From Curvibacter sp. GWA2_64_110 (GTDB taxonomy: Bacteria; Pseudomonadota; Gammaproteobacteria; Burkholderiales; Burkholderiaceae_C): a stretch of 64,000 nucleotides of DNA. A program made the position numbers and the translations under genes. The stretch is taken from NCBI GenBank assembly GCA_001797315.1, contig MGPC01000021.1, positions 62,001-126,000 on the forward strand. The letters run 5' to 3'. A model generated the notes under the pieces. It was not told where the DNA came from and ran no database searches. It saw only the letters and a list, made by a program, of their open reading frames with translations. This document shows positions 1-64,000 of the stretch, piece after piece. Each line of letters starts with the position of its first letter. Within the stretch, counting starts at the first letter, position 1.

Positions 1-674
1 ACACCACCGCCGTGACCTACTACGACGGCCAGGCTTTCATGGTGCCGGCCAAGAGCAAGATCCGCAGCGCCAAACAGCTCAAGGGGTTCACGGTGTGCGT
101 GCAGGCCGGCACCACCACCGAGAAGAACATGACCGACTACTCGCGTACCAACAACCTCAAGCTCAAGCCGGTGGTGTTCGACAAGCTCGAAGCCGCCAAC
201 GGTGCCTATCTGGCCGGCCGCTGCCAGGCCTACAGCACCGACGCCTCGGGCCTGGCCTCGATCCGCGCCAAGGAAGCCAAGAACCCGGCCGATCACGTGA
301 TCCTGCCGGAACTGATCTCCAAGGAACCGCTGGGCCCCATGGTTCGGCGTGGCGACGATGAGTGGTTTGCCATCGTCAAGTGGGTGGTGTACGGCCTGCT
401 GGAAGCCGAGGAATACGGCATCACCCAGGCCAACGTCGACAAGATGAAAACCAGCACCGACCCGGCGGTGCAGCGCATCGTCGGCAGCGGCGAAGACATG
501 GGCAAGCTGCTCGGCCTGGACCGCGAATGGCTGGTGCGCGCGCTGCGGGCCACCGGCAACTACGGCGAAATCTTCGAGCGCAATGTCGGCATCGGCTCCG
601 CCCTCAAGCTGCCGCGCGGCGCCAACAACCTGTGGAGCAAGGGCGGCCTGATGTACGCCCCGCCGATCCGATGA
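1..674 (+). CDS. aapJ: Amino-acid ABC transporter, periplasmic substrate-binding protein (5' partial)
   Basis: This is the C-terminal part of a periplasmic solute-binding protein of the polar amino-acid type (AapJ/BztA family). The frame is open to the window edge, with codons from base 3, so the true start lies upstream. The first visible residues, TTAVTYYDGQAFMV, match the interior of this family, which is about 340 residues long; 223 are visible. The stop overlaps the next start as ATGA, and three transporter genes follow, so it is the first visible gene of an importer operon. The symbol is by family only. The amino acid bound cannot be read from the sequence; relatives take glutamate, aspartate and other L-amino acids. 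Confidence 0.88.
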   Translation, partial: TTAVTYYDGQAFMVPAKSKIRSAKQLKGFTVCVQAGTTTEKNMTDYSRTNNLKLKPVVFDKLEAANGAYLAGRCQAYSTDASGLASIRAKEAKNPADHVILPELISKEPLGPMVRRGDDEWFAIVKWVVYGLLEAEEYGITQANVDKMKTSTDPAVQRIVGSGEDMGKLLGLDREWLVRALRATGNYGEIFERNVGIGSALKLPRGANNLWSKGGLMYAPPIR

Positions 675-1621
675 GACGGACGCCCCCAAAGCACTGGAAC
701 TGGCGCAGCCGGGCTACGCGCGGCCGGGTCTACCAGGTGCTGCTGCTGGCGCTGCTGGCACTGCTGCTCTGGTTCCTGGCCGGCAACACCGCACGCAACA
801 TGGCGCAGCGCGGCATCCAGAGCGGCTTCGACTTCCTGCTGCAGCCCGCCGGTTTCGAGATCGGCGAGGGCCTGTTCGGTTTCGAGGCCTCGCAGGCTTA
901 CTGGTTGGCCTTTCTCACCGGCCTGGGCAACACCCTGCGCACGGCCCTGGCCGGCATCGTGCTGGCAACCGGGCTGGGCACGCTGCTGGGTGTCGGCCGC
1001 TTCTCCCGCAGCGCGCTGCTGCGCAGCCTGTGCTCGGCCTATGTCGAACTCTTCCGCAACATCCCCTTGCTGCTGCAACTGCTGATGTGGTACCTGCTGC
1101 TGGCCGAAGCGTTGCCACCGTTCGATGCCCCGGCTCAGTTGGGTCTGCTGACGCTCAGCAAGAATGGCCTGGCCTGGCAGACAACACCCGAGACCGAACC
1201 GCTATTTGCCCTCAGCCCCGAGTTCCTGGCACTGACGCTGGGCCTGAGCCTGTACACCGCTGCTTTCATCGCCGAAGTGGTGCGCGCCGGCATTGCCGCC
1301 GTGCCACGCGGCCAGAGCGAAGCTGCCGCCGCCTTGGGGCTGAGCCGACGCCAGACCCTGCGGCGTGTGGTACTGCCGCAGGCGCTGCGCGTGATCATCC
1401 CGCCGCTGACCAACCAGTACCTGAACCTCACCAAGAATTCCTCGCTGGCGGTGGCCATCGGCTACCCGGATGTGGTTTCCATCGCCAACACCGCCATCAA
1501 CCAGACCGGCCGTGCGGTGGAATGCCTGGTGATCGTGATGGCAATCTACCTCTGTCTCTCGCTGACCACCTCGCTGCTGATGAACGGCTACAACGCGCGC
1601 GTCGCGCTCAAGGAACGCTGA
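671..1621 (+). CDS. aapQ: Amino-acid ABC transporter permease 1
   Basis: This is an inner-membrane permease of 316 residues, the first of two that form the translocation pore. The ATG at 671 overlaps the binding-protein stop (ATGA), which fixes the start over longer in-frame upstream codons that lie inside the previous gene. An N-terminal hydrophobic helix (about residues 20-37) is followed by the permease domain with its EAA loop (GQSEAAAALGLSRRQTLRR), which contacts the ATPase. Length and the long first periplasmic loop fit the AapQ/BztB branch rather than short HisM-type permeases. It is followed after 4 bp by the second permease. Substrate specificity is not visible. Confidence 0.9.
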   Translation: MRRTPPKHWNWRSRATRGRVYQVLLLALLALLLWFLAGNTARNMAQRGIQSGFDFLLQPAGFEIGEGLFGFEASQAYWLAFLTGLGNTLRTALAGIVLATGLGTLLGVGRFSRSALLRSLCSAYVELFRNIPLLLQLLMWYLLLAEALPPFDAPAQLGLLTLSKNGLAWQTTPETEPLFALSPEFLALTLGLSLYTAAFIAEVVRAGIAAVPRGQSEAAAALGLSRRQTLRRVVLPQALRVIIPPLTNQYLNLTKNSSLAVAIGYPDVVSIANTAINQTGRAVECLVIVMAIYLCLSLTTSLLMNGYNARVALKER

Positions 1622-1625
1622 CCCG

Positions 1626-2729
1626 ATGACGGCCCAGCGCTTCGAACCCATCCCGCCTCGCCCGGCCCCGGCCCGTCCCACGGGCGCATGGGTCTGGCTG
1701 CGCAGCCGGCTTTTCTGCGACCGGGGCACGGCGCTCACCTCGCTGTTCATCGGCGCGCTGCTGCTGTACGGGCTGCCCCAGTTGCTGGACTGGGCGCTGC
1801 TGCGCGCCCACTGGCGGCCCAGCGTCGAGGCCTGTCTCGCCGACGGAGCGGGCGCCTGCTGGGGTGTGATTGCGGAGAAGTACCGCATCATCCTGATGGG
1901 CCGCTACCCGTTCGACGAACAATGGCGGCCGCTGCTGGCCACCGGACTGATGATGGCCTTGCTGGTGGTCAGCTGCATCCGGTTCTTTTGGCGGCGTTGG
2001 CTGGTGCTGTTGTGGCTTGCTGCACTCACCAGCTTCTTTCTGCTGATGCACGGCCAGGCGCTGGGCCTGAGCCCGGTCGACACCGATCAGTGGGGGGGCC
2101 TGCCGCTGACCATCCTGCTGTCTTCGCTCTCGATCGCCATGGCCTTTCCGCTGGCGCTGCTGGTGGCGCTGGGCCGGCGCTCGGCGCTGCCGGCCATCCG
2201 TGCCGTCTGTACCGTCTACGTGGAGCTGGTGCGCGGTGTGCCGCTGATCTCCGTGCTGTTCATGGCCTCCTTCCTGTTTCCGCTGTTCCTGCCGCAGGGG
2301 TTTTCCATCGACGTGCTGCTGCGCGTGCTGGTCGGCATCACGCTGTTTGCCGCCGCCTACATGGCCGAGGTCATCCGCGGCGGGCTGCAGGCCATCCCGC
2401 GCGGGCAGATCGAGGCGGCTGCGGCACTGGGCCTGTCGTGGTGGCAGACGCAGCGCCGGGTGGTGCTGCCGCAAGCGCTGGCCGCCGTGCTGCCGGGGCT
2501 GATGAACAATTTCATCGCCATCTTCAAGGACACTTCGCTGGTGACCATTGTCAGCCTGTACGAACTCACCGGCGCCTTGAGCCTGGCGCTCAACTCCGAT
2601 GCCGACTGGCGGCCCTTCAAGCTGGAGGGCTATCTGTTCGTCGCGCTGATCTACTTCGTCTTCTGCTTTGCCATGTCACGCTACAGCCTGTGGGTGGAAC
2701 AGCAACTCAACCGCGGCCGGGTCCGCTGA
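1626..2729 (+). CDS. aapM: Amino-acid ABC transporter permease 2
   Basis: This is the second inner-membrane permease of the importer, 367 residues. The ATG at 1626 lies 4 bp after the stop of permease 1. It carries a longer N-terminal region with several hydrophobic segments, then the canonical domain with an EAA loop (GQIEAAAALGLSWWQTQRR) and the downstream FKDTSLV segment seen in polar amino-acid permeases. The extra N-terminal helices are typical of the AapM/BztC branch. It is expected to form a heterodimer with the preceding gene product and to bind the ATPase encoded 6 bp downstream. No defect is seen. Confidence 0.9.
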   Translation: MTAQRFEPIPPRPAPARPTGAWVWLRSRLFCDRGTALTSLFIGALLLYGLPQLLDWALLRAHWRPSVEACLADGAGACWGVIAEKYRIILMGRYPFDEQWRPLLATGLMMALLVVSCIRFFWRRWLVLLWLAALTSFFLLMHGQALGLSPVDTDQWGGLPLTILLSSLSIAMAFPLALLVALGRRSALPAIRAVCTVYVELVRGVPLISVLFMASFLFPLFLPQGFSIDVLLRVLVGITLFAAAYMAEVIRGGLQAIPRGQIEAAAALGLSWWQTQRRVVLPQALAAVLPGLMNNFIAIFKDTSLVTIVSLYELTGALSLALNSDADWRPFKLEGYLFVALIYFVFCFAMSRYSLWVEQQLNRGRVR

Positions 2730-2735
2730 AGCACC

Positions 2736-3479
<744 letters not shown>

Positions 3480-3593
3480 CTGCGCAACGGCCAGTTGTGT
3501 GCAGCCGACTTCAGTTAACAGGCCCTAACGCACCGATCCCATTGACCCCGTAAGCGGCAGGCCATTGACTAGGCAAGGTCTTTCGTTTTTTAT

Positions 3594-3616
3594 AAGATTC
3601 ATTTTGTTTGAATCTT
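3594..3616 (+). promoter_or_regulatory. NsrR-like operator upstream of the truncated haemoglobin
   Basis: AAGATTCA and TGAATCTT form a perfect 8-bp inverted repeat with a 7-nt spacer, so the whole fits the 11-1-11 architecture of the nitric-oxide sensor NsrR (consensus roughly AAGATGCATTT-N-AAATGCATCTT, from memory). It overlaps a candidate -10 (TATAAG at 3591) and lies about 36 bp before the globin ATG. The palindrome is seen; the NsrR assignment is inferred from its form and from the NO-related gene downstream. Confidence 0.55.
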
Positions 3617-3651
3617 TTATGTGCCGGTTCCGCGCCGGACAAGAGCCGCCC

Positions 3652-4056
3652 ATGCCCGACCCGCAACTGTGCAGCGAGGAGGAAATCTCCGAACTGGTGA
3701 CCCTCTTCTATGCCCGGGTGCGGAGCGATGCGCAGCTGGGGCCGATCTTCAATGCGCATGTGCACGACTGGGACGCGCACCTCGTCAAACTGACCGATTT
3801 CTGGTCTTCCGCACTGCGCGGCACGCGGCGCTACCGCGGCACACCCATGCCCATCCACGCTGCCCTGCCTGGGCTGACGGCCAAACTGTTTCGGCACTGG
3901 CTGCAGCTCTTCGATGCCACCGTCGCCGGGCTGCCCAATGCGGCGCTGCGTGAACGCGCCAGCGAACTGGCTCATCGCATTGCGCAAAGCCTGTGGTACG
4001 GCTATCAGGTTGCCCACAACCCGACGGCCTTGCCGAGCGACGCGGTATTCACATAG
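3652..4056 (+). CDS. Group III truncated haemoglobin
   Basis: This is a haem protein of the truncated (2-on-2) haemoglobin family, probably group III, 134 residues from the ATG at 3652. The proximal haem-binding histidine is likely H82 in LFRHWLQLF. Y20 in LFYARV matches the B-helix aromatic, and the W51 and H69 surroundings are also characteristic. An upstream in-frame ATG at 3619 would add 11 residues but lies next to the operator-like palindrome at 3594-3616, so 3652 is preferred. Relatives are linked to nitric oxide, peroxide or low-oxygen stress. A ferredoxin gene follows after 9 bp, which may be a redox partner (inference). Confidence 0.82.
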   Translation: MPDPQLCSEEEISELVTLFYARVRSDAQLGPIFNAHVHDWDAHLVKLTDFWSSALRGTRRYRGTPMPIHAALPGLTAKLFRHWLQLFDATVAGLPNAALRERASELAHRIAQSLWYGYQVAHNPTALPSDAVFT

Positions 4057-4065
4057 CAAGCCGCC

Positions 4066-4410
4066 ATGACCCACGTTGTCACCGAATCCTGCATCCGTTG
4101 CAAGTACACCGACTGCGTTGATGTCTGTCCGGTCGATGCTTTTCGTGCCGGCAAGAACATGCTGGTGATCGACCCCGACGATTGCATCGACTGCGCCCTG
4201 TGCATCCCCGAATGCCCGGTGGACGCCATCTTCATCGAGGAAGACGTGCCGGCCGATCAGCAACCCTTGATTGCCATCAACGCCCGGCTGGCCAAACGCT
4301 GGCCGGTCATCCTCCGCAGCCGCCTGGCCCTGCCCGACGCCGCGGAATGGGCCCAGATCAAGGCCAAGCTGGAGCAGCTCGACGAACGGGCCGACAGCGA
4401 AAAGAATTGA
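4066..4410 (+). CDS. fdxA: Seven-iron type ferredoxin FdxA
   Basis: This is a small electron-transfer protein of 114 residues with two iron-sulphur cluster motifs. Cysteines 9, 12, 17 and 21 (C-x2-C-x4-C-x3-CP) and 40, 43, 46 and 50 (C-x2-C-x2-C-x3-CP) match the FdxA family, which holds one [3Fe-4S] and one [4Fe-4S] cluster. The C-terminal extension rich in Lys and Glu is usual for proteobacterial FdxA. It starts 9 bp after the globin stop, so the two are probably co-transcribed. It could pass electrons to the haemoglobin, though fdxA is also a general ferredoxin. Confidence 0.92.
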   Translation: MTHVVTESCIRCKYTDCVDVCPVDAFRAGKNMLVIDPDDCIDCALCIPECPVDAIFIEEDVPADQQPLIAINARLAKRWPVILRSRLALPDAAEWAQIKAKLEQLDERADSEKN

Positions 4411-4431
4411 AATGCCATTCGCTTGAGCTGC

Positions 4432-4632
4432 ATGAGCAGCCTGTCGCGCACCCAGTGCCACGACCAGCGCCAGGGCCAGCACCTGGACGGCACCGTCATC
4501 CCGCCAACCCACCTGAACGACGTGTGCGCCCAGCCCTGCTTTTATGGCGCGCAGGAGTGGGTGACGTTGGAGCTGAACCTGATCGCGCAGGCACGCGGCC
4601 AAGTGCTGGAAAGCCCGGCGGTTCGCCCTTGA
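4432..4632 (+). CDS. Small hypothetical protein
   Basis: I do not recognise this 66-residue frame, but it looks coded. Nearly every third codon position is G or C, as in the neighbouring genes, and a random frame here would not be expected to show that. It contains three cysteines (C8, C33, C37) and no obvious signal peptide or membrane segment. The ATG at 4432 is 21 bp after fdxA; a TTG at 4423 is an alternative. It could be the intact third gene of the globin-ferredoxin operon or the remnant of a longer gene. Confidence 0.4.
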
Positions 4633-4741
4633 AACGCCACTGCTGCTGGTAATATGGACCCGATATAGGGGGGAGTTGGCGCCAGGTGTTTCGACTCCGA
4701 TCACAACAACAAACGGGTCTTCGAACACAGTCTGCATTGCC

Positions 4742-7516
4742 ATGCCGCTGCCAACGCTACGCTGCATCAGCCTTAAATCACGGGTCGCCCTGGCCATGGC
4801 GGCCGTCTTCGTCGCCTTTGTCGGCACCCTGGCGCTGCTGGGCTTGCGCCACTTCCAGGGTGAGTTCCGCAACAGCCTGTACAACCAGCAGTACACCCTG
4901 GTCTCAGCACTGGCCGCCAGCATCGATGAAAAACTCCTGATGACACAGAAGGCGCTGATCGCCTCGACGCGCCATCTGCCCCGGGCAGCACTGGCCGACC
5001 CGGAGCTGGCCCAGCAGCACCTCGACCGCATGGCCGCGCTGCACTCGATCTTCGACAACGGCCTGTCCCTGATCTCGCCCGACGGCTCGCTCATTGCCGA
5101 GAGCCCCTACAAACCCGACCGGCGTGGACGTAACATGTCCTTCCGCGAGTTCTTTCAAGTCACCGCAGCCATCCGCAAACCCTATATCTCCGAGCCCTAT
5201 ATCTCCACCTACTCGCCAGGGCGACCGTCGCTGGTCATGACCATTCCCCTGCTCGATGAGAGAGGCGAACTTCGCGGCATTCTTCAAGGCAGTCTCGATC
5301 TGCTGGGCCGCAATTTCCTGGCCAACCTGAAGCAGATCAAGGTCGGCGACACAGGCTACATCTTCATCACCGACCTGAACCGGACGATGATCATGCACCC
5401 CGATCCGGTCCGCATCATGAAGCAGACCATCAGGCCGGGCCAGAACCCCTTGTATGACAGATCGCTGGTCGGTTTCGACGGCAGCGGCCGGACCCTCACC
5501 TCGCAAGGTGAGCCCGCGTTCAGCAGTTTCAAGCGCCTCTCTGCAACCAACTGGATCCTCGGCGCCAACTACCCGGTGGCCGAGGCTGAGGCACCGCTGC
5601 GCCAGGCCCAGACCTATTTCTTTCTGGCCTTGGCTGCTGCAACCTGCGTCGTGCTGCTGATCGTCTGGCTGATCATGCGCCGGCTCATGACGCCGCTGGA
5701 CACATTGACACGCCATGTCCGGGAGTTGCACTACAAGACCGGCGCAGACCGCACGCTGTCGCTCACGGCTGGCGGCGAGATCGACACCCTGGTGCAGGCC
5801 GCCAACACCATGGTTCGCACGCTTGACGAGCAGCAGCAGACCCTGCTTGAGAGCGAGGCCCGTTTCCGCAGCCTGACCGAGATGTCGACCGACTGGTATT
5901 GGGAGCAGGATGCCGAGTTCCGCTTCACCCTGCTGTCGATCGGTCTCATCCGCGCCGACGTCGAGCCCTCTATTGGCAAGACGCGCTGGGAGTTGCCGGC
6001 CAAGGGCGTGACGCAAGCGCAATGGGCCGGGCACCGAAGGGCGCTGGAACGTCACGAGCCGTTCAAGGACTTTGTCTACCAGATCCGGGCCGACAGCGGC
6101 GAATTGCGGACCCTCTCCATCAGCGGCATGCCCTTCTTTGACGCGCAGGGCATGTTCCGCGGCTACCGGGGTGTCGGCTCCGATATCACCGATCGCAGGT
6201 CAGCCGAGCAACGCATCGAATTCCTGGCCTACCACGACATGCTGACCGGCCTGCCCAACCGTCTTCTGATGCAGGACCGCGTCGAACAGGCCGTCGCCCA
6301 GGCCCAGCGCAACGGCAATCATGTGGCCCTGCTGTTCCTGGACCTGGACAGCTTCAAGAGCATCAACGACACGCTGGGACTTCATTGCGGCGATGCACTG
6401 CTCAAGGAGGTCGCCGCCCGGTTGAGGCACTGCGTGCGCGACACCGACACCATCTCCCGCCAAGGCGGCGACGAATTCCTGATCGTGCTGCGCGATCTGC
6501 CCGATACCGATGTCGTGGCGGAGATCATGATCAAGATCATGGAACGGCTGCTGGAGCCTTTTGTGACCGAGGGTCACGACATTGCGACATCCGTGTCGAT
6601 GGGCGCAGCCATCTTCCCCGAAGACGGCCGCGACTTCGAAACCCTGCTGAAGAAAGCCGACATGGCCATGTACCGTGCCAAGGAAGCCGGCCGCAACACC
6701 TACCGTTTCTTCGACGAGGTAATGAATGCCGACGCTGTCGGCCACCTGCAGCTGCTGGGAGGACTGCGCCGTGCGCTGGAGCGTCACGAGTTCACGCTGC
6801 ACTACCAGCCTCAGACCGATCTGGCCAGCGGCAAGGTGATCGGGGTCGAAGCGCTGCTGCGCTGGCAAAACCCCGAGCTGGGCATGGTGGAGCCCGGCCG
6901 CTTCATCCCGGTGGCGGAGGAGAGCGGCCTGATCGTGCCGATCGGCCAGTGGGTCCTGTTTGAAGCCTGCCGCCAAGCCATGGCCTGGCGGCAGGCGGGG
7001 CTGCCGCCTCTGACGATGGCCGTCAACTTTTCTGCCGTCCAGTTCAAGCGCGGCGATGTGCAACAGTCCGTCATACGGGCGCTGGAGGAATCGGGATTGC
7101 CGCCCGCGCTGCTGGAACTGGAGTTGACCGAATCGATTCTGATCCAGGACGTGGAGGGTGTGCTGGCCAGCCTCCAGGGGCTCAAGCAGTTGGGCGTGAA
7201 ACTCTCGATCGACGACTTCGGCACCGGCTACTCCAGCCTGGCCTACCTCAAGCGCCTGGACATCGACCGGCTCAAGATCGACCGCACCTTTGTACGCGAC
7301 CTTGCCACCGACCCCGAGGATGCCGCCATCGTACGCGCCATCATCCAGATGGCACACAGCCTGAACCTGCGCACGATTGCAGAAGGCGTCGAAACCGAGG
7401 ACATGCTGGCCCAGTTGCGCATCTTCGGCTGCGATGAGGCTCAAGGCTACTTGTTTGCCCGCCCCATGCCGGCGCTGGAGTTGGAACGCTATCTGACGCG
7501 CGTGGCCCCGGGCTAG
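4742..7516 (+). CDS. Membrane GGDEF-EAL protein (c-di-GMP turnover) with sensor domains
   Basis: This is a predicted cyclic-di-GMP enzyme of 924 residues. From the N-terminus: membrane helix (15-35), a large periplasmic dCache-like sensor region, a second helix (about 291-313), HAMP, a PAS domain (roughly 385-500), GGDEF and EAL. The GGDEF motif is intact (575-579) with an RxxD inhibitory site five residues before it (RDTD), and the EAL motif is intact (EALLRW, 703-708) with [10 protein letters not shown] downstream, so both synthesis and hydrolysis are possible. The ATG at 4742 is chosen; a TTG at 4676 would add 22 residues with no homology. A weak promoter (TTGAAA/TAATAT) lies near 4629-4655. 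Confidence 0.9.
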
Positions 7517-7550
7517 CGGAACTTTTGCCGCCAGGCCTTATCATTCATCC

Positions 7551-7985
7551 ATGCGCGTCTTGCTTCTGGCCCTCATGATCGCCCTGCTGCCCCTGCGCGG
7601 CTGGGTGGGCGACGCCATGGCGATGGAGATGATGGCGGCCACGCTGCAGCAGCCGGAAATTGCTATTAATTCCGTAGCATCTCACATAGACATGGCAAGG
7701 GAAACAGCCCGATTCGAGGCCCGCCATGAGGCCATGGTCCATGCCGACTGCCCGGGCCATGCCGCCACGGCCAGCAGCAGCGACACCCCGGCCGGCAGCC
7801 AGCACCAGGCCGACGCGGCCGACTGCGCCACCTGCGCGGCCTGCCAGATCTGCCATACGGTGGCGCTGACGCCGATTCCGCTGCAGATGGCGTCCGCCGC
7901 CCTGCCGACGGTCCAGCCGCAATCATCCTCTCACCACTTCGCCAGCGCCGAGCGCGCACCAGGCTTCAAGCCGCCCATTTTCTGA
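7551..7985 (+). CDS. Secreted Cys/His-rich protein at the head of the copper cluster
   Basis: This is a 144-residue protein with an N-terminal hydrophobic signal (MRVLLLALMIALLPLRGW). The mature part is rich in His and Met and has a Cys cluster (CATCAACQIC), which suggests periplasmic metal binding. It resembles small copper-locus proteins ending in KPPIF-like tails, but I cannot name the family firmly. A dispersed palindromic repeat (7662-7699) lies inside and encodes about 13 residues between signal and Cys region (EIAINSVASHIDMAR). Gene position ahead of the TolC, oxidase and cupredoxin genes suggests a role in copper handling. Confidence 0.65.
   Translation: MRVLLLALMIALLPLRGWVGDAMAMEMMAATLQQPEIAINSVASHIDMARETARFEARHEAMVHADCPGHAATASSSDTPAGSQHQADAADCATCAACQICHTVALTPIPLQMASAALPTVQPQSSSHHFASAERAPGFKPPIF
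7662..7699 (+). repeat. Dispersed palindromic repeat, copy in the Cys-rich gene
   Basis: GCTATTAATTCCGTAGCA begins the copy. GCTA and TAGC are the inverted arms, followed by a weakly conserved ACATAGACATGGCAAG tail. It is read through in frame by the host gene and accounts for the segment between its signal peptide and its Cys-rich part. Confidence 0.55.
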
Positions 7986-8075
7986 TCCTGACAGCCGTAG
8001 TGCGTCCGCTGTGTCCCGAAACCGGGCCCATGGCGGTGCCACACCGTTCCCTGAACGCTGTTTTGGAGAAGATTC

Positions 8076-8390
8076 GTGAAATACCCCACCCTGCTGACCC
8101 TGGCCGTTCTGGCCTGGCCGGCACTCAGTCTGGCGCAAAGCACACCGGAAAAAACCAGCGCCGCCATCGCCGCTGACCCTGGTGCGCCGGTGCCCGCCGT
8201 GCGCTACCGCTCGGCGCTGGAACACAACCCGCACGGCGTTGTGCAGGACAGCGAGGACTGGCGCGCCGCCAACGCCCGCGTCGGCCAGTTCGCGCGCGGC
8301 CACAGTGACATTCTCAAGGCCGAACAGGCGCACGGCACGGACCAGCCGGCCATCAGCCCCAGCACACCGGTCCCAGGAGCAAGACGATGA
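8076..8390 (+). CDS. Hypothetical exported protein in the copper cluster
   Basis: This is a 104-residue protein with a clear signal peptide (cleavage probably after ALSLA, near residue 20). The mature part is hydrophilic, with the segment RYRSALEHNPHGVVQDSEDWRAAN, written here only as a landmark of its conserved-looking core around residues 43-66. I do not know its function. It overlaps the start of the TolC-like lipoprotein gene by 4 bp (ATGA), so it is translationally coupled to it and belongs to the copper operon. No metal-binding motif is evident apart from a few histidines. Confidence 0.7.
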   Translation: MKYPTLLTLAVLAWPALSLAQSTPEKTSAAIAADPGAPVPAVRYRSALEHNPHGVVQDSEDWRAANARVGQFARGHSDILKAEQAHGTDQPAISPSTPVPGARR

Positions 8391-9808
8391 AACACCCCCC
8401 TCTTCGGCACAGCGCCATCGCGCTTGCCGCCGTACTGCTGGCCGGCTGCAGTTCGCTCACACCCGAGCAAAACCTGACGGACGTGCAGCAGCTCACCGAG
8501 GGCCGCACCGCCGGCACCAGCGTCACCCTGCAGCGCAACAAGCGCGAGATCGACGACGCCGTGGCCGAGTCGCTCAAGGCACCGCTGACGGCCGAAAGCG
8601 CAGTGCGCATCGCCCTGCTCAACAACCCCGGGTTGCACAGCGCGCTGGCACAGCTCGACATCAGCGACGCCCAGCGCGTGCAAGCCGGGCGCGCGCCCAA
8701 CCCGCACGTCTCGATTGCCGAGTACGCCGAGGGCAGCAAGCTGGAAATCGAGCGCGTGCTGCGTTTCGACGTGGTCGGCCTGCTGTTCCTGCCCTGGAAG
8801 GCCAAATGGCAGGGCCAGCAGCACGAGCTGGCCAAGCTGCAGGCGGCGCAGCAGGTCATCGTTCTCGCCACCGACACGCGCAAGGCCTGGATCAACACCG
8901 TGGCCGCGCAGCAGACGGTGGCCTACCTGGGCCAGGTAAAGGAAGCCGCCGAAGCCGGTGCCGAGTTGGCGCGGCGCATGGCGCGCGTGGGCAACTGGAG
9001 CAAATTGCAGCAGGCCCGTGAGCAGGTCTTCCTGGCCGATGCCGCGGCCCAACTGGCGCGCGCGCAACAGACCCTGTTCAGCGAGCGCGAGAAGCTCACC
9101 CGCCTGATGGGCCTGTGGGGTGCGCAGACGCAGTTCACGCTCGCGCAACGCCTGCCCGACCTGCCGCCGCAAGCCGCTGACATGCAGGATGTGGAAGCGC
9201 GTGCCCTGCGCGAACGGCTCGACGTGCGCTCGGCCGTGGCCGAAACCGGTTACGTGGCCGACTCGCTCGGCATGGTCAAGACCGTGGGCTATCTCAACGG
9301 CCTGACCCTGGCTTACAAGAATGCCAACATCAGCGACAGCGCTGCCGGCACCAACGACATCAAGCACGGCTGGGAACTGGAGCTGCCGCTGCCGATCTTC
9401 GACTGGGGCACGGCACGCAACGCACGGGCGCAAGCGCTGTACATGCAGTCGGCCACGCGCGTGCGCGACGTGGCCGTGAAGGCGCGCAGCGAAGCGCGCG
9501 AGGCGTATCACGGCTGGCGCACCACCTACGACCTGGCACGCCACTACCGCGACGAGGTGGTGCCGCTGCGCAAGGCCATCAGCGATGAAGTGCTGCTGCG
9601 CTACAACGGCATGCTCGCCAGCGTGTGGGACCTGCTGGGCGACATGCGCCAGCAGGTCCTGAGCGTGAACAACGCCATCGAAGCGCAGCGCGACTTCTGG
9701 CTAGCCGACGCAGATCTGCAACTGACGCTGACCGGCACTTCCCCAGGCACCCTGGCCCGCCCGCGCAGTGGTACGGCCGCCATGGCCACCACCTCCCAAG
9801 GACACTGA
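8387..9808 (+). CDS. TolC-family outer-membrane efflux lipoprotein
   Basis: This is an outer-membrane channel protein of the TolC/CusC type, 473 residues. The signal peptide ends in a lipobox (LLAGC, Cys21), so the mature protein is probably lipid-anchored. The body has the long helical, Ala/Gln/Leu-rich pattern with the two internal repeats of the outer-membrane efflux family. Its start overlaps the preceding gene (ATGA), and the oxidase gene begins 2 bp after its stop. CusC-like channels normally pair with CusA and CusB, but neither is in the window, so its export partner is not known. Confidence 0.86.
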   Translation: MKHPPLRHSAIALAAVLLAGCSSLTPEQNLTDVQQLTEGRTAGTSVTLQRNKREIDDAVAESLKAPLTAESAVRIALLNNPGLHSALAQLDISDAQRVQAGRAPNPHVSIAEYAEGSKLEIERVLRFDVVGLLFLPWKAKWQGQQHELAKLQAAQQVIVLATDTRKAWINTVAAQQTVAYLGQVKEAAEAGAELARRMARVGNWSKLQQAREQVFLADAAAQLARAQQTLFSEREKLTRLMGLWGAQTQFTLAQRLPDLPPQAADMQDVEARALRERLDVRSAVAETGYVADSLGMVKTVGYLNGLTLAYKNANISDSAAGTNDIKHGWELELPLPIFDWGTARNARAQALYMQSATRVRDVAVKARSEAREAYHGWRTTYDLARHYRDEVVPLRKAISDEVLLRYNGMLASVWDLLGDMRQQVLSVNNAIEAQRDFWLADADLQLTLTGTSPGTLARPRSGTAAMATTSQGH

Positions 9809-9810
9809 AT

Positions 9811-11190
9811 ATGAATCGACGTCACTTTTTCGCCGGCACCAGTCTGACCGCGGTAGCTGCCGCCAGCGTGAGCCGCGTGGCCATGGCCGCCCTGCCCGAG
9901 CCGGTGCTGATGGACAAACCCGACACCGCGCCGCCGCTACTGCCCCCCAACGGCCGGCCCTACAACCCGGTGGTCACGCTCAACGGCTGGACCTTGCCCT
10001 GGCGCATGAACAACGGCGTGAAGGAGTTCCACCTAGTGGCCGAGCCGGTGGTGCGCGAGATCGCGCCCGGCATGCGCGCCACGCTGTGGGGCTACAACGG
10101 CCAGAGCCCGGGCCCCACCATCGAGGTGGTGGAAGGCGACCGCCTGCGCATTTTCGTCACCAACAAGCTGCCCGAACACACCACCATGCACTGGCATGGC
10201 CAGCGCCTGCCCAACGGCATGGATGGCGTGGGCGGCCTGACGCAGCCGCAGATTCCGGTTGGCAAGACCTTCGTCTACGAATTCGTGGCACGCCGGCCCG
10301 GCACCTTCATGTACCACCCGCACGCGGACGAGATGACGCAGATGGCCATGGGCATGATGGGCTTCTGGGTCACGCACCCCAAAGGCCAGCATCCACTCAT
10401 CAGCGAGGTGCAGCGCGACTTCTGCTTCCTGCTCAATGCCTTCGACATCGATCCCGGCAGCAGCACGCCGAAGATCAACACCATGCTGGACTTCAACCTC
10501 TGGACCTGGAACAGCCGCGCCTTCCCCGGCATCGACTCGCTCAACGTGCGGCAAGGCGACAAGGTGCGCATCCGTGTCGGTAACCTGACCATGACCAACC
10601 ACCCGATCCACCTGCACGGCCACGAGTTTGCCGTGACTGGCAGCGACGGTGGACCCTGGCCGCTGGCCGCGCGCATGCCGGAGGTGACGACTGACATTGC
10701 CGTGGGCCAGATGCGGCAGGTGGAGTTCGTGGCGGACGAGGAAGGCGACTGGGCGTTCCACTGCCACAAGAGCCACCACACCATGAACCCCATGGGCCAC
10801 GCCGTGCCCACCATGATCGGCGTCGACCACCGCGGCCTGGTGCAGAAAATCCAGAAGCTGGTGCCCGACTACATGGTGATGGGCGAGCGCGGCATGGCCG
10901 ACATGGGCGAGATGGAAATGCCCATCCCCGACAACACCCTGCCCATGATGACCGGCAACGGGCCTTTTGGTGCGGTCGAGATGGGCGGCATGTTCACCAC
11001 CTTGAAGGTGCGCAAGACCCAGAAGCCGGGCGATTACCGCGATCCGGGCTGGTTCAGGCAGCCGGCCGGCACCCGGGCCTACGAGTGGCGCGGCGCCCTG
11101 CCCGAACCCAAACGCCAGACACCACCTGCGGCCAGCGCGGCACCAGCCGAGCTCAAGGCGATCAAACCCCATTCACACTCACAGCATTGA
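9811..11190 (+). CDS. Multicopper oxidase (copper resistance)
   Basis: This is a periplasmic oxidase of 459 residues that is likely to convert Cu(I) to the less toxic Cu(II), as CopA/CueO-type enzymes do. The N-terminus NRRHFFAG followed by a hydrophobic stretch is a probable Tat signal, fitting export of a folded copper enzyme. Copper-ligand motifs are complete: HWHG (127-130), HPH (169-171), HPIHLHGHEF (264-273) and HCHKSHH (317-323) with Cys318 as the type-1 ligand. Met- and His-rich stretches lie near the C-terminus. The ATG at 9811 is 2 bp after the TolC stop; longer upstream frames have no support. Confidence 0.93.
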   Translation: MNRRHFFAGTSLTAVAAASVSRVAMAALPEPVLMDKPDTAPPLLPPNGRPYNPVVTLNGWTLPWRMNNGVKEFHLVAEPVVREIAPGMRATLWGYNGQSPGPTIEVVEGDRLRIFVTNKLPEHTTMHWHGQRLPNGMDGVGGLTQPQIPVGKTFVYEFVARRPGTFMYHPHADEMTQMAMGMMGFWVTHPKGQHPLISEVQRDFCFLLNAFDIDPGSSTPKINTMLDFNLWTWNSRAFPGIDSLNVRQGDKVRIRVGNLTMTNHPIHLHGHEFAVTGSDGGPWPLAARMPEVTTDIAVGQMRQVEFVADEEGDWAFHCHKSHHTMNPMGHAVPTMIGVDHRGLVQKIQKLVPDYMVMGERGMADMGEMEMPIPDNTLPMMTGNGPFGAVEMGGMFTTLKVRKTQKPGDYRDPGWFRQPAGTRAYEWRGALPEPKRQTPPAASAAPAELKAIKPHSHSQH

Positions 11191-11198
11191 GGAACACC

Positions 11199-11795
11199 AT
11201 GAACGCTATCAAATTTATAGCTGCCTGCGCAATATTGACGGGCGCCAATGCCGCATTTGGCCATGAACCCCGGCAAGGACAGCCGATGCACGCCGCCGCC
11301 GCAGAGCAGAAGGACTGGGGCATCGCTGGTGATGCGAAGCAGGTCAGGCGCACCATCACGCTGACGATGTCAGACACCATGCGCTTCACGCCTGGCCGCA
11401 TCGAGGTCCGGCAAGGCGACACCGTGCGTCTGCGCGTGCGCAATGCCGGCAAGATGCAACACGAACTGGTGCTCGGCACTGCCGATGAACTGGCGGCCCA
11501 TGCCGCCTTGATGCGCAAACACCCGGGCATGGAACACGACGAACCCTACATGGTGCACGTGGCACCGGGCAAGACCGGCGAGATCCTCTGGACCTTCAAC
11601 CGTGCCGGTGAATTCGAGTTTGCCTGCCTGATCGCCGGCCACTACCAGGCCGGCATGAAAGGCAGCATCCACGTCATCACCGCGAAGGCGGGCAAGGACA
11701 AGCCAGCCGCTGTACCAGCCGCCACCCGCCGACAAGGCGGTGATGGCATGCAGCAACATGTCATGATGGAGATGAACCATGGTCAACACTACTGA
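11199..11795 (+). CDS. Periplasmic cupredoxin-like copper protein
   Basis: This is a 198-residue secreted blue-copper-type protein. The plastocyanin/azurin-like fold has a full set of type-1 ligands by position: H88 (KMQHELV), C143, H148 and M153 (FACLIAGHYQAGM). A His/Met-rich C-terminal tail may bind additional copper. The start at 11199 is 8 bp after the oxidase stop. Most of the signal peptide (AIKFIAACAILTGA) is encoded by a dispersed palindromic repeat at 11205-11246. Its 3' end overlaps the DUF411 gene by 17 bp. The likely role is copper storage or electron transfer with the oxidase (inference). Confidence 0.88.
   Translation: MNAIKFIAACAILTGANAAFGHEPRQGQPMHAAAAEQKDWGIAGDAKQVRRTITLTMSDTMRFTPGRIEVRQGDTVRLRVRNAGKMQHELVLGTADELAAHAALMRKHPGMEHDEPYMVHVAPGKTGEILWTFNRAGEFEFACLIAGHYQAGMKGSIHVITAKAGKDKPAAVPAATRRQGGDGMQQHVMMEMNHGQHY
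11205..11246 (+). repeat. Dispersed palindromic repeat forming the cupredoxin signal peptide
   Basis: GCTATCAAATTTATAGC is the palindromic head of this copy (GCTAT/ATAGC arms), followed by a TGCGCAATATTGACGGGC tail. Codons 3-16 of the cupredoxin gene are made of it, so the repeat supplies the hydrophobic export signal. Confidence 0.7.
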
Positions 11796-12273
11796 ACACC
11801 TGCGCCGCCGTACGTTGCTGCAGGCCGGCTTGGCCGCAGCGCTGGGCACCCTGCCGCTGCTGGCCAGCAGCAACACCGGCCCCCAACCTGTGATCGAAGT
11901 CTGGAAGACGCCCACCTGCGGCTGCTGTCACGACTGGATCCGGCACCTGCAGACCAACGGTTATGAGGTGCGGACGCACGACGTCAGCGATGCCGTCAAG
12001 CGCGAAGTTCGCCAGCGCCTGGGCCTGGCCGACAGGTTCGGCTCCTGCCACACCGCGCTGGTGGGCGGCTACCTGCTCGAAGGCCATGTGCCGGCGCGCG
12101 ACATCCAGCGCCTGCTGAAAGAAAAACCGCGCGCCCTGGGCCTGGCCGTGCCCGGCATGCCGGTCGGCTCGCCCGGCATGGACGGCCCCGAATATGGCGG
12201 CCGCAAAGACCCGTACGACGTGCTGCTGGTGCAGCGCGGCGGCAGCGCCTCCGTTTATCAGTCTTACCGTTGA
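11779..12273 (+). CDS. DUF411 family metal-binding protein
   Basis: This is a 164-residue exported protein of the DUF411 family, found in copper and silver resistance clusters. The N-terminus RRRTLLQAG plus a hydrophobic stretch resembles a Tat signal. The thioredoxin-like domain begins VIEVWKTPTCGCC with Cys47, Cys49 and Cys50, the expected metal or redox site, followed by the GSCHT and EGHVP elements of the family. It overlaps the cupredoxin gene by 17 bp, which indicates tight coupling. DUF411 function is not established in general, though a role as a copper chaperone is often proposed. Confidence 0.88.
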   Translation: MVNTTEHLRRRTLLQAGLAAALGTLPLLASSNTGPQPVIEVWKTPTCGCCHDWIRHLQTNGYEVRTHDVSDAVKREVRQRLGLADRFGSCHTALVGGYLLEGHVPARDIQRLLKEKPRALGLAVPGMPVGSPGMDGPEYGGRKDPYDVLLVQRGGSASVYQSYR

Positions 12274-12284
12274 AGGAATCCCGC

Positions 12285-12617
12285 ATGAAGACCCTTGCCC
12301 TGACTCTCAGCCTGCTGCTGGCCGGCGGCCATGCCCTGGCCCAAAGCCAGACCAACGACCACGACAGCCACCACGCCTCGCCCGCAGCCAGCGAGACAAC
12401 CGAAGCCGAAGTGCGCAAGGTGGACAAGGCGGCGAAGAAGATCACCCTCAAGCACGGCGAGATCAAGAACCTCGACATGCCGCCCATGACCATGGTGTTC
12501 CAGGTCAAGGACGCGGCGCTGCTGGACCAGGTGCAGGCCGGCGACAAGGTGCGCTTCACGGCCGACAAGATCAACGGTGCTTACATCGTGCTCACCATCG
12601 AATCAATGAAAAACTAG
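12285..12617 (+). CDS. CusF-like periplasmic copper-binding protein
   Basis: This is a 110-residue protein with a signal peptide (cleavage after ALAQ) and a CusF/DUF-type OB-fold domain. The motif LDMPPMTMVF aligns with the CusF copper site NWPEMTM, but the Trp that caps Cu(I) in E. coli CusF is Met here. The ATG at 12285 is chosen over 12270 because it gives a clean signal peptide. It is the last gene of the copper operon. Its stop codon shares CTAG with the stop of the convergent radical SAM gene. Confidence 0.86.
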   Translation: MKTLALTLSLLLAGGHALAQSQTNDHDSHHASPAASETTEAEVRKVDKAAKKITLKHGEIKNLDMPPMTMVFQVKDAALLDQVQAGDKVRFTADKINGAYIVLTIESMKN

Positions 12618-13702
12618 AACAAGCTGCCCTGCCCCGCCGCCAGGCCGGGGCGGAACTGCGACAGGTCCAGCGCAAGGCGCTCGCAGTTCAGGCCGTGGCG
12701 GGCACAGGCCTTGTGGAAGCGCTGGCGGATCAGCTCCGACCACAGACCGCTGCCGCTCATGCGGGTGGCGAAATCGCTCCGGTAGTCCTGGCCGCCGCGC
12801 ATCTCGCGGATGCGCGCCATCACGCGCGCCGCGCGCTGCGGGTAATGCACAGCCAGCCACTGCTGGAACACCTCGTTCAGCTCCCACGGCAGGCGCAGCA
12901 CGGTGTAGAAGGCGCTCTTCGCGCCGGCTTCGGCCGCGGCTTCCAGCACCTGCTCCATGTCGTCGTTGATGAAGGGAATCTGCGGCGCCACGCTCACGCC
13001 CACCGGCACGCCGGCCTCGGCCAGCGTGCGGATGGTGCGCAGCCGGCGCTGCGGCGAGGCGGCACGCGGCTCCAGCTGGCGCGCCAACGCGCCGTCAAGC
13101 GTGGTGATGGTGACGTAGATCGCCGTCAGATGGTCGGCCGCCATCGGCGCGATCAGGTCCAGGTCGCGCTCCACGCCGCTGGACTTGGTGACGAGTGAAA
13201 ACGGATGGCGCGCCTCGCGCAGCACCTCGATCAGCGAGCGCGTGATCTTCAACTCGCGCTCGACCGGCTGGTAGCAGTCGGTCACCGAGCCGATGACGAT
13301 CATGCTCGGCCGATAGCCGGGCCGTATCAACTCCTTGCGCAATAGCGCCGCCAGCCCGCGCTTGGCAATGATCACCGTCTCGAAGTCCAGCCCCGGCGAC
13401 AGCCCGAGGTAGCTGTGCGTCGGCCGCGCGTAGCAGTAGGAGCAGCCGTGCTCGCAGCCGCGGTAGGGGTTGATGGAGTAGTCGAACGCAATGTCGGGCG
13501 AATCGTTGGCCATGATGGCGCTGCGCGCGTCCTCCCAGCGCACCTCGGTCTGCGGCTTGGCGGCCTCGCCCTGCAAAGTCTCGTCCCAGGTCTGCCAGCC
13601 ATCGTCGAACGCGGCGCGCGCCTCTTGCTCGAAGCGGTGCGCCACGCGCGTGGCCGCGCCGCGCCCCTTGAGCGCGCTCAGCGGGATGGTGAACTCGGCC
13701 AT
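12614..13702 (-). CDS. PA0069-family radical SAM protein (SplB-like)
   Basis: This is a 362-residue radical SAM enzyme. The cluster motif CEHGCSYC (C-x3-C-x2-C) lies in NPYRGCEHGCSYCYARPTHS, the hallmark of the PA0069 family, which is related to spore photoproduct lyase. The start at 13702 (MAEFTIPL) is preferred; an upstream frame to 13831 would run into the LexA-type box at 13820-13835. I recall that Pseudomonas aeruginosa PA0069 is a member of the LexA regulon, which agrees with the box here and suggests a DNA-damage role. The substrate is not known. Confidence 0.87.
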   Translation of the reverse strand: MAEFTIPLSALKGRGAATRVAHRFEQEARAAFDDGWQTWDETLQGEAAKPQTEVRWEDARSAIMANDSPDIAFDYSINPYRGCEHGCSYCYARPTHSYLGLSPGLDFETVIIAKRGLAALLRKELIRPGYRPSMIVIGSVTDCYQPVERELKITRSLIEVLREARHPFSLVTKSSGVERDLDLIAPMAADHLTAIYVTITTLDGALARQLEPRAASPQRRLRTIRTLAEAGVPVGVSVAPQIPFINDDMEQVLEAAAEAGAKSAFYTVLRLPWELNEVFQQWLAVHYPQRAARVMARIREMRGGQDYRSDFATRMSGSGLWSELIRQRFHKACARHGLNCERLALDLSQFRPGLAAGQGSLF

Positions 13703-13819
13703 GGCCTCAACACCCGGGAGCGCATGGCGCGGGAAAGTACGGAGCGCCGTGCGCCGTGCGGCGGCTAAAGTCCATGCCAGACAAGAACAGGGGGCGGGAT
13801 TCCATGGTTTGGTCAAATA

Positions 13820-13835
13820 CTGTATATTCAAACAG
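13820..13835 (-). promoter_or_regulatory. LexA (SOS) box
   Basis: CTGTATATTCAAACAG fits the proteobacterial LexA operator CTGT-N8-ACAG exactly. It lies 118 bp upstream of the radical SAM start codon on the minus strand, in AT-rich promoter-like DNA (TATATTCAAACAGTATATAG). The divergent VOC gene starts 104 bp to the other side, so control of that gene cannot be excluded. Confidence 0.72.
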
Positions 13836-13925
13836 TATATAGATCACACCTCCAGGCATCAAGCCGGATTAGGATGGCGCGATCGATTTGAATGACAAGC
13901 GCCAAGTCGCCAATTCCCACGACCA

Positions 13926-13933
13926 GCAGGAGG
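13926..13933 (+). promoter_or_regulatory. Ribosome binding site deciding the VOC start
   Basis: GCAGGAGG lies 5 nt before the GTG at 13939. It supports that codon over the TTG at 13888, which would add 17 residues with no family similarity. Confidence 0.65.
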
Positions 13934-13938
13934 TTTCC

Positions 13939-14307
13939 GTGTTCGACCATCTTGGATTTGGCGTTACCGACTACGCCGCAAGCAAGGCGTTCTTTCTGCA
14001 GTCGCTCCAGCCGCTCGGGATAGGGATCGTCATGGAAGGCGAACACGGTCTCGGCATGGGGCCGAAGGGCAAGCCGGCGCTTTGGCTGTTCCAGACTTCC
14101 GAAAAACCGACGCCGTTGCACATCGCGTTCGCGGCCGAGAATCGCCAGCAGGTCCGGGACTTCTATCGCGCAGCACTGGAGGCCGGCGGCAAAGACAACG
14201 GTGCACCGGGTCTTCGTCCGCATTACCATCCCAATTACTATGGCGCCTTCGTCATTGGACCTGACGGTCACAACGTCGAAGCAGTCTGTCATCGGCCAGA
14301 GGCCTGA
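13939..14307 (+). CDS. VOC (glyoxalase/bleomycin-resistance) family protein
   Basis: This is a single vicinal-oxygen-chelate domain protein of 122 residues, starting VFDHLGFGVTDYAASKAFF, typical of small VOC enzymes of unknown substrate. The GTG start is set by the strong Shine-Dalgarno at 13926-13933. Metal-ligand type residues include His in the first strand and Glu near the C-terminus (NVEAVCH). The gene has more mixed third-position use than the cluster before it, and it stands beside a GFA gene with similar composition, which may indicate a transferred pair (inference). The reaction is not known. Confidence 0.82.
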   Translation: MFDHLGFGVTDYAASKAFFLQSLQPLGIGIVMEGEHGLGMGPKGKPALWLFQTSEKPTPLHIAFAAENRQQVRDFYRAALEAGGKDNGAPGLRPHYHPNYYGAFVIGPDGHNVEAVCHRPEA

Positions 14308-14384
14308 CCCTTCACCCGAGGTTGATCTCACCCTGTCTGGATCGGATTCAACCGTCACTGTCTGAACCACCGGAGGCCGCACTC

Positions 14385-14732
14385 ATGAATTACACGGGAA
14401 GCTGTCATTGCGGGCGCATCGCCTTCCAAGTTGAAGGCACGCTCGCCGGAGCCATGTCATGCAACTGCTCGCTGTGTCAGCGCAAGGGCTCGCTAATGTG
14501 GTTCGTCCCCCGGGCGCACTTGCAGCTCACGACACCTGAAGAAAATACAAGCACCTACACCTTCAACAAACACGTCATCAAGCACCGGTTTTGTCCTGTC
14601 TGCGGAATTCACCCGTATGGCGAAGGGACGGATCCCAAGGGCAACGCCATGGCCGCCATCAACATCCGCTGCCTCGACGGCGTCGAACTGGAGAAGATTG
14701 CCGTCAGGCACTATGACGGCCGCGCCAGCTAG
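14385..14732 (+). CDS. GFA (glutathione-dependent formaldehyde-activating) family protein
   Basis: This is a 115-residue zinc protein of the GFA family. Zinc-binding cysteines appear as CHCG (7-10), CNCSLC and CPVCG, the complete family pattern. The start at 14385 follows a GGAGG-type site; the upstream ATG at 14322 has no such support. Despite the family name, most members have no proven link to formaldehyde. It lies 77 bp after the VOC gene and may be expressed with it. No truncation is visible against the family length of about 110-140 residues. Confidence 0.87.
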   Translation: MNYTGSCHCGRIAFQVEGTLAGAMSCNCSLCQRKGSLMWFVPRAHLQLTTPEENTSTYTFNKHVIKHRFCPVCGIHPYGEGTDPKGNAMAAINIRCLDGVELEKIAVRHYDGRAS

Positions 14733-14826
14733 CACACGGCACCCGATCCTTTCATCGAGAGGCGCCGATCTGGCCTGAGGATTTTGTCGGCCAGCCGTAT
14801 CAGGCATCAACCATCAAGGAAAAACC

Positions 14827-15183
14827 ATGTCCCTCATCGCCAACCTCGTCATCGCCCTGATCGCCCTCCTGCATGTCTACATCCTCGTGCTCGAGATGTT
14901 TCTGTGGGACAAGCCTGCCGGGCTGCGCGCCTTCGGCCAGACCCAGGAAGCCGCGACGGCGTCCAAGGTTCTGGCCGCCAACCAGGGTTTGTACAACGGC
15001 TTTCTGGCCGCCGGCCTGTTCTGGGGCCTGAGCCTCGGCGCCGGCGGCATGGATGTCAAAGTGTTCTTCCTCGGCTGCGTGCTGGTGGCCGGTCTGTACG
15101 GCGCCGCCACGGCCAACCGCAAGATTCTCTTCATCCAGGCGATTCCCGCCGCCATTGGGCTGATCCTCGTCTTTCTGTCGTGA
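14827..15183 (+). CDS. DUF1304 family membrane protein
   Basis: This is a 118-residue integral membrane protein with four predicted helices (roughly residues 4-24, 53-70, 74-92, 98-117) and the conserved stretch EMFLWDKPAGLRAFG between helices 1 and 2. It fits DUF1304, a family without known function. An AAGGA site precedes the ATG. It stands alone between the GFA gene and another small membrane protein; spacing on both sides (94 and 66 bp) gives no firm operon assignment. Confidence 0.85.
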   Translation: MSLIANLVIALIALLHVYILVLEMFLWDKPAGLRAFGQTQEAATASKVLAANQGLYNGFLAAGLFWGLSLGAGGMDVKVFFLGCVLVAGLYGAATANRKILFIQAIPAAIGLILVFLS

Positions 15184-15249
15184 GCGATTGATCCGGCCAG
15201 GCAGCACGCATCTGGTCGCCCGCCGTCGGATCCATCCAATTCCTGCCTC

Positions 15250-15606
15250 ATGTACGAACCGCGCCACCTCCCCCCCATCCCCGCCGGCCGCTTTACCTTG
15301 CGTCTGCTGGTCCATGCCTCGCTGGCTATGGCGCTGATCGCGGTCTCCCTGCTGGCGGGCATGCTGGGCTACCGCTATTACGAACAGATGTCGTGGGTCG
15401 ATGCCTTCGTCAACGCTGCCATGCTGCTCGGCGGCATGGGGCCGGTCAAGACGGCCGACCTGAGCGAAGCCGGCAAGCTCTTTGCCGGGTTTTATGCGCT
15501 GTACGCCGGGCTGGCCTTCATCGCCGTCATGGGCATCATGCTGACACCGGTCGTGCACCGGGTGCTGCATCGCTTCCACTGGGGCGAGGAGCGCAACAGC
15601 CGTTAG
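15250..15606 (+). CDS. Hypothetical two-helix membrane protein
   Basis: This is a 118-residue protein with two strong hydrophobic segments (about 20-43 and 79-99) separated by a re-entrant-like stretch, AAMLLGGMGPVKTADLSEAGK. The layout resembles the pore module of small ion-channel-like proteins, but no potassium selectivity sequence is present and I would not name it a channel. The N- and C-termini are polar. The 3' end lies 12 bp from the end of the convergent SHOCT gene. Function is unknown. Confidence 0.72.
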   Translation: MYEPRHLPPIPAGRFTLRLLVHASLAMALIAVSLLAGMLGYRYYEQMSWVDAFVNAAMLLGGMGPVKTADLSEAGKLFAGFYALYAGLAFIAVMGIMLTPVVHRVLHRFHWGEERNSR

Positions 15607-15618
15607 GCGTCGAAAGAC

Positions 15619-15855
15619 TCAAACGCCGTCGCGGTCCAGGATCGCCTTGCGACTCTCGTAGTCTTCGGGGCTGATCTCTCCGGCGGCCAGGCGGCGGCGC
15701 AGCACCTCATGTGGCGTCTCGCGCGACTTCTCTCGCGGCCCGCGCCAACGATCACCGCGCCAGAACAGCAGCGCCACGATGAGAACGACCCAGAAAATCC
15801 ACCAGAAAAAGTGCATGCCACCCATATGGCCGTAGTAGTCATAACCATTGAACAT
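15619..15855 (-). CDS. Small SHOCT-domain membrane protein
   Basis: This is a 78-residue protein with one membrane helix (about 14-30, HFFWWIFWVVLIVALLFW) and a C-terminal short SHOCT domain (LRRRLAAGEISPEDYESRKAIL). The ATG at 15855 has a good AGGAG-type site just upstream on the minus strand; the longer frame to 15993 has no support. SHOCT domains are small oligomerisation modules of membrane proteins with varied roles. The aromatic and Gly/His-rich N-terminus (MFNGYDYYGHMGGMH) is common in this group. Confidence 0.82.
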   Translation of the reverse strand: MFNGYDYYGHMGGMHFFWWIFWVVLIVALLFWRGDRWRGPREKSRETPHEVLRRRLAAGEISPEDYESRKAILDRDGV

Positions 15856-15934
15856 GTCCGCGCTCCTCTCGCACCGCACGGCGGTGCTGCACCCCACTCT
15901 ACGCCTAAACCCATCCTGCGCATAATCTGCGTTC

Positions 15935-16948
15935 ATGAGTACCATCAACCCGCGCACCACCTTCCCCGGATCTCTCACCGACGTTGCCGGCATCGAAGTC
16001 GGCCACTACACCGAGACGCGCCGCCCGACCGGCTGCAGCGTGGTGATTGCGCGTGACGGCGCCGTGGCCGGCGTGGACGTGCGTGGTGCGGCACCAGGCA
16101 CGCGCGAAACCGACCTGCTGCAACCAGCCAACCTGGTGGACCAGGTGCACGCCATCACGCTCTGCGGCGGCAGCGCCTGGGGGCTGGATGCCGCCAGCGG
16201 CGTGATGCGCTGGCTGGAAGAGAACCACATTGGTTTGAACACCGGCTACGGGCTGGTGCCCATCGTGCCGGCGGCCGTGGTGTTTGACCTCGGTGTCGGC
16301 GATGCCCGCATCCGGCCCGATGCACAGGCCGGTTACCAGGCCTGCCTGGCGGCCAGCCGCCAGCCGCCAGCGCAAGGCAATGTGGGCGCTGGTACCGGCG
16401 CGCTGGTGGGCAAGCTGTTCGGCATGACGCGCGCCATGAAGGGCGGCATCGGCACCGCCTCGCTCTGCGTGGAGGGCATCACGGTGGGGGCACTGATTGT
16501 CTGCAATGCGGTGGGCGACGTGTTCGACCCGGCTAGCGGCCAGATCATTGCCGGTGCGCGCACCGTCGATGGCAAGGCTTTGCTGGGCAGTCGCGATGCG
16601 ATGGTGAAAGGCGAGCTGCCGCAGAACCTGCTGGCCGGCACCAACACCACCATCGGCGTGGTGGCCACCGACGCGGTGCTGACCAAACCACAGGCGCAGC
16701 GCCTGGCGCAGGTCAGCCACGACGGACTGGCGCGCGCCATCAACCCGGTGCACACCATGCTCGATGGCGACACGCTGTTTGCACTGGCCACCGGCCGAAG
16801 CGGCAAGAGCGCCAGCATGCTGCTGCTGGCCACGCTGGCCGCCGAAGTCACCGCGCGCGCGGTGGTGAACGCGGTACGCGCAGCGCAAAGCCTGACGGAG
16901 AATGGACAGACTTGGCCGGCGGCCGTCGATTTGCACTCGGTGCCCTGA
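15935..16948 (+). CDS. P1/S58-family peptidase (DmpA/BapA-like)
   Basis: This is a 337-residue N-terminal-nucleophile hydrolase of the DmpA group (L-aminopeptidase/D-esterase or beta-aminopeptidase). Members are made as a precursor that cleaves itself, freeing a Ser or Thr nucleophile. The cleavage region reads GTNTTIGVVATDA, with the nucleophile probably Thr238 or Thr239. The N-terminal part LTDVAGIEVGH and the CGGSAWGLDAASGV stretch are also family-typical. No signal peptide is visible, so it is likely cytoplasmic. It is divergent from the SHOCT gene. The natural substrate is unknown. Confidence 0.88.
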   Translation: MSTINPRTTFPGSLTDVAGIEVGHYTETRRPTGCSVVIARDGAVAGVDVRGAAPGTRETDLLQPANLVDQVHAITLCGGSAWGLDAASGVMRWLEENHIGLNTGYGLVPIVPAAVVFDLGVGDARIRPDAQAGYQACLAASRQPPAQGNVGAGTGALVGKLFGMTRAMKGGIGTASLCVEGITVGALIVCNAVGDVFDPASGQIIAGARTVDGKALLGSRDAMVKGELPQNLLAGTNTTIGVVATDAVLTKPQAQRLAQVSHDGLARAINPVHTMLDGDTLFALATGRSGKSASMLLLATLAAEVTARAVVNAVRAAQSLTENGQTWPAAVDLHSVP

Positions 16949-17067
16949 ACGCCAGGCTGACGTCCATCACCAGACCGGCGACAGTCTGTTGAATCCGGGC
17001 CACATGAGCATGGCCCCAAACCCGCCGGGCGTTTATGCTTGCGTTACACCACTGCGCAAAGCCCCCG

Positions 17068-19479
17068 ATGCCCATTGCCCCGCTTCAGCCTGAGGTTCTG
17101 TACACCGCCTGCGATCCGGCAACGCTGCGCTTTGCCAGCACCGAGGAACTGCCGGATCTGGATGCAGCGCAGATCCATGGTCGTGCCGTGGAAGCCATGC
17201 ACCTCGGCCTGGACATGCGGCATGCGGGCTACAACCTCTTTGTGCTGGGCGAAACCGGCAGCGGCCGCCACGCCATCATCCAGCAGCTGCTGGAGGCCGA
17301 GCGCCAGAACGGCCAGGCACCGGCCGACTGGTGCTATGTCTATAACTTTGCCGACGCGACCCACCCGGACCTGCTGCACCTGCCGTGCGGCCGCGGCACA
17401 CGGCTGCGCGACGACATGCAGCAGTTCGTCGAGGCGCTGACGCCGGCCATCAACGCCGTCTTCCAGAGCGACGCCTACCGCGCCCGTATTGAGGCCCTGC
17501 AGGAAGAGGCCAAACAGCGCGAAATGGCGGCCCTCAAGGCGCTGGGCGACGAGGCCACGCAAGTCGGCATCGGGCTGGTCGGTACTCCGAACGGTTTTGT
17601 GCTGGTGCCGATGAAGGAGGGCGAAGCGCCCTTGTCGCAGGAAGAGTTCGAGAAACTGCCGGAAGAACGCAAGCGTGAATTCGCCGAGCACATGAAGACG
17701 CTGCATGAGCAGCTGCACAAGCTCATGAGCGAGTTTCCGCGCTGGCGCCAGGAGACGCTCAACCGCATGAAGCAGGCCGGCAGCGACGCGCTGCGTGCCA
17801 CCGTCACGCACATGGTGGAGGACATCAAGCCGCCCTACACCGACCTGCCGGAGGTCGGCAACTACCTCGACGCGGTGCTGCAGGACATCGTCGAGAGCGG
17901 CGAATCGCTGCGCGCCTCGTCCCACAGCGAGGGCGACACCGAAACCACCACCTATTCCGGTTCGATTTCGGTACAGCGCTACCTCGTCAACCTGCTGGTG
18001 GCCAACCCGCCCAGCGGCGCGCGCCCGGTGGTCTACGAAGACCACCCGACTCTGCAAAACCTGCTGGGACGCATCGAAAACGTGGTGCACATGGGCACGC
18101 TGGTCAGCAACTTCACGCTGATCCGCGCCGGTGCGCTGCACCGGGCCAACGGCGGCTTCCTGATTCTGGATGCCATGAAAGTGCTGTCGCAGCCCTATGC
18201 CTGGGAAGGGCTGAAACGCTGCCTGAAATCCGGCTCGGTGCGCATCGAATCGTTGTCCGACCTGATCGGCCTGACCAGCACCGTGCAACTGGAGCCGGAG
18301 CCGGTGCCGCTCAACCTGAAGATCGTGCTGATCGGCGAGCGCCTGGTGTACTACCTGCTCAGCCAGTACGACCCGGACTTCTCCGCCCTGTTCAAGATCA
18401 ACGCCGACATGGAAAGCGAGATCGCGCGCAACCCGGACAACACCGCCGCCTACGCCCGCCTGATCGCCACGCTGGCGCGGCGCGACCAGCTGCGCCCGCT
18501 GTCCGCGCCGGCGGTGGCACGCATCATCGAACACGCGGCGCGCCTGGCCAGCGATGCGCAGCGCCTGTCCACGCAGACCCAGCCGCTGGACGATCTGATG
18601 CGCGAGGCCGACCATGTCGCCTCCCAGGCGCAAGCACCGCTCATCGAGCGCTCGCATGTGGAGGCGGCGCTGGCCGCCCACCAGCATCGCCATGAACGCA
18701 TCCGCGAACGCTACCAGGAGCAGATCCTGCGCAACCAGATTCTGGTGGACACCACGGGCGAGCACGTCGGCCAGGTCAACGGCCTGGCCGTGATCGTGCT
18801 GGGCGAGAGCACCTTCGCCCATCCGGTGCGCATCACCGCCACCGTGCGCGTCGGTGAGGGCGAGGTGATCGACATCGAACGCGAGGTCAAGCTCGGCGGA
18901 CCGATTCACTCCAAAGGCGTGCTGATCCTCTCGGCCTTCATGGCCTCACGCTTCGGCTGGCGCATGCCGCTGTCGCTCAAGGCCAGCCTGGTGTTCGAGC
19001 AGTCCTACGGCGGCGTGGAGGGCGACAGCGCCTCGCTGGCGGAGCTGACGGCGCTGCTGTCGGCACTGGCCGGTGTGCCGCTCAGGCAGTCGCTGGCCGT
19101 GACCGGCTCGGTCAACCAGTTCGGCGTGGTGCAGCCAGTGGGCGGCATCAACGAAAAGATCGAGGGCTTTTTCGAGATCTGCGCCGCGCGCGGCCTGACG
19201 GGGGAGCAGGGCGTGTTGATCCCGGCCAGCAATGTCTGCCACCTGATGCTGCGGCCCGAGGTGGTGGACGCGGTGCGCGTCGGCCGCTTCCGCATTTGGG
19301 CCGTGAGCAACGTCGATGAAGCGCTGGCGTTGTTGACCGGCCTGCCCGCGGGGGAACCGGATGCACAGGGTCAGATGCCCGAAGGCTCGGTCAATGCCCG
19401 CATTGCCGCCGGCCTGGACAAGCTGGCGCAGTTGCGCCGGGAATTTGCCCGGAGCAGACCCGACGCCGCCGAGTCCTGA
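17068..19479 (+). CDS. Lon-like ATP-dependent protease (LonB/LonH-type, AAA plus S16 protease)
   Basis: This is an 803-residue AAA-type protease. Residues 61-68 (GETGSGRH) form the Walker A of the family. A long helical insert (residues about 135-260) interrupts the ATPase region, and the C-terminal S16 protease domain has the Ser-Lys dyad by position: Ser654 in EGDSASLAEL and Lys697 in GGINEKIEGF. The start at 17068 is chosen over 17035 because it matches family N-termini. It differs from classical Lon by lacking the N-terminal substrate domain. A terminator-like hairpin follows at 19487. Substrates are not known. Confidence 0.9.
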   Translation: MPIAPLQPEVLYTACDPATLRFASTEELPDLDAAQIHGRAVEAMHLGLDMRHAGYNLFVLGETGSGRHAIIQQLLEAERQNGQAPADWCYVYNFADATHPDLLHLPCGRGTRLRDDMQQFVEALTPAINAVFQSDAYRARIEALQEEAKQREMAALKALGDEATQVGIGLVGTPNGFVLVPMKEGEAPLSQEEFEKLPEERKREFAEHMKTLHEQLHKLMSEFPRWRQETLNRMKQAGSDALRATVTHMVEDIKPPYTDLPEVGNYLDAVLQDIVESGESLRASSHSEGDTETTTYSGSISVQRYLVNLLVANPPSGARPVVYEDHPTLQNLLGRIENVVHMGTLVSNFTLIRAGALHRANGGFLILDAMKVLSQPYAWEGLKRCLKSGSVRIESLSDLIGLTSTVQLEPEPVPLNLKIVLIGERLVYYLLSQYDPDFSALFKINADMESEIARNPDNTAAYARLIATLARRDQLRPLSAPAVARIIEHAARLASDAQRLSTQTQPLDDLMREADHVASQAQAPLIERSHVEAALAAHQHRHERIRERYQEQILRNQILVDTTGEHVGQVNGLAVIVLGESTFAHPVRITATVRVGEGEVIDIEREVKLGGPIHSKGVLILSAFMASRFGWRMPLSLKASLVFEQSYGGVEGDSASLAELTALLSALAGVPLRQSLAVTGSVNQFGVVQPVGGINEKIEGFFEICAARGLTGEQGVLIPASNVCHLMLRPEVVDAVRVGRFRIWAVSNVDEALALLTGLPAGEPDAQGQMPEGSVNARIAAGLDKLAQLRREFARSRPDAAES

Positions 19480-19486
19480 CCATCAA

Positions 19487-19508
19487 CCCGGGCCTGCACA
19501 GGCCCGGG
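19487..19508 (+). terminator. Hairpin between convergent genes (bidirectional terminator)
   Basis: CCCGGGCCT and AGGCCCGGG pair as a perfect 9-bp stem around a 4-nt loop, followed on the plus strand by the T-rich CCTCTTTCTCTTT. It lies in the 46 bp between the Lon-like gene and ettA, which converge. Confidence 0.55.
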
Positions 19509-19525
19509 GGCATGCCTCTTTCTCT

Positions 19526-21187
<1,662 letters not shown>

Positions 21188-21278
21188 CTAGTAATAGTTC
21201 TGCGGGAGGAAGGGGGTAAAACCCGTATTATCCTCCGCCGGACCATTTGGCGCTTCCCCGCGCCGGGTTGGCGCCCGC

Positions 21279-23543
21279 CTAGGCGTCGTCTGCAGCCTGC
21301 GCCTGTTCGTTGCGCAACGCGGCCTGGGCCACGGCGTCGAGCGCACTGTCGACCACATGGCCGTCGGAGACCACGCGGATCAGGCCGCGGTTGCGCAACC
21401 GGTCCATGGTGCGGCGGGTCATGGAGTGCGCCAGGCCCTTGGCCGAGGTGAACATGAAGAGCGTGCGCTGCGGGCTGGTCCAGGTCAGCTGGGCGCGCAC
21501 CCACTCTTGCTTCAGCATCAGTTCGACCCAGGTGCCGATACTCAGGTCGGCCACGCTCCAGTCATGCGCCAGCACCCCAGCCGGGCTGGGCGGCACCACG
21601 GCCCCTTCGGGCAGGTAGCCGGCCTCGCGGGCCTCATCCTCGGCCACCCAGAACCCTTCGGTCACCGCCTCGTCGGCGGCCAGTTCGCTGAGGCAACGCT
21701 CGTCTGTACCGCCGTCCGCAGCGTCATCCGCCACGACAAGCTGTTGGTGTGGCTGCGCTACGGGCTGCACGCCGGCCAGTTCAAGGGGCAGGTCCACCGG
21801 GACATCGGCTGCGGCCTTGGTCGGCGAACTTGCAAGTGCCTGCTCATGCAAGGCAATCAGTTCGGCCAGAAAGAGGGCGATGCGCTCTTGCGGGTAATGA
21901 ATGCTCTGCAAGCCCTGGCGCAGCTTGACCAGCAGCGTGGGAACCAGCTGTGCCAGCCGGACCCGGTTGCGCCGTGCCCGCGGCACCTGCACGCTCCAGA
22001 CCAGGTCGTCCACCAGGGCCAGGTAACCCTCGGCAACCGCCGTGTCGTCAACACTGGCCAGTTGCGCTTCGGCCACCACCTGGGCCCAGGGGCCGCAGAG
22101 GAACAGGGCCACCCGTTCGGGCACCTTCTGCTTTTGCAGCAGCACCTCAAAGTCGGCGGCCAGGCGCTGCGCCAGCAGATTGCGCTGCTCCGCATGCAAC
22201 AGGGCGCGTGCCGCCTCCGCCTGCCGCTGCCGATGGCCGGCACCGGCATCGGCCCACTGCGCCTGCAGCGTCTGCAATGCGTGCGCGAAGTCTTCGGCCT
22301 CGCCCTGGCTGACGGCCAGTTCGTGCACGGCCGCCGCCACCGACTGCAAGAAAGCGCCAAAGCCCTCCTCGCGCTCGGCCTGGTAAGCCAGGCTGCGGTG
22401 GGTCAGCTTGTCGAGCAGTTGACGCGCCGGGTGCTTGCGGTCGCTGAAGAAACGCGGGTCGGACCGTGCCAGCTTGAGCAGCACCGGCTCCAGCCCCTTG
22501 ACCTGTTGGCGGATCGCGGGCAACAGGCGTTCGTCCTGCATGAGGTTGTCGAGCATCAGGCGCACCACCTCCTCGCCCAGTTGGCGCCCGAGTTGATGAC
22601 CCTGCCCCTTGCCGGTTTTTTTCCCGTCCGGCGTCGCCGGCGTGGCCTGGGCCGCACGCTGGCTCAGGCGCTTCATCAGCGGCTCGACCATCTTCAGCTC
22701 TTCGAGCGCCTCCAGCGAGGCCGGCACGGTGTGCAGAAACTCCAGCACACGGCTGTCGACCGCTTCGCGCTCGGTGCTGCTGTCGAGTTCGCCCGACAAC
22801 AGGCGCCGCAGCTTGCCCAGCGTGAGCATGGTGCGGCTGACCGGATTTTCAGCCGTCTTGCGGCGCGACGCGGCCTGCGCCGCAACCACCGGCTCGACAC
22901 CGTGCGAGCGCAGCCAGTTCATCAGTTCCTTGTACAGGTGACGCAGGCTGGCACCCAGAAAGCCAGCGGCTGGCGTGATCAACCCGCTGCGCGCCTGCTC
23001 ATCAGGTACATGCTGCAGCAGGGTTTCGCGCAGGGCGCGGGCAAAGGCCTCGGGCTTGAGCGGGTTCAGATGCGGCTGCACGGTGAGCCAGCCCAGCAGG
23101 CGGCTGACCAGGGCATTCAATGCCGGCAGTTGCTCATCAACGGCAAACTGGACTTCCTGTTGTGCCAGCGCGAACTCGATGTTGGCATCGATCTGCTGCG
23201 CATCGAGCAGTTGCAGGTCATCGAAACGTACCGCCGAGGCACGGGCCGAATCCTGCGCGCCGCTGTGGTAGATCGCCAGCCGTAGCTGCACGCCGAAGGT
23301 GGCGCGCACGGCGTCAAACTCGCGACGCAGCTGTGCCACCGCCGGTTTGCTGATGGCACGGTAGTGGAGTTGCGCGACCTTCGGCTTGGCCTGGCCGACC
23401 ACCCCCTCCAGCCCCTTGAGCACATCCTCGATCAGGACGTCGGACTGCGCCAGCACCGCCTCGATGCAGTCTTGCAGGGTGGGACGCAGGCCGGTCGGAT
23501 CATCCGACACCCCGAGTCGCCGCATCAGGTACTTGTTCATCAA
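21279..23543 (-). CDS. DUF1631 family protein
   Basis: This is a 754-residue cytoplasmic protein of the DUF1631 family, common in Burkholderiales and Pseudomonas and of unknown function (older records call it a thymidine phosphorylase, without basis that I know of). The N-terminus LRPTLQDCIEAVLAQSDVLIEDVLKGL, the mid region FLGASLRHLYKELMNWLRSHGVEPVVA and the C-terminal GTWVELMLKQEWVRAQLTWTSP are characteristic; they are given here in short pieces as landmarks. The C-terminal part resembles PilZ-like DUF1631 tails. It is divergent from the helicase gene across a 326-bp gap. Confidence 0.86.
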   Translation of the reverse strand: MMNKYLMRRLGVSDDPTGLRPTLQDCIEAVLAQSDVLIEDVLKGLEGVVGQAKPKVAQLHYRAISKPAVAQLRREFDAVRATFGVQLRLAIYHSGAQDSARASAVRFDDLQLLDAQQIDANIEFALAQQEVQFAVDEQLPALNALVSRLLGWLTVQPHLNPLKPEAFARALRETLLQHVPDEQARSGLITPAAGFLGASLRHLYKELMNWLRSHGVEPVVAAQAASRRKTAENPVSRTMLTLGKLRRLLSGELDSSTEREAVDSRVLEFLHTVPASLEALEELKMVEPLMKRLSQRAAQATPATPDGKKTGKGQGHQLGRQLGEEVVRLMLDNLMQDERLLPAIRQQVKGLEPVLLKLARSDPRFFSDRKHPARQLLDKLTHRSLAYQAEREEGFGAFLQSVAAAVHELAVSQGEAEDFAHALQTLQAQWADAGAGHRQRQAEAARALLHAEQRNLLAQRLAADFEVLLQKQKVPERVALFLCGPWAQVVAEAQLASVDDTAVAEGYLALVDDLVWSVQVPRARRNRVRLAQLVPTLLVKLRQGLQSIHYPQERIALFLAELIALHEQALASSPTKAAADVPVDLPLELAGVQPVAQPHQQLVVADDAADGGTDERCLSELAADEAVTEGFWVAEDEAREAGYLPEGAVVPPSPAGVLAHDWSVADLSIGTWVELMLKQEWVRAQLTWTSPQRTLFMFTSAKGLAHSMTRRTMDRLRNRGLIRVVSDGHVVDSALDAVAQAALRNEQAQAADDA

Positions 23544-23869
23544 CCAGTCTGTATTCCAGAGCCGGACGTGCCGGCGAGAGTTGAATTTTCCCTGCTGCAG
23601 GGCCGCGCAGGCTGCTCAGGCAACAACTTGTTACCGGAGAGTCAATTTGCGCAGATTTGGACACCGGCGGACACAAAGAACCGAAGCATGCGACAATACA
23701 ACCTGTTGCGGCGCTCCAGTTGCCCGCGACACCAGCGTTCTGCTGGTGGGCCCTTCCCTTGATCCGCTCATTGATGCGGCCCTCTTTTGAATCCTATCTG
23801 CCTCTACTGGCCAGGTGTTGCGACACCTGAACAGGCCGATATCCCTGCGCCCGGATGGGCGCCATCACC
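23544..23869 (+). other. Intergenic region between DUF1631 gene and helicase gene
   Basis: This 326-bp stretch separates divergent genes and should hold both promoters. I see no convincing frame with coding-like codon use. It is less GC-rich than its flanks around 23625-23720. Near the helicase it contains the hairpin at 23812-23829; no other firm signal was found. Confidence 0.5.
23812..23829 (+). promoter_or_regulatory. Hairpin in the helicase leader
   Basis: CAGGTGT and ACACCTG form a perfect 7-bp stem with a 4-nt TGCG loop, 41 bp before the helicase ATG. There is no T-run, so it is not a terminator. A role in RNA stability or autoregulation of the helicase is possible but unproven. Confidence 0.35.
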
Positions 23870-25513
23870 ATGAACTTTGAAGATCTGAAACTGGCTCCGG
23901 CCATCCTGAAGGCTGTGCGCGAGCAAGGCTACGAGACCCCCACCGCGATCCAGGCCCAGGCCATCCCGCTGGTGCTCGAAGGACACGACCTGCTCGGCGG
24001 CGCCCAGACCGGCACCGGCAAGACGGCCGCTTTCACCCTGCCGCTGCTGCACCGCCTGACCATGAGCCGCAGCGCCCAGAACAAATTTGGCGGTACCGGC
24101 ATCCGTGCCCTGGTGCTGACGCCGACGCGCGAACTGGCCGCCCAGGTGGAAGAGTCCGTGCAGGCCTATGGCAAGTACCTGCAACTCTCCTCCACCGTCG
24201 TCTTCGGCGGCGTCGGCATGAACCCGCAGATCAGCCGCCTCAAGAAGGGCGTCGACATCCTGGTGGCCACACCGGGCCGCCTGCTGGACCTGCAGCAACA
24301 AGGTTTCCTGGACCTGTCCACCGTACAGGTTCTCGTGTTGGACGAGGCCGACCGCATGCTCGACATGGGTTTCATCCATGACGTGAAGAAGGTGCTGGCC
24401 CTGGTGCCAAAGGAAAAGCAGAGCCTGCTGTTCTCGGCCACTTTCAGTGACGAGATCCGCGACCTGGCCAACGGCCTGCTGAAGAACCCGCAAAGCGTGC
24501 AGGTCACGCCGCGCAACACCACCGTGCAGCGCATCACCCAGGTGATCCATCCGGTCGGCCGCGGCAAGAAAAAGGCACTGCTGGCACACATCATCCAGCA
24601 GCACAACTGGAGCCAGGTGCTGGTGTTCACCCGCACCAAGTTCGGCGCCAACAGCGTGGCCGAGTTCCTGGAAAAGAACGGCATCACCGCCATGGCCTTG
24701 CACGGCAACAAGAGCCAGAGTGCTCGCACCCAGGCCCTGGCCGGCTTCAAGAGTGGCGACGTCCGCGCCCTGGTGGCCACCGACATCGCGGCGCGCGGCA
24801 TCGACATCGACGAACTGCCGCACGTGGTGAACTACGAGATCCCCAACGTCAGCGAAGACTATGTGCACCGCATCGGCCGTACCGGCCGTGCCGGCTCCGA
24901 CGGCGCTGCTGTCAACCTGGTGTGCCTGGACGAGGAAGGCTTCATGGCCGACATCGAGCGCTTCACCAAGCAGAAGATCGAAGTACAGGTAGTCGAGGGC
25001 TTCGGCCCCGAGCCGGGCGAGCGCGCCGAGCCGATCGCCATGGGCCGCCAGACCATCTGGGGCGGTGCCGGCAAGCCGCCGAGCCGCGACGTCATGCAGG
25101 CGGCCGCCAAGGCAGCACGCTCTGAAATGATGCAGCGCATCCGCGACAACAAGGCCGGACAAGGCGAGCGTGCGGGTGGCAACGGTGGCGGCGCCCGTAA
25201 ACCCGGTGGCCATGGCGGCGGTAAGCCGCGCAATGGCCAAGGTGGTGCTCAACCCGGCAACCAAGGAGGCCGCCCCCAGGGACAGGGCCAAGGCCGGCCG
25301 GCCCGCAACGACGAGCCGCGCCAGAATGCACAACGCCCGTCTGCCCAACCCGACCCGATGCGCACCAGCGTCGACATGATGGCCGAGCGTGGCCGTCGTG
25401 GCGGCTTCGGTGGCGGTCAGCGCCGCAGTGGCGGCGGCGGGGGTGGTTTCGGCGGCGGCAGTGGCGGTGGCCGCGGTCCCCGCAACTCCGGCGGCGGCTC
25501 CTACGGCCGCTAA
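23870..25513 (+). CDS. rhlE: DEAD-box RNA helicase (RhlE-like)
   Basis: This is an ATP-dependent RNA helicase of 547 residues. Motifs are complete: Q-motif region (residues 2-30), AQTGTGKT (45-52), [13 protein letters not shown] (158-161), SAT and [10 protein letters not shown]. The C-terminal 120 residues are a low-complexity, Gly/Arg-rich, positively charged tail that probably binds RNA. Start at 23870 ([10 protein letters not shown]) is preferred over 23855 as it matches family N-termini. It is likely to act in rRNA maturation or RNA decay, particularly in the cold. RhlE is the best match by domain and tail, though other DEAD-box groups cannot be excluded. Confidence 0.9.
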
Positions 25514-25523
25514 ACAACGCACC

Positions 25524-25543
25524 GCGGGCAGGAAGCTGCCCGC
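25524..25543 (+). terminator. Possible terminator hairpin after the helicase gene
   Basis: GCGGGCAG and CTGCCCGC form a perfect 8-bp stem around GAAG, 10 bp after the helicase stop. No T-run follows, so termination may be weak or need Rho. Confidence 0.35.
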
Positions 25544-25552
25544 TGCGTAGCG

Positions 25553-25681
25553 CTAGCGCTTCCGGCTCAGCAGCATCGCCAATCCGTCGGCCGCTGCCAC
25601 CCCATCCGAATCGCTCTCCAAGGCCTCGCGCAGAAACTGCGCTTGCGCCTTGCGTCAGAACGGCGCATCGACCAGCTTCAT
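25553..25681 (-). pseudogene. Remnant of a small gene with an in-frame stop
   Basis: Read on the minus strand, an ATG at 25681 opens MKLVDAPF, then a TGA at 25657-25655, then a further 33 sense codons to a TAG at 25555. The second part ([19 protein letters not shown]...) is Ala/Glu/Leu-rich and resembles the helical part of a small antitoxin-like protein, but I cannot assign a family. It may be two adjacent fragments or one gene broken by a nonsense change. The evidence is coding-like composition only. Confidence 0.3.
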
Positions 25682-25750
25682 AATGAGTCCTGCCGACGGG
25701 TCAAGCCAGCTTGGGTTGACGGCCCGGTCCGCAACAGGAAGGGGCTCGAC

Positions 25751-27148
25751 ATGGCGACCAGCAGAATTGAGCGCGACTCCTTCGGCCCCATCGAGGTGCC
25801 GGCCAATCGTCTGTGGGGCGCGCAAACGCAGCGCTCACTGCAGCATTTCCACATTTCTTCCGAGCGCATGCCGATCGAACTGGTCATGGCACTGGTCCGG
25901 ACCAAGCAGGCCTGCGCCCGCATCAACGGCGAGCTCGGCCTGCTGCCCCTTGAAAAAGCCGATGCCATCGGCGCTGCGGCGGCGGAAGTCCTGGCCGGAC
26001 AACACGATGCGGAGTTTCCGCTGTCGGTGTGGCAAACCGGCTCGGGCACGCAGAGCAACATGAACATGAACGAGGTGCTGGCCAACCGCGCCTCCGAGTT
26101 GCTGGGTGGCGTGCGGGGCGAGGCGAGGCTGGTTCATCCCAACGACGAGGTCAACCTCGGGCAGTCATCCAACGACATCTTCCCCACCGCCATGCACCTG
26201 GCCGCCTGCTTGCAGCTCTCGGGGCAATTGCTGCCGGCGCTGCGCACATTGCGCGCGCAGCTGGAAGACAAGTCACAGGCCTTTGCCGACATCGTCAAGA
26301 TCGGCCGCACCCACTTGCAGGATGCCACACCGCTCACGCTGGGCCAGGAGTTCTCCGGCTATGTGGCACAGCTGATGCACGCCGAAAACGCACTCTGTAC
26401 CACCCTGCCGGCTCTGCATGAGCTGGCCGTCGGCGGCACGGCCGTGGGCACCGGGCTGAACACGCATCCCGAATTCGGTACGCGCGTCGCGGCCGAGCTG
26501 GCGCGGACAACCGACCTGCCCTTCACCAGCGCGACCAACAAGTTCGCGGCACTCGCCGCCCATGACGCCCTGGTGTCGGCGCATGGCGCCCTCAAGACCC
26601 TGGCCGCTGCGCTCATGAAGATCGCCAACGACATCCGCTGGCTGGCCTCCGGTCCACGCTCAGGCCTGGGTGAGCTCAGCCTTCCGGAGAACGAACCCGG
26701 CAGTTCCATCATGCCGGGCAAGGTGAACCCGACCCAGTGCGAAGCGCTCACCATGCTGTGCTGCCAGGTGTTCGGCAACGATGTCGCCATCAACTTCGGC
26801 GGCGCGGCGGGCCAGTTCGAGCTCAATGTGTTCAAGCCGCTGATCGCCCACAACTTCCTGCAAAGCGTGCGCCTGCTGGCCGACGGCATGGCGAGTTTTG
26901 AAGCGCACTGCGTGCGCGGCATCGAAGCCAACCGGGCCCGCATCGGCGAACTGATGGAACGCTCCTTGATGCTGGTGACGGCCCTGACGCCGCACATCGG
27001 CTACGACCGCGCCGCCGAAATCGCCAAGCAGGCGCACCGCCAAGGCAGCACACTGAAAGCGGCGGCGGTCGCGCTCGGTTATGTCAGCGCAAGTGATTTC
27101 GACACCTGGGTGCGGCCGGCTGACATGATTCGACCGCCCCGGGCCTGA
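25751..27148 (+). CDS. fumC: Fumarate hydratase, class II
   Basis: This is the iron-free fumarase of the TCA cycle (fumarate plus water to L-malate), a cytoplasmic homotetramer. The 465-residue length is normal. Visible motifs are [17 protein letters not shown] (within a longer conserved stretch), [11 protein letters not shown] and the family signature [11 protein letters not shown] (about 317-327). The start at 25751 ([29 protein letters not shown], given as its landmark) agrees with family N-termini; upstream codons to 25643 are not supported. It stands alone after the helicase; the convergent MFS gene ends 19 bp downstream. Class II fumarase resists oxidative stress better than class I, but no regulatory site was seen. 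Confidence 0.95.
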
Positions 27149-27166
27149 AGCACTGAACGAGCGTAC

Positions 27167-28405
27167 TCAAGCAGCCGCTTGGCCGACCTTCCCCAGTTTG
27201 GGCAAATGGGCCTCACGGATCGGCAGGTGAATCAGTGCAGCACCGATGGCCAGCATGATGTCGATGTACCAGACCCAGTCGTAGTTGCCGGTGGCTTCAA
27301 ACACCCGGCCGCCGAGCCAAGCCCCCAGAAAGCCGCCGATCTGGTGCGTCAGCATGACAACGCCGAACAGCGTGGCCATGTTGGCAGTGCCGAAGAATTT
27401 GGCCACCAGGCCGGCCGTCGGCGGCACGGTGGACAGGAAGGTCAGGCCCATGACAGCAGCGAACACCAGCATCACCGTGCCGGTCTTGGGCGCCAGCAGG
27501 AACAGCAGCACGGCCAGGGCGCGCGTGGCATACAGCAGCGACAAGAGCGACTTCATGCGCCAGCGCCCCACGGCCCATCCCATGGTCACGCTGCCCACGA
27601 TGTTGAACAGCCCCAGCATGGCCAGCGACCAGGCCCCGAACTGCACCGGCAAGCCGCAAGCGGCAATCACACCCGGCAAATGCGTGGCCAGAAACGCCAC
27701 GTGAAAACCGCAGACGAAAAAGCCTGCCGCCAGCATCAGATAACTTTTGTTCTTCAACGCGGCCCGGATGGCGTCCATGGTACCGACCGGCTGATGACCC
27801 GCCGGCGCCGACTGCCGCGAGTTGCCCTTGAGCACCAGGGCGGCCGGCAAGCTCAGCAGCACCAGCAGGCCGAGGATCTGCATGGCATTGGCCCAGCCGT
27901 AGTTGACCATCAGCGCCCCCGCAATCGGCGCCATCAGAAACTGGCCGAAGGAGCCGCCCGCGTTGACGATGCCGGTCGCCAGGCCGCGTTTCTCCAGCGG
28001 GATCAGGTGCGCCGTGGCCGCCATCAGCACAGCCGGCCCGGCCATGCCGGCTCCGCCTGCGGCCAGCACCCCGATGGCCAGCACCAAGCCCGCACGGGTC
28101 GTCATGAGGGGGGTGATGAAGGTCCCCAGCGCCACCAACAGCACACCGGCGAACAGCACGCGTCCGGCGCCGATCTTGTCGGCCATGGCGCCGGCGAAAG
28201 GCTGGGTCAGCCCCCACCAGAGCTGGCCGAAGGCAAACGCCAGGCTGATGCTGCCGATGCCCAGACCGGTGGCGGTATTGAGCGGGCTCAGAAACAGGCC
28301 CATGGTCTGCCGCGTGCCCATGGTCAGGGCAAATGTGCCGGCCGCCGCAAGCAGCACGACCCAGATCATCATGCGTGGGCTGCGTGCCTTGTCAATACGG
28401 GTCAT
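27167..28405 (-). CDS. MFS transporter
   Basis: This is an inner-membrane major-facilitator transporter of 412 residues with about twelve hydrophobic segments. The start at 28405 (MTRIDKARSPRMM) has a good AGGAG site on the minus strand; a longer frame to 28453 would overlap more of the marR gene. The first half carries the typical GMADKIGAGRVLF-like loop between helices 2 and 3 (AGAMADKIGAGRVL). Its start overlaps the end of marR by 14 bp, so both are probably one transcript. The substrate is unknown; nearby MarR suggests an exported toxic compound or an acid. Confidence 0.87.
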   Translation of the reverse strand: MTRIDKARSPRMMIWVVLLAAAGTFALTMGTRQTMGLFLSPLNTATGLGIGSISLAFAFGQLWWGLTQPFAGAMADKIGAGRVLFAGVLLVALGTFITPLMTTRAGLVLAIGVLAAGGAGMAGPAVLMAATAHLIPLEKRGLATGIVNAGGSFGQFLMAPIAGALMVNYGWANAMQILGLLVLLSLPAALVLKGNSRQSAPAGHQPVGTMDAIRAALKNKSYLMLAAGFFVCGFHVAFLATHLPGVIAACGLPVQFGAWSLAMLGLFNIVGSVTMGWAVGRWRMKSLLSLLYATRALAVLLFLLAPKTGTVMLVFAAVMGLTFLSTVPPTAGLVAKFFGTANMATLFGVVMLTHQIGGFLGAWLGGRVFEATGNYDWVWYIDIMLAIGAALIHLPIREAHLPKLGKVGQAAA

Positions 28406-28877
28406 CGTCGACTCCTGGTTCGATGGGGGACAAAAGTTCGAGCGCGTCATCAATCAAGGTATGCAGGGCCAGCACGCGCTCGATGCCCAGCTGCTGGTTG
28501 AGCCCGTCCTGCGCCACGCGCCAGCGGCGCTGTGCCTCGTGCCGTTTCTCGCGGCCGCTTTCGGTGATGCCGACCAGGCGGCTGCGCCCGTCCGAGCCGG
28601 CGCCCAGCGTCAGCCAGCCGGCTTCGACCAGCGGCTTGAGGTTGCGCGTCAGCGTGGAAGCATCCATCTTCATGGCCTGCGCCAGCGCGCCGGGACGAAT
28701 CGGCCCCAGCTTGAGCACATAGGACAGCAGCGAGTACTGGGTCACCTTGAGGCCGGCCTTGACGAGCTCGGCATCGTAGTACTGCGCCACGCGGCGCATC
28801 AGCTGGCGCAGCTTGAAGTTGGTGCAGCCCTGCGGTTTCATGGCCTCCGCACTTGACGCGTGTGTGACATGTTTCAT
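28392..28877 (-). CDS. MarR-family transcriptional regulator
   Basis: This is a winged-helix regulator of 161 residues, a normal length for MarR. The DNA-binding region (about 60-120) has MDASTLTRNLKPLVEAGWL and the wing GSDGRSRLVGITESG. The start at 28877 (MKHVTHASS) gives the best fit; a second ATG at 28841 is possible. It is expected to bind the twin palindromes at 28884-28911, which lie between it and the divergent thioesterase gene, and so to control itself, the MFS gene downstream and perhaps the thioesterase operon. The ligand is not known. Confidence 0.88.
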   Translation of the reverse strand: MKHVTHASSAEAMKPQGCTNFKLRQLMRRVAQYYDAELVKAGLKVTQYSLLSYVLKLGPIRPGALAQAMKMDASTLTRNLKPLVEAGWLTLGAGSDGRSRLVGITESGREKRHEAQRRWRVAQDGLNQQLGIERVLALHTLIDDALELLSPIEPGVDDDPY

Positions 28878-28883
28878 GTTTTT

Positions 28884-28911
28884 ATTGTATCTACAATTGT
28901 TGTATATACAA
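28884..28911 (+). promoter_or_regulatory. Twin palindromes, probable MarR operator
   Basis: ATTGTA-TC-TACAAT (28884-28897) and TTGTATATACAA (28900-28911) are two palindromes whose centres are 15 bp apart. They fill the 50-bp AT-rich gap between divergent marR and thioesterase genes, as expected for an autoregulated MarR operator. Assignment to this MarR is inferred from position. Confidence 0.65.
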
Positions 28912-28927
28912 TAACCAGGAGCACGAC

Positions 28928-29485
28928 ATGGACTCGACCCTCTCGAACGCACTTGATCAGTGGCTGGCCGAAGAAGCCGCCACGCGCCAGCGCCTGGACG
29001 CCGGCCCGGGCCCGGGCGTGGCCAGCCCGGCGCAGATCGACGGCAAAAACGGCCTGGAAATGATGCAAGCCATGCTGCGCGGCGAACTGCCCTACGCGCC
29101 GATCGCGCGCACGCTGGACTTCATGCTGGTCGAGATCGGCGCCGGGCGCGCCGTCTTTCAGGGCACGCCGGGGCCGCAGCACTTCAACCCCATGGGCACG
29201 GTGCACGGCGGCTGGTTTGCCACCCTGCTCGATTCGGCGCTGGGCTGCGCCGTGCACACCATGATGCCGCCCGGGCGCGGCTACACCACGGCCGAGTTGG
29301 GGGTGAACCTGGTCAAGGCGCTGACGCCCAAGGTGACGCGCGTACGGGCCGAGGGCCGCGTCATCCACTGCGGCCGCCAGCTGGCCACGGCCGAGGCGCG
29401 GCTGGTCGGCCCCGACGGTACGCTGTATGCTCATGCCACCACAACCTGTCTTGTTTTTGATATTCCGGCATCATCCCGACCATGA
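28928..29485 (+). CDS. PaaI-family hotdog thioesterase
   Basis: This is a 185-residue acyl-CoA thioesterase-like protein of the PaaI/hotdog family. The domain core (residues about 55-180) contains [21 protein letters not shown], in which the HGG and following Asp match the catalytic region. It is likely cytoplasmic. The gene starts 17 bp after the MarR operator and overlaps the glyoxalase gene by 4 bp (ATGA), so it leads an operon that may be repressed by MarR. The acyl substrate is unknown. Confidence 0.85.
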
Positions 29486-29874
29486 GACTGCTTCACACCA
29501 TGCTGCGCGTTGGCAACCTGCAACGCTCGATCGACTTCTACACCCAGGTGCTGGGCATGACGCTGCTGCGTACCACCGACCGGCCCGCGCAGAAATACTC
29601 GCTGGCCTTTGTCGGCTACGGCAGCAACCCGGAGCATGCCGAAATCGAGTTGACCTACAACTACGGCGTCAACACGTACGAGCTGGGCACGGCCTACGGC
29701 CACATTGCCCTGGGCGTCACCGACATTTATGCCACCTGCGAGCAGATCCGCGCACAAGCCGCGAAACACGGCGGCGCCATCACGCGCGAGCCCGGCCCGG
29801 TGATGGGCGGCAGCACCCTGATCGCCTTCGTCACCGACCCGGACGGCTACAAGATCGAGCTGATCCAGCACTAG
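29482..29874 (+). CDS. gloA: Lactoylglutathione lyase (glyoxalase I)
   Basis: This is glyoxalase I, 130 residues, which isomerises the hemithioacetal of methylglyoxal and glutathione to S-lactoylglutathione. The sequence [20 protein letters not shown] carries the first metal-binding His; Glu in EIELTYNYG, His in GHIALGV and Glu near the C-terminus (KIELIQ) complete the nickel/zinc site. Length and order match GloA. It overlaps the thioesterase stop (ATGA). A ChaC gene, also glutathione-related, follows after 36 bp, so the stretch looks like a thiol and aldehyde stress module. Confidence 0.94.
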
Positions 29875-29910
29875 GGCCGGCTCACACCAACGTCTCCCCC
29901 GCTTCGGCTC

Positions 29911-30480
29911 ATGGAACCTCTGCGCGACCCGGCTCCCCTGCTGACGCGCACCCTGGCCGAATGGGGCGGCCGCACCGACCTCTGGATCTTCGGCTACGCC
30001 TCGCTGATCTGGCGCCCTGATTTCCATGCGCAGGAACAGCGCCCAGCCCATGTGCATGGCTGGCACCGCGCGCTCAGGATGTGGAGCCACGTCAATCGCG
30101 GCACACCGGACAACCCGGGCCTGGTGTTCGCGCTGCTCAGCGGGGGCAGCTGCCGCGGCATGGTGTTGCGGGTCCAGCGCCACCATGGCGAAGAGGTGCT
30201 GCACCGGCTGTGGGAGCGCGAGATGATGACCGGTGTCTACGACCCCCGATGGCTGCGCTGCCATACGCCACAGGGACCGGTGCAGGCCCTGGCTTTCACC
30301 CTGTCGCGCCGCAGCCCGAGCTACACCGGCAAGCTGAGCCCGGCCCAGTACCGGCGCATCTTTGCCACGGCCAGCGGTCGCTTCGGCACCACGCACGACT
30401 ACGCGCACCAGACCTTCCACAGCCTGCGCAGCCACGGCATCCATGACCGAGAACTTGAGACGCTGTTGGGGTTGAGCTGA
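29911..30480 (+). CDS. chaC: ChaC-type gamma-glutamylcyclotransferase
   Basis: This is a 189-residue protein of the ChaC family, which cleaves glutathione to 5-oxoproline and Cys-Gly. The N-terminal substrate motif is FGYASLIWRPDF, near the family YGSL pattern, and the later stretch REMMTGVYDPRWLRC is characteristic. No signal peptide is visible, so it acts in the cytoplasm. It follows gloA by 36 bp and comes 64 bp before sodC, all on one strand. A role in glutathione turnover next to a glutathione-dependent glyoxalase is consistent. Confidence 0.88.
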   Translation: MEPLRDPAPLLTRTLAEWGGRTDLWIFGYASLIWRPDFHAQEQRPAHVHGWHRALRMWSHVNRGTPDNPGLVFALLSGGSCRGMVLRVQRHHGEEVLHRLWEREMMTGVYDPRWLRCHTPQGPVQALAFTLSRRSPSYTGKLSPAQYRRIFATASGRFGTTHDYAHQTFHSLRSHGIHDRELETLLGLS

Positions 30481-30544
30481 CGCGGCTTGCCGCGGGCTGC
30501 CGACCGGCCTACAGTCGGCTCCTTCAACCACCCGAGGAGTCCCC

Positions 30545-31057
30545 ATGATGCGCATGCTCGTTCCCCTTGCCGCAGCGGCCCTGCTGTCGGCCTGCGCCAC
30601 GCCGACCGGCCCGACAGCTTCTGCCCAGCTGCAGCCCACGCGTGGCAACGCCACCAGCGGCGAAGTGCGTTTCACCCAGCAGGGCGACAAGGTGCTGGTC
30701 AGCGGCGAGGTGCGCGGCCTCAAGCCGAATGCCGAGCACGGCTTCCATGTGCACGAGAAAGGCGACTGCTCCAGTGGCGACGGCATGAGCACCGGCGGCC
30801 ACTTCAATCCCATGGGCAAGATGCACGGCGCGCACGAGGGCAGCGAGCACCATGTAGGCGACCTACCGAGCCTGAAGGCCGATGCCTACGGCGTGGCGCG
30901 CATCAGCTTCGAATCGAGCAGCATCTCGGTCGGCAGCGGCAGCAGCGATGTCGTGGGCCACGGCCTGATCGTGCACCGCGACCCGGACGACTTCAAGACC
31001 CAGCCCACCGGCAATGCCGGCCCGCGCCTGGCCTGCGCCGTCATCACCCGTATGTAA
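30545..31057 (+). CDS. sodC: Superoxide dismutase [Cu-Zn], lipoprotein type
   Basis: This is a periplasmic Cu,Zn superoxide dismutase of 170 residues. The signal ends in a lipobox-like LLSAC, so the enzyme is probably lipid-anchored. Copper and zinc ligands are visible in GFHVHEKGDCS, GGHFNP and the HHVGDLP region, with the structural disulphide Cys in GDCS and in the C-terminal LACAV. An AGGAG site precedes the ATG at 30545; ATGs at 30548 and 30554 are possible. Its end overlaps the convergent mocA gene by 14 bp. It protects against external superoxide. Confidence 0.93.
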   Translation: MMRMLVPLAAAALLSACATPTGPTASAQLQPTRGNATSGEVRFTQQGDKVLVSGEVRGLKPNAEHGFHVHEKGDCSSGDGMSTGGHFNPMGKMHGAHEGSEHHVGDLPSLKADAYGVARISFESSSISVGSGSSDVVGHGLIVHRDPDDFKTQPTGNAGPRLACAVITRM

Positions 31058-31589
31058 GTCCTTGCCGTGCCTGCAGCAGCTGCAAGGCCTGCTGCAGGTC
31101 CTGCACGGTATCGATGTCGGTCACGCAGCCGGCATCATCCACTATTAATTCAGTAGCACCTTGCGCAATAACGACGGGCGCTGCACCCTGATTTCCCTGT
31201 AAGGCCATGAGCTGGGGACCACAGCTGCGGGCAAAGCGCACCGGGTGGCCGTGCCGTCCCTGGTACACCGGCCGCACCACCGCATGCTGCGCCGGCGCTT
31301 CGGCCACGCGGCGGAGGGTCTGCGGCTGGACCAGCGGCAGGTCGGCCGGCAGGATCAGCCAGGCTGAAGCATCGGCCGTCGCGCGCACTGCGGCGGCAAT
31401 CGAGTCGCCCATGCCGGGGTGGCCGCGCTCTTCCAGGTACAAGGGAAGGCCGCTGGCGCGTACCGCATCCAGCGTGTGCTGCAGCACGGTCTTGCTGCCC
31501 AGCAGCGCCTGCAGCTTGTGCGTGCTGCCACCCGAGGCGAGAAAGCGCTCGCCCCGTCCGGAGGCGAGCACGATCACCACGGGCTGCAT
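31044..31589 (-). CDS. mocA: Molybdenum cofactor cytidylyltransferase MocA
   Basis: This is a 181-residue nucleotidyltransferase that attaches CMP to molybdopterin, giving the MCD cofactor used by xanthine-dehydrogenase-type enzymes. The N-terminus VIVLASGRGERF is the nucleotide-binding loop, and LILPADLPLVQP holds the metal-binding Asp. It is the last gene of the molybdenum hydroxylase operon, 15 bp after xdhC. A dispersed palindromic repeat at 31141-31183 lies within it and encodes APVVIAQGATELIV on the opposite strand. That insertion is in frame. Confidence 0.88.
   Translation of the reverse strand: MQPVVIVLASGRGERFLASGGSTHKLQALLGSKTVLQHTLDAVRASGLPLYLEERGHPGMGDSIAAAVRATADASAWLILPADLPLVQPQTLRRVAEAPAQHAVVRPVYQGRHGHPVRFARSCGPQLMALQGNQGAAPVVIAQGATELIVDDAGCVTDIDTVQDLQQALQLLQARQGLTYG
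31141..31183 (+). repeat. Dispersed palindromic repeat, copy inside mocA
   Basis: The copy begins ACTATTAATTCAGTAGCACC and ends with the shared TTGCGCAATAACGACGGGCG tail. The first base is A instead of G, so the left arm is one base short. It runs antisense to mocA and is translated in frame by it. Confidence 0.65.
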
Positions 31590-31604
31590 GAGGAAGTCTG
31601 CGCT

Positions 31605-32606
31605 TCAAGCCACGGCACAGCCGGGCGCACTGGCCACGGTTGGCGTGACCCTATTCTTGACCTGCACGATCTCGGCCACGATGGACACCGCGATCTCGGC
31701 CGGCGTCTTGGCACCGATGTGCAGGCCCACCGGACCGTGCAGGCGCGCCAATTCCTCGGCGCTGAGGTCGAAGTGCTCGGCCAGGCGTTCCTTGCGCGTG
31801 GCCTGGTTGCGGCGCGAACCGAGGGCCCCGACATAAAAGGCCGCCGACTTGAGGGCTTCGAGCAGCGCCATGTCGTCCAGCTTGGGGTCGTGCGTCAGCG
31901 CCACGATGGCAGTATGGGCGTCCGGCAGCAGCTCGCGCACCACGTCGTCGGGCATGCCCGGCACGCGCTGCACGCCCTCGATGCCGAGCGTGGCCGCGTA
32001 CTCTTCACGCGGGTCGCACACCAGCACCTCGAAATCGAGCGCGCTGGCCATGTGTGCCACCGCCTGCGACAGCTGGCCGGCACCGATCAGCAGCAGGCGC
32101 CACTTGGGGCCGAAGACCGTCGTCAGCGTGCTGCCGTCGAACGCCATGGCCTGGCCGCGCACGGCATCGGCCAGCGTGACCGTGCCATCGGACAGCAGAA
32201 GCGTGCGCGCCACCAGCCGGTGCTCGGCGGTGCGTGCCAGCAGCGTCTCGATCCAGGCTGCCTCCAGCAGCGGCTCCTGCACCAGGCGCAGCGTGCCGCC
32301 GCAGGGCAGGCCGAAACGCGCCGCCTCCTCCTTGCTGACACCGTAGGCGATCATCGACGGCAGGCCGGTGTCATGCACGCCGGACCCGCTGTGAAACGAG
32401 GCCTTGGTGCGGGCAATCAGGTCATCCTCGACACAACCGCCCGACACCGAACCGCTGACCACACCGTCATCGCGCACGGCCAGCAGAGCCCCGGGGGGGC
32501 GCGGCGCGCTGCCCCAGGTCTCCACCACCGTGACCAGCGTGACCGCGTGGCCGCCACGCTTCCAGGCCAGCGCATCGGCCAGCACGCGCAGATCAAGACT
32601 GTCCAT
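31605..32606 (-). CDS. XdhC-family maturation factor
   Basis: This is a 333-residue cytoplasmic protein of the XdhC/CoxI family, which binds the molybdenum cofactor, aids its sulphuration and inserts it into hydroxylases. The N-terminal XdhC domain includes GSAPRPPGALLAVRDDG and the SVSGGCVE motif. The C-terminal half is a Rossmann fold (LLLIGAGQLSQAVAHMA). It sits 24 bp after the large subunit gene and 15 bp before mocA, which fits a maturation unit for this enzyme. Length and order are normal. Confidence 0.92.
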   Translation of the reverse strand: MDSLDLRVLADALAWKRGGHAVTLVTVVETWGSAPRPPGALLAVRDDGVVSGSVSGGCVEDDLIARTKASFHSGSGVHDTGLPSMIAYGVSKEEAARFGLPCGGTLRLVQEPLLEAAWIETLLARTAEHRLVARTLLLSDGTVTLADAVRGQAMAFDGSTLTTVFGPKWRLLLIGAGQLSQAVAHMASALDFEVLVCDPREEYAATLGIEGVQRVPGMPDDVVRELLPDAHTAIVALTHDPKLDDMALLEALKSAAFYVGALGSRRNQATRKERLAEHFDLSAEELARLHGPVGLHIGAKTPAEIAVSIVAEIVQVKNRVTPTVASAPGCAVA

Positions 32607-32630
32607 ACCTGTCGCTCCCTTGGGTCCGGC

Positions 32631-34772
32631 TCAGGCCTGCGCGATGGCGGCAGCCGTCAGCGGCAGCTTGCGCACCCGCTTGCCGGTGAGTGTCGCCACC
32701 GCATTGGCAATCGCCGGCGCGATCAGCGAAGTGGAAGGCTCGCCGATGCCGCCCGGCTTTTCGGTGCTCTCGACCAGCACGACATCGATCACCGGCGCCT
32801 CGTTCATGCGTACGATCGGGAAGGTGTTGAAGTTGGTCTGCTGCACGCGGCCGTTCTGGAGCGTGATCTCCTGCATCAGGGCCGCGCCCATGCCGAACAC
32901 CACACCCGACTGGATCTGTGCCTCCACCGTGTCGGGGTTGACCATGCGGCCCAGGTCGGCCGCCACCGTGACGCGGTGCACCTTGACGGCGCCGCCTTCC
33001 ATGCTGATCTCGGCCACCTCGGCCAGGTAGCTGTCGTAGCCCTCCATCAGCGCAATGCCGCGCGCACGGCCGGCCGGCAGCGGCGTGCCCCAGCCGGCTT
33101 TCTCGGCCGCCAGCTTCAGCACATTGGCAAAACGCGGCTGGTTTTTCAGCAGCGACATGCGGTACTGGTACGGGTCCTGCCCGGCCGCGGCGGCCAGCTC
33201 GTCCATGAAGCTCTCGTTGGCGAAGGCGTTGAGCGCATGGCTGACCGAGCGCCAGTAGCCCACGCGCAGGCCGGCGTCGTGCTTGACGATGTCGTGCCTC
33301 GTGGCCGGAATCTCGTAGCCGGCCACGGCCGCCTCGATCATCAGCGGGTCCTGCACTTCGGCCGGCAGACCAAACACACGCCCGGTGATGGACTGCGAGG
33401 TCAGGCGGAAGGTCATGGCGGTCGGCTTGCCGTCGGCGCCGAGCGAGGCCGCCAAGGTGTTGACCGCCTGCGGCCGGTAGAAGTCGTGCGTCATGTCGTC
33501 CTCGCGCGACCACACCAGCTTGACCGGCTTGCCCACCGCCTTGGATATCTGCGCCGCCTGGATGATGAAGTCCTGGTCGATACGGCGGCCGAAACCGCCG
33601 CCCAGGAAGGTCGTCTCCAGCGTCACGTCGGCGGGCTTGACGCCCACGGCCGCGGCGATGTTGTTCTGCGCCGCATCCTGCCACTGGGTCGGGCCGATCA
33701 GCTTGACCTTGCCGTTGTCGTAATGGGCGGTGAAGTTCATCGGCTCCAGCGGCGAGTGCGACAGCAACTGGCTGACGTACTCGGCGCGCACCACCTTTTG
33801 CGAAGCGGCGATCACACCCTCGGCATCACCCACCGCCTTGAGCGGCAAGGGTTTGCCGGTCTTGGAAGCGGCACGGATGCCTTCAAGCATGGCCTTGTCG
33901 TTGAGCTGGGCACCCTTGCCCTCGTCCCAGGTGATGGCCAGCGTCTTGCGCGCCTGATTGGCGCGCCACCAGCTGTTGGCCACCACGGCCACGCCGTCCG
34001 GAATCTCGACCACGGCGACCACGCCCGGCATGGACTTGGCCTTGGTGGCGTCGTAGGACTTGACCGTGCCGCCGATCACCGGGCACTGCTCCAGCGCGGC
34101 ATAGACCATGCCGGGCAGCTTGACGTCGATGCCGAAACGCGCCGTGCCGTTGACCTTGGCCGGCGAGTCCAGGCGCAGGGTGCGCTTGCCGACGATGCGG
34201 AAGTCCTTCGGGTCCTTGATGGCCACCTTCTCCGGCACCGGCAGCTTGGAGGCGGCTTCGGCCAGCTGGCCGTAGGTGGCTTTTTTGCCCTTGGGGCCGA
34301 GCACCATGCCGTTTTCGGCCTTGAGCTCGCTGCGGTCCACGTTCCACTTGGCGGCCGCGGCGCTGATCAGCATCTCGCGCACCTGGGCGCCGGCCACGCG
34401 CAGCTTCTCCCAGCCGTCGCGCACCGAGGTCGAGCCGCCGGTGAGCTGCGGCCCGCCCAGCAGCGGGTTGCCGTAGAGCTTGGTGTTGGGCGGCGCGATC
34501 GAGACCTTGATGTGCCGGATGTCGACGTTGAGCTCTTCGGCGATCAGCATCGGCATCGAGGTGTAGACACCCTGCCCCATCTCGGAACGCGCCGAGATCA
34601 GCGTGATGGTGTTGTTGTCGGCAATGTGCACCCAGGCGTTGGGCGTGTGCACCATGCCGGCGGCCATGGCCTCGAGCTTGGCGCCGGGCAGGGCCACGCC
34701 CATGAGCAGGCCACCGGTGGCCAGCGAGGAGGTTTTCAGGAAATTGCGACGGGAAGTTTCAGTGGTCATCAT
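32631..34772 (-). CDS. Molybdenum hydroxylase large subunit (isoquinoline 1-oxidoreductase beta-type)
   Basis: This is the molybdopterin-binding subunit of a xanthine-oxidase-family enzyme, 713 residues. The N-terminus SRRNFLKTSSLATGG is a Tat signal, so the complex is exported folded to the periplasm. The body fits the IorB/aldehyde-oxidase branch, with molybdenum-pocket motifs such as TTFLGGGFGRRID and the C-terminal GIGEPSTSLIAPAIANA. The start at 34772 (ATGATG) has the strong GAGGAGG site upstream on the minus strand. The small 2Fe-2S subunit precedes it. Its substrate could be an N-heterocycle or an aldehyde; the name does not prove it. Confidence 0.89.
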   Translation of the reverse strand: MMTTETSRRNFLKTSSLATGGLLMGVALPGAKLEAMAAGMVHTPNAWVHIADNNTITLISARSEMGQGVYTSMPMLIAEELNVDIRHIKVSIAPPNTKLYGNPLLGGPQLTGGSTSVRDGWEKLRVAGAQVREMLISAAAAKWNVDRSELKAENGMVLGPKGKKATYGQLAEAASKLPVPEKVAIKDPKDFRIVGKRTLRLDSPAKVNGTARFGIDVKLPGMVYAALEQCPVIGGTVKSYDATKAKSMPGVVAVVEIPDGVAVVANSWWRANQARKTLAITWDEGKGAQLNDKAMLEGIRAASKTGKPLPLKAVGDAEGVIAASQKVVRAEYVSQLLSHSPLEPMNFTAHYDNGKVKLIGPTQWQDAAQNNIAAAVGVKPADVTLETTFLGGGFGRRIDQDFIIQAAQISKAVGKPVKLVWSREDDMTHDFYRPQAVNTLAASLGADGKPTAMTFRLTSQSITGRVFGLPAEVQDPLMIEAAVAGYEIPATRHDIVKHDAGLRVGYWRSVSHALNAFANESFMDELAAAAGQDPYQYRMSLLKNQPRFANVLKLAAEKAGWGTPLPAGRARGIALMEGYDSYLAEVAEISMEGGAVKVHRVTVAADLGRMVNPDTVEAQIQSGVVFGMGAALMQEITLQNGRVQQTNFNTFPIVRMNEAPVIDVVLVESTEKPGGIGEPSTSLIAPAIANAVATLTGKRVRKLPLTAAAIAQA

Positions 34773-34786
34773 GATGTTTTTCCTCC

Positions 34787-35254
34787 TCAAGCAGCCTGGC
34801 GCAGGGTGGCAGCCGCATCCTTGATGGCCGCCTTGATGCGGCCATAGGTGCCGCAGCGGCACAGGTTGCCGCTCATGGCGGCATCGATGTCCGCGTCGCT
34901 CGGATTCTTGTTCTTGGCCAGCAAGGCGGCCGCGCTCATGAGCTGGCCCGACTGGCAGTAACCGCACTGCGGCACGTCGTGCTTGATCCAGGCCTTTTGC
35001 AGCGGATGGCTGTTGTCCCTGGACAGGCTCTCGATGGTGGCGACCTTCTTGTTACCGACCCGGTCCAGCGGGGTCTGGCAGGAGCGCACCGCCTCGCCGT
35101 TCAGATGCACGGTGCAGGCGCCGCAATGGGCGGCACCGCAGCCGAACTTGGTGCCGGTCAGGCCCAGTTCGTCACGGATCACCCACAACAAAGGGGTATC
35201 GGGTTCGGACTTGGCGGCAACCGCCTTGCCGTTGACGTTCAGCTTGATGCTCAT
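34787..35254 (-). CDS. Molybdenum hydroxylase 2Fe-2S small subunit
   Basis: This is the 155-residue iron-sulphur subunit of the hydroxylase. The plant-type cluster ligands are C39, C44, C47 and C59, and the second cluster is held by CGYCQSGQ and CRCGTYGR. It starts the operon and is 14 bp ahead of the large subunit. It has no own export signal, so it probably travels with the Tat-bearing large subunit (inference). The promoter should lie in the 198 bp between it and pdxH, in which TTGATCCAAGTCAT (35336-35349) is a weak FNR-like sequence. Confidence 0.92.
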
Positions 35255-35452
35255 CGCGTGGGCTCCTCTCTATATAAGCCGGGCTTGATGAAACCGGCAC
35301 TGTTGGATTGAGACCGCGCAAGCGTAGGTCAAGGCTTGATCCAAGTCATAAGGGTATGCCCTAGATTTTTGCGGGTAGTTGCAAAATGCGACACCGTTGC
35401 CGGCCAGGCCCTGGATGTCGTCACCTGGTCGATGCCGCTTTACACTTGGTGC

Positions 35453-36091
35453 ATGTCTTCGATCGCCGATCTCCGCAAAAGCTACGAACGCCACGAACTC
35501 AGCGAGGACGCCTCGCACGCCGATCCGCTGCGGCAGTTCGACCAGTGGCTGCATGAAGCCATCAACTCGGAAATCCCCGAACCGAACGCCATGACGGTAG
35601 CCACCGTCGGCAGCGACCTGCGCCCCTCCACCCGGGTGGTGCTGATCAAGGGTTATGACGAACGCGGCATCGTCTGGTACACCAACTACGACAGCCGCAA
35701 GGGCCGCGAACTGGCCGGCAACCCGTTTGCCGCCTTGCAGTTCCATTGGGTCGAACTCGAGCGCGTGGTACGCATCGAAGGCCGGGTGGAGCGCGTCAGC
35801 GAGGCGGAAAGCGACACCTACTTCCACAGCCGCCCGCTCGATTCGCGCATCGGCGCCTGGGCCAGCCCGCAAAGCCAGGTCATCACCGGCCGCGGTGTGC
35901 TGGTCACGAATGCGGCGCGTTACGCCGCCCAGTTCATGCTGCAGCCGCCGCGCCCGCCGCACTGGGGCGGTTTTCGCCTGGTCCCGGAGCGCTGGGAGTT
36001 CTGGCAGGGCCGCCCGAGCCGGCTGCACGACCGGCTGCGCTACACACCCGACAGCCAAGGCGGCTGGCTGCGCGAGCGGCTCGCGCCGTAA
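35453..36091 (+). CDS. pdxH: Pyridoxamine 5'-phosphate oxidase
   Basis: This is an FMN enzyme of 212 residues that oxidises pyridoxine or pyridoxamine 5'-phosphate to pyridoxal 5'-phosphate. Family landmarks are [34 protein letters not shown] (in part) and the C-terminal RLHDRLRY. The start at 35453 ([16 protein letters not shown]) is preferred over the upstream frame from 35336, which would run through intergenic DNA. It faces the AEC transporter gene, whose end lies 3 bp away. It appears to be a single-gene unit. Confidence 0.95.
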
Positions 36092-36094
36092 TTT

Positions 36095-37036
36095 TTAAAG
36101 CCAGCCCGCCAACAGCATCACCAGCGGCAGCGTGAGCAGCGCCAGCGCGTTGGACACCATGACGCTGGCCGTCACCAGCTCCTCGGCCACCGCATAACGC
36201 TGCGAGAACAGGAAGACGTTGGCGCCGATCGGCAGCGCCGCCGTGACCACCATCACCAGCAGCGGCAGGCCGCTCAGGCCGAAGAGCGTGCCGAGCAAGG
36301 CCACCAGCGCCGGCATCAGCAGGTTCTTCACCAGCGACACACCAAAGGCGCCGCGCAGCTGCGCCCCCACGCCCGAGCCGGCCAGCGTCACCCCCACCAG
36401 CAGCAGCGCCAGCGGGCCGAAGGCATTGCCCAGCCACTGCAGGGGTTTGTCGATGGCCTCGGGAATCACCCAGCCGGTCTGGGCAAACAGCAGGCCGGCC
36501 AGGATGGGCAGCGGCACCGGGTGGATGACGGCATTGCGCACCGCCCCCAGCACGGTGGCCAGCAGGTGCCGCGCATCGCCCTGCCCGGCGGCTTCGCGTG
36601 CCACCGCCAGCTCCAGCACCACGGTGCCGGCGGTCAGCAGCACCAGCGCGTGCAGCGACACCAGCGTCAGCAGGATCACCAAACCGTCCGCGCCATAGGC
36701 CAGGCCGATGAGCGAGATGCCGATCATCACCGTGTTGCTGAAGGTGCTGGCCAGCGCCAGCACGGCGGCGCGCCGGTTGAAGCCCTGCAGCGCCAGCGTG
36801 GCGGCGAACAGGAGAGCGGCGGCGACGAAGTACGCCGCCAGCGGCCGGAAATCAAGCTGCTCGACATGCACCGCGCTCATGGTGCGGAACATCAGCGCCG
36901 GCGTGAGCACCACAAACACCAGATTCGACAGATCTTTGGTGGCCTCAGCCCTGATCCACCGTGCGCGCCCCGCTATGAAACCGATAGCAACCAGCAGGAC
37001 AACGGGAATCAGGGCGGACAGGACGGAAGGGTTCAC
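36095..37036 (-). CDS. AEC-family transporter
   Basis: This is an inner-membrane carrier of 313 residues of the auxin-efflux-carrier (AEC) family, with about ten predicted helices in two halves. The start is a GTG at 37036. Members in bacteria often carry malate, pyruvate or other carboxylic acids. It lies 31 bp downstream of the acyl carrier protein gene, on the same strand, so it may belong to that operon and supply or export an acid used there (inference). A possible copy of the dispersed repeat (36972-37000) lies within its first helix. Confidence 0.85.
   Translation of the reverse strand: MNPSVLSALIPVVLLVAIGFIAGRARWIRAEATKDLSNLVFVVLTPALMFRTMSAVHVEQLDFRPLAAYFVAAALLFAATLALQGFNRRAAVLALASTFSNTVMIGISLIGLAYGADGLVILLTLVSLHALVLLTAGTVVLELAVAREAAGQGDARHLLATVLGAVRNAVIHPVPLPILAGLLFAQTGWVIPEAIDKPLQWLGNAFGPLALLLVGVTLAGSGVGAQLRGAFGVSLVKNLLMPALVALLGTLFGLSGLPLLVMVVTAALPIGANVFLFSQRYAVAEELVTASVMVSNALALLTLPLVMLLAGWL
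36972..37000 (+). repeat. Possible dispersed palindromic repeat in the AEC gene
   Basis: GCTAT-GAAACCG-ATAGC followed by AACCAGCAGGACAACGGG resembles the family. The encoded residues (VAIGFIAG) also look like normal AEC helix 1, so this copy is uncertain. Confidence 0.3.
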
Positions 37037-37067
37037 CCGGGCGATGGTAACGCGCCGCCGCTGTCGC

Positions 37068-37319
37068 TCAGCCCAGCCGCGCCTGCAGGTAGTCGAGCAC
37101 GTTGTCGAGCGTCACCAGTTGCGCGTAGTCGGCCTCCGGGATGTTGACGCCCAGGCGCTGGTGCAGGCCGATCAGAAAGTTGAGCCAGTCCATCGAGTCG
37201 AGATCGACCTGGTGGCGCAGGGGCCGAGCCGGCTCGATGGCGTCGGTTTCAATTTCCGGCGCGATCGAATGCAGGACGTCCAGCGCGGTGGCCCTGAGGG
37301 CGGTGCGGTCCATGCTCAT
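37068..37319 (-). CDS. Acyl carrier protein
   Basis: This is an 83-residue acyl carrier protein. Ser42 in VDLDSMDWLNFL is the expected site for the 4'-phosphopantetheine arm. The fold is all-helical and of normal length. Its ATG overlaps the stop of the E2 gene (ATGA), so it is translated together with a 2-oxoacid dehydrogenase, which is an uncommon context. It is not the main fatty-acid ACP by sequence; a dedicated role in accepting an acyl group made by the neighbouring complex is inferred. Confidence 0.86.
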   Translation of the reverse strand: MSMDRTALRATALDVLHSIAPEIETDAIEPARPLRHQVDLDSMDWLNFLIGLHQRLGVNIPEADYAQLVTLDNVLDYLQARLG

Positions 37320-38467
37320 GTCTTTTTCTCCATGCCGCCATCGGCAGCCGCCAGTTGTTCGGGCTGTTGCAGCAGATCGCGCAGTTCCGCCAGGAAGAGC
37401 GCGCCCTGGTGGCCGTCGGTCACGCGGTGGTCGGCCGCCAGCGAGGCGGTCAGCAGCGGCACGGCACGCAGTTCGCCCCCGTCGACCCAGGGCCGCACCA
37501 CCACACTGCCGAAGCCGACCAGCGCCACCTGCGGCGGGTAGATCACGCCGAACACCGCCTCCACGCCCTGGTCACCCAGGTTGGTGACGGTGATGGTCGG
37601 ATCGCTCATCTCGGAACTGCGCAGCGAACCGGCGCGCGCGCGCTGCACCAGGTCGGCCAGTTCGCGCATCAGTTGTGCCAGCGGCTTGCTGCCCACCTCG
37701 TGCAGAGCCGGCGCCACCAGGCCACCGCCGCGCAGGGCAATGGCCACGCCGGTGTGCACGGCTGCCGCCGGCTCGAACGCATCGTTGCGATAAAAACCAT
37801 TGAGCTGCGGCACACGCTGCAGAGCCAACGCCACGGCCTTCAATTGCAGCACGGCCGGCAGGATGCGCTCGGTGATGGCCAAGCCCTCGTTGTGCTGCTG
37901 CAGCCAGGCCAGCGCACGCGCCATCGGGATGGTCTCGCTCAGGTAGTAGTGCGGAATCTCGCGCTTGGAGCGGCTCATGGCCGCGGCAATGGCGCGGCGC
38001 ATGGCCTGCGTCCGGTCCACGGGGGCCGCTGCACTGCGCTGTGCCGCCGCAGCCTCGACATCGGCCAAGGTCACGGCGCCCTGCGCGCCGCTGCCGTGCA
38101 ACGCCTCGGCATCAATACCGAGCTCCTTGGCGCGCCGGCGCGCCGACGGCGACACGGCTGGCCGGGTTGCGGCCGCTACCGCGGCCGGCTTCGCGGCGGC
38201 CTGGGCCGGCGGGGCGACTGGTGCCGCTTCGCCCGGCGCCAGCAGTGTGGCCAGCACCGCACCCACCGGCACCGTCTCGCCCGGCTGCACCCGCAGCTCG
38301 TGGATCAGGCCCGCATCCCAGATCTCGACATCGACCGCCGCCTTGGAGGTGTCCACCACCGCCACCACCTGGCCGCGCTGGACGGCATCGCCAGGCTTGA
38401 CGTGCCACTGCAGCAGCTTGCCCTGCTCCATGTCGGCCCCCAGCGAGGGCAGCTTGAATTCGATCAT
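37316..38467 (-). CDS. Dihydrolipoamide acyltransferase (E2)
   Basis: This is the E2 component of a 2-oxoacid dehydrogenase complex, 383 residues. It has an N-terminal lipoyl domain with Lys in [13 protein letters not shown], an Ala/Pro-rich linker, an E1/E3-binding domain ([14 protein letters not shown]) and the catalytic acyltransferase domain ending in [14 protein letters not shown] with the active His. The start at 38467 ([13 protein letters not shown]) overlaps the E1beta stop (ATGA). A longer frame to 38692 is an artefact of reading through E1beta. No E3 gene is nearby, so E3 must be shared from elsewhere. Confidence 0.91.
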
Positions 38468-39450
38468 TGACCTTTCCCCATCAAAGCCTGCACCGCCGCC
38501 ACGATCTTGGGCACCTGCGGCAATGCCGCTTCTTCCAAGTGGCGCGCGTACGGAATCGGCACTTCCTCGCTGCACACGCGCGCCAGCGGCGCATCGAGGT
38601 CGAAGAAGGCCTGCTCGCCGATGCGCGCCATCACCTCGGCCGCCAGGCTGCCCGTGCGCCAGCCTTCGTCGACCACCAGCGCGCGGCGGCACTTGCGCAC
38701 CGAAGCCATGATGGTCGCGTCATCCAATGGGCGTAGTACGCGCAGGTCCACCACCTCGGCCGCGATGCCCTGCGCGGCCAGTTCCTCGGCCGCGCGCAAG
38801 GCCTTCGGCAGGGAACCGCCGTGCGTGATCAAGCTGACATCGCGGCCCACGCGCCGCACTTTGGCGCTGCGGATGTCCACCTGCACCTCATCCGGCAGCT
38901 CACCCTCCAGGGTGTAGAGCTGCGCATGCTCGAAGATCAGCACCGGGTCCGGGTCGGCCAGCGCCGGTTTGAGCATGCCGCGCGCGTCCTCGACGGTGGC
39001 CGGTGCCAGCACTTTCAGGCCCGGCACATGGGCGTACCAGCCCTCGAAGCTGTTGGAGTGCTGGGCCGCCACCTGGCGCCCGGCGCCGGTGGCCATGCGG
39101 ATCACGATCGGCACCGAGAACTGGCCGCCCGACATGTGACGCAGCATGGCCGCGGTGTTGACGATGGGGTCGAGCGCCAGCAGGCTGAAGTTCACCGTCA
39201 TGACTTCGACGATCGGCCGCAGGCCGCCGAGCGCGGCGCCGATGCCGGCACCAACAAAACCGAGTTCGGACAGCGGTGTGTCGCGGATGCGCTCCGGGCC
39301 GAATTCGTCGAGCAGGCCCTTGGACACCGCGTAGGTGCCGCCGTAGCGCCCGACGTCCTCGCCCATCAGGAACACGCGCGCGTCGGCGTGCAACGCTTCC
39401 CGTAGCGCCTCGCGCATGGCCTCGCGGTAAGTGATGCGCCGGACCATCAT
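38464..39450 (-). CDS. 2-oxoacid dehydrogenase E1, beta subunit
   Basis: This is the beta subunit of the thiamine-diphosphate decarboxylase E1, 328 residues, of the pyruvate/acetoin dehydrogenase type. Landmarks are [34 protein letters not shown] and the C-terminal [15 protein letters not shown]. The ATG at 39450 overlaps the stop of a 20-codon ORF (ATGA); a second ATG at 39447 lies 7 nt from a GGAGG site carried by the repeat, so translation may start at either. Together with E1alpha it forms the heterotetramer. The substrate is not settled by sequence. Confidence 0.91.
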
Positions 39451-39509
39451 GAAACCTCCGTGCTGCGCACTGCGGTGCGAGCCTCTTCGGACGGCCGTGC
39501 GCGGCTCAT
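39447..39509 (-). CDS. Mini-ORF 2 (20 codons) in the E1 operon
   Basis: This is the second copy of the tandem unit. It encodes 20 residues beginning [16 protein letters not shown]. Its ATG overlaps the stop of mini-ORF 1, and its own stop overlaps the E1beta ATG, so ribosomes can pass from gene to gene. No function is known; its use may be the act of translation rather than the peptide. Confidence 0.35.
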
Positions 39510-39571
39510 TGTGAAACCTCCGTGCTACGCACTGCGGTGCAAGCCTCTTCGGGCGGCCGTGCGCGGCTCAT
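39451..39571 (-). repeat. Tandem 62-bp repeat carrying mini-ORFs between E1alpha and E1beta
   Basis: Two 59-bp near-identical copies (39451-39509 and 39513-39571; three mismatches) are repeated with a period of 62. On the minus strand each copy starts with ATG, runs 20 or so codons and ends near a GGAGG Shine-Dalgarno just before the next start. The period of 62 equals 21 codons minus one base, which keeps the ATGA overlaps. It looks like a duplicated dispersed element. Confidence 0.7.
39506..39571 (-). CDS. Mini-ORF 1 (21 codons) in the E1 operon
   Basis: This is the first copy of the tandem unit. It encodes 21 residues beginning [16 protein letters not shown]. The ATG overlaps the E1alpha stop (ATGA) and its TGA overlaps the ATG of mini-ORF 2. 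A GGAGG site near its end lies 7 nt before the next start. There is no sign of a conserved product. Confidence 0.35.
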
Positions 39572-40580
39572 GTGCCCGCTCCCTGCGGCGTCTGCACGTC
39601 GCGCAGCAGATCGGCCCCCGGCTCCCAGCTGCCGGCCTCGGCAAAGGCCACTGCGGCCTCGACCTCGGCCTGCGCCGCGGCATCGAGCGCCAGAAATGCG
39701 TCTTCGGTCAGCAGCCCCTGGGCCTTCAGGCGTGCCGTATAGGTATGGATCGGCCCGCGCGTCTTCCAGGCTTCAACTTCGGCCTTGTCGCGGTAGAGCT
39801 CGGGGTCGAACATCGAATGAGCGCGGAAGCGGTAGGTACGCAACTCCAGGAACAGCGGGCCACCGCCTTGGCGCACCTGTTGCGCGGCTTGCTGCACCGC
39901 GGTATGCACCGCGACCACGTCCATGCCATCGACCGACACCGTGCCCAGACCATAGGACGCCGCCTTGGCGCACAGATCGGTCTGTGCTTCCGAGCGCGCC
40001 AGCGCCGTGCCCATGGCGTACAGGTTGTTCTCGCACAGGAACAACACCGGCAACTGCCACAGCGCGGCCAGGTTGGCCGCCTCGTGGAACGCGCCCTCGG
40101 CCATCGCTCCTTCGCCGAAGAAGCAGGCGGTCAGCGCCGGGCGCTTGCTCATCTTGTCGGCCAGCGCCAGCCCCACGGCCAGCGGCAGGCCGCCGCCGAC
40201 GATGGCATTGCCGCCGAAGAAGCGGTGTGCCCGGTCGAACAGGTGCATGGAGCCGCCGCGCCCGCGCGAACAGCCCTCCTGCTTGCCGAACATCTCGGCC
40301 ATGATGGCGCCCATCCCGACGCCGTGCAGCAGCGCATGGCCGTGCTCGCGGTAGGTGGCGACGACGTTGTCCTCGGCTTGCAGCGCGCGCAGGGCACCGG
40401 TGGCCACCGCCTCCTCGCCGATGTACAGGTGCAGGAAGCCGCGGATCTTCTGCTCGCCGTAGAGTTGGGCACAGCGCTCCTCCATGCGACGGATGCGCAG
40501 CATGTCGGCCAGCATGGCGTGCGCCAGAGGCGGACCCCACGGTACTGGACCGGTTGGCGGCGCAGGAATGGACGCTTCGC

Positions 40581-40584
<4 letters not shown>
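39568..40584 (-). CDS. 2-oxoacid dehydrogenase E1, alpha subunit
   Basis: This is the alpha subunit of the thiamine-diphosphate enzyme E1, 338 residues. The cofactor motif reads [17 protein letters not shown] ... CENN (the GDG...NN pattern with Glu for Asp), and the loop [18 protein letters not shown] is close to the family HSMSDP loop. Its ATG at 40584 overlaps the synthetase stop (ATGA). The C-terminus is followed by the duplicated mini-ORFs and not directly by E1beta, which is unusual. The subunit type is like the acetoin/pyruvate dehydrogenase group. Confidence 0.92.
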
Positions 40585-42359
<1,775 letters not shown>

Positions 42360-42442
42360 GGACCCTCCAGGTCAACGCCGTCACGCATGCGCCACGCGTG
42401 CGACAGGGCGTTGCCAGCTTAGCCCGCCGCCCAGGCCGGTTT

Positions 42443-42456
42443 TTGACATAGATCAA
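42443..42456 (-). promoter_or_regulatory. FNR/ANR-type site upstream of the synthetase operon
   Basis: TTGACATAGATCAA matches the TTGAT-N4-ATCAA consensus with a single change. It lies 84-97 bp before the synthetase ATG, which suits activation under low oxygen. A direct test would be needed to tell FNR from CRP-like or DNR binding. Confidence 0.45.
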
Positions 42457-42459
42457 GTA

Positions 42460-42509
42460 GGACCTGTTCGCCCGCTTTTTGCAAGTGCAAAAACAAAATG
42501 AACAGGTCC
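42460..42509 (-). repeat. Nested inverted repeat between TonB receptor gene and synthetase operon
   Basis: Outer arms GGACCTGTTC and GAACAGGTCC (10 bp, perfect) enclose an inner palindrome TTTTTGCAAGTGCAAAAA. It lies 15 bp after the receptor stop (minus strand) and next to the FNR-like site. It may end the receptor transcript; there is no clean T-run, so it could instead be a protein site or an element remnant. Confidence 0.5.
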
Positions 42510-42523
42510 GGGCGTTCCCGGCA

Positions 42524-44572
42524 TCAGAAGCTGATCTGCAGGCCGGCTTTCAGGTTGCGCCCCGGCAGCGGCGCCTTGCCTGCCGCGGTCTGCGTCAGGA
42601 TGGAACTGGCCGAATAGGCCAGCGTGTCGCCGATGTTGTCCAGCCGCGCGTACCACAGCAGCTGCGACTTGCCGGTTTTGGCACGGTAGGTCAGCGCCGC
42701 GTTCCACAGCGTGTAGCCGCTGGTGGCCAGCTGGCCGTCGGGCACGCGGTCCTGCGCCGCGATCTGGTCGACACCCAGGCGCGCACCCCAGGGGCCACCG
42801 GACCACAGCAGCGTGGCGCCCAGGCGCATCGGTGCGATGCGCGGCAGCGGCTGGCCGGTGCTGGTGTTGTCGGCCCGTACGGTGTCGGCACGCAGCGCCA
42901 GGTCGAGCTTGTGCGCCCCTTCCAGCAAACGGATGTTGCCGTTCACCTCCAGCCCGGTGAAGCGCGCCTGCACCTGGGTGTAGCTGTACTTCGGCGGCGA
43001 GGCCGTCAGGTCGGAGCCTTCGAGCGAGATGTAGTTGCCGAACTGGTTGACGAAGGCCTGCACACCGGCGCTGTGGGCGCCGCGCCGCCACGCGGCGCCG
43101 ATATCCAGGTTGGTCGAGCGTTCCTTCTCCAGGTTGGCATTGCCGATCTCATAGGCGTTGGTCGCCACGTGCTGGCCGTCGGCGAACAGCTCGTAGTCTT
43201 TCGGCGCCCGCTCGCTCCATGACAGATTGGAAGTGAGCTGCCACTCGGGCGCGACCTTCCACAAGGCCCCCAGCGCATAACTGATCGGCAGGAAGTGGCG
43301 CGAAGCAGCCGTGAAACGGCTGAGGGTCGGGTGGCCGAGCGAGTCCACCTGGACCGACTCCAGCCGCGCGCCGGCACTCAGGCGGCCCCAGCTCGTGGCC
43401 AGTTCCTCGTGCGCGAACGCCGCGCCCTGGCGCGTGCGGCTGTAGGGCGCAAACGCTTCGCTGCCGTCGGCCGAGAACTCGCCGTCCTCGTACTGCAAAC
43501 CGACCACACCATCGAGCGCCCCGACCTTGGCATGGCGCGCCTGCAGGCGCAGGTCGTTGCCGGTGTTCTTGAACAGCGTGCCGGCCGCACCGGCATTGAA
43601 CTCGGTGTGCTGGTAGTCGCTGCGGCTGAACTGCGCCTTCACGCTTTGCAGCGCACCGCTCAGGTCGCGCACTTCGCCCTCCAGCGCCAGGCGGCTGGAC
43701 TGCATGCCGATCCGGACCTCGTCTTCGGCCACCGTGCCGTAGCGCGTGCCGTAGCTGGAGAGCGAGGCGCCCAGGTAGCCGCGGTCGAAGAACAGCGAGC
43801 CGCCGAGCGAGCCGCCCCAGGCTTCGCTGGCCGAGTTGCAGATGCGCCGGCCGTAGCTCGTCACGCCACCGCGGGTGCAGGCCAGATCCGCCGGCACACT
43901 GACGTCCTGCGTGTTGCGCGACATCACGTCGGCATGCAGTGCGTAGCGGTCGGTGCCGGTCTCCAGCAGCACGGCGCCGGACTGTTCGCGGTTGCCGCTG
44001 GCCAGGCCCAGGTCGGCCTTGCCGGCCACGCCACCCTTGGCGTCGAACAGCGGTTCGCGCGGAATGCGGTTGTCGATCACGTTGACCACGCCGCCGACCG
44101 CATTGCCGCCGTACTGCAGCGCGCCGGGGCCACGCAGCACCTCGACCCGTTCAATGGTCAGCGGATCCTGGGTCACGGCGTGGTCGTAGCTCAGGCTGGA
44201 GACATCGCTGCTGGCGCCGCCGTTGTTGAGGATGCGGATGCGGTCGCCGTCGAGACCGCGGATCACCGGCCGGCTGGCGTTGGGGCCGAAGTAGGTGCTG
44301 CTGACGCCGGGCGTGCCGTCGAGCGTTTCGCCCAGCGTCGATTTGGAGCGCAACAGCAGCTCATCACCCGAATACTGGGCGGCAGGCGCTATCAATTCGG
44401 TAGCACCCAGCGGATTGCCGGTGACCACCACCGGTGCCAGGCTGGGCGCCTCGGCGGATTGGGCCCAGGCATCGGCGCCGGCCAGCAGGGCCAGCGCGGC
44501 GGCGGCCGTTGGGAAAAGAGGAAAGACAGAGGCAGCGCGAGGCGCACTGCGCGGTGGGTTGGTGTTGTTCAT
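42524..44572 (-). CDS. TonB-dependent receptor, ZnuD-like
   Basis: This is an outer-membrane TonB-dependent receptor of 682 residues from the ATG at 44572. After the signal peptide (cleaved near AWAQ) comes the TonB-box and plug region (LAPVVVTGNP, VIRGLDGDRIRILNNG, VEVLRGPGALQYGGNAVGGVVNVID) and then the barrel, ending in the terminal Phe (GLQISF). A pair of Cys in a surface loop (ACTRGG and RRICNS) and the neighbours point to the zinc receptor ZnuD. It follows a small protein, DUF3299, permease and ATPase genes, a set linked with zinc limitation. Haem or copper uptake is an alternative. Confidence 0.86.
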   Translation of the reverse strand: MNNTNPPRSAPRAASVFPLFPTAAAALALLAGADAWAQSAEAPSLAPVVVTGNPLGATELIAPAAQYSGDELLLRSKSTLGETLDGTPGVSSTYFGPNASRPVIRGLDGDRIRILNNGGASSDVSSLSYDHAVTQDPLTIERVEVLRGPGALQYGGNAVGGVVNVIDNRIPREPLFDAKGGVAGKADLGLASGNREQSGAVLLETGTDRYALHADVMSRNTQDVSVPADLACTRGGVTSYGRRICNSASEAWGGSLGGSLFFDRGYLGASLSSYGTRYGTVAEDEVRIGMQSSRLALEGEVRDLSGALQSVKAQFSRSDYQHTEFNAGAAGTLFKNTGNDLRLQARHAKVGALDGVVGLQYEDGEFSADGSEAFAPYSRTRQGAAFAHEELATSWGRLSAGARLESVQVDSLGHPTLSRFTAASRHFLPISYALGALWKVAPEWQLTSNLSWSERAPKDYELFADGQHVATNAYEIGNANLEKERSTNLDIGAAWRRGAHSAGVQAFVNQFGNYISLEGSDLTASPPKYSYTQVQARFTGLEVNGNIRLLEGAHKLDLALRADTVRADNTSTGQPLPRIAPMRLGATLLWSGGPWGARLGVDQIAAQDRVPDGQLATSGYTLWNAALTYRAKTGKSQLLWYARLDNIGDTLAYSASSILTQTAAGKAPLPGRNLKAGLQISF
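44388..44409 (+). repeat. Dispersed palindromic repeat, copy inside the TonB receptor gene
   Basis: GCTATCAATTCGGTAGCACC shows the typical head (GCTA/TAGC arms). The tail is poorly kept. It lies in the plug N-terminal region and is read in frame on the minus strand (ATELIAPAA), between the TonB box and the plug core. Confidence 0.6.
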
Positions 44573-44647
44573 GACAGGTTCGTTGAATCGGAAGAACTTG
44601 CGCCATGCCGGCAAACAACTCGGCATGAAACAAGGACGGCACGGGAT

Positions 44648-45049
44648 TCAGCGAACCAGGGGGGGTGCACGCGCCTCGAAGGGCGCGGGAGCCGGTAGAA
44701 ACAGGCCGGCAACGACCGCCTGCGAGATGAAAATGGGCAGTGGCAGCGCCAGCGCCAGCAGCGCCAAGGCCGGCAGCACATCGGCGTGACCAAGCTGGTC
44801 GTACAGGCGGCAGTCCGACTCATCGCCCGCCGGTGCCAGCAGGTGGGCCAGCAAGCCCGTGGCATGTGCCTCGTGGCCCTGCGCGGCTTGCGCCACAACC
44901 GATACCGCGCCGGCCTGCGGGCTGTGCAGCACACGGTGCGCCAGCCCCAGCAATTGCGCCCACAGCAGGGCGACGACCAGCAGCAGCACCGGGCTCAGGG
45001 CCGGGTGCCGACGTGTCGTCAAAAGCGGGGTGGAACGAATGGGCAGCAT
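44648..45049 (-). CDS. Small membrane/His-containing protein of the zinc locus
   Basis: This is a 133-residue protein with a hydrophobic N-terminal segment (VLLLVVALLWAQLLGLAHRVLH) and a second one (about 92-114). It has several His (HRVLHS, HEAHATGLLAHLL, LGHAD) and CRLYDQLGH, a pattern seen in small proteins located beside ZnuD-type receptors and related to DUF2946. It is likely periplasmic or membrane-bound and may bind metal. The stop is 75 bp ahead of the receptor start. Its own start lies 31 bp after the DUF3299 stop, so it is in the same operon. Function is unproven. Confidence 0.7.
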   Translation of the reverse strand: MLPIRSTPLLTTRRHPALSPVLLLVVALLWAQLLGLAHRVLHSPQAGAVSVVAQAAQGHEAHATGLLAHLLAPAGDESDCRLYDQLGHADVLPALALLALALPLPIFISQAVVAGLFLPAPAPFEARAPPLVR

Positions 45050-45080
45050 GGCGGGAAAGACGCTGATTTTAGTGCGGCGT

Positions 45081-45590
45081 CTATTTCACCGGCACCGCAT
45101 CGGTCATGCGGTAGTACATGCCGTAGGAATCGTCATGCAGCACGAAAAAGCGCCCTTCCACCACCACCGGCTCCATGCCGTACTTCACCGGCGTCTTGCT
45201 CTTCACCTCGATCATGCTTTCCGGCCCGCCGGGCACGCAGAAGGAACAGGTCAGCGGCACCGCGCTGAGCAGAAAGTGCGTCTGCTTCTCGCCCGGGTCG
45301 AGCGGCATCATGAAACCCTGCACGCGCTGGGTCTTCTGGTCCAGCGCCTGGACCGCCGGCGGAAACACCGGCAGCACGCGGTTTTTCTCCACCCGGGGCT
45401 TGACCGACGTCAGCAGCGACCAGGGCAGGACATCGTTGCGCTCTTTCAACTGCGGGAACGGGCTGTTGGGGCTGTGCACGCCGGCGCCGCTGCCGTAGGG
45501 CACGGCGGGCAGCGGCGCACCCGATTGCGCCCGGGCGCCCAGCGTGGCGCACAGCAGCATGGCAAGCAACGACAGAGAACGCATGGTCAT
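45081..45590 (-). CDS. DUF3299 periplasmic protein
   Basis: This is a 169-residue exported protein of the DUF3299 family. The signal peptide is cleaved near GARAQ. The conserved core includes GFMMPLDPGEKQTHFLL and VPLTCSFCVPGGPES with two Cys, which may bind metal or form a disulphide. DUF3299 genes commonly stand with an FtsX-like permease and ATPase; I recall the Pseudomonas operon PA4063-PA4066 of this kind as induced by zinc starvation. It is 7 bp after the permease gene. The biochemical role is unknown. Confidence 0.87.
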   Translation of the reverse strand: MTMRSLSLLAMLLCATLGARAQSGAPLPAVPYGSGAGVHSPNSPFPQLKERNDVLPWSLLTSVKPRVEKNRVLPVFPPAVQALDQKTQRVQGFMMPLDPGEKQTHFLLSAVPLTCSFCVPGGPESMIEVKSKTPVKYGMEPVVVEGRFFVLHDDSYGMYYRMTDAVPVK

Positions 45591-45597
45591 CTTGGGT

Positions 45598-46818
45598 TCA
45601 GTTCTTCGAACTCAGTAATTGTCCGGCTTCCACCCGGTAGGCGCTGAGCGCCGGCAGCAAGGCCGCCAGCACCGCCACGCCGAGCGCGAGCACCGGCACC
45701 CAGGCCTCCACCCCCAGCCAGAGCCAGCCGGTCAGGGGCAGCGATTGCTCGGCCTGCAACAAATAGCCTAGCAGACCTGTCAAGCCGTGGCCGACGAGCA
45801 GGCCCAGCACGCTGGCCAGCACGGCCAGCCACAGTGCCTCGCACAGCAGCAGGCCGGCCAGCCGGGCCGGGCTGGCACCCAGCATGCGCAGCAGCGCCAG
45901 ATCGGCACGGCGCTCGCGCACCGCGTTCCACAGCGCGATGAAGACGCTCAGGGCCGCGGTCAGCAGCAGCACGGCGCCGAAGCCGCGCAGCACGTCGGCA
46001 CCGACACCGACCATGCGCAGCAGGCGCGTGATCTCCAGTGCCGGCGCCGCCGCCTGCAGCTTGGTCGTGCTGTTGACGAAGCGCGGAAACGAGACGGCGG
46101 CCAGCGGGCTGCGGTACCGGATCAGCGCCAGCGTGATCTCGCGCTGCTCGTCTTCGCGGGCCGCGTCATGGTCGTCGTCGTGCGCATCGGCCTTGCCGTG
46201 AGCGACCTCATGCACCGCCCACACCGATTCGGTGGCGGTCAGCACCAGCCTGTCCAGCACGCAGCCGCAAGGCACCAGCACGCCGACCACCCGGTAGGGA
46301 TGGGCCGCATGCGCCGCGCCGCCACCGCCCAGGCCATGGGCGCCGGCAAAGGCCTGCCCCGGCTGCAGCCCGGTGGCCTGCGCCGCCTGGGCGCCGAGCA
46401 CCACCTCCATCGGCGCCTGCCAGGGCTGGCCTTGCGCCAGTTGCGCGCCGTAGTGGCGCAGGTAGTCGGGCGTGGTGCCGACAATGCGAAAGCCCTGGTA
46501 GCTGTCGCCCAGGCTGAGCGGAATCAGTTGGGCGACGCGCGGGTCACGCGCCAGCGCCTGCACGGCGGCCAGCGGAATATTGCCCGGCGGCACGTCGAGG
46601 TGAAAGACGCCGGCCAGGATCAGCTGCATCGGGCTGCCCTTGGCGCCGACCACGGCGTCGATGCCGGCCAGGTCGCGCTCGAAGGCACGGTCGATCTGCG
46701 CACGCGTCAGCAACACAAAGGTGATGGCGGCCAGGCCGAGCGCGAGCAGCAGCAGGTTGAGGCCGGCGGCCAGCGGCCGCGAGACCAGGTAGCGCCACGA
46801 CAATGCTATTGTTTTCAT
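45598..46818 (-). CDS. FtsX-like ABC permease with His/Asp-rich loop
   Basis: This is a 406-residue permease of the MacB/LolC/FtsX superfamily, with an N-terminal helix, a large periplasmic domain and three C-terminal helices. A loop in the periplasmic domain (about residues 203-226) is packed with His, Asp and Glu (HEVAHGKADAHDDDHD), which is likely to bind zinc or another divalent metal. Its ATG overlaps the ATPase stop (ATGA). With the ATPase it forms an ABC unit that may act in zinc homeostasis rather than lipid or antibiotic transport. A dispersed repeat lies at its very start (46805-46825). Confidence 0.86.
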   Translation of the reverse strand: MKTIALSWRYLVSRPLAAGLNLLLLALGLAAITFVLLTRAQIDRAFERDLAGIDAVVGAKGSPMQLILAGVFHLDVPPGNIPLAAVQALARDPRVAQLIPLSLGDSYQGFRIVGTTPDYLRHYGAQLAQGQPWQAPMEVVLGAQAAQATGLQPGQAFAGAHGLGGGGAAHAAHPYRVVGVLVPCGCVLDRLVLTATESVWAVHEVAHGKADAHDDDHDAAREDEQREITLALIRYRSPLAAVSFPRFVNSTTKLQAAAPALEITRLLRMVGVGADVLRGFGAVLLLTAALSVFIALWNAVRERRADLALLRMLGASPARLAGLLLCEALWLAVLASVLGLLVGHGLTGLLGYLLQAEQSLPLTGWLWLGVEAWVPVLALGVAVLAALLPALSAYRVEAGQLLSSKN

Positions 46819-46825
46819 AGCTTTT
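46805..46825 (+). repeat. Dispersed palindromic repeat at the start of the permease gene
   Basis: GCTATTGTTTTCATAGC (GCTAT/ATAGC arms) spans the ATPase-permease junction. On the minus strand it supplies the start MKTIAL of the permease and the last codons of the ATPase. The conserved tail of the family is not clear here. Confidence 0.5.
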
Positions 46826-47495
46826 CGCGGATGTTGGATAAGGCCTGAGGCTCATTTTGAGCATCAAGATCGAGCACCGTGGCCGCCGGCAACGCCTGCC
46901 GCACCCGTGCGTCGTGGGTGGCGATCACCAGCGTGGCGCCGGCCTGCTGCGCTGCAGCCTGCAGCAGCGCCAGTGCATCGCGCGCGGCGTCATCGTCCAG
47001 GCTGGCGGTGGGCTCGTCGGCCAGGATCATCTTCGGTTGCAGCAGCACGGCACGCGCCAGCGCCACGCGCTGTGCCTGGCCGCCCGAGAGCTGCCTGGGC
47101 TTGCGCGCGGCCAACTCGGCCACGCCCAGGGCCGCCAGCGCACGCTGGATGGCGGCCCGGTCCTCCGGCAGGCCGGCGGCAAAGTAGGCCAGCCCCAGGT
47201 TGCCGGCCACGCTGAGTGCCTCGCTCAGGTGCAGCTGCTGCGGCAGAAAGCCGATGTGGCGTGCGCGCCAGGCATCGCGCTGCACAGCGGAAAGTGCCGC
47301 CATCGATTGGCCGGCCACTACCAACTCGCCGCCACTGGGCGAGCGCAGGCCGGCCGCCAGCGAGAGCCAGGTGGACTTGCCGACCCCCGAGCGCCCACGC
47401 AACAGCAGTACGCCGCCTTGCGGCACATTCACATCGGGAAAGGTCAGCTGCGCCCCGCCCGGGTAGCGGTATTCGAGTCCGTGCGTGGCGATCAT
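46815..47495 (-). CDS. ABC transporter ATP-binding protein of the zinc locus
   Basis: This is a 226-residue ATPase of the LolD/MacB type. Motifs are GRSGVGKST (Walker A), the signature LSGGQAQR, Walker B MILADEPTASLDD and the switch His in VIATHD. The start at 47495 (MIATHGLEYRYPGG) is preferred over the frame to 47564, which overlaps msrA. It is 10 bp after the msrA stop and overlaps the permease gene, so it is part of the run msrA-ATPase-permease-DUF3299-small protein-receptor on one strand. Confidence 0.9.
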   Translation of the reverse strand: MIATHGLEYRYPGGAQLTFPDVNVPQGGVLLLRGRSGVGKSTWLSLAAGLRSPSGGELVVAGQSMAALSAVQRDAWRARHIGFLPQQLHLSEALSVAGNLGLAYFAAGLPEDRAAIQRALAALGVAELAARKPRQLSGGQAQRVALARAVLLQPKMILADEPTASLDDDAARDALALLQAAAQQAGATLVIATHDARVRQALPAATVLDLDAQNEPQALSNIREKL

Positions 47496-47505
47496 GCGCA
47501 ACGCC

Positions 47506-48045
47506 TCACTTGAGCAAGGCGGCAAAGGTCTGCCGCAACTTGACCACCTTGGGCGCGACGACAAAGGCGCAGTAGCCCTGGTTCGGGTGCTGCTCGAAAT
47601 AGTCCTGGTGGTAGGCCTCGGCCGGCCAGTAGTTGGAAAGCGGCAGCACCTCGGTCACGATCGGGGCGTCGAAGGCGCGCGCCGCCTCCAGCTCGCGGAT
47701 CAGGTCTTTCGCCACCTGTTCCTGCTCGGGTGTCGAGAAGTAGATGGCGCTGCGGTACTGGGTGCCGACATCGTTGCCCTGGCGGTTGGGCGTGGTCGGA
47801 TCGTGGATGACAAAAAAGATCTCCAGCAGCTGGCGTGCGCTCACCTGCGCCGGGTCGTAAGTCAGGCGCACCACCTCGTTGTGGCCGGTGTCGCCGCTGC
47901 AGACCTGCTCGTAGCTCGGCCGCGCCAGATGGCCGTTGCTGTAGCCGTTTTCCACGTCGACCACACCGCGCACCCGCACGAACACCGCCTCGGTGCACCA
48001 GAAGCAGCCACCGCCAAGGGTGAGAATGGGCAGGGAATCCGGCAT
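47506..48045 (-). CDS. msrA: Peptide methionine sulfoxide reductase MsrA
   Basis: This is a 179-residue enzyme that reduces methionine-S-sulfoxide in proteins. The active Cys is in GGGCFWCTEAVF, and the EQVCSGDTGHNEVVRLTYDP region is typical. Length and start (MPDSLPILTLGGGCFW) match the family. It precedes the zinc ABC genes by 10 bp, so it may share a transcript with them. Just upstream lies the MITE-like element at 48084-48349, whose insertion may have changed its promoter. Confidence 0.94.
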   Translation of the reverse strand: MPDSLPILTLGGGCFWCTEAVFVRVRGVVDVENGYSNGHLARPSYEQVCSGDTGHNEVVRLTYDPAQVSARQLLEIFFVIHDPTTPNRQGNDVGTQYRSAIYFSTPEQEQVAKDLIRELEAARAFDAPIVTEVLPLSNYWPAEAYHQDYFEQHPNQGYCAFVVAPKVVKLRQTFAALLK

Positions 48046-48083
48046 GGCAGGCGCTCCGTTGAATCGACAGGTGCTGCATCTTA

Positions 48084-48349
48084 GAGCCTGTTCACAGTTT
48101 CACAGGGGTCGCGTTAGGACGCAATCGGAATGAGTTGGCCGCCAACATTCCGCCGCATGGGCTGATGCCCATGCAAGGGATTTGGTGGACAAATCACCCG
48201 ATTTCGCCCCACCCCGAAGGGCAAGCATCTGGCCGGGCGGTCTGCGGCGTTGCAAAGCCTCGCCGGGCATTAGCCCGGCTTCGTTTTGCGCCTTGCATCC
48301 CATCCCGGCAAGGTACTTGCGCGGCCCCTGTGAAACTGTGAACAGGCTC
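48084..48349. mobile_element. MITE-like element with 30-bp inverted repeats
   Basis: The ends GAGCCTGTTCACAG... (48084-48113) and their reverse complement (48320-48349) match over 30 bp with one mismatch, and TTA flanks both sides (48081-48083, 48350-48352), as a 3-bp target duplication. The 266-bp body has no transposase. The GAGCCTGTT end and the TNA-type duplication recall the IS5 family (IS1031 group), which would mobilise it in trans. Only small frames (for example 67 residues on the minus strand) are inside. Confidence 0.72.
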
Positions 48350-48437
48350 TTAATGAGTGCCCGCCGTGCCTGCCGGCTTTACGGAAGATTTACCTCTCGC
48401 TTGCCGGCCGCTCGCCTGGGCCGCTTAGGCTTGCGGC

Positions 48438-48466
48438 TTGACGGTTGGATGGCGAATCGCTACATT
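48438..48466 (+). promoter_or_regulatory. Sigma-70-type promoter for the tetR-RND operon
   Basis: TTGACG (48438-48443) and TACATT (48461-48466) are 17 bp apart. The following TTAATA...CATTAA around 48465-48486 has 5-bp inverted ends and could be the TetR operator. Both lie just before the ATG at 48490. Confidence 0.5.
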
Positions 48467-48489
48467 AATAACCCGTCAGTCATTAAATC

Positions 48490-49188
48490 ATGTCACCGAT
48501 CTCCAAACTCATCTCCGAGACCTGCAGCAAGGTGCAGGCCAAGCGCGAGCGCCGCAAGGAAGCCCGCCCGGGCGAACTGCTGGCCGCCGCGCTGGAGCTG
48601 TTTGTGGAAAAAGGCTTTGCGGCCACCAAGTCCGAAGAGGTGGCGCGCCGTGCCGGCGTCTCCAAGGGCACGCTGTTCCTCTATTACGCCAGCAAGGAAG
48701 AGCTGTTCAAGGCCGTGGTGCGCGACACCATTGCCGGCCGCTTCCCCGAATGGCATGCCGAATTCGATGCCTTCACCGGCAGCACCGCCGACATGCTGCG
48801 CTACGCCATGCAGAACTGGTGGCAGCGCGTAGGCGCCACCAGTGCCGCCGGCATCACCAAGCTGATGATGAGCGAGGCCAGCAACTTCCCCGAGCTGGCC
48901 GCCTTCTACCAGCAGGAGGTGATCGAACCCGGGCACGATCTGATCCGCCGCATCCTGCAGCGCGGCGTCGAACGCGGCGAGTTCCGTCCGCTCGACCTCG
49001 AACACGCCGTCTATGCGGTGCTGGCGCCGATGATCTTTCTCATGACCTGGAAGCATTCCTTTGGCGCCTGCGCCGGCAGCTGCGGGCTGCTGGTGCCCGA
49101 ACAATACCTCGACACCCAGGTCGACGTCATCCTTCACGGGCTGTGCGCCCCCGTCGCCCAGCCTGCCAACCCCAAAGAAAAGTCCTGA
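48490..49188 (+). CDS. TetR/AcrR-family regulator
   Basis: This is a 232-residue repressor with an N-terminal TetR helix-turn-helix (about 35-70: KSEEVARRAGVSKGTLFLYY) and a C-terminal ligand domain. It directly precedes the two RND pump genes on the same strand, 2 bp from the adaptor gene, so it probably represses its own operon. The inverted repeat near 48465-48486 is the likely operator. The inducer is unknown. Start at 48490 (MSPISKLISETCSKVQ) fits and is preceded by promoter-like DNA. Confidence 0.9.
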   Translation: MSPISKLISETCSKVQAKRERRKEARPGELLAAALELFVEKGFAATKSEEVARRAGVSKGTLFLYYASKEELFKAVVRDTIAGRFPEWHAEFDAFTGSTADMLRYAMQNWWQRVGATSAAGITKLMMSEASNFPELAAFYQQEVIEPGHDLIRRILQRGVERGEFRPLDLEHAVYAVLAPMIFLMTWKHSFGACAGSCGLLVPEQYLDTQVDVILHGLCAPVAQPANPKEKS

Positions 49189-49190
49189 AG

Positions 49191-50366
49191 ATGAAACGCT
49201 GGATCAAATGGGGCCTGATCGCTCTGGTCGTGCTGGCGCTGGCCATCGGCATCATCCGTGCACTGGCCGCGCGCAAGGCCCAGCAGGCCGCCCTGGCGCT
49301 GCAAACGGCGCAGAGCGCACAGACCGTGGTCGAACTCGGCGCCAGCGACGTGCTGACGGTCAAGCCACAGGAACTCACCCGCGGCCTGCCGGTCTCGGGC
49401 ACGCTCAAGGCGGTGAACGCCGCCTTCGTCAAGGCGCGCGTGGCCGGCGAACTGCAGGAACTCAAGGTGCGCGAAGGCGACAGCGTGAAGGCTGGGCAAC
49501 TGCTCGGCCGCATCGACCCGGCCGAATACGATGCCCGCCTGCGCCAGGCGCAGCAGCAGGCCGATGCGGCGCAGGCGCAGATCGACATCGCGCAGCGCCA
49601 GTACGACAACAACAAGGCCCTGGTAGACCAGGGTTTCATCTCCAAGACCGCGCTCGACACCTCGCTGGCCAACCTGAACGGCGCGCGCGCCAGCCACCTG
49701 GCGGCCGTGGCGGCGGCCGACGTGGCGCGCAAGAGCGCGACCGACACCCGGTTGCTGGCCCCGATCAGCGGCCAGGTGGCGCAACGCCTGGCGCAGCCGG
49801 GCGAACGCGTGGCGGTGGATGCGCGCATCGTGGAAATCGTCGACCTGTCGCGCCTGGAGATCGAAGCGCCCCTGAGCCCGGCCGACACGCTGGACGTGCG
49901 CGTCGGCCAGGAAGCCCAGCTGCAGATCGAGGGCAGCACCCAGCCGGTGGCCGCACGCGTGGTGCGCATCAACCCGAGCACCCAGGCCGGCAGCCGCAGC
50001 GTGCTGGTCTACCTCGGCCTGGCCTCGACGACCGGCCTGCGCCAGGGTCTGTTTGCCCAAGGCACGCTCGGCACCGCCAAGCGCACGGCACTGGCCGTGC
50101 CGGTGAGCGCCGTGCGCACCGACAAACCGGCCCCCTATGTGCAGGTGGTCGACCGGCAGCAGGTGAAGCACCAGACCGTCACCCTGGGCGAGCGCGGTGA
50201 GGCCGGCAGCCAGGCCATGGTCGCCGTGACCGGCGTGGCCGAGAACAGCATGGTGCTGGCCGGTACGGTCGGCACGCTGCGCGAAGGCACACTGGTGAAG
50301 TTCACCGCGCCAGCCGCTGCGGCCGCCAGCCCGGTCACGCCCCCTGCCTCTGCCCCGGTGCGCTAA
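49191..50366 (+). CDS. RND efflux periplasmic adaptor (MFP)
   Basis: This is a membrane-fusion protein of 391 residues. A single N-terminal helix (about 5-25) anchors it, followed by biotinyl-lipoyl-like halves (VKARVAGELQELKVREGDSVKAGQ), an alpha-helical hairpin (QQQADAAQAQIDIAQRQYD) and beta-barrel domains. It lies between the regulator and the pump gene (3 bp), as in Mex/Acr operons. It should link the inner-membrane pump to an outer-membrane channel, which is not encoded next to it; the tolC at 54.6 kb may serve. Confidence 0.92.
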   Translation: MKRWIKWGLIALVVLALAIGIIRALAARKAQQAALALQTAQSAQTVVELGASDVLTVKPQELTRGLPVSGTLKAVNAAFVKARVAGELQELKVREGDSVKAGQLLGRIDPAEYDARLRQAQQQADAAQAQIDIAQRQYDNNKALVDQGFISKTALDTSLANLNGARASHLAAVAAADVARKSATDTRLLAPISGQVAQRLAQPGERVAVDARIVEIVDLSRLEIEAPLSPADTLDVRVGQEAQLQIEGSTQPVAARVVRINPSTQAGSRSVLVYLGLASTTGLRQGLFAQGTLGTAKRTALAVPVSAVRTDKPAPYVQVVDRQQVKHQTVTLGERGEAGSQAMVAVTGVAENSMVLAGTVGTLREGTLVKFTAPAAAAASPVTPPASAPVR

Positions 50367-50369
50367 ACC

Positions 50370-53300
50370 ATGTGGTTCACCCGCGTCAGCCTCAAGAACC
50401 CGGTGTTCGCCACCATGGTGATGCTGGCCTTCGTCGTGCTGGGCCTGTTCTCCTACCAGCGCCTGCAGGTGGACCAGTTTCCCAATGTCGACTTTCCCGT
50501 GGTGGTGGTGACCACCGAGTACCCGGGCGCCTCGCCCGAGATCGTGGAGAGCGAGGTCAGCAAGAAGATCGAGGAAGGCGTCAACTCGATCGCCGGCATC
50601 AATGCCCTGACCTCGCGCAGCTACGAAGGCCAGTCGGTGGTGATCATCGAATTCCAACTGCACATCGACGGCCGCAAGGCGGCCGAGGACGTGCGCGAGA
50701 AGGTCGCCTCGATCCGGCCCAACCTGCGCACCGAGGTCAAGGAGCCGCGCGTGCTGCGCTTCGACCCGGCCAACCGCGCCATCTGGTCGCTGGCCGTGTT
50801 GCCCGACAACAGCCAGGGCAAGCAACTGAGCGCGGTTGAACTGACCAACTGGGCCGACCAGGTGCTCAAGAAACGGCTGGAGAACGTGCGCGGCGTCGGC
50901 GCCGTCACGCTGGTGGGTGCCACCAAGCGTGAGATCAACATCTACCTCAGGCCCCAGGCGCTGGAGGCTTTCGGCATCACCCCCGACCAGGTGGTGGCGG
51001 CGGTGAAGAGCGAGAACCAGGATCTGCCGCTGGGCGCGGTGCGTTCCTTGCAACAGGAGCTGATGGTGCAGGTGGATGCGCGCATGCAGCGGCCGGAAGA
51101 CTTCGCCCGCATCATCGTGACGCGCAAGGGCACGACGCCGATCCGGCTCGGCCAGGTGGCCACCGTGCAGGACGGCGCGCAGGAAATCGACACGCTGGCG
51201 CTCTACAACGGCCAGCGCACGCTGCTGGCCTCGGTGCAGAAATCGCAGGACGAGAACACCATCGCCGTGATCGACGGCCTCACGCGCGCCGTGGCCGAGC
51301 TGCAGCCGCTGCTGCCGCCCGGCGTGCGGCTGGAACCCATCACCGACGGCTCGCGCCCGATCCGCGTGGCGGTGGACAACGTGCGCCGCACCTTGGTCGA
51401 GGGCGCCATCCTGACGGTGCTGATCGTCTTCCTGTTCCTGAACTCCTGGCGCTCCACCGTCATCACCGGGCTGACGCTGCCGATCGCGCTGATCGGCACC
51501 TTCCTGTTCATGAACCTGTTCGGCTTCACCATCAACATGATCACGCTGATGGCGCTCTCGCTGTGCGTGGGCCTGCTGATCGACGACGCCATCGTGGTGC
51601 GCGAGAACATCGTGCGCCACGTGCAGATGGGCAAGACGCCCTACCAGGCCTCGCTCGACGGCACGCAGGAAATCGGCCTGGCGGTGCTGGCCACCACCTT
51701 CTCCATCGTCGCCGTGTTCCTGCCGATCGGCTTCATGGGCGGCATCATCGGCAAGTTCTTCCACGAGTTCGGCATCACCATCGTGGCCGCGGTGCTGATC
51801 TCGATGTTCGTCAGCTTCACGCTCGACCCCATGCTGTCGTCGATCTGGCACGACCCGAGCATCGACACCCATGGCCAGAATCTGCCGCCGGTGACGCTGT
51901 ACGACAAGACCATCGGCCGCGTCACCGGCTGGTTCGACCGCACCACCGAGAGCCTGGCCGAGGCCTACCAGGGCATTCTGCGCTGGTCGCTGGCGCACAA
52001 GCCCACCACGTTGCTGCTGGCTGTTGCCATCTTCGTGCTCAGCATCTTCATGGTGCCGCTGCTGGGCACCGAGTTCGTGCCCAAGGCCGATTTCTCGGAA
52101 ACCACGGTCAACTTCTACACCCCGGTCGGCTCCTCGCTGGAGGTGACCGAGGCCAAGGCACGCCAGGTGCAGGACATCATTCGCGAATTCCCCGAGGTGC
52201 GCTACACCCTGGCCACGCTCAACACCGGCAACGCACTCGGCAAGAACTACGGCAGCATCTACGTGCGACTGGTGGACCGCAAGGCGCGCACCCGCAACGT
52301 AGACCAGATGTCGGCCGTGTTGCGCGAACGCCTGAAACAGGTGCCCGGCATCACCGTCACCCATGCCGGCCTGCTCGACGCGGTCGGCGGGCAAAAACAG
52401 ATCGAGTTCTCGCTGCAGGGCTCCGACCTCAAGGAGCTGGAGCGCCTGACCGTGCTGGTGATGGACAGGATCCGCGACATCCCCGGCCTGGTGGACCTGG
52501 ACTCCAGCGCCAAGCCCAACAAGCCGACCATCGAGGTCGACATCCAGCGCGACGCCGCCACCGACCTCGGCCTGAACGTCAACCAGATCGCCAGCACGCT
52601 GCGCATCCTGGTAGCCGGCCAGACGGTGGGCAACTGGCGCGCCAGCGACGACCAGACCTACGACGTCAATGTGCGCTTGAGTCCCGACGCCCGCAACACG
52701 CTGCAGGACCTGGAGCGCCTGCCCTTCACGCTGGGCAGCAACACCGACGGCAGCTCGCGCGTGGTGCGCCTGAACCAGGTTGCCACGCTGCATGAGAGCA
52801 CCGGCTCCAACCAGATCAACCGGCGCGATCTGACGCGCGAGGTGGCCATCAACGGCAACGTCTACAACCGCTCCGGCGGCGAGGTATCGAACGACATCCG
52901 CCGTGCACTGGAGGGCATCAGCTTCCCGCCGGGCTACCGCTACGCGTTCAGCGGTTCGACCAAGAACATGGCCGAATCGTTCGGTTATGCCCTCTCGGCG
53001 CTGGCGCTGGCCATCGTCTTCATCTACATGATCCTGGCCAGCCAGTTCAAGAGCTTCTTCCAGCCGCTGGCGCTGATGACCTCGCTGCCGCTCACCCTGA
53101 TCGGCGTGGTGCTGGCGCTGCTGATGTTCGGCTCCACGCTCTCGATGTTCTCCATCATCGGTGTCGTCATGCTGATGGGCCTGGTGACCAAGAACGCCAT
53201 TCTGCTGGTGGACTTCGCCATCCGCGCCCGCGAAGAGGGCATGGAACGGGCGGATGCCCTGCTGATGGCGGCACGTGTGCGGCTGCGCCCGATCCTGATG

Positions 53301-53504
53301 ACCACCCTGGCCATGATCTTCGGCATGGTGCCGCTGGCCTTCGCCCTGACCGAGGGCTCCGAGCAGCGCGCCCCCATGGGCCAGGCGGTGATCGGCGGCG
53401 TCATCACCTCCTCGCTCTTGACCCTGGTGGTGGTGCCTGTGGTCTACTGCTACATGGACGATGTGAGCCAGTGGCTGCGTCGGCGCTGGGGCGCCAAACA
53501 CTGA
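50370..53504 (+). CDS. RND multidrug efflux pump, inner-membrane subunit
   Basis: This is a 1044-residue proton-driven transporter of the HAE1/AcrB group with 12 helices and two large periplasmic loops. The proton-relay Asp pair is in [16 protein letters not shown] (helix 4), and the second half has [15 protein letters not shown]. Full length is normal and there is no frameshift. With the adaptor it would export drugs, solvents or metabolites. The 1555-residue frame on the opposite strand is a shadow of this gene. Confidence 0.95.
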
Positions 53505-53556
53505 GCGCCGGTAAAATTTTCCAGGATGATCTAAAATACCCCATGGAGTATATGAA

Positions 53557-54231
53557 ATGAACTTCGAACAAGCCCGCTTCAACATGATCGAGCAGCAGAT
53601 CCGCCCCTGGAACGTGCTCGACACCGAGGTGCTGGAACTGCTGTCGGCAGTCAAGCGCGAAGACTTCGTGCCGCCGGCGCACAAGGCGCTGGCCTTCGCC
53701 GACATGGAACTGCCGCTGCGCCCGGGCGAGGAAGCCCTGCGCCTGGGCCAGTGCATGCTGGCACCCAAGGTCGAAGCCCGCATGCTGCAGGACCTGGCCA
53801 TTCAGCCCACCGAGAAGGTGCTGGAGATCGGCACCGGCTCCGGCTACATGGCCGCCCTGCTGGCGCAACGCGCCCAGCGCGTCATTTCGCTGGAGATCGA
53901 GCCCGAACTGGTGACCCTGGCACGCGCCAACCTGCAGAAGGCCGGCATCCTCAACGCCGAAGTGCGCCAGGGCGATGGAGCCAAGGGCGTGCCGGTCGAA
54001 GGTCCGTTCGACGTCATCGTGCTCAGCGGCTCGGTGGCCGAAGTGCCGCACAAGCTGCTGGAGCACCTCAAGCGCGGCGGCCGCCTGATGGCCATCGTGG
54101 GCGAAGCCCCGGTGATGCGCGCCACCCTGATCACCCGCACCGGCGAGGCCGAATACCGCACCAGCCAGGACTGGGACACGGTAGCGCCGCGCCTGCTGAA
54201 CTTTCCCGAACACCCGCGTTTCAACTTCTGA
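53557..54231 (+). CDS. pcm: Protein-L-isoaspartate O-methyltransferase family protein
   Basis: This is a SAM-dependent methyltransferase of 224 residues of the Pcm family, which repairs isoaspartyl residues. The SAM-binding motif is VLEIGTGSGYMAALLA. The N-terminus FEQARFNMIEQQIRPW is like the shorter betaproteobacterial form, in which activity on isoaspartate is less certain. A rhodanese gene and tolC follow on the same strand, an order common in Burkholderiales. The 52-bp gap upstream contains an AT-rich promoter-like stretch (TAAAATTTTCC). Confidence 0.87.
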   Translation: MNFEQARFNMIEQQIRPWNVLDTEVLELLSAVKREDFVPPAHKALAFADMELPLRPGEEALRLGQCMLAPKVEARMLQDLAIQPTEKVLEIGTGSGYMAALLAQRAQRVISLEIEPELVTLARANLQKAGILNAEVRQGDGAKGVPVEGPFDVIVLSGSVAEVPHKLLEHLKRGGRLMAIVGEAPVMRATLITRTGEAEYRTSQDWDTVAPRLLNFPEHPRFNF

Positions 54232-54258
54232 GGCGGCTCTCTCAGCGGCCGTACGACC

Positions 54259-54600
54259 ATGATCGAACACATCCACCCCGGCGATCTCCCTGCCTGGATC
54301 GAAAAAATGAAAGCGCACGGCCAGCCGCTGGTGCTGGACGTGCGCGAACCTTTCGAGCTGCAGCAGGCCAGCATCAAACCCGATGGTTTCGAGCTGGTGC
54401 ACATCCCGATGGGGGTGATCCCGCCGCGCCTGAACGAGCTCGACCCCGGCCGGCCGGTCGCATGCATGTGCCACCACGGCGGGCGCAGCATGCAGGTGGC
54501 GGCCTTTCTGGAAAACCGCGGTTTCAAACACGTGGCCAACATCAGTGGCGGCATCAATGCCTGGTCGGTCCAGGTCGACCCCAGCGTGCCGCGCTACTGA
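54259..54600 (+). CDS. Rhodanese-like sulphurtransferase
   Basis: This is a single-domain rhodanese protein of 113 residues. The catalytic loop is CMCHHGGRSMQVA with the persulphide Cys at its beginning; the CxxxxG(R) pattern is complete. The N-terminal part LVLDVREPFELQQA is the other family hallmark. It lies 27 bp after pcm and 37 bp ahead of tolC. It is thought to carry sulphur in the cytoplasm, but the acceptor here is unknown. Confidence 0.92.
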   Translation: MIEHIHPGDLPAWIEKMKAHGQPLVLDVREPFELQQASIKPDGFELVHIPMGVIPPRLNELDPGRPVACMCHHGGRSMQVAAFLENRGFKHVANISGGINAWSVQVDPSVPRY

Positions 54601-54637
54601 ACCACCGCCTTCCATTTCCGAGCCCCAAAGGACGATC

Positions 54638-55972
54638 ATGAAAACCTTCCGCCTGCTGCCCCTGACGCTTGCCGTTGGCGCTGCCCTGGCCCTGCCCGTG
54701 CGAGCCCAAAGTCTGCTGGACCTGTACGAATCGGCGCGTGGCTACGATGCGGCCTACCAGTCGGCCAAGGCCCAGTACGACGCCAATCTGTACAAGGCCG
54801 CGCAGGCCAAGGCCACCTTGCTGCCCACGGTTGGCCTGTCCGCCTCGGCGTCCAACACCAGCCTCAATTACGAGACGGTCAACCCAGGCCCGGTTCCAGC
54901 CAACCGCAGCTTCGACAATCAGAGCACCTCAGTCAGCCTGAGCCAGCCCCTGTACCGTCCGGCCAACCTGGCCAGCTACGAGCAAGGCAAGCGCCAAGCC
55001 GACCTGGCCGAAGCCCAATTGCGGGCGGCCGAGCAGGACCTGATCGTGCGCATCAGCCAGGCCTACTTTGACGTGCTCAATGCACAGGACACGCTGGCTT
55101 TCGTCGGGGCGCAAAAAACCGCCGTGGCCGAGCAACTGGCTTCGGCCAAGCGCAACTTCGAGGTTGGCACGGCCACCATCACCGACACGCGCGAGGCACA
55201 GGCCCGTTATGACCTGGTGATTGCACAGGAAATCGCCGCCGAAAACGACCTGCGCGTGAAGAAACTGGCGCTTGACCAGCTGGTCGGCAAGAGCGGCACG
55301 GCGCCGAAACCGCTGGCCGCGGCCGAACTGCCAGCCCTGCTGCCGGCCGATGTCAGCGTCTGGGTCGATCAGTCGCAGGACATCCACCCCGCCGTCAAGC
55401 AGGCCCGGATTGCGTTTGACGTCGCCAAGCTGGAAACCGAAAAGGCCGTGGCAGGCCACAAGCCCACGCTGGACCTGACCGCCAGCTACAACCTCAACAG
55501 CAACGTGGGCGGCACCTCGCTGGCAACCACGTCCAGCCGGACCAACAGCTCGGCGGTCGGCGTCAGCTTCAACCTGCCTCTGTTCGCCGGCTTTGCCACG
55601 CAGAACCGCGTGCGCGAAACCCTGTCGCTGGAAGAAAAAGCCCGCGCCGATCTGGAAAACGCCCAGCGCACGGTGGCACAAGGGACACGCGCGGCCTACT
55701 TCGGTGTCGTCTCCGGTCTGGGCCAGGTCAAGGCGCTGCAGGCCGCCGAGGCTTCCAGCCAGAGTGCCCTGGACGCCAACAAGCTGGGCTACCAGGTCGG
55801 TGTGCGCATCAACATCGACGTGCTGAACTCGCAAAGCCAGCTCTACCAGACCAAACGCGACCTGTCCAAGGCGCGCTACGACGTGCTGGTCGGCGGCCTC
55901 AAGCTGCGCCAGGCCAACGGCTCGCTCAAGACCGACGATCTACAGGGCGTCAACGCCCTGCTGGCCAAGTAA
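54638..55972 (+). CDS. tolC: TolC-family outer-membrane channel
   Basis: This is an outer-membrane export channel of 444 residues of the TolC family (the type-I secretion branch). The signal peptide is cleaved after PVRAQ; the mature part starts SLLDLYESARGYDAAYQSAKAQ as in TolC. The two repeated helical halves are visible (KQARIAFDVAKLETEKAVAGHKPTLDL in the second), ending LLAK. It lies downstream of pcm and the rhodanese and converges with waaA. It may serve the RND pump 1 kb upstream and type-I secretion. Confidence 0.92.
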   Translation: MKTFRLLPLTLAVGAALALPVRAQSLLDLYESARGYDAAYQSAKAQYDANLYKAAQAKATLLPTVGLSASASNTSLNYETVNPGPVPANRSFDNQSTSVSLSQPLYRPANLASYEQGKRQADLAEAQLRAAEQDLIVRISQAYFDVLNAQDTLAFVGAQKTAVAEQLASAKRNFEVGTATITDTREAQARYDLVIAQEIAAENDLRVKKLALDQLVGKSGTAPKPLAAAELPALLPADVSVWVDQSQDIHPAVKQARIAFDVAKLETEKAVAGHKPTLDLTASYNLNSNVGGTSLATTSSRTNSSAVGVSFNLPLFAGFATQNRVRETLSLEEKARADLENAQRTVAQGTRAAYFGVVSGLGQVKALQAAEASSQSALDANKLGYQVGVRINIDVLNSQSQLYQTKRDLSKARYDVLVGGLKLRQANGSLKTDDLQGVNALLAK

Positions 55973-55989
55973 GACCGCCTGTCCGCCCA

Positions 55990-57303
55990 TCAGGGGCGGA
56001 CCAGTTCCAGCACCGCGGCGACCGTGCGGTCGGCCGCACCGCGGTGCGCCAGCGCAAAGCGGCTGGCAGCTTCGGCCATGGCTGCCTGGCGCACCCCGTC
56101 GCTCACCAGCACCCGTGCAGCCTGCACCGCCTCGGCCAGCGAGGCGTGGCGCGTGGCGGCACCGGCCACCTGCGCCAGTTCAGCCGCCTCGCTGAAATTG
56201 AAGGTGTGCGGCCCCATCAGCACCGGGCAGCCGCAAGCGGCCGCCTCGATCAGGTTCTGCCCGCCCAAGGGCGCGAAGCTGCCGCCCAGCAAGGCCGCAT
56301 CGCTCAAGCCGTAGTACAGCGCCATCTCGCCCAGGGAATCGCCAAGCCAGATATCCGCCGCCTCGGGCTGCGCCCCCCACTGGCTGCGGCGCGACAGCGT
56401 GAAGCCCTGCGCCTTGATCAGCTCGGCCACCTCGTCGAAACGCTGCGGATGGCGCGGCACGATCAGCCACTGCACCGACTGGACCTGGTTTGCTACAGAA
56501 TCAGAAGCACCTGGCGCAGATCCGACAAGGCTGGAGGTCCGAAAAGACTTCAAGAGTTGCAGCAACTCCAGCTCCTCGCCTTCACGCGAGCTGGCAAACA
56601 TGAGCACCGGCCGGCCGACCGCGGCGCGCCAGGCGCGGCCCGCCGCCAGTTGCGCCGCATCGGGTGTGGCATCGAACTTGAGGTTGCCAAACACCCCCTG
56701 CACCGGCACCCCCAGTGCCGCAAAGCGGGCGGCGTCGTCCTGCGTCTGAGCCCATACCGCCGCCAGGCCGCGGTAGGCCGGCCTGGCGAGCCAGGACAGC
56801 CGCTGCGCCTGGCGCTGCGACTTGGCGCTCAGACGTGCATTGGCCAGCACCAACGGCACGTGGCGCTGCGCGCAGGCGGCAGCCAGATTGGGCCAGACCT
56901 CGGTCTCCATCAGGATGCCGATATGCGGCCTGAAGTGCACCAGAAAACGCTGCACCGCGCCCGGCGTATCCCACGGCAGCCAGACCTGCACATCACCCGG
57001 GCGCAGCAGGCTTTTGCCTTCGGCGCGGCCGGTGGCCGTGCCGTGGGTGAGCAGCAGGCGCATGCCGGGCCATTGCGCGCGCAGCCGGGCCAGCAGCACG
57101 GCGGCGGCACGGGTCTCGCCGAGCGAGACCGCATGCACCCAGACCGTCCGGCCGTCGGCTGGCAGTGGTGGCAGCGCGTAGCGGCCGAAGCGCTCCTCGA
57201 CCGCCTCCAGGTAGCCCGGCTCCTGTACGGCGCGGCGTGCGATCTTGCGTCGCAGCAGCGGCTGGGCCAGCAGCGCCAGCAGGGAATACAGCGCGCGCAT
57301 CAT
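55990..57303 (-). CDS. waaA: 3-deoxy-D-manno-octulosonic acid (Kdo) transferase
   Basis: This is a membrane-anchored glycosyltransferase of 437 residues that adds Kdo to lipid A precursor in LPS synthesis. Landmarks are a short N-terminal helix (MMRALYSLLALLAQPLL), WVHAVSLGETRAA, NARLSAKSQRQAQRLSWL and LLGGSFAPLGGQNLIEAAA. A start at 57303 or 57300 overlaps the waaC stop (ATGA). An additional loop of about 20 residues (VGSAPGASDSVANQV within) between EGEELELLQLL and LIVPRHPQRF is made by a dispersed repeat at 56492-56530. Confidence 0.93.
   Translation of the reverse strand: MMRALYSLLALLAQPLLRRKIARRAVQEPGYLEAVEERFGRYALPPLPADGRTVWVHAVSLGETRAAAVLLARLRAQWPGMRLLLTHGTATGRAEGKSLLRPGDVQVWLPWDTPGAVQRFLVHFRPHIGILMETEVWPNLAAACAQRHVPLVLANARLSAKSQRQAQRLSWLARPAYRGLAAVWAQTQDDAARFAALGVPVQGVFGNLKFDATPDAAQLAAGRAWRAAVGRPVLMFASSREGEELELLQLLKSFRTSSLVGSAPGASDSVANQVQSVQWLIVPRHPQRFDEVAELIKAQGFTLSRRSQWGAQPEAADIWLGDSLGEMALYYGLSDAALLGGSFAPLGGQNLIEAAACGCPVLMGPHTFNFSEAAELAQVAGAATRHASLAEAVQAARVLVSDGVRQAAMAEAASRFALAHRGAADRTVAAVLELVRP
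56492..56530 (+). repeat. Dispersed palindromic repeat inside waaA
   Basis: GCTACAGAATCAGAAGCACC heads the copy and CTGGCGCAGATCCGACAAGG ends it. Arms are less perfect than in other copies. It runs antisense to waaA and is translated in frame as an extra loop. Confidence 0.65.
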
Positions 57304-58322
57304 GTCTGGGGCGCCGACACGGCCAGCCAGGCCTGCCACACGGCATCGACCGACGGTGCGGGTTGGGCATAGACACTGCGCTGGCGCGGCCGGTTGATGG
57401 GACCGGTGCGCCAGGCGGTGTCGAAGTTGTAGAGCTGCACATGCGGCAGGTCCAGCGCCACGGCGATGTGGCTCAGGCCGCTGTCGACGCCGATCACGCC
57501 GGCACAGCCGGCCAAGGCATCGGTCAGCGCATCGAGCGCCAGGCGCGGCCACACGCTGGCATGCGCCATCGCGCGCGCCATGGCCTCGCTGCGCTGCTGC
57601 TCGGTGTCGGTGCCGTGCAGCAAGGCGACGTCATAGCCGGCCGCATCCAGGCGGCGTGCCAGTTCCAGCCAGTATTCAGCGGGCCACTCTTTGTCGGCAC
57701 GCGAGGTGCCATGCACCAACGCCACACAGGGGCGGCCGGAAGCATCCGATTTTGCTATCGTTTCAGGAGCACCTGGCGCAGTATTCACCTTGGCCACGAG
57801 CCCAAAAGATTCCGAATCCGGCACAGGGTAGCCAAGCGCACGGGCGCACAGTTCGCGCCCGCGCTGCACCGCGTGCACGTGCGGCTCGATGCGAATCGCG
57901 ACATCGGCCACCCAGCGCGTCGGCGCTTCATAGCCCGAGCCTTCGGTCCGGTTGGCCAGCGCGTAGCGTTGGCCGGTCGGTGCCAGCCGCGCCAGCCAGG
58001 TCACCAGAGCCGACTTGCTCAGGCCCTGCAGGTCGATCACGGCGTCGTAGGCTTCGCGCTGCAGTTCGGCCTTGAAGGCGCGCCACTCGGCACGCGTGGC
58101 AACCGACAACGGCGCCTTGCGCCAGCGCCGCAGCTCGCAGGGAATGACACGCTGCACGCCCGCACAGCGCCGTGCCAGCGGTGCAAAACTGCGTTCGACC
58201 ACCCAGTCGATCTGCGCCTGCGGCAACGCGCGCCGGATGTCCTGCACCGCCGGCATGGCGTGCACCACATCACCCAGCGAGGACAGCTTGACGATCAGGA
58301 TTTTGGGACTGTTGGCCCCCAC
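57300..58322 (-). CDS. waaC: Lipopolysaccharide heptosyltransferase I
   Basis: This is the cytoplasmic-side glycosyltransferase adding the first heptose to Kdo2-lipid A; 340 residues from a GTG at 58322. The core starts PKILIVKLSSLGDVVHAMPAV, the family N-terminus, and GVIGVDSGLSHIAVALD holds the sugar-binding site. The GTG has a GGAG 8 nt upstream. An ATG at 58421 would add 33 residues that are only translated repeat (GPPQDAKAPSGG), with no Shine-Dalgarno. A second dispersed repeat (57754-57790) makes an extra segment TAPGAPETIAK. It lies between phosphomannomutase and waaA on one strand. Confidence 0.88.
   Translation of the reverse strand: MGANSPKILIVKLSSLGDVVHAMPAVQDIRRALPQAQIDWVVERSFAPLARRCAGVQRVIPCELRRWRKAPLSVATRAEWRAFKAELQREAYDAVIDLQGLSKSALVTWLARLAPTGQRYALANRTEGSGYEAPTRWVADVAIRIEPHVHAVQRGRELCARALGYPVPDSESFGLVAKVNTAPGAPETIAKSDASGRPCVALVHGTSRADKEWPAEYWLELARRLDAAGYDVALLHGTDTEQQRSEAMARAMAHASVWPRLALDALTDALAGCAGVIGVDSGLSHIAVALDLPHVQLYNFDTAWRTGPINRPRQRSVYAQPAPSVDAVWQAWLAVSAPQT
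57754..57790 (+). repeat. Dispersed palindromic repeat inside waaC
   Basis: GCTATCGTTTCAGGAGCACC heads the copy and CTGGCGCAGTATTCACC follows. It is nearly the same as the copy in waaA, lies antisense to waaC, and is read in frame as the segment NTAPGAPETIAK. Confidence 0.68.
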
Positions 58323-58329
58323 GCTTGTC

Positions 58330-58400
58330 ACTCCGTGTACTACGCTGCCCCCCGAGGGGGCCTTCGCGTCTTGGGGCGGCCCGGCGACGCTCAAGCCGTG
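58330..58400 (-). repeat. Comamonadaceae-type intergenic repeat between phosphomannomutase and waaC
   Basis: The stretch contains GCCCCC-CGA-GGGGGC (58347-58361), a compact GC hairpin, and TTGGGGCGGCCCGGCGAC. I recall similar sequence scattered in Comamonadaceae genomes, often between genes. It fills the gap before the likely waaC start and could be read as its N-terminus if the ATG at 58421 were used. Confidence 0.5.
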
Positions 58401-58422
58401 CTCCGGCGAGCCCTGCTTCATG

Positions 58423-59805
58423 CTAATGCGCCGCCTGCTCGAACGCGGCATCGGCTTTGACACTGCGCAACAGCGCCAGCATCTCGCCTTCGATGCGGTG
58501 CAGCGCCTCGGGCGTGTGCCCCTCGAAGCGCAGCACCAGCACCGGCGTGGTGTTGGAAGCGCGGATCAGGCCGAAGCCGTCCGGCCAATCGACACGCACG
58601 CCGTCAATGGTGTTCACGTGCGCCGGAGCGGCGAACGAGGCCTTGGCGATCAACTGTTCGACCAGTTGGTGCGGCTCGCCCTCGGCGCACTTCACGTTCA
58701 GCTCAGGGGTGGAAAAACTCGTCGGCAACGCATTGAGCACGGCACTGGCATCCTTGGCACGGCTCAGGATTTCCAACAGACGGCAGGCGGCGTAGGTGCC
58801 GTCGTCAAAGCCGAACCAGCGCTCCTTGAAGAAGATGTGCCCGCTCATCTCGCCACCCAGCGGTGAGTCGATTTCCTTCATCTTGGCCTTGATCAGCGAG
58901 TGGCCGGTCTTGAACATCAAGGCCTGGCCGCCGGCCGCTTCAATGGCCGGTGCCAGGCGCTGCGAACATTTGACGTCGAACACGATGGTGCCACCGGGCA
59001 CGCGGGCGAGCACGTCCTGCGCGAACAGCATCATCTGGCGGTCGGGGAAGATGTTCTGGCCATCCTTGGTCACGATGCCCAGGCGGTCGCCATCGCCGTC
59101 GAAAGCCAGGCCGAGTTCGGCGTCGCTGCTCTTGAGCGCGGCCATCACGTCGCGCAGGTTCTCGGGCTTGCTCGGGTCGGGATGGTGGTTGGGAAAGGTG
59201 CCGTCGACTTCACTGTGCAGCTCGGTCACCTCGCAGCCAAGCGCGCGCAGGATGGCCGGAGCCGAGGCGCCGGCCACGCCGTTGCCGGAATCGACCACGA
59301 TCTTCATCGGCCGCGCCAGCTTGATGTCGCCGACGATGCGGTCACGGTACGGCGCAAACACATTCAAGTGCCTCACCGTGCCCACAGCATTCAGTTGCCA
59401 GCTCTCGGCCTCCATCGTGCGGCGCAGCGCCTGGATCTCTTCGCCGTAGATGGCACGGCCGGCCAGCACCATCTTGAAGCCGTTGTAGTCGGCCGGGTTG
59501 TGGCTGCCGGTGACCTGGATGCCGCTGCGGCACACGGTGCTGGCAGCAAAGTAGAGCATGGGGGTGGTGACCATGCCGACGTCGATCACGTCGATGCCGG
59601 TGGCCGTCAGGCCACGCATCAACGCGGCGCTCAGGGCCGGGCCGCTCAGGCGGCCATCGCGCCCCACGGCCACCGTGGTTTCACCGGCTTGGCGCGCGGC
59701 CATGCCGAAAGCGCGGCCCAGGGCTTCGGCCACCGCCTCGTTCAGCGTGGCGGGCACGATGCCGCGGATGTCGTAGGCCTTGAAAATCGATGCGGCAACT
59801 TGCAT
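58423..59805 (-). CDS. Phosphomannomutase/phosphoglucomutase
   Basis: This is an alpha-D-phosphohexomutase of 460 residues (AlgC/ManB type) giving mannose-1-phosphate or glucose-1-phosphate for LPS and exopolysaccharide. The catalytic serine is in TGSHNPADYNGFK, the metal loop is DGDGDRLG, and the sugar-specificity loop is GGEMSGHIFF. The start at 59805 (MQVAASIFKAYDIRGIVP) matches the family. It is followed by a repeat and waaC on the same strand. Both substrates are possible. Confidence 0.92.
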   Translation of the reverse strand: MQVAASIFKAYDIRGIVPATLNEAVAEALGRAFGMAARQAGETTVAVGRDGRLSGPALSAALMRGLTATGIDVIDVGMVTTPMLYFAASTVCRSGIQVTGSHNPADYNGFKMVLAGRAIYGEEIQALRRTMEAESWQLNAVGTVRHLNVFAPYRDRIVGDIKLARPMKIVVDSGNGVAGASAPAILRALGCEVTELHSEVDGTFPNHHPDPSKPENLRDVMAALKSSDAELGLAFDGDGDRLGIVTKDGQNIFPDRQMMLFAQDVLARVPGGTIVFDVKCSQRLAPAIEAAGGQALMFKTGHSLIKAKMKEIDSPLGGEMSGHIFFKERWFGFDDGTYAACRLLEILSRAKDASAVLNALPTSFSTPELNVKCAEGEPHQLVEQLIAKASFAAPAHVNTIDGVRVDWPDGFGLIRASNTTPVLVLRFEGHTPEALHRIEGEMLALLRSVKADAAFEQAAH

Positions 59806-59947
59806 GGGAATTGGTTCAGTCAGGGTTTCTGGTGCTGCGCCGATTGTAGGCGGCGGCCAGTCCCGCACCCGCCTGCCAATCCCCCCGCTCCGCGGGTGGC
59901 GCGCGTATCATGTTGACACCCGCTCTGGCCTCATCGGGCGCCCAGAT

Positions 59948-59989
59948 GCTATCAAAATGATAGCTAATGGCGCAAGACGGACAAGGGCC
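59948..59989 (+). repeat. Dispersed palindromic repeat, intergenic copy upstream of ogt
   Basis: GCTATCAAAATGATAGC is a perfect palindromic head (GCTATC/GATAGC arms), followed by TAATGGCGCAAGACGGACAA. It is the only clear copy outside a coding frame, ending about 15 bp before the ogt start. Confidence 0.7.
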
Positions 59990-60004
59990 AAGGATTGAAT
60001 TGGC

Positions 60005-60508
60005 ATGAAATTCAGCACGCACCTGCAAACCGCCGTGTTCGACAGCCCGCTGGGCCCGATCACGCTGGCAGCCAGCGCGCAGGGCCTGGCCGGCGCCTGG
60101 TTCGAGGGCGACCTGCATCGGCCCGACACCTCCGCCTGGTCAGCCGCGCCCGCCCACCCCCTGCTGCAGCGAGCACAACAGCAGTTGCAGGCCTATTTCG
60201 CCGGCCAGGCCAGCCGCTTTGATTTACCGCTGGACTTGCACAGTGGCACGGACTTCCAGCAAGCGGTCTGGTCCGCCCTGCTGGCCCTGCCGTTTGGCAC
60301 CAGCACCAGCTACGGTGCCCTCAGTGCGCAATTGGGCAACCCAAAGGCCATGCGTGCCGTGGGCGCCGCGGTCGGCCGCAACCCGCTGATCATCTTTGTG
60401 CCCTGCCACCGCGTGCTGGGCGCCGACGGCGCGCTCACCGGCTTTGCCGCCGGACTGCCGCGCAAGCGGGCGCTGTTGCAGTTGGAAAAGATCGGTTTTC
60501 GTCCATGA
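60005..60508 (+). CDS. ogt: Methylated-DNA--[protein]-cysteine S-methyltransferase
   Basis: This is a suicide repair protein of 167 residues that moves alkyl groups from O6-alkylguanine to its own Cys. The acceptor is in IIFVPCHRVLG (PCHRV), with the helix-turn-helix FGTSTSYGALSAQLGNPKAMRAVG and the loop GFAAGLPRKRALL also present. No N-terminal Ada domain is found, so it is the single-domain type. It has an intergenic repeat just upstream and overlaps a small basic gene at its end (ATGA). Confidence 0.95.
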   Translation: MKFSTHLQTAVFDSPLGPITLAASAQGLAGAWFEGDLHRPDTSAWSAAPAHPLLQRAQQQLQAYFAGQASRFDLPLDLHSGTDFQQAVWSALLALPFGTSTSYGALSAQLGNPKAMRAVGAAVGRNPLIIFVPCHRVLGADGALTGFAAGLPRKRALLQLEKIGFRP

Positions 60509-60666
60509 ACTCCAGCCGCAAGACCAAACGCCGCAACAAGCTGCACAAGCCGCGCAATCCGCTGGTGGCGCCCGTTTTGCAGCGCAAGGCCGGCGCACAC
60601 CGCAAATCGGGCAAGGCCATGCGCCGGGCCGGCAAGATGGCGCTGCACCGGAACGCCGAAGGCTGA
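60505..60666 (+). CDS. Small basic protein coupled to ogt
   Basis: This is a 53-residue protein rich in Lys and Arg: MNSSRKTKRRNKLHKPRN begins it and GKAMRRAGKMALHR is near its end. The ATG overlaps the ogt stop (ATGA). I believe similar small basic proteins (pattern KPRNPLVAPxxxRKAGxHRKS) are common in proteobacteria, of unknown function. The charge suggests binding to nucleic acid, but there is no proof. Confidence 0.68.
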   Translation: MNSSRKTKRRNKLHKPRNPLVAPVLQRKAGAHRKSGKAMRRAGKMALHRNAEG

Positions 60667-60735
60667 ACGCGTGACTTGCCGGCGTCATCTGACACGCCGA
60701 CAATGCCTCATTCCATCCATAGAAAGGGATCCACC

Positions 60736-61212
60736 ATGAAAGGCGACGCCAAAGTCATTTCGTTCCTGCAGGCCCAGCTCAAGAACGAGTTGACTGCCAT
60801 CAACCAGTACTTCGTGCACTACCGCATGCTCAAGAACTGGGGCCTCGACAAGCTGGCCAAGAAGGAATACGAGGAATCGATCGGCGAGATGAAACACGCC
60901 GACCTGCTGATGGACCGCATCTTCATGCTCGACGGCCTGCCCAACCTGCAGGACCTGGGCAAGCTGCACATCGGCGAGGACGTGCCCGAACTCCTGCGCT
61001 GCGACCTGGCGCTGGAGCAAGGCGCCCAGGCCACCGTCAAGGATGGCATGGCCCATTGCGAAAGCGTACGCGACTACGTTTCGCGCGATCTGCTGCAGAA
61101 GATCCTGGACGACACCGAAGAGCACATCGACTTCCTAGAAACCCAGATCGAACTGCTGGAGAAGGTCGGCCTGCCCAACTACCTGCAAAGCCAGATGGGT
61201 GAAGTGAGCTGA
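60736..61212 (+). CDS. bfr: Bacterioferritin
   Basis: This is a 158-residue iron-storage protein that assembles into 24-mers. Haem-binding Met52 and ferroxidase ligands E18, E51, H54, E94 and H130 are present by position. The residue equal to Glu127 of E. coli is Thr, with Glu128 and Glu129 next to it. The ATG at 60736 is chosen; an upstream ATG at 60676 lies in intergenic DNA. It has its own terminator after it, and then bfd, which mobilises iron from it. Confidence 0.94.
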   Translation: MKGDAKVISFLQAQLKNELTAINQYFVHYRMLKNWGLDKLAKKEYEESIGEMKHADLLMDRIFMLDGLPNLQDLGKLHIGEDVPELLRCDLALEQGAQATVKDGMAHCESVRDYVSRDLLQKILDDTEEHIDFLETQIELLEKVGLPNYLQSQMGEVS

Positions 61213-61241
61213 CGCTTACAGGGAAGCCCTTAAATTACCAC

Positions 61242-61276
61242 CGGGCAAGCCCTCTTTCGGGCTTGCTCGCTGGTTT
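61242..61276 (+). terminator. Rho-independent terminator after bfr
   Basis: An 11-bp stem (61242-61252 with 61259-61269; one G-T pair) with the core GCAAGCCC/GGGCTTGC and a 6-nt loop is followed by CTGGTTTT. It lies 30 bp after bfr and separates it from bfd. Confidence 0.65.
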
Positions 61277-61303
61277 TCCCCCTGAAGCCCACAGGGGTAA
61301 TAC

Positions 61304-61324
61304 AAATAACACTGATTCTTATTT
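61304..61324 (+). promoter_or_regulatory. Fur-like site upstream of bfd
   Basis: AAATAACACTGATTCTTATT has AT-rich inverted ends (AAATAA/TTATTT) and about 11 of 19 matches to the classic Fur box. It lies 39 bp before the bfd start. Induction of bfd in low iron by release of Fur is known in other bacteria; the site itself is inferred. Confidence 0.42.
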
Positions 61325-61362
61325 ATACTCACCCCATCAATAGTTTTGCCAGGTGAGTCAAC

Positions 61363-61599
61363 ATGATTGTTTGCGTCTGCAAGCGCGTCAGTGACCGTGA
61401 AATCGCCCGCCACGCCTCGGCCGGCATGGACTTCGACGACATCCAGCTCATGCTCGGCGTCGCCACCCAGTGCGGTCGCTGCGAAGGCTGCGCACGCGAT
61501 GTGATCGAGAAGCACCGTGCTGCCGCCGCGCATTACATGCATCAACCGGCACCGCCCGTCCTGGGCTCCCGCGTCTTTCCCATCCTGTCGGCCGCCTGA
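61363..61599 (+). CDS. bfd: Bacterioferritin-associated ferredoxin
   Basis: This is a 2Fe-2S protein of 78 residues that reduces the bacterioferritin core to release iron. The cluster Cys are in VCVCKRVS and CGRCEGCA (C-x-C then C-x2-C). It lies behind bfr but has its own Fur-like site, which fits opposite control of storage and release. The C-terminus (about residues 50-78) is extended compared with E. coli Bfd (64 residues). Confidence 0.93.
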   Translation: MIVCVCKRVSDREIARHASAGMDFDDIQLMLGVATQCGRCEGCARDVIEKHRAAAAHYMHQPAPPVLGSRVFPILSAA

Positions 61600-61674
61600 C
61601 GGCGGGCAACGCCGGCGCAGCCTGACGCGCTGACCCTTTCGCGTTTCCCATTCGACTGCAGGGCTCATTCACCC

Positions 61675-61698
61675 AATTAGTTGCATTGCAAACTAATT
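61675..61698 (+). promoter_or_regulatory. MarR operator upstream of the marR gene
   Basis: AATTAGTT and AACTAATT form a perfect 8-bp inverted repeat 18 bp ahead of the marR ATG. It contains TAGTTGCA-N5-AACTA, which recurs at the same spacing before the tautomerase gene (62145-62163). Confidence 0.68.
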
Positions 61699-61715
61699 CA
61701 TGCCATAGTCCAACC

Positions 61716-62132
61716 ATGTTTGATCACTGCTTGTACTTCAATACCACCGCACTCGCCCGCCAGCTTGAGCGGCAGTGGACCGTCGCCTTCAAGCCCTTCG
61801 ACCTGACGCCGCCACAGGCCTTCATGCTCCGCGCCGTCCTGGACAAGCCTGGCCTGTTGCAGCGTGAAATCGCCTCTGCCCTGGTGATTTCCCGCCCGAC
61901 GGCAACCCGCGCCCTGGACGGACTGGCGGCCAAACAGCTGATCGAGCGCCGGGCTTCGGAGCGGGACGGTCGTGAGCTCCATATCTACCCGACGTCCGCC
62001 GCGCAAGAAATCCATGCCGCATTGAATGAGGCCAGCGGACGCGTCACCCGCAGGCTGAAAAAATTGCTCGGGGAAGATGCTTTTGTTGACACGGTTTCGA
62101 AGGTTCGTGGTGTGCGCTCCGCCCTCAAGTGA
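61716..62132 (+). CDS. MarR-family transcriptional regulator
   Basis: This is a 138-residue winged-helix repressor. The recognition region is LLQREIASALVISRPTATRALDGL and the wing is RRASERDGRELHIYPT. The start at 61716 (MFDHCLYFNTTALARQL) is preferred to the frame at 61686, which would begin within the operator-like palindrome. It probably represses itself through 61675-61698 and the tautomerase gene through 62145-62163. The ligand is unknown, though an aromatic acid would suit the target. Confidence 0.89.
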   Translation: MFDHCLYFNTTALARQLERQWTVAFKPFDLTPPQAFMLRAVLDKPGLLQREIASALVISRPTATRALDGLAAKQLIERRASERDGRELHIYPTSAAQEIHAALNEASGRVTRRLKKLLGEDAFVDTVSKVRGVRSALK

Positions 62133-62144
62133 GCGTTTTTCCAT

Positions 62145-62163
62145 ATAGTTGCACAGCTAACTA
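62145..62163 (+). promoter_or_regulatory. Second MarR operator, before the tautomerase gene
   Basis: ATAGTTGCACAGCTAACTA carries TAGTTGCA-N5-AACTA, the same as before marR. It lies in the 43-bp gap between marR and the tautomerase gene, 13 bp ahead of the latter ATG. Confidence 0.66.
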
Positions 62164-62175
62164 CAGGAGTCATTG

Positions 62176-62574
62176 ATGCCCATCCTCAACGTCAAAGTCA
62201 GCGCCCAGAAATCGCCTGAACTCACCCGCGCCATTTCCGAAACCTTGCTCGAGCTGACCACCCGGATCCTGCACAAGAAGCGCGAAATCACGGCCATCGC
62301 GATCGACTACATCGACCCGGCCGATTGGATCGTGGGCGGCAAATCCCTGGCCGAGCACGGCATGAGCAGCTTCTACTTCGATATCAAGGTGGTCGACGAA
62401 ACCAACACCAAGGCGGAGAAGGCCCAGTACATGCAGGAAACCTTCGACGCCTTCAGCAAGCTGCTCGGCAAGCTGCACCATGAGAGCTACATCTACGTGC
62501 AGGACGTGCGCCCCACGGCCTACGGCTACGGCGGCAAGACCCAGGAGTACCGCTACCACCACACTGCCCTGTGA
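62176..62574 (+). CDS. Tautomerase-superfamily protein (4-oxalocrotonate tautomerase-like)
   Basis: This is a 132-residue member of the tautomerase superfamily, double the length of the classic 62-residue 4-OT. The ATG at 62176 is followed by Pro, so after Met removal Pro1 is the catalytic base, as in the family; the TTG at 62173 would spoil this. The N-terminal half is PILNVKVSAQKSPELTRAI. It has a MarR operator in front and a terminator behind. The substrate is unknown. Confidence 0.87.
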   Translation: MPILNVKVSAQKSPELTRAISETLLELTTRILHKKREITAIAIDYIDPADWIVGGKSLAEHGMSSFYFDIKVVDETNTKAEKAQYMQETFDAFSKLLGKLHHESYIYVQDVRPTAYGYGGKTQEYRYHHTAL

Positions 62575-62606
62575 TGGTCTTGAGCGTGGGATAGCGATTC
62601 ATGGAA

Positions 62607-62646
62607 AAAGCCGTTGCACTTGCACGCAACGGCTTTCCTATTTTGG
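62607..62646. terminator. Bidirectional rho-independent terminator
   Basis: AAAGCCGTTGC and GCAACGGCTTT form a perfect 11-bp stem with an 8-nt loop, followed by CCTATTTT on the plus strand and A/T on the other. It serves the tautomerase gene and, at a distance of 87 bp, the convergent TolC-like gene. Confidence 0.75.
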
Positions 62647-62732
62647 GCGGAGTGGACAGGATGGCCGTCAATGCTTATCTCTCCCGAAGGAAAGAAAAGG
62701 CTGAAAGCCATACCCCGGCGCAGACCGATGAC

Positions 62733-64000
62733 TCACTGTCGTCCGGGCGCAGGCAATACCGGCATGGCCGGCAGAAAAGGCGCAGAAGACGGTCCTGGGG
62801 CCGGCGCATTGCCTGGCTCAGATGACACCGGGGTCTGGGGTTGCCGCTTCTTGAACAGCTCCATTCGATTCAAGGTCACGGTTGGCATCAAACGGGTGCT
62901 GCATTCCAGTGCGTCATCGCCGGCCTCCGTGCCGCCGGCGGTCCCGGGAACTTCACCGCTCAAAGGCCTGAGCTTCAAGGCACTGAGCAGATTGCCTGAG
63001 CTGGCCAGGACACGGATCTCGGCCAGTTGCAGATCGAATTCGGCATTGTTGAAGGCACGGCGAGACTGGTAATGCTCATTTTCCGTATCCAGCAAATCAA
63101 GCAGTGAACGCTGTCCAATGTCAAACTGCTGCTTGTAAGCCACCCGCGCCTTGCCCACGGAGAGCTCATGCTGGCTCAGCAAGCGAATCTGCGACGACAG
63201 GCGAATCGAGTCGTGGAAAGCAATCTGCAATGTCTGCCAGACATCGCGACAGATCTTGTCGCGCAATTCAGTCGCCGCATTCACACGCGAGGAATATTGC
63301 TTGGCACGCGCCAGGTCTGCGCCACCGCGGAACAGGTTGAAGCTCATCACCACCTCGACCGAGGAGTCCCGGTAGCTCCCCATCGTGCCCAGGCGGTTGC
63401 TTTCCGTAGCCTGCCGGGCCCGCAACTCCAGCGTCGGCATCATCTGGGCGCGTTTTACACCCGCATCGGCCCGGTAGGCACGAATCGTGGCGACGGCCGC
63501 AAGGAATTCCGGGTTGGTGATCAGCGCATCCTTCAGGAAATCGGTACCGATCGGTAAAAATTCATCTACGGCCCCCACTCTGGCCAGTTTTTCGGTCGGC
63601 ATTTCGCCAATCAACCGTTGATAGCGAGCCGACGCATCATGCAGGTTGCTTGCTTCGGTCAACCAATTCGACTCCGAAAGTGCCAGGCGCCCCGCGGTTT
63701 GCTCCAGATCGACTCGGCGCCCGACTCCTGCGTTGACCTTCTCCGTCAGGCGATCGTAAATCTCCTGATGGATCGCGTAGTTATCAGCCGCCATCTCGAC
63801 CAGAATGCGGTAACGCAGTACGTCGATGTAGGCGCGTGACGCCTCCAGGGCCACTGCATTGCTGATGGCTTGCAAGTCATAGAACGCCGCCTGTTGCGCA
63901 TGGCTCAGACGCCGCACCTCCTGCAGGGTTGCAAATCCGTCAAACAAGGTTTGGCGCAGAACCAAGGATGCCTTGGGGTTCGCGTAAGTGCTGGGTGCCG
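62733..64000 (-). CDS. TolC-family outer-membrane protein (partial, type-I secretion)
   Basis: This is the C-terminal part of an outer-membrane channel of the AggA/LapE type, about 420 residues visible; the frame is open to the window end, so the start is outside. Typical stretches are VLRQTLFDGFATLQEV (type-I TolC), QFDIGQRSLLDLLDTENEHYQSRRAF and ALITNPEFLAAVATIRAYRADAGVKRAQ, given in part. The C-terminal 70 residues past LLSALKLRPL are Pro/Ala-rich and not part of the fold. Such channels usually stand with an ABC exporter for a giant adhesin; that is expected beyond the window. Confidence 0.88.
   Translation of the reverse strand, partial: APSTYANPKASLVLRQTLFDGFATLQEVRRLSHAQQAAFYDLQAISNAVALEASRAYIDVLRYRILVEMAADNYAIHQEIYDRLTEKVNAGVGRRVDLEQTAGRLALSESNWLTEASNLHDASARYQRLIGEMPTEKLARVGAVDEFLPIGTDFLKDALITNPEFLAAVATIRAYRADAGVKRAQMMPTLELRARQATESNRLGTMGSYRDSSVEVVMSFNLFRGGADLARAKQYSSRVNAATELRDKICRDVWQTLQIAFHDSIRLSSQIRLLSQHELSVGKARVAYKQQFDIGQRSLLDLLDTENEHYQSRRAFNNAEFDLQLAEIRVLASSGNLLSALKLRPLSGEVPGTAGGTEAGDDALECSTRLMPTVTLNRMELFKKRQPQTPVSSEPGNAPAPGPSSAPFLPAMPVLPAPGRQ

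Follow-up and report, generated by a model that had tools for sequence, protein, structure and literature searches.

Nine places in a 64,000-nt stretch of contig MGPC01000021.1 (here, the window) from Curvibacter sp. GWA2_64_110 (here, the own genome) had been taken in a preliminary description as copies of a palindromic repeat of about 40 bp, eight of them clear and one, at 36972, possible. Several are read through in frame inside genes, which raises the question of whether an element has been inserted into host proteins, as with the Rickettsia palindromic elements, which are palindromic inserts translated in frame inside genes, or whether the palindrome has arisen within sequence already in place. 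The dispersed family itself is real. When as many as 3 mismatches are allowed, its head pattern has 16 matches in the window versus 0.85 expected from shuffles (several single places read on both strands being included in the 16), and a strict form of the head matches 20 times versus 0 for a reversed control pattern. A profile model was built from 21 own-genome copies, four window copies being within its seed; when the best 150 of 1735 own-genome candidates were scored with it, 150/150 were found at E values of ≤1.6e-4, confirming a copy number far above chance.

The information profile of these copies rises steeply at position -4 and ends at 65/66, so that the unit is about 70 bp long (about -4 to +66) rather than 40 bp. 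It comprises, in order, an RWWT stretch, a GCTAT-N7-ATAGC dyad, a GCGC...GG(G/C)C center, an A-tract at 51-54, and a terminal AA. The center is a second dyad, 23 bp after the first, the two being centered at 9 and 32, and the A-tracts at 8-10 and 51-54 are free of TpA (absent in 89/89 and 40/40 all-A/T triplets at 8-10). In genome G225, at least 150 copies were scored, with an estimated total of about 557 and a density of about one copy per 5.7 kb. The motif thus comprises hundreds of dispersed copies with a fixed architecture of about 70 bp in both orientations. Counts per genome are lower bounds throughout (up to 150 matches being scored for a single genome or in the genus run, and up to 43 and 34 per genome in the order and family runs, whose filters were stricter). 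The two dyads, the TpA-free A-tracts, and the length would suit a binding site for a putative chromosome-structuring or nucleoid-associated protein, with dimers on the two dyads, shape readout of the A-tracts, and weak selection, an explanation that we consider unlikely and to which we return below.

Within the window, profile matches are full length at 11205, 59948, 46805, 31141, 56492, and 57754 and cover unit positions 1-53 at 7662; with 36972, this leaves eight of the nine places standing. The copy at 11205 (11201..11270, plus strand; 61.9 bits) starts two codons past the start codon (ATG at 11199) of a gene that Pfam recognizes as cupredoxin-like, directly after ATG-AAC; read in the GCT frame, it gives the signal-peptide-like run AIKFIAACAILTGANAAFG. 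It is common to three sister species, and in the noncarriers G272 and G277 the cupredoxin signal peptides are 3 and 9 nt shorter and lack the motif. The copy at 59948 (59944..60013, plus strand; 56.3 bits), likewise common to three sister species, lies between genes, as had been claimed, and its tail contains the ATG (60005) of ORF 60005-60508. At 46805 (46801..46870, plus strand; 52.4 bits; with sister copies), the motif bridges two minus-strand genes recognized by Pfam, covering the junction at which an ABC-ATPase gene ends and an FtsX/MacB-like permease gene (45598-46818) begins; the ATG of the permease gene lies in the reversed head. The statement that 59948 alone is fully intergenic therefore needs refinement, because 11205 lies near an ATG, 46805 is junctional, and 59948 runs into the next ATG.

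Three further copies, all with sister copies, are read antisense within minus-strand genes assigned by Pfam: 31137..31206 (plus strand; 47.5 bits) in a mobA-like NTP transferase gene (31044-31589), with the head in the GCT frame; 56488..56557 (plus strand; 28.8 bits) in the Kdo-transferase gene waaA (55990-57552); and 57750..57819 (plus strand; 23.8 bits) in a heptosyltransferase-like gene (57300-58463). An eroded copy at 7662 (7658..7714, plus strand; unit positions 1-53; 19.1 bits) lies inside ORF 7551-7985, for which a Pfam search gave no match; its orthologues score 45.7 (G287), 28.1 (G131), and 25.4 (G275) bits. The place at 36972 (36923..36992, minus strand; 17.1 bits) is an eroded copy in the sense direction at the N terminus of an AEC-type transporter gene (36095-37036; Pfam Mem_trans), with a full-length minus-strand match at 36988-36923 (E value of 0.0036), and can be taken as real given orthologue scores of 39.5 and 37.7 bits in two sister species. 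Uninterrupted translation of in-gene copies, in sense or antisense, was confirmed at 31141, 36972, 56492, and 57754. The head-like palindrome at 44388 (44388..44404, plus strand) in a TonB-receptor gene was not accepted as a copy: it matches unit positions 1-29 alone (15.5 bits; E value of 0.011), and a profile search of three sister carriers gave no match there, the palindrome not being formed by their bases.

A fossil mobile element of the REP, MITE, or Rickettsia palindromic type, inserted ancestrally and decaying at unequal speeds, was looked for as a length difference of about one unit between carriers and other species. Comparison of orthologues at ten sites (44388 being left out, and 7662 having no motif-free comparator) revealed no consistent gain of 63 to 72 nt. 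Same-length orthologues without the motif occur in 12 species for lpxK and in G278, G288, and G284 for 36972 and 31141. The comparators called motif free include low-copy species with no match at the compared site (G278 with 8 matches, G274 with 6, G288 with 3, and G284, G286, and G289 with 2 each), and all three at 36972 and 31141 are of this kind. The motif is overlaid on native residues in lpxK and, at 36972, on the LLVAIGFIAGR residues of the AEC transporter. At 36972, 31141, and lpxK, the residues without the GCTAT palindrome are mostly the same or similar and the codon number is the same. This is what had been named as refuting the proposal of protein-modifying inserts, which is not supported.

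Elsewhere, carriers do have extra codons: waaA at 56492 exceeds that of 11 other species by 45 to 48 nt, xseA is longer by 21 to 34 nt versus 17/19 species, and at 46805 eight motif-free species are 24 to 27 nt shorter and G247 is 56 nt longer (G247 loci L118-L119 have no alignment to the window). Such net gains of 24 to 48 nt at some sites, together with the palindromic head and clade-wise bursts of copies, speak for a fossil element, and those at 56492, xseA, and 46805 nevertheless fall short of the 66 to 70 nt of the unit. At 57754, the difference from 11 other species is 0 to 33 nt, with a head-like remnant in some. Insertion is possible at 59948, where 82 and 102 nt are missing from two species, the intergenic interval there being wide and poorly anchored. 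Flanking duplications of 2 to 9 bp beside copies were not found above chance pairing. The RAYT/Y1 transposase was rejected as the mover: it is present in 25/26 same-genus genomes, motif carriers and noncarriers alike, is single copy in most of the genus, and has no motif beside it in the three carriers examined.

The distribution across relatives bears on the same point. At an E value of ≤1e-5, four of 26 same-genus species have at least 137 copies, six have 2 to 8, and 16 have none, and a scan of the family gave matches in 40/150 genomes, in agreement with the earlier mention of similar sequences in Comamonadaceae; Acidovorax temperans DSM 7270 is a carrier. In a comparison that took in 28 of the 39 other family carriers, the same codon is occupied in 15/25 other-genus carrier genomes at lpxK and in 13/27 at xseA, with one further copy shifted by 12 nt at each. 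Sharing of the same codon across genera, the equal lengths, and the lack of a 63- to 72-nt gain point to substitution and retention, unlike the Rickettsia palindromic elements. We disfavor a fossil element and regard it as improbable. On the basis of these comparisons, the motif probably comes, stays, and goes mostly by point substitution in place, where relatives are comparable, rather than by transposition. The center also varies by genus: with genus labels taken from the best 80 of 119 loci, it reads GCGCATATT..ACAAGGGC in the own genome versus GCGCTTG...GACAAGCGC in G225, and that of Acidovorax (n = 9) is similar to the GCGCTTG form.

Retention could reflect drive or selection, and the conservation data suit either. 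In the same copies of three sister species (a set of 13 in which 44388 was kept, gaps being counted at own-genome positions), motif columns are 87.6% identical versus 76.6% for weak columns, and third codon positions are 78.5% identical versus 68.3%; identity in the high-information columns does not clearly exceed that of the flanks, which are mostly coding (86.6 to 86.7%), a point against the uptake reading given below. A nucleoid-protein site would show the same evolution in place, and conservation of positions across genera agrees with it, whereas loss of the motif in 16/26 close species would require loss of the protein. Segregation-type signals are disfavored in G225, where one half has 35+/30- copies and the other 37+/48-, with no significant strand polarity (p 0.25), and where the spacing of the top 150 copies is near random (cv 0.99). 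On own-genome contigs, neighboring copies have the same orientation in 63 cases and opposite ones in 50, and copy orientation agrees with the local skew in 41/95.

Copies are rarer inside genes, at 16/94 classifiable own-genome copies versus 47% of random window positions; the intragenic class was assigned by a simple codon score, for which the window served as training sequence and which was applied to G225 too. The score is conservative, as only 2/9 window places given to it were called intragenic. Many copies lie at gene ends, and some have a GGGC-N4-GCCC stretch before T-rich sequence (by eye), as might a terminator, attenuator, processing site, or small RNA. Such an RNA-level role is highly improbable, as consensus folding yields the 5-bp head alone with no compensatory change, and copies occur both sense and antisense within genes. 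An Rfam search of the window retrieved no family, the one subthreshold match being to an irrelevant microRNA elsewhere.

Gain and loss mostly by substitution rather than jumping would make the motif a candidate tag by which self-DNA is recognized during uptake. We infer that a DNA-reading protein may bind it, the most likely reader being a type IV pilus/competence DNA-receptor system, in which case the motif would be a DNA uptake sequence; we put this forward as a candidate reading with slightly less than even confidence. Motif-bearing fragments would be better taken up and then recombine, and this drive would multiply the motif at any place that proteins can tolerate, its translation in frame inside genes being a by-product; in a lineage that lost the reader, the motif would erode. 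Somewhat more tentatively, Comamonadaceae may recognize self-DNA by a code of their own that evolved independently, namely a two-dyad A-tract motif of about 70 bp with genus dialects, driven by uptake even into the essential LpxK. In the available portion of one study (PMC4212676), A. temperans took up only DNA of its own species, uptake in Verminephrobacter was sequence selective and dependent on type IV pili, and the signal behind the self-preference of A. temperans and Verminephrobacter eiseniae is unnamed. As for the reader, comEC was found in 146/150 family genomes, carriers or not, and is missing in one carrier; as a marker of carriers, it is not discriminating. A literature search pairing "DNA uptake sequence" with "Comamonadaceae" found nothing, and among the matches listed for six short motif stretches, one stretch matched, in unrelated papers.

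A class 1 integron cassette adjoining dfrA12 carries part of the motif, with residues ~27 to 52 of the cassette protein being its antisense reading. Of 35 antisense frames found in other copies, 10 were compared with DUF1010 and one matched it weakly (E value of 6), so that the idea of DUF1010 being the translated motif stays a lead. In such a case as the cassette, the motif serves as a mark of where the DNA came from. More broadly, the motif is a concrete candidate for the self-preference signal of the above-mentioned two species, and it shows a constraint at the DNA level that acts on the codons and residues of core proteins in different genera. Should the reader not be an uptake system, a genome-wide DNA-binding system of common freshwater and soil bacteria awaits identification.

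Among known repeats, the motif shares with the Rickettsia palindromic elements its palindromic nature and in-frame position in genes at the four places noted above, and differs in the equal lengths with and without it at several sites. Like the REP/REPIN elements of RAYT transposases, which have a short palindrome after a loose tetranucleotide, it has a short palindrome behind such a tetranucleotide; unlike them, it evolves in place, and the Y1 transposase does not track carriers. The Bordetella BREs, as described in the available text of Hot et al. 2011 (PMC3110155), are 75- to 91-bp, often tandem repeats of 63.7 to 78.9% G+C. They are similarly dispersed, with some in Comamonadaceae and coding sequences; identity with them is unlikely given the mean G+C of 46 and 45% in motif copies, a separation based on the BRE description. 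The motif pairs ATAGCT(N)22CAAAAG of Polaromonas naphthalenivorans CJ2 and GCTTAT(N)5AAGCG of Acidovorax ebreus TPSY (Tong et al. 2017, PMC5217627; 125 and 114 copies, of which most are intergenic and some lie within genes) fit the unit at 13-46 and 25-40, by eye from the printed motifs, and look like fragments of it; in the accessible part of that paper they are separate, unexplained single-genome motifs, neither joined to a unit of about 70 bp nor traced across genera or orthologues. Sequence-selective uptake has been described for two families, as far as the available sections of the source go (PMC7811141), and the uptake sequences there arise by point mutation and not insertion, are rarer in genes, and have rigid AT-tracts, with a density of about 1 per kb in Haemophilus; dialects and a stop codon in one frame are given in the corresponding part of PMC3630211, and both sources describe asymmetric USS and DUS cores of 9 to 12 bp. 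Our motif departs from these in its lower density and in its length of about 70 bp with two dyads, which looks more like the site of a DNA-binding protein and counts against uptake, although it may contain a short functional core. It resembles the USS of Pasteurellaceae and the DUS of Neisseriaceae in being over-represented and dispersed genome-wide, evolving by point mutation (with net in-frame gains at 56492, xseA, and 46805), being less frequent in genes, having dialects, and carrying a stop codon in one frame, and it further shares AT-tracts with the USS.

A search of the window with the head GCTATYAAWTYNRTAGC (≤3 mismatches) retrieved 16 matches against 0.85 expected, and in the whole genome of Curvibacter sp. 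GWA2_64_110 (3.4 Mb, 41 contigs) GCTAT-N7-ATAGCTGC occurred 20 times, with none for the reversed pattern. Because the copies retrieved by head patterns share a tail, 21 copies from this genome were aligned and a model, R1, was built, which recovered at least 150 copies in the same genome, the 150th still at E = 1.6e-4. In the 90 copies of exactly 66 positions, information sets in sharply at position -4 and ends at 65/66. The consensus reads RWWT-GCTAT-N-AAWTT-N-ATAGC-TGC-TTGCGCATATTCGACAAGGGCTAGAGCCCAATTTGAC....AA, with one TAG-containing frame per strand. Positions 8 to 10 are all A/T in 89/90 of these copies and in 40/41 from G225, a carrier genome of another genus, with a TpA step in none; positions 51 to 54 are all A/T in 78/90 and 38/41, with TpA in 1 and 0, respectively. 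Dyad scans ranked centre 9 first and centre 32 third in Curvibacter, and placed centres 32 and 9 at the top in G225 and 9 and 32 in Polaromonas. The sequence of the centre is genus dependent, being GCGCATATT..ACAAGGGC in the Curvibacter genome versus GCGCTTG...GACAAGCGC in G225, which the Acidovorax version (n = 9 copies) resembles.

Eight of the nine places that the preliminary description had proposed in the window stand. R1 finds full-length copies at 11205, 31141, 46805, 56492, 57754 and 59948, motif positions 1 to 53 at 7662 and, on the minus strand (36988-36923), an eroded copy of full length. The last, formerly listed as "perhaps 36972", is real, its orthologues in two sister species scoring 39.5 and 37.7 bits. 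The place that falls away is 44388, where R1 matches the head only, three sister species have no match, and the bases of these species at that place do not form the palindrome. The accepted copies are common to all three sister carriers (for 36972, the stretch of one of them, G287, was not covered), and the fetched syntenic stretches of these carriers yielded no additional copies.

In four of the 26 species of the genus, the number of matches at E ≤ 1e-5 reaches 137 or more (143 in the genome studied and 143, 137 and 142 in its sister carriers G131, G275 and G287, among the best 150 per genome); at this threshold six species have 2 to 8 and 16 have none. In the family, 40/150 genomes, spread over 36/126 genera, contain one or more matches at E ≤ 1e-9 (best 34 matches per genome), and among 120 genomes of the order, three of them from the same family, only the genome studied passed E ≤ 1e-12. 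The exact 26-base head pattern occurs at at least 119 loci in named records, and the named carriers among the matches listed include Polaromonas, Rhodoferax, Acidovorax, Giesbergeria, Simplicispira, Xenophilus and Curvibacter. G225 has at least 150 copies; an even 300-kb sample gave 56 rows at E ≤ 1e-3, or 53 places after removal of three opposite-strand doubles, a density of ~1 per 5.7 kb that extrapolates to ~557 per genome. Six same-orientation copies lie within ~8 kb of G225 (C1:1581266-1589527), three scoring identically at 38.7 bits, and probably belong to a gene or domain that is itself repeated.

By a simple codon test, 16/94 copies in the Curvibacter genome and 8/52 in G225 are intragenic, versus 47 and 48% of random places. 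Of the 16 in the former, 10 run antisense to the gene and have their head translated as GCT-AT. Copies at gene starts can provide the start codon or a signal-peptide-like run (e.g., 46805 and 11205). At one locus of the Curvibacter genome (C32:47560-49671), two opposite-orientation copies (701-766 and 1342-1407 of the locus), both common to the three sister species, lie in one long minus-strand reading frame.

The motif had been likened to the Rickettsia palindromic elements, as an in-frame insert, a view that orthologue lengths do not support. For ten sites, we measured the net length difference between carriers and the remaining species in the genus (carrier minus other), and at none was there a consistent gain of 63 to 72 nt. 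The difference was 0 nt at lpxK in 12 species (it ran from -9 to -134 in a further seven, which are more distant and have poor anchors) and 0 nt in three species each at 36972 and 31141. It was -3, 0 and 3 nt at the second site of the two-copy locus and 12, 24 and -18 nt at the first; 3 and 9 nt at 11205; 0 to 33 nt in 11 species at 57754; 27 to 34 nt in 15 species at xseA (with 21 nt in two more, and 6 and -3 nt in a final two); 24 to 27 nt in eight species at 46805 (-56 in G247); and 45 to 48 nt in 11 species at 56492. At 59948, which is not one of the ten, the only two species with both anchors are 82 and 102 nt shorter across a wide intergenic interval, where an insertion may have occurred. 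No flanking duplication of 2 to 9 bp was found around the copies. That they are fossil mobile elements is the reading we rank third. At 36972, LLVALGYVAGR in G278, a low-copy species with no match at this site, corresponds to LLVAIGFIAGR or LLVAIGFVAGR in carriers, the underlying base changes being the ones that spell GCTAT...ATAGC...CGCGCAA...AGGGCTGAAGCC. In lpxK, translation by eye gives, for example, a 25-residue stretch that carriers encode on DHDDYASWQRPRDRDYTLLCTEKDA-like sequence; since the stretch aligns with an LpxK of solved structure (4ehw), leaving a gap of two residues, the motif-encoded residues are native. A motif-like lpxK stretch is also discernible by eye in the distant, low-copy G289, and the head remnants that species lacking the motif retain at 57754 suggest its loss at some sites. 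Whichever state is ancestral, the change is one of substitution.

Occupancy recurs at the same codons across genera. In a mapping that admitted matches to E 0.1 and covered 28 of the 39 other family carriers, the exact lpxK codon is occupied in 15/25 mapped carrier genomes of other genera and that of xseA in 13/27, with one more match displaced by 12 nt in each case. Both sites are matched in all three sister carriers; for 21 of the 22 remaining species in the genus, the corresponding loci, the two shortest of which miss lpxK, gave no match at E ≤ 0.5. Over 13 orthologous sets from the three sister species (44388 included), there are no gaps at the 66 positions of the copies in the genome studied; identity is 87.6% (1005/1147) in strong motif columns, 78.5% (610/777) in middle and 76.6% (510/666) in weak columns, and 86.6 and 86.7% in the flanks. 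At third codon positions of the ten coding sets, strong columns are 78.5% identical, against 68.3% for weak columns and 77.7% for flanks, and permutation of column labels reached the observed difference in 0/1000 trials. The motif letters outlast the other letters of the element, and the element itself is no better conserved than its mostly coding flanks. A site for a chromosomal DNA-binding protein is our second-ranked reading.

A class 1 integron cassette ORF (DUF1010; NC_004464.2 65811-67650, reversed, about 886-960) contains motif positions 12 to 51 at 90%. It lies between dfrA12 and aadA2 and is presumably orfF/gcuF. The motif matches at 90 to 95% in 1744 of 1750 matching plasmid records, with the same stretch in those listed (H3 to H20), and residues ~27 to 52 of the cassette protein are the motif read antisense. 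This shared stretch suggests a Comamonadaceae chromosomal origin for the cassette. Separately, a ~266-bp repeat at 48084-48349 of the window, with 25-bp terminal inverted repeats (GAGCCTGTTCACAGTTTCACAGGGG), is dispersed in several genomes of the genus at 85 to 93% identity and looks like a MITE. A RAYT-like Y1-type transposase of ~240 aa (C36:71138-71464 of the genome studied) is also found in 24 other genomes of the genus; it is single-copy in most species, which suggests a domesticated role.

For P. naphthalenivorans, a 2017 motif survey (PMC5217627) lists ATAGCT(N)22CAAAAG with 125 copies, of which 101 are intergenic and 18 lie in genes; for A. ebreus it lists GCTTAT(N)5AAGCG with 114. By eye, the two fit our unit at positions 13 to 46 and 25 to 40. 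BRE, as described in PMC3110155, differs in G+C. The open-licence literature yielded no paper linking uptake sequences with Comamonadaceae. PMC4212676 reports that Acidovorax temperans gave transformants only with own-species DNA and that transformation of Verminephrobacter eiseniae is selective and requires type IV pili; strain DSM 7270 of A. temperans is one of the named carriers. The competence gene comEC is present in 146/150 genomes of the family irrespective of the motif, which we count against an uptake role, and in 39/40 carriers; that of carrier G122 is split across three frames. In the Curvibacter genome, two copies (C31:87456 and 87779) lie near the comEC match (C31:86045-86848), which may be coincidence. 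According to PMC7811141, uptake sequences arise by point mutation rather than insertion, are under-represented in coding sequence and carry rigid-shape AT-tracts; PMC3630211 adds that they form dialects and that one of their frames contains a stop codon. The Comamonadaceae motif resembles them in all of these respects and differs in its length, its dyads and its lower density, which, like the comEC distribution, weigh against the comparison. Given this balance, a candidate DNA uptake sequence is the reading we rank first, at a little less than an even chance.
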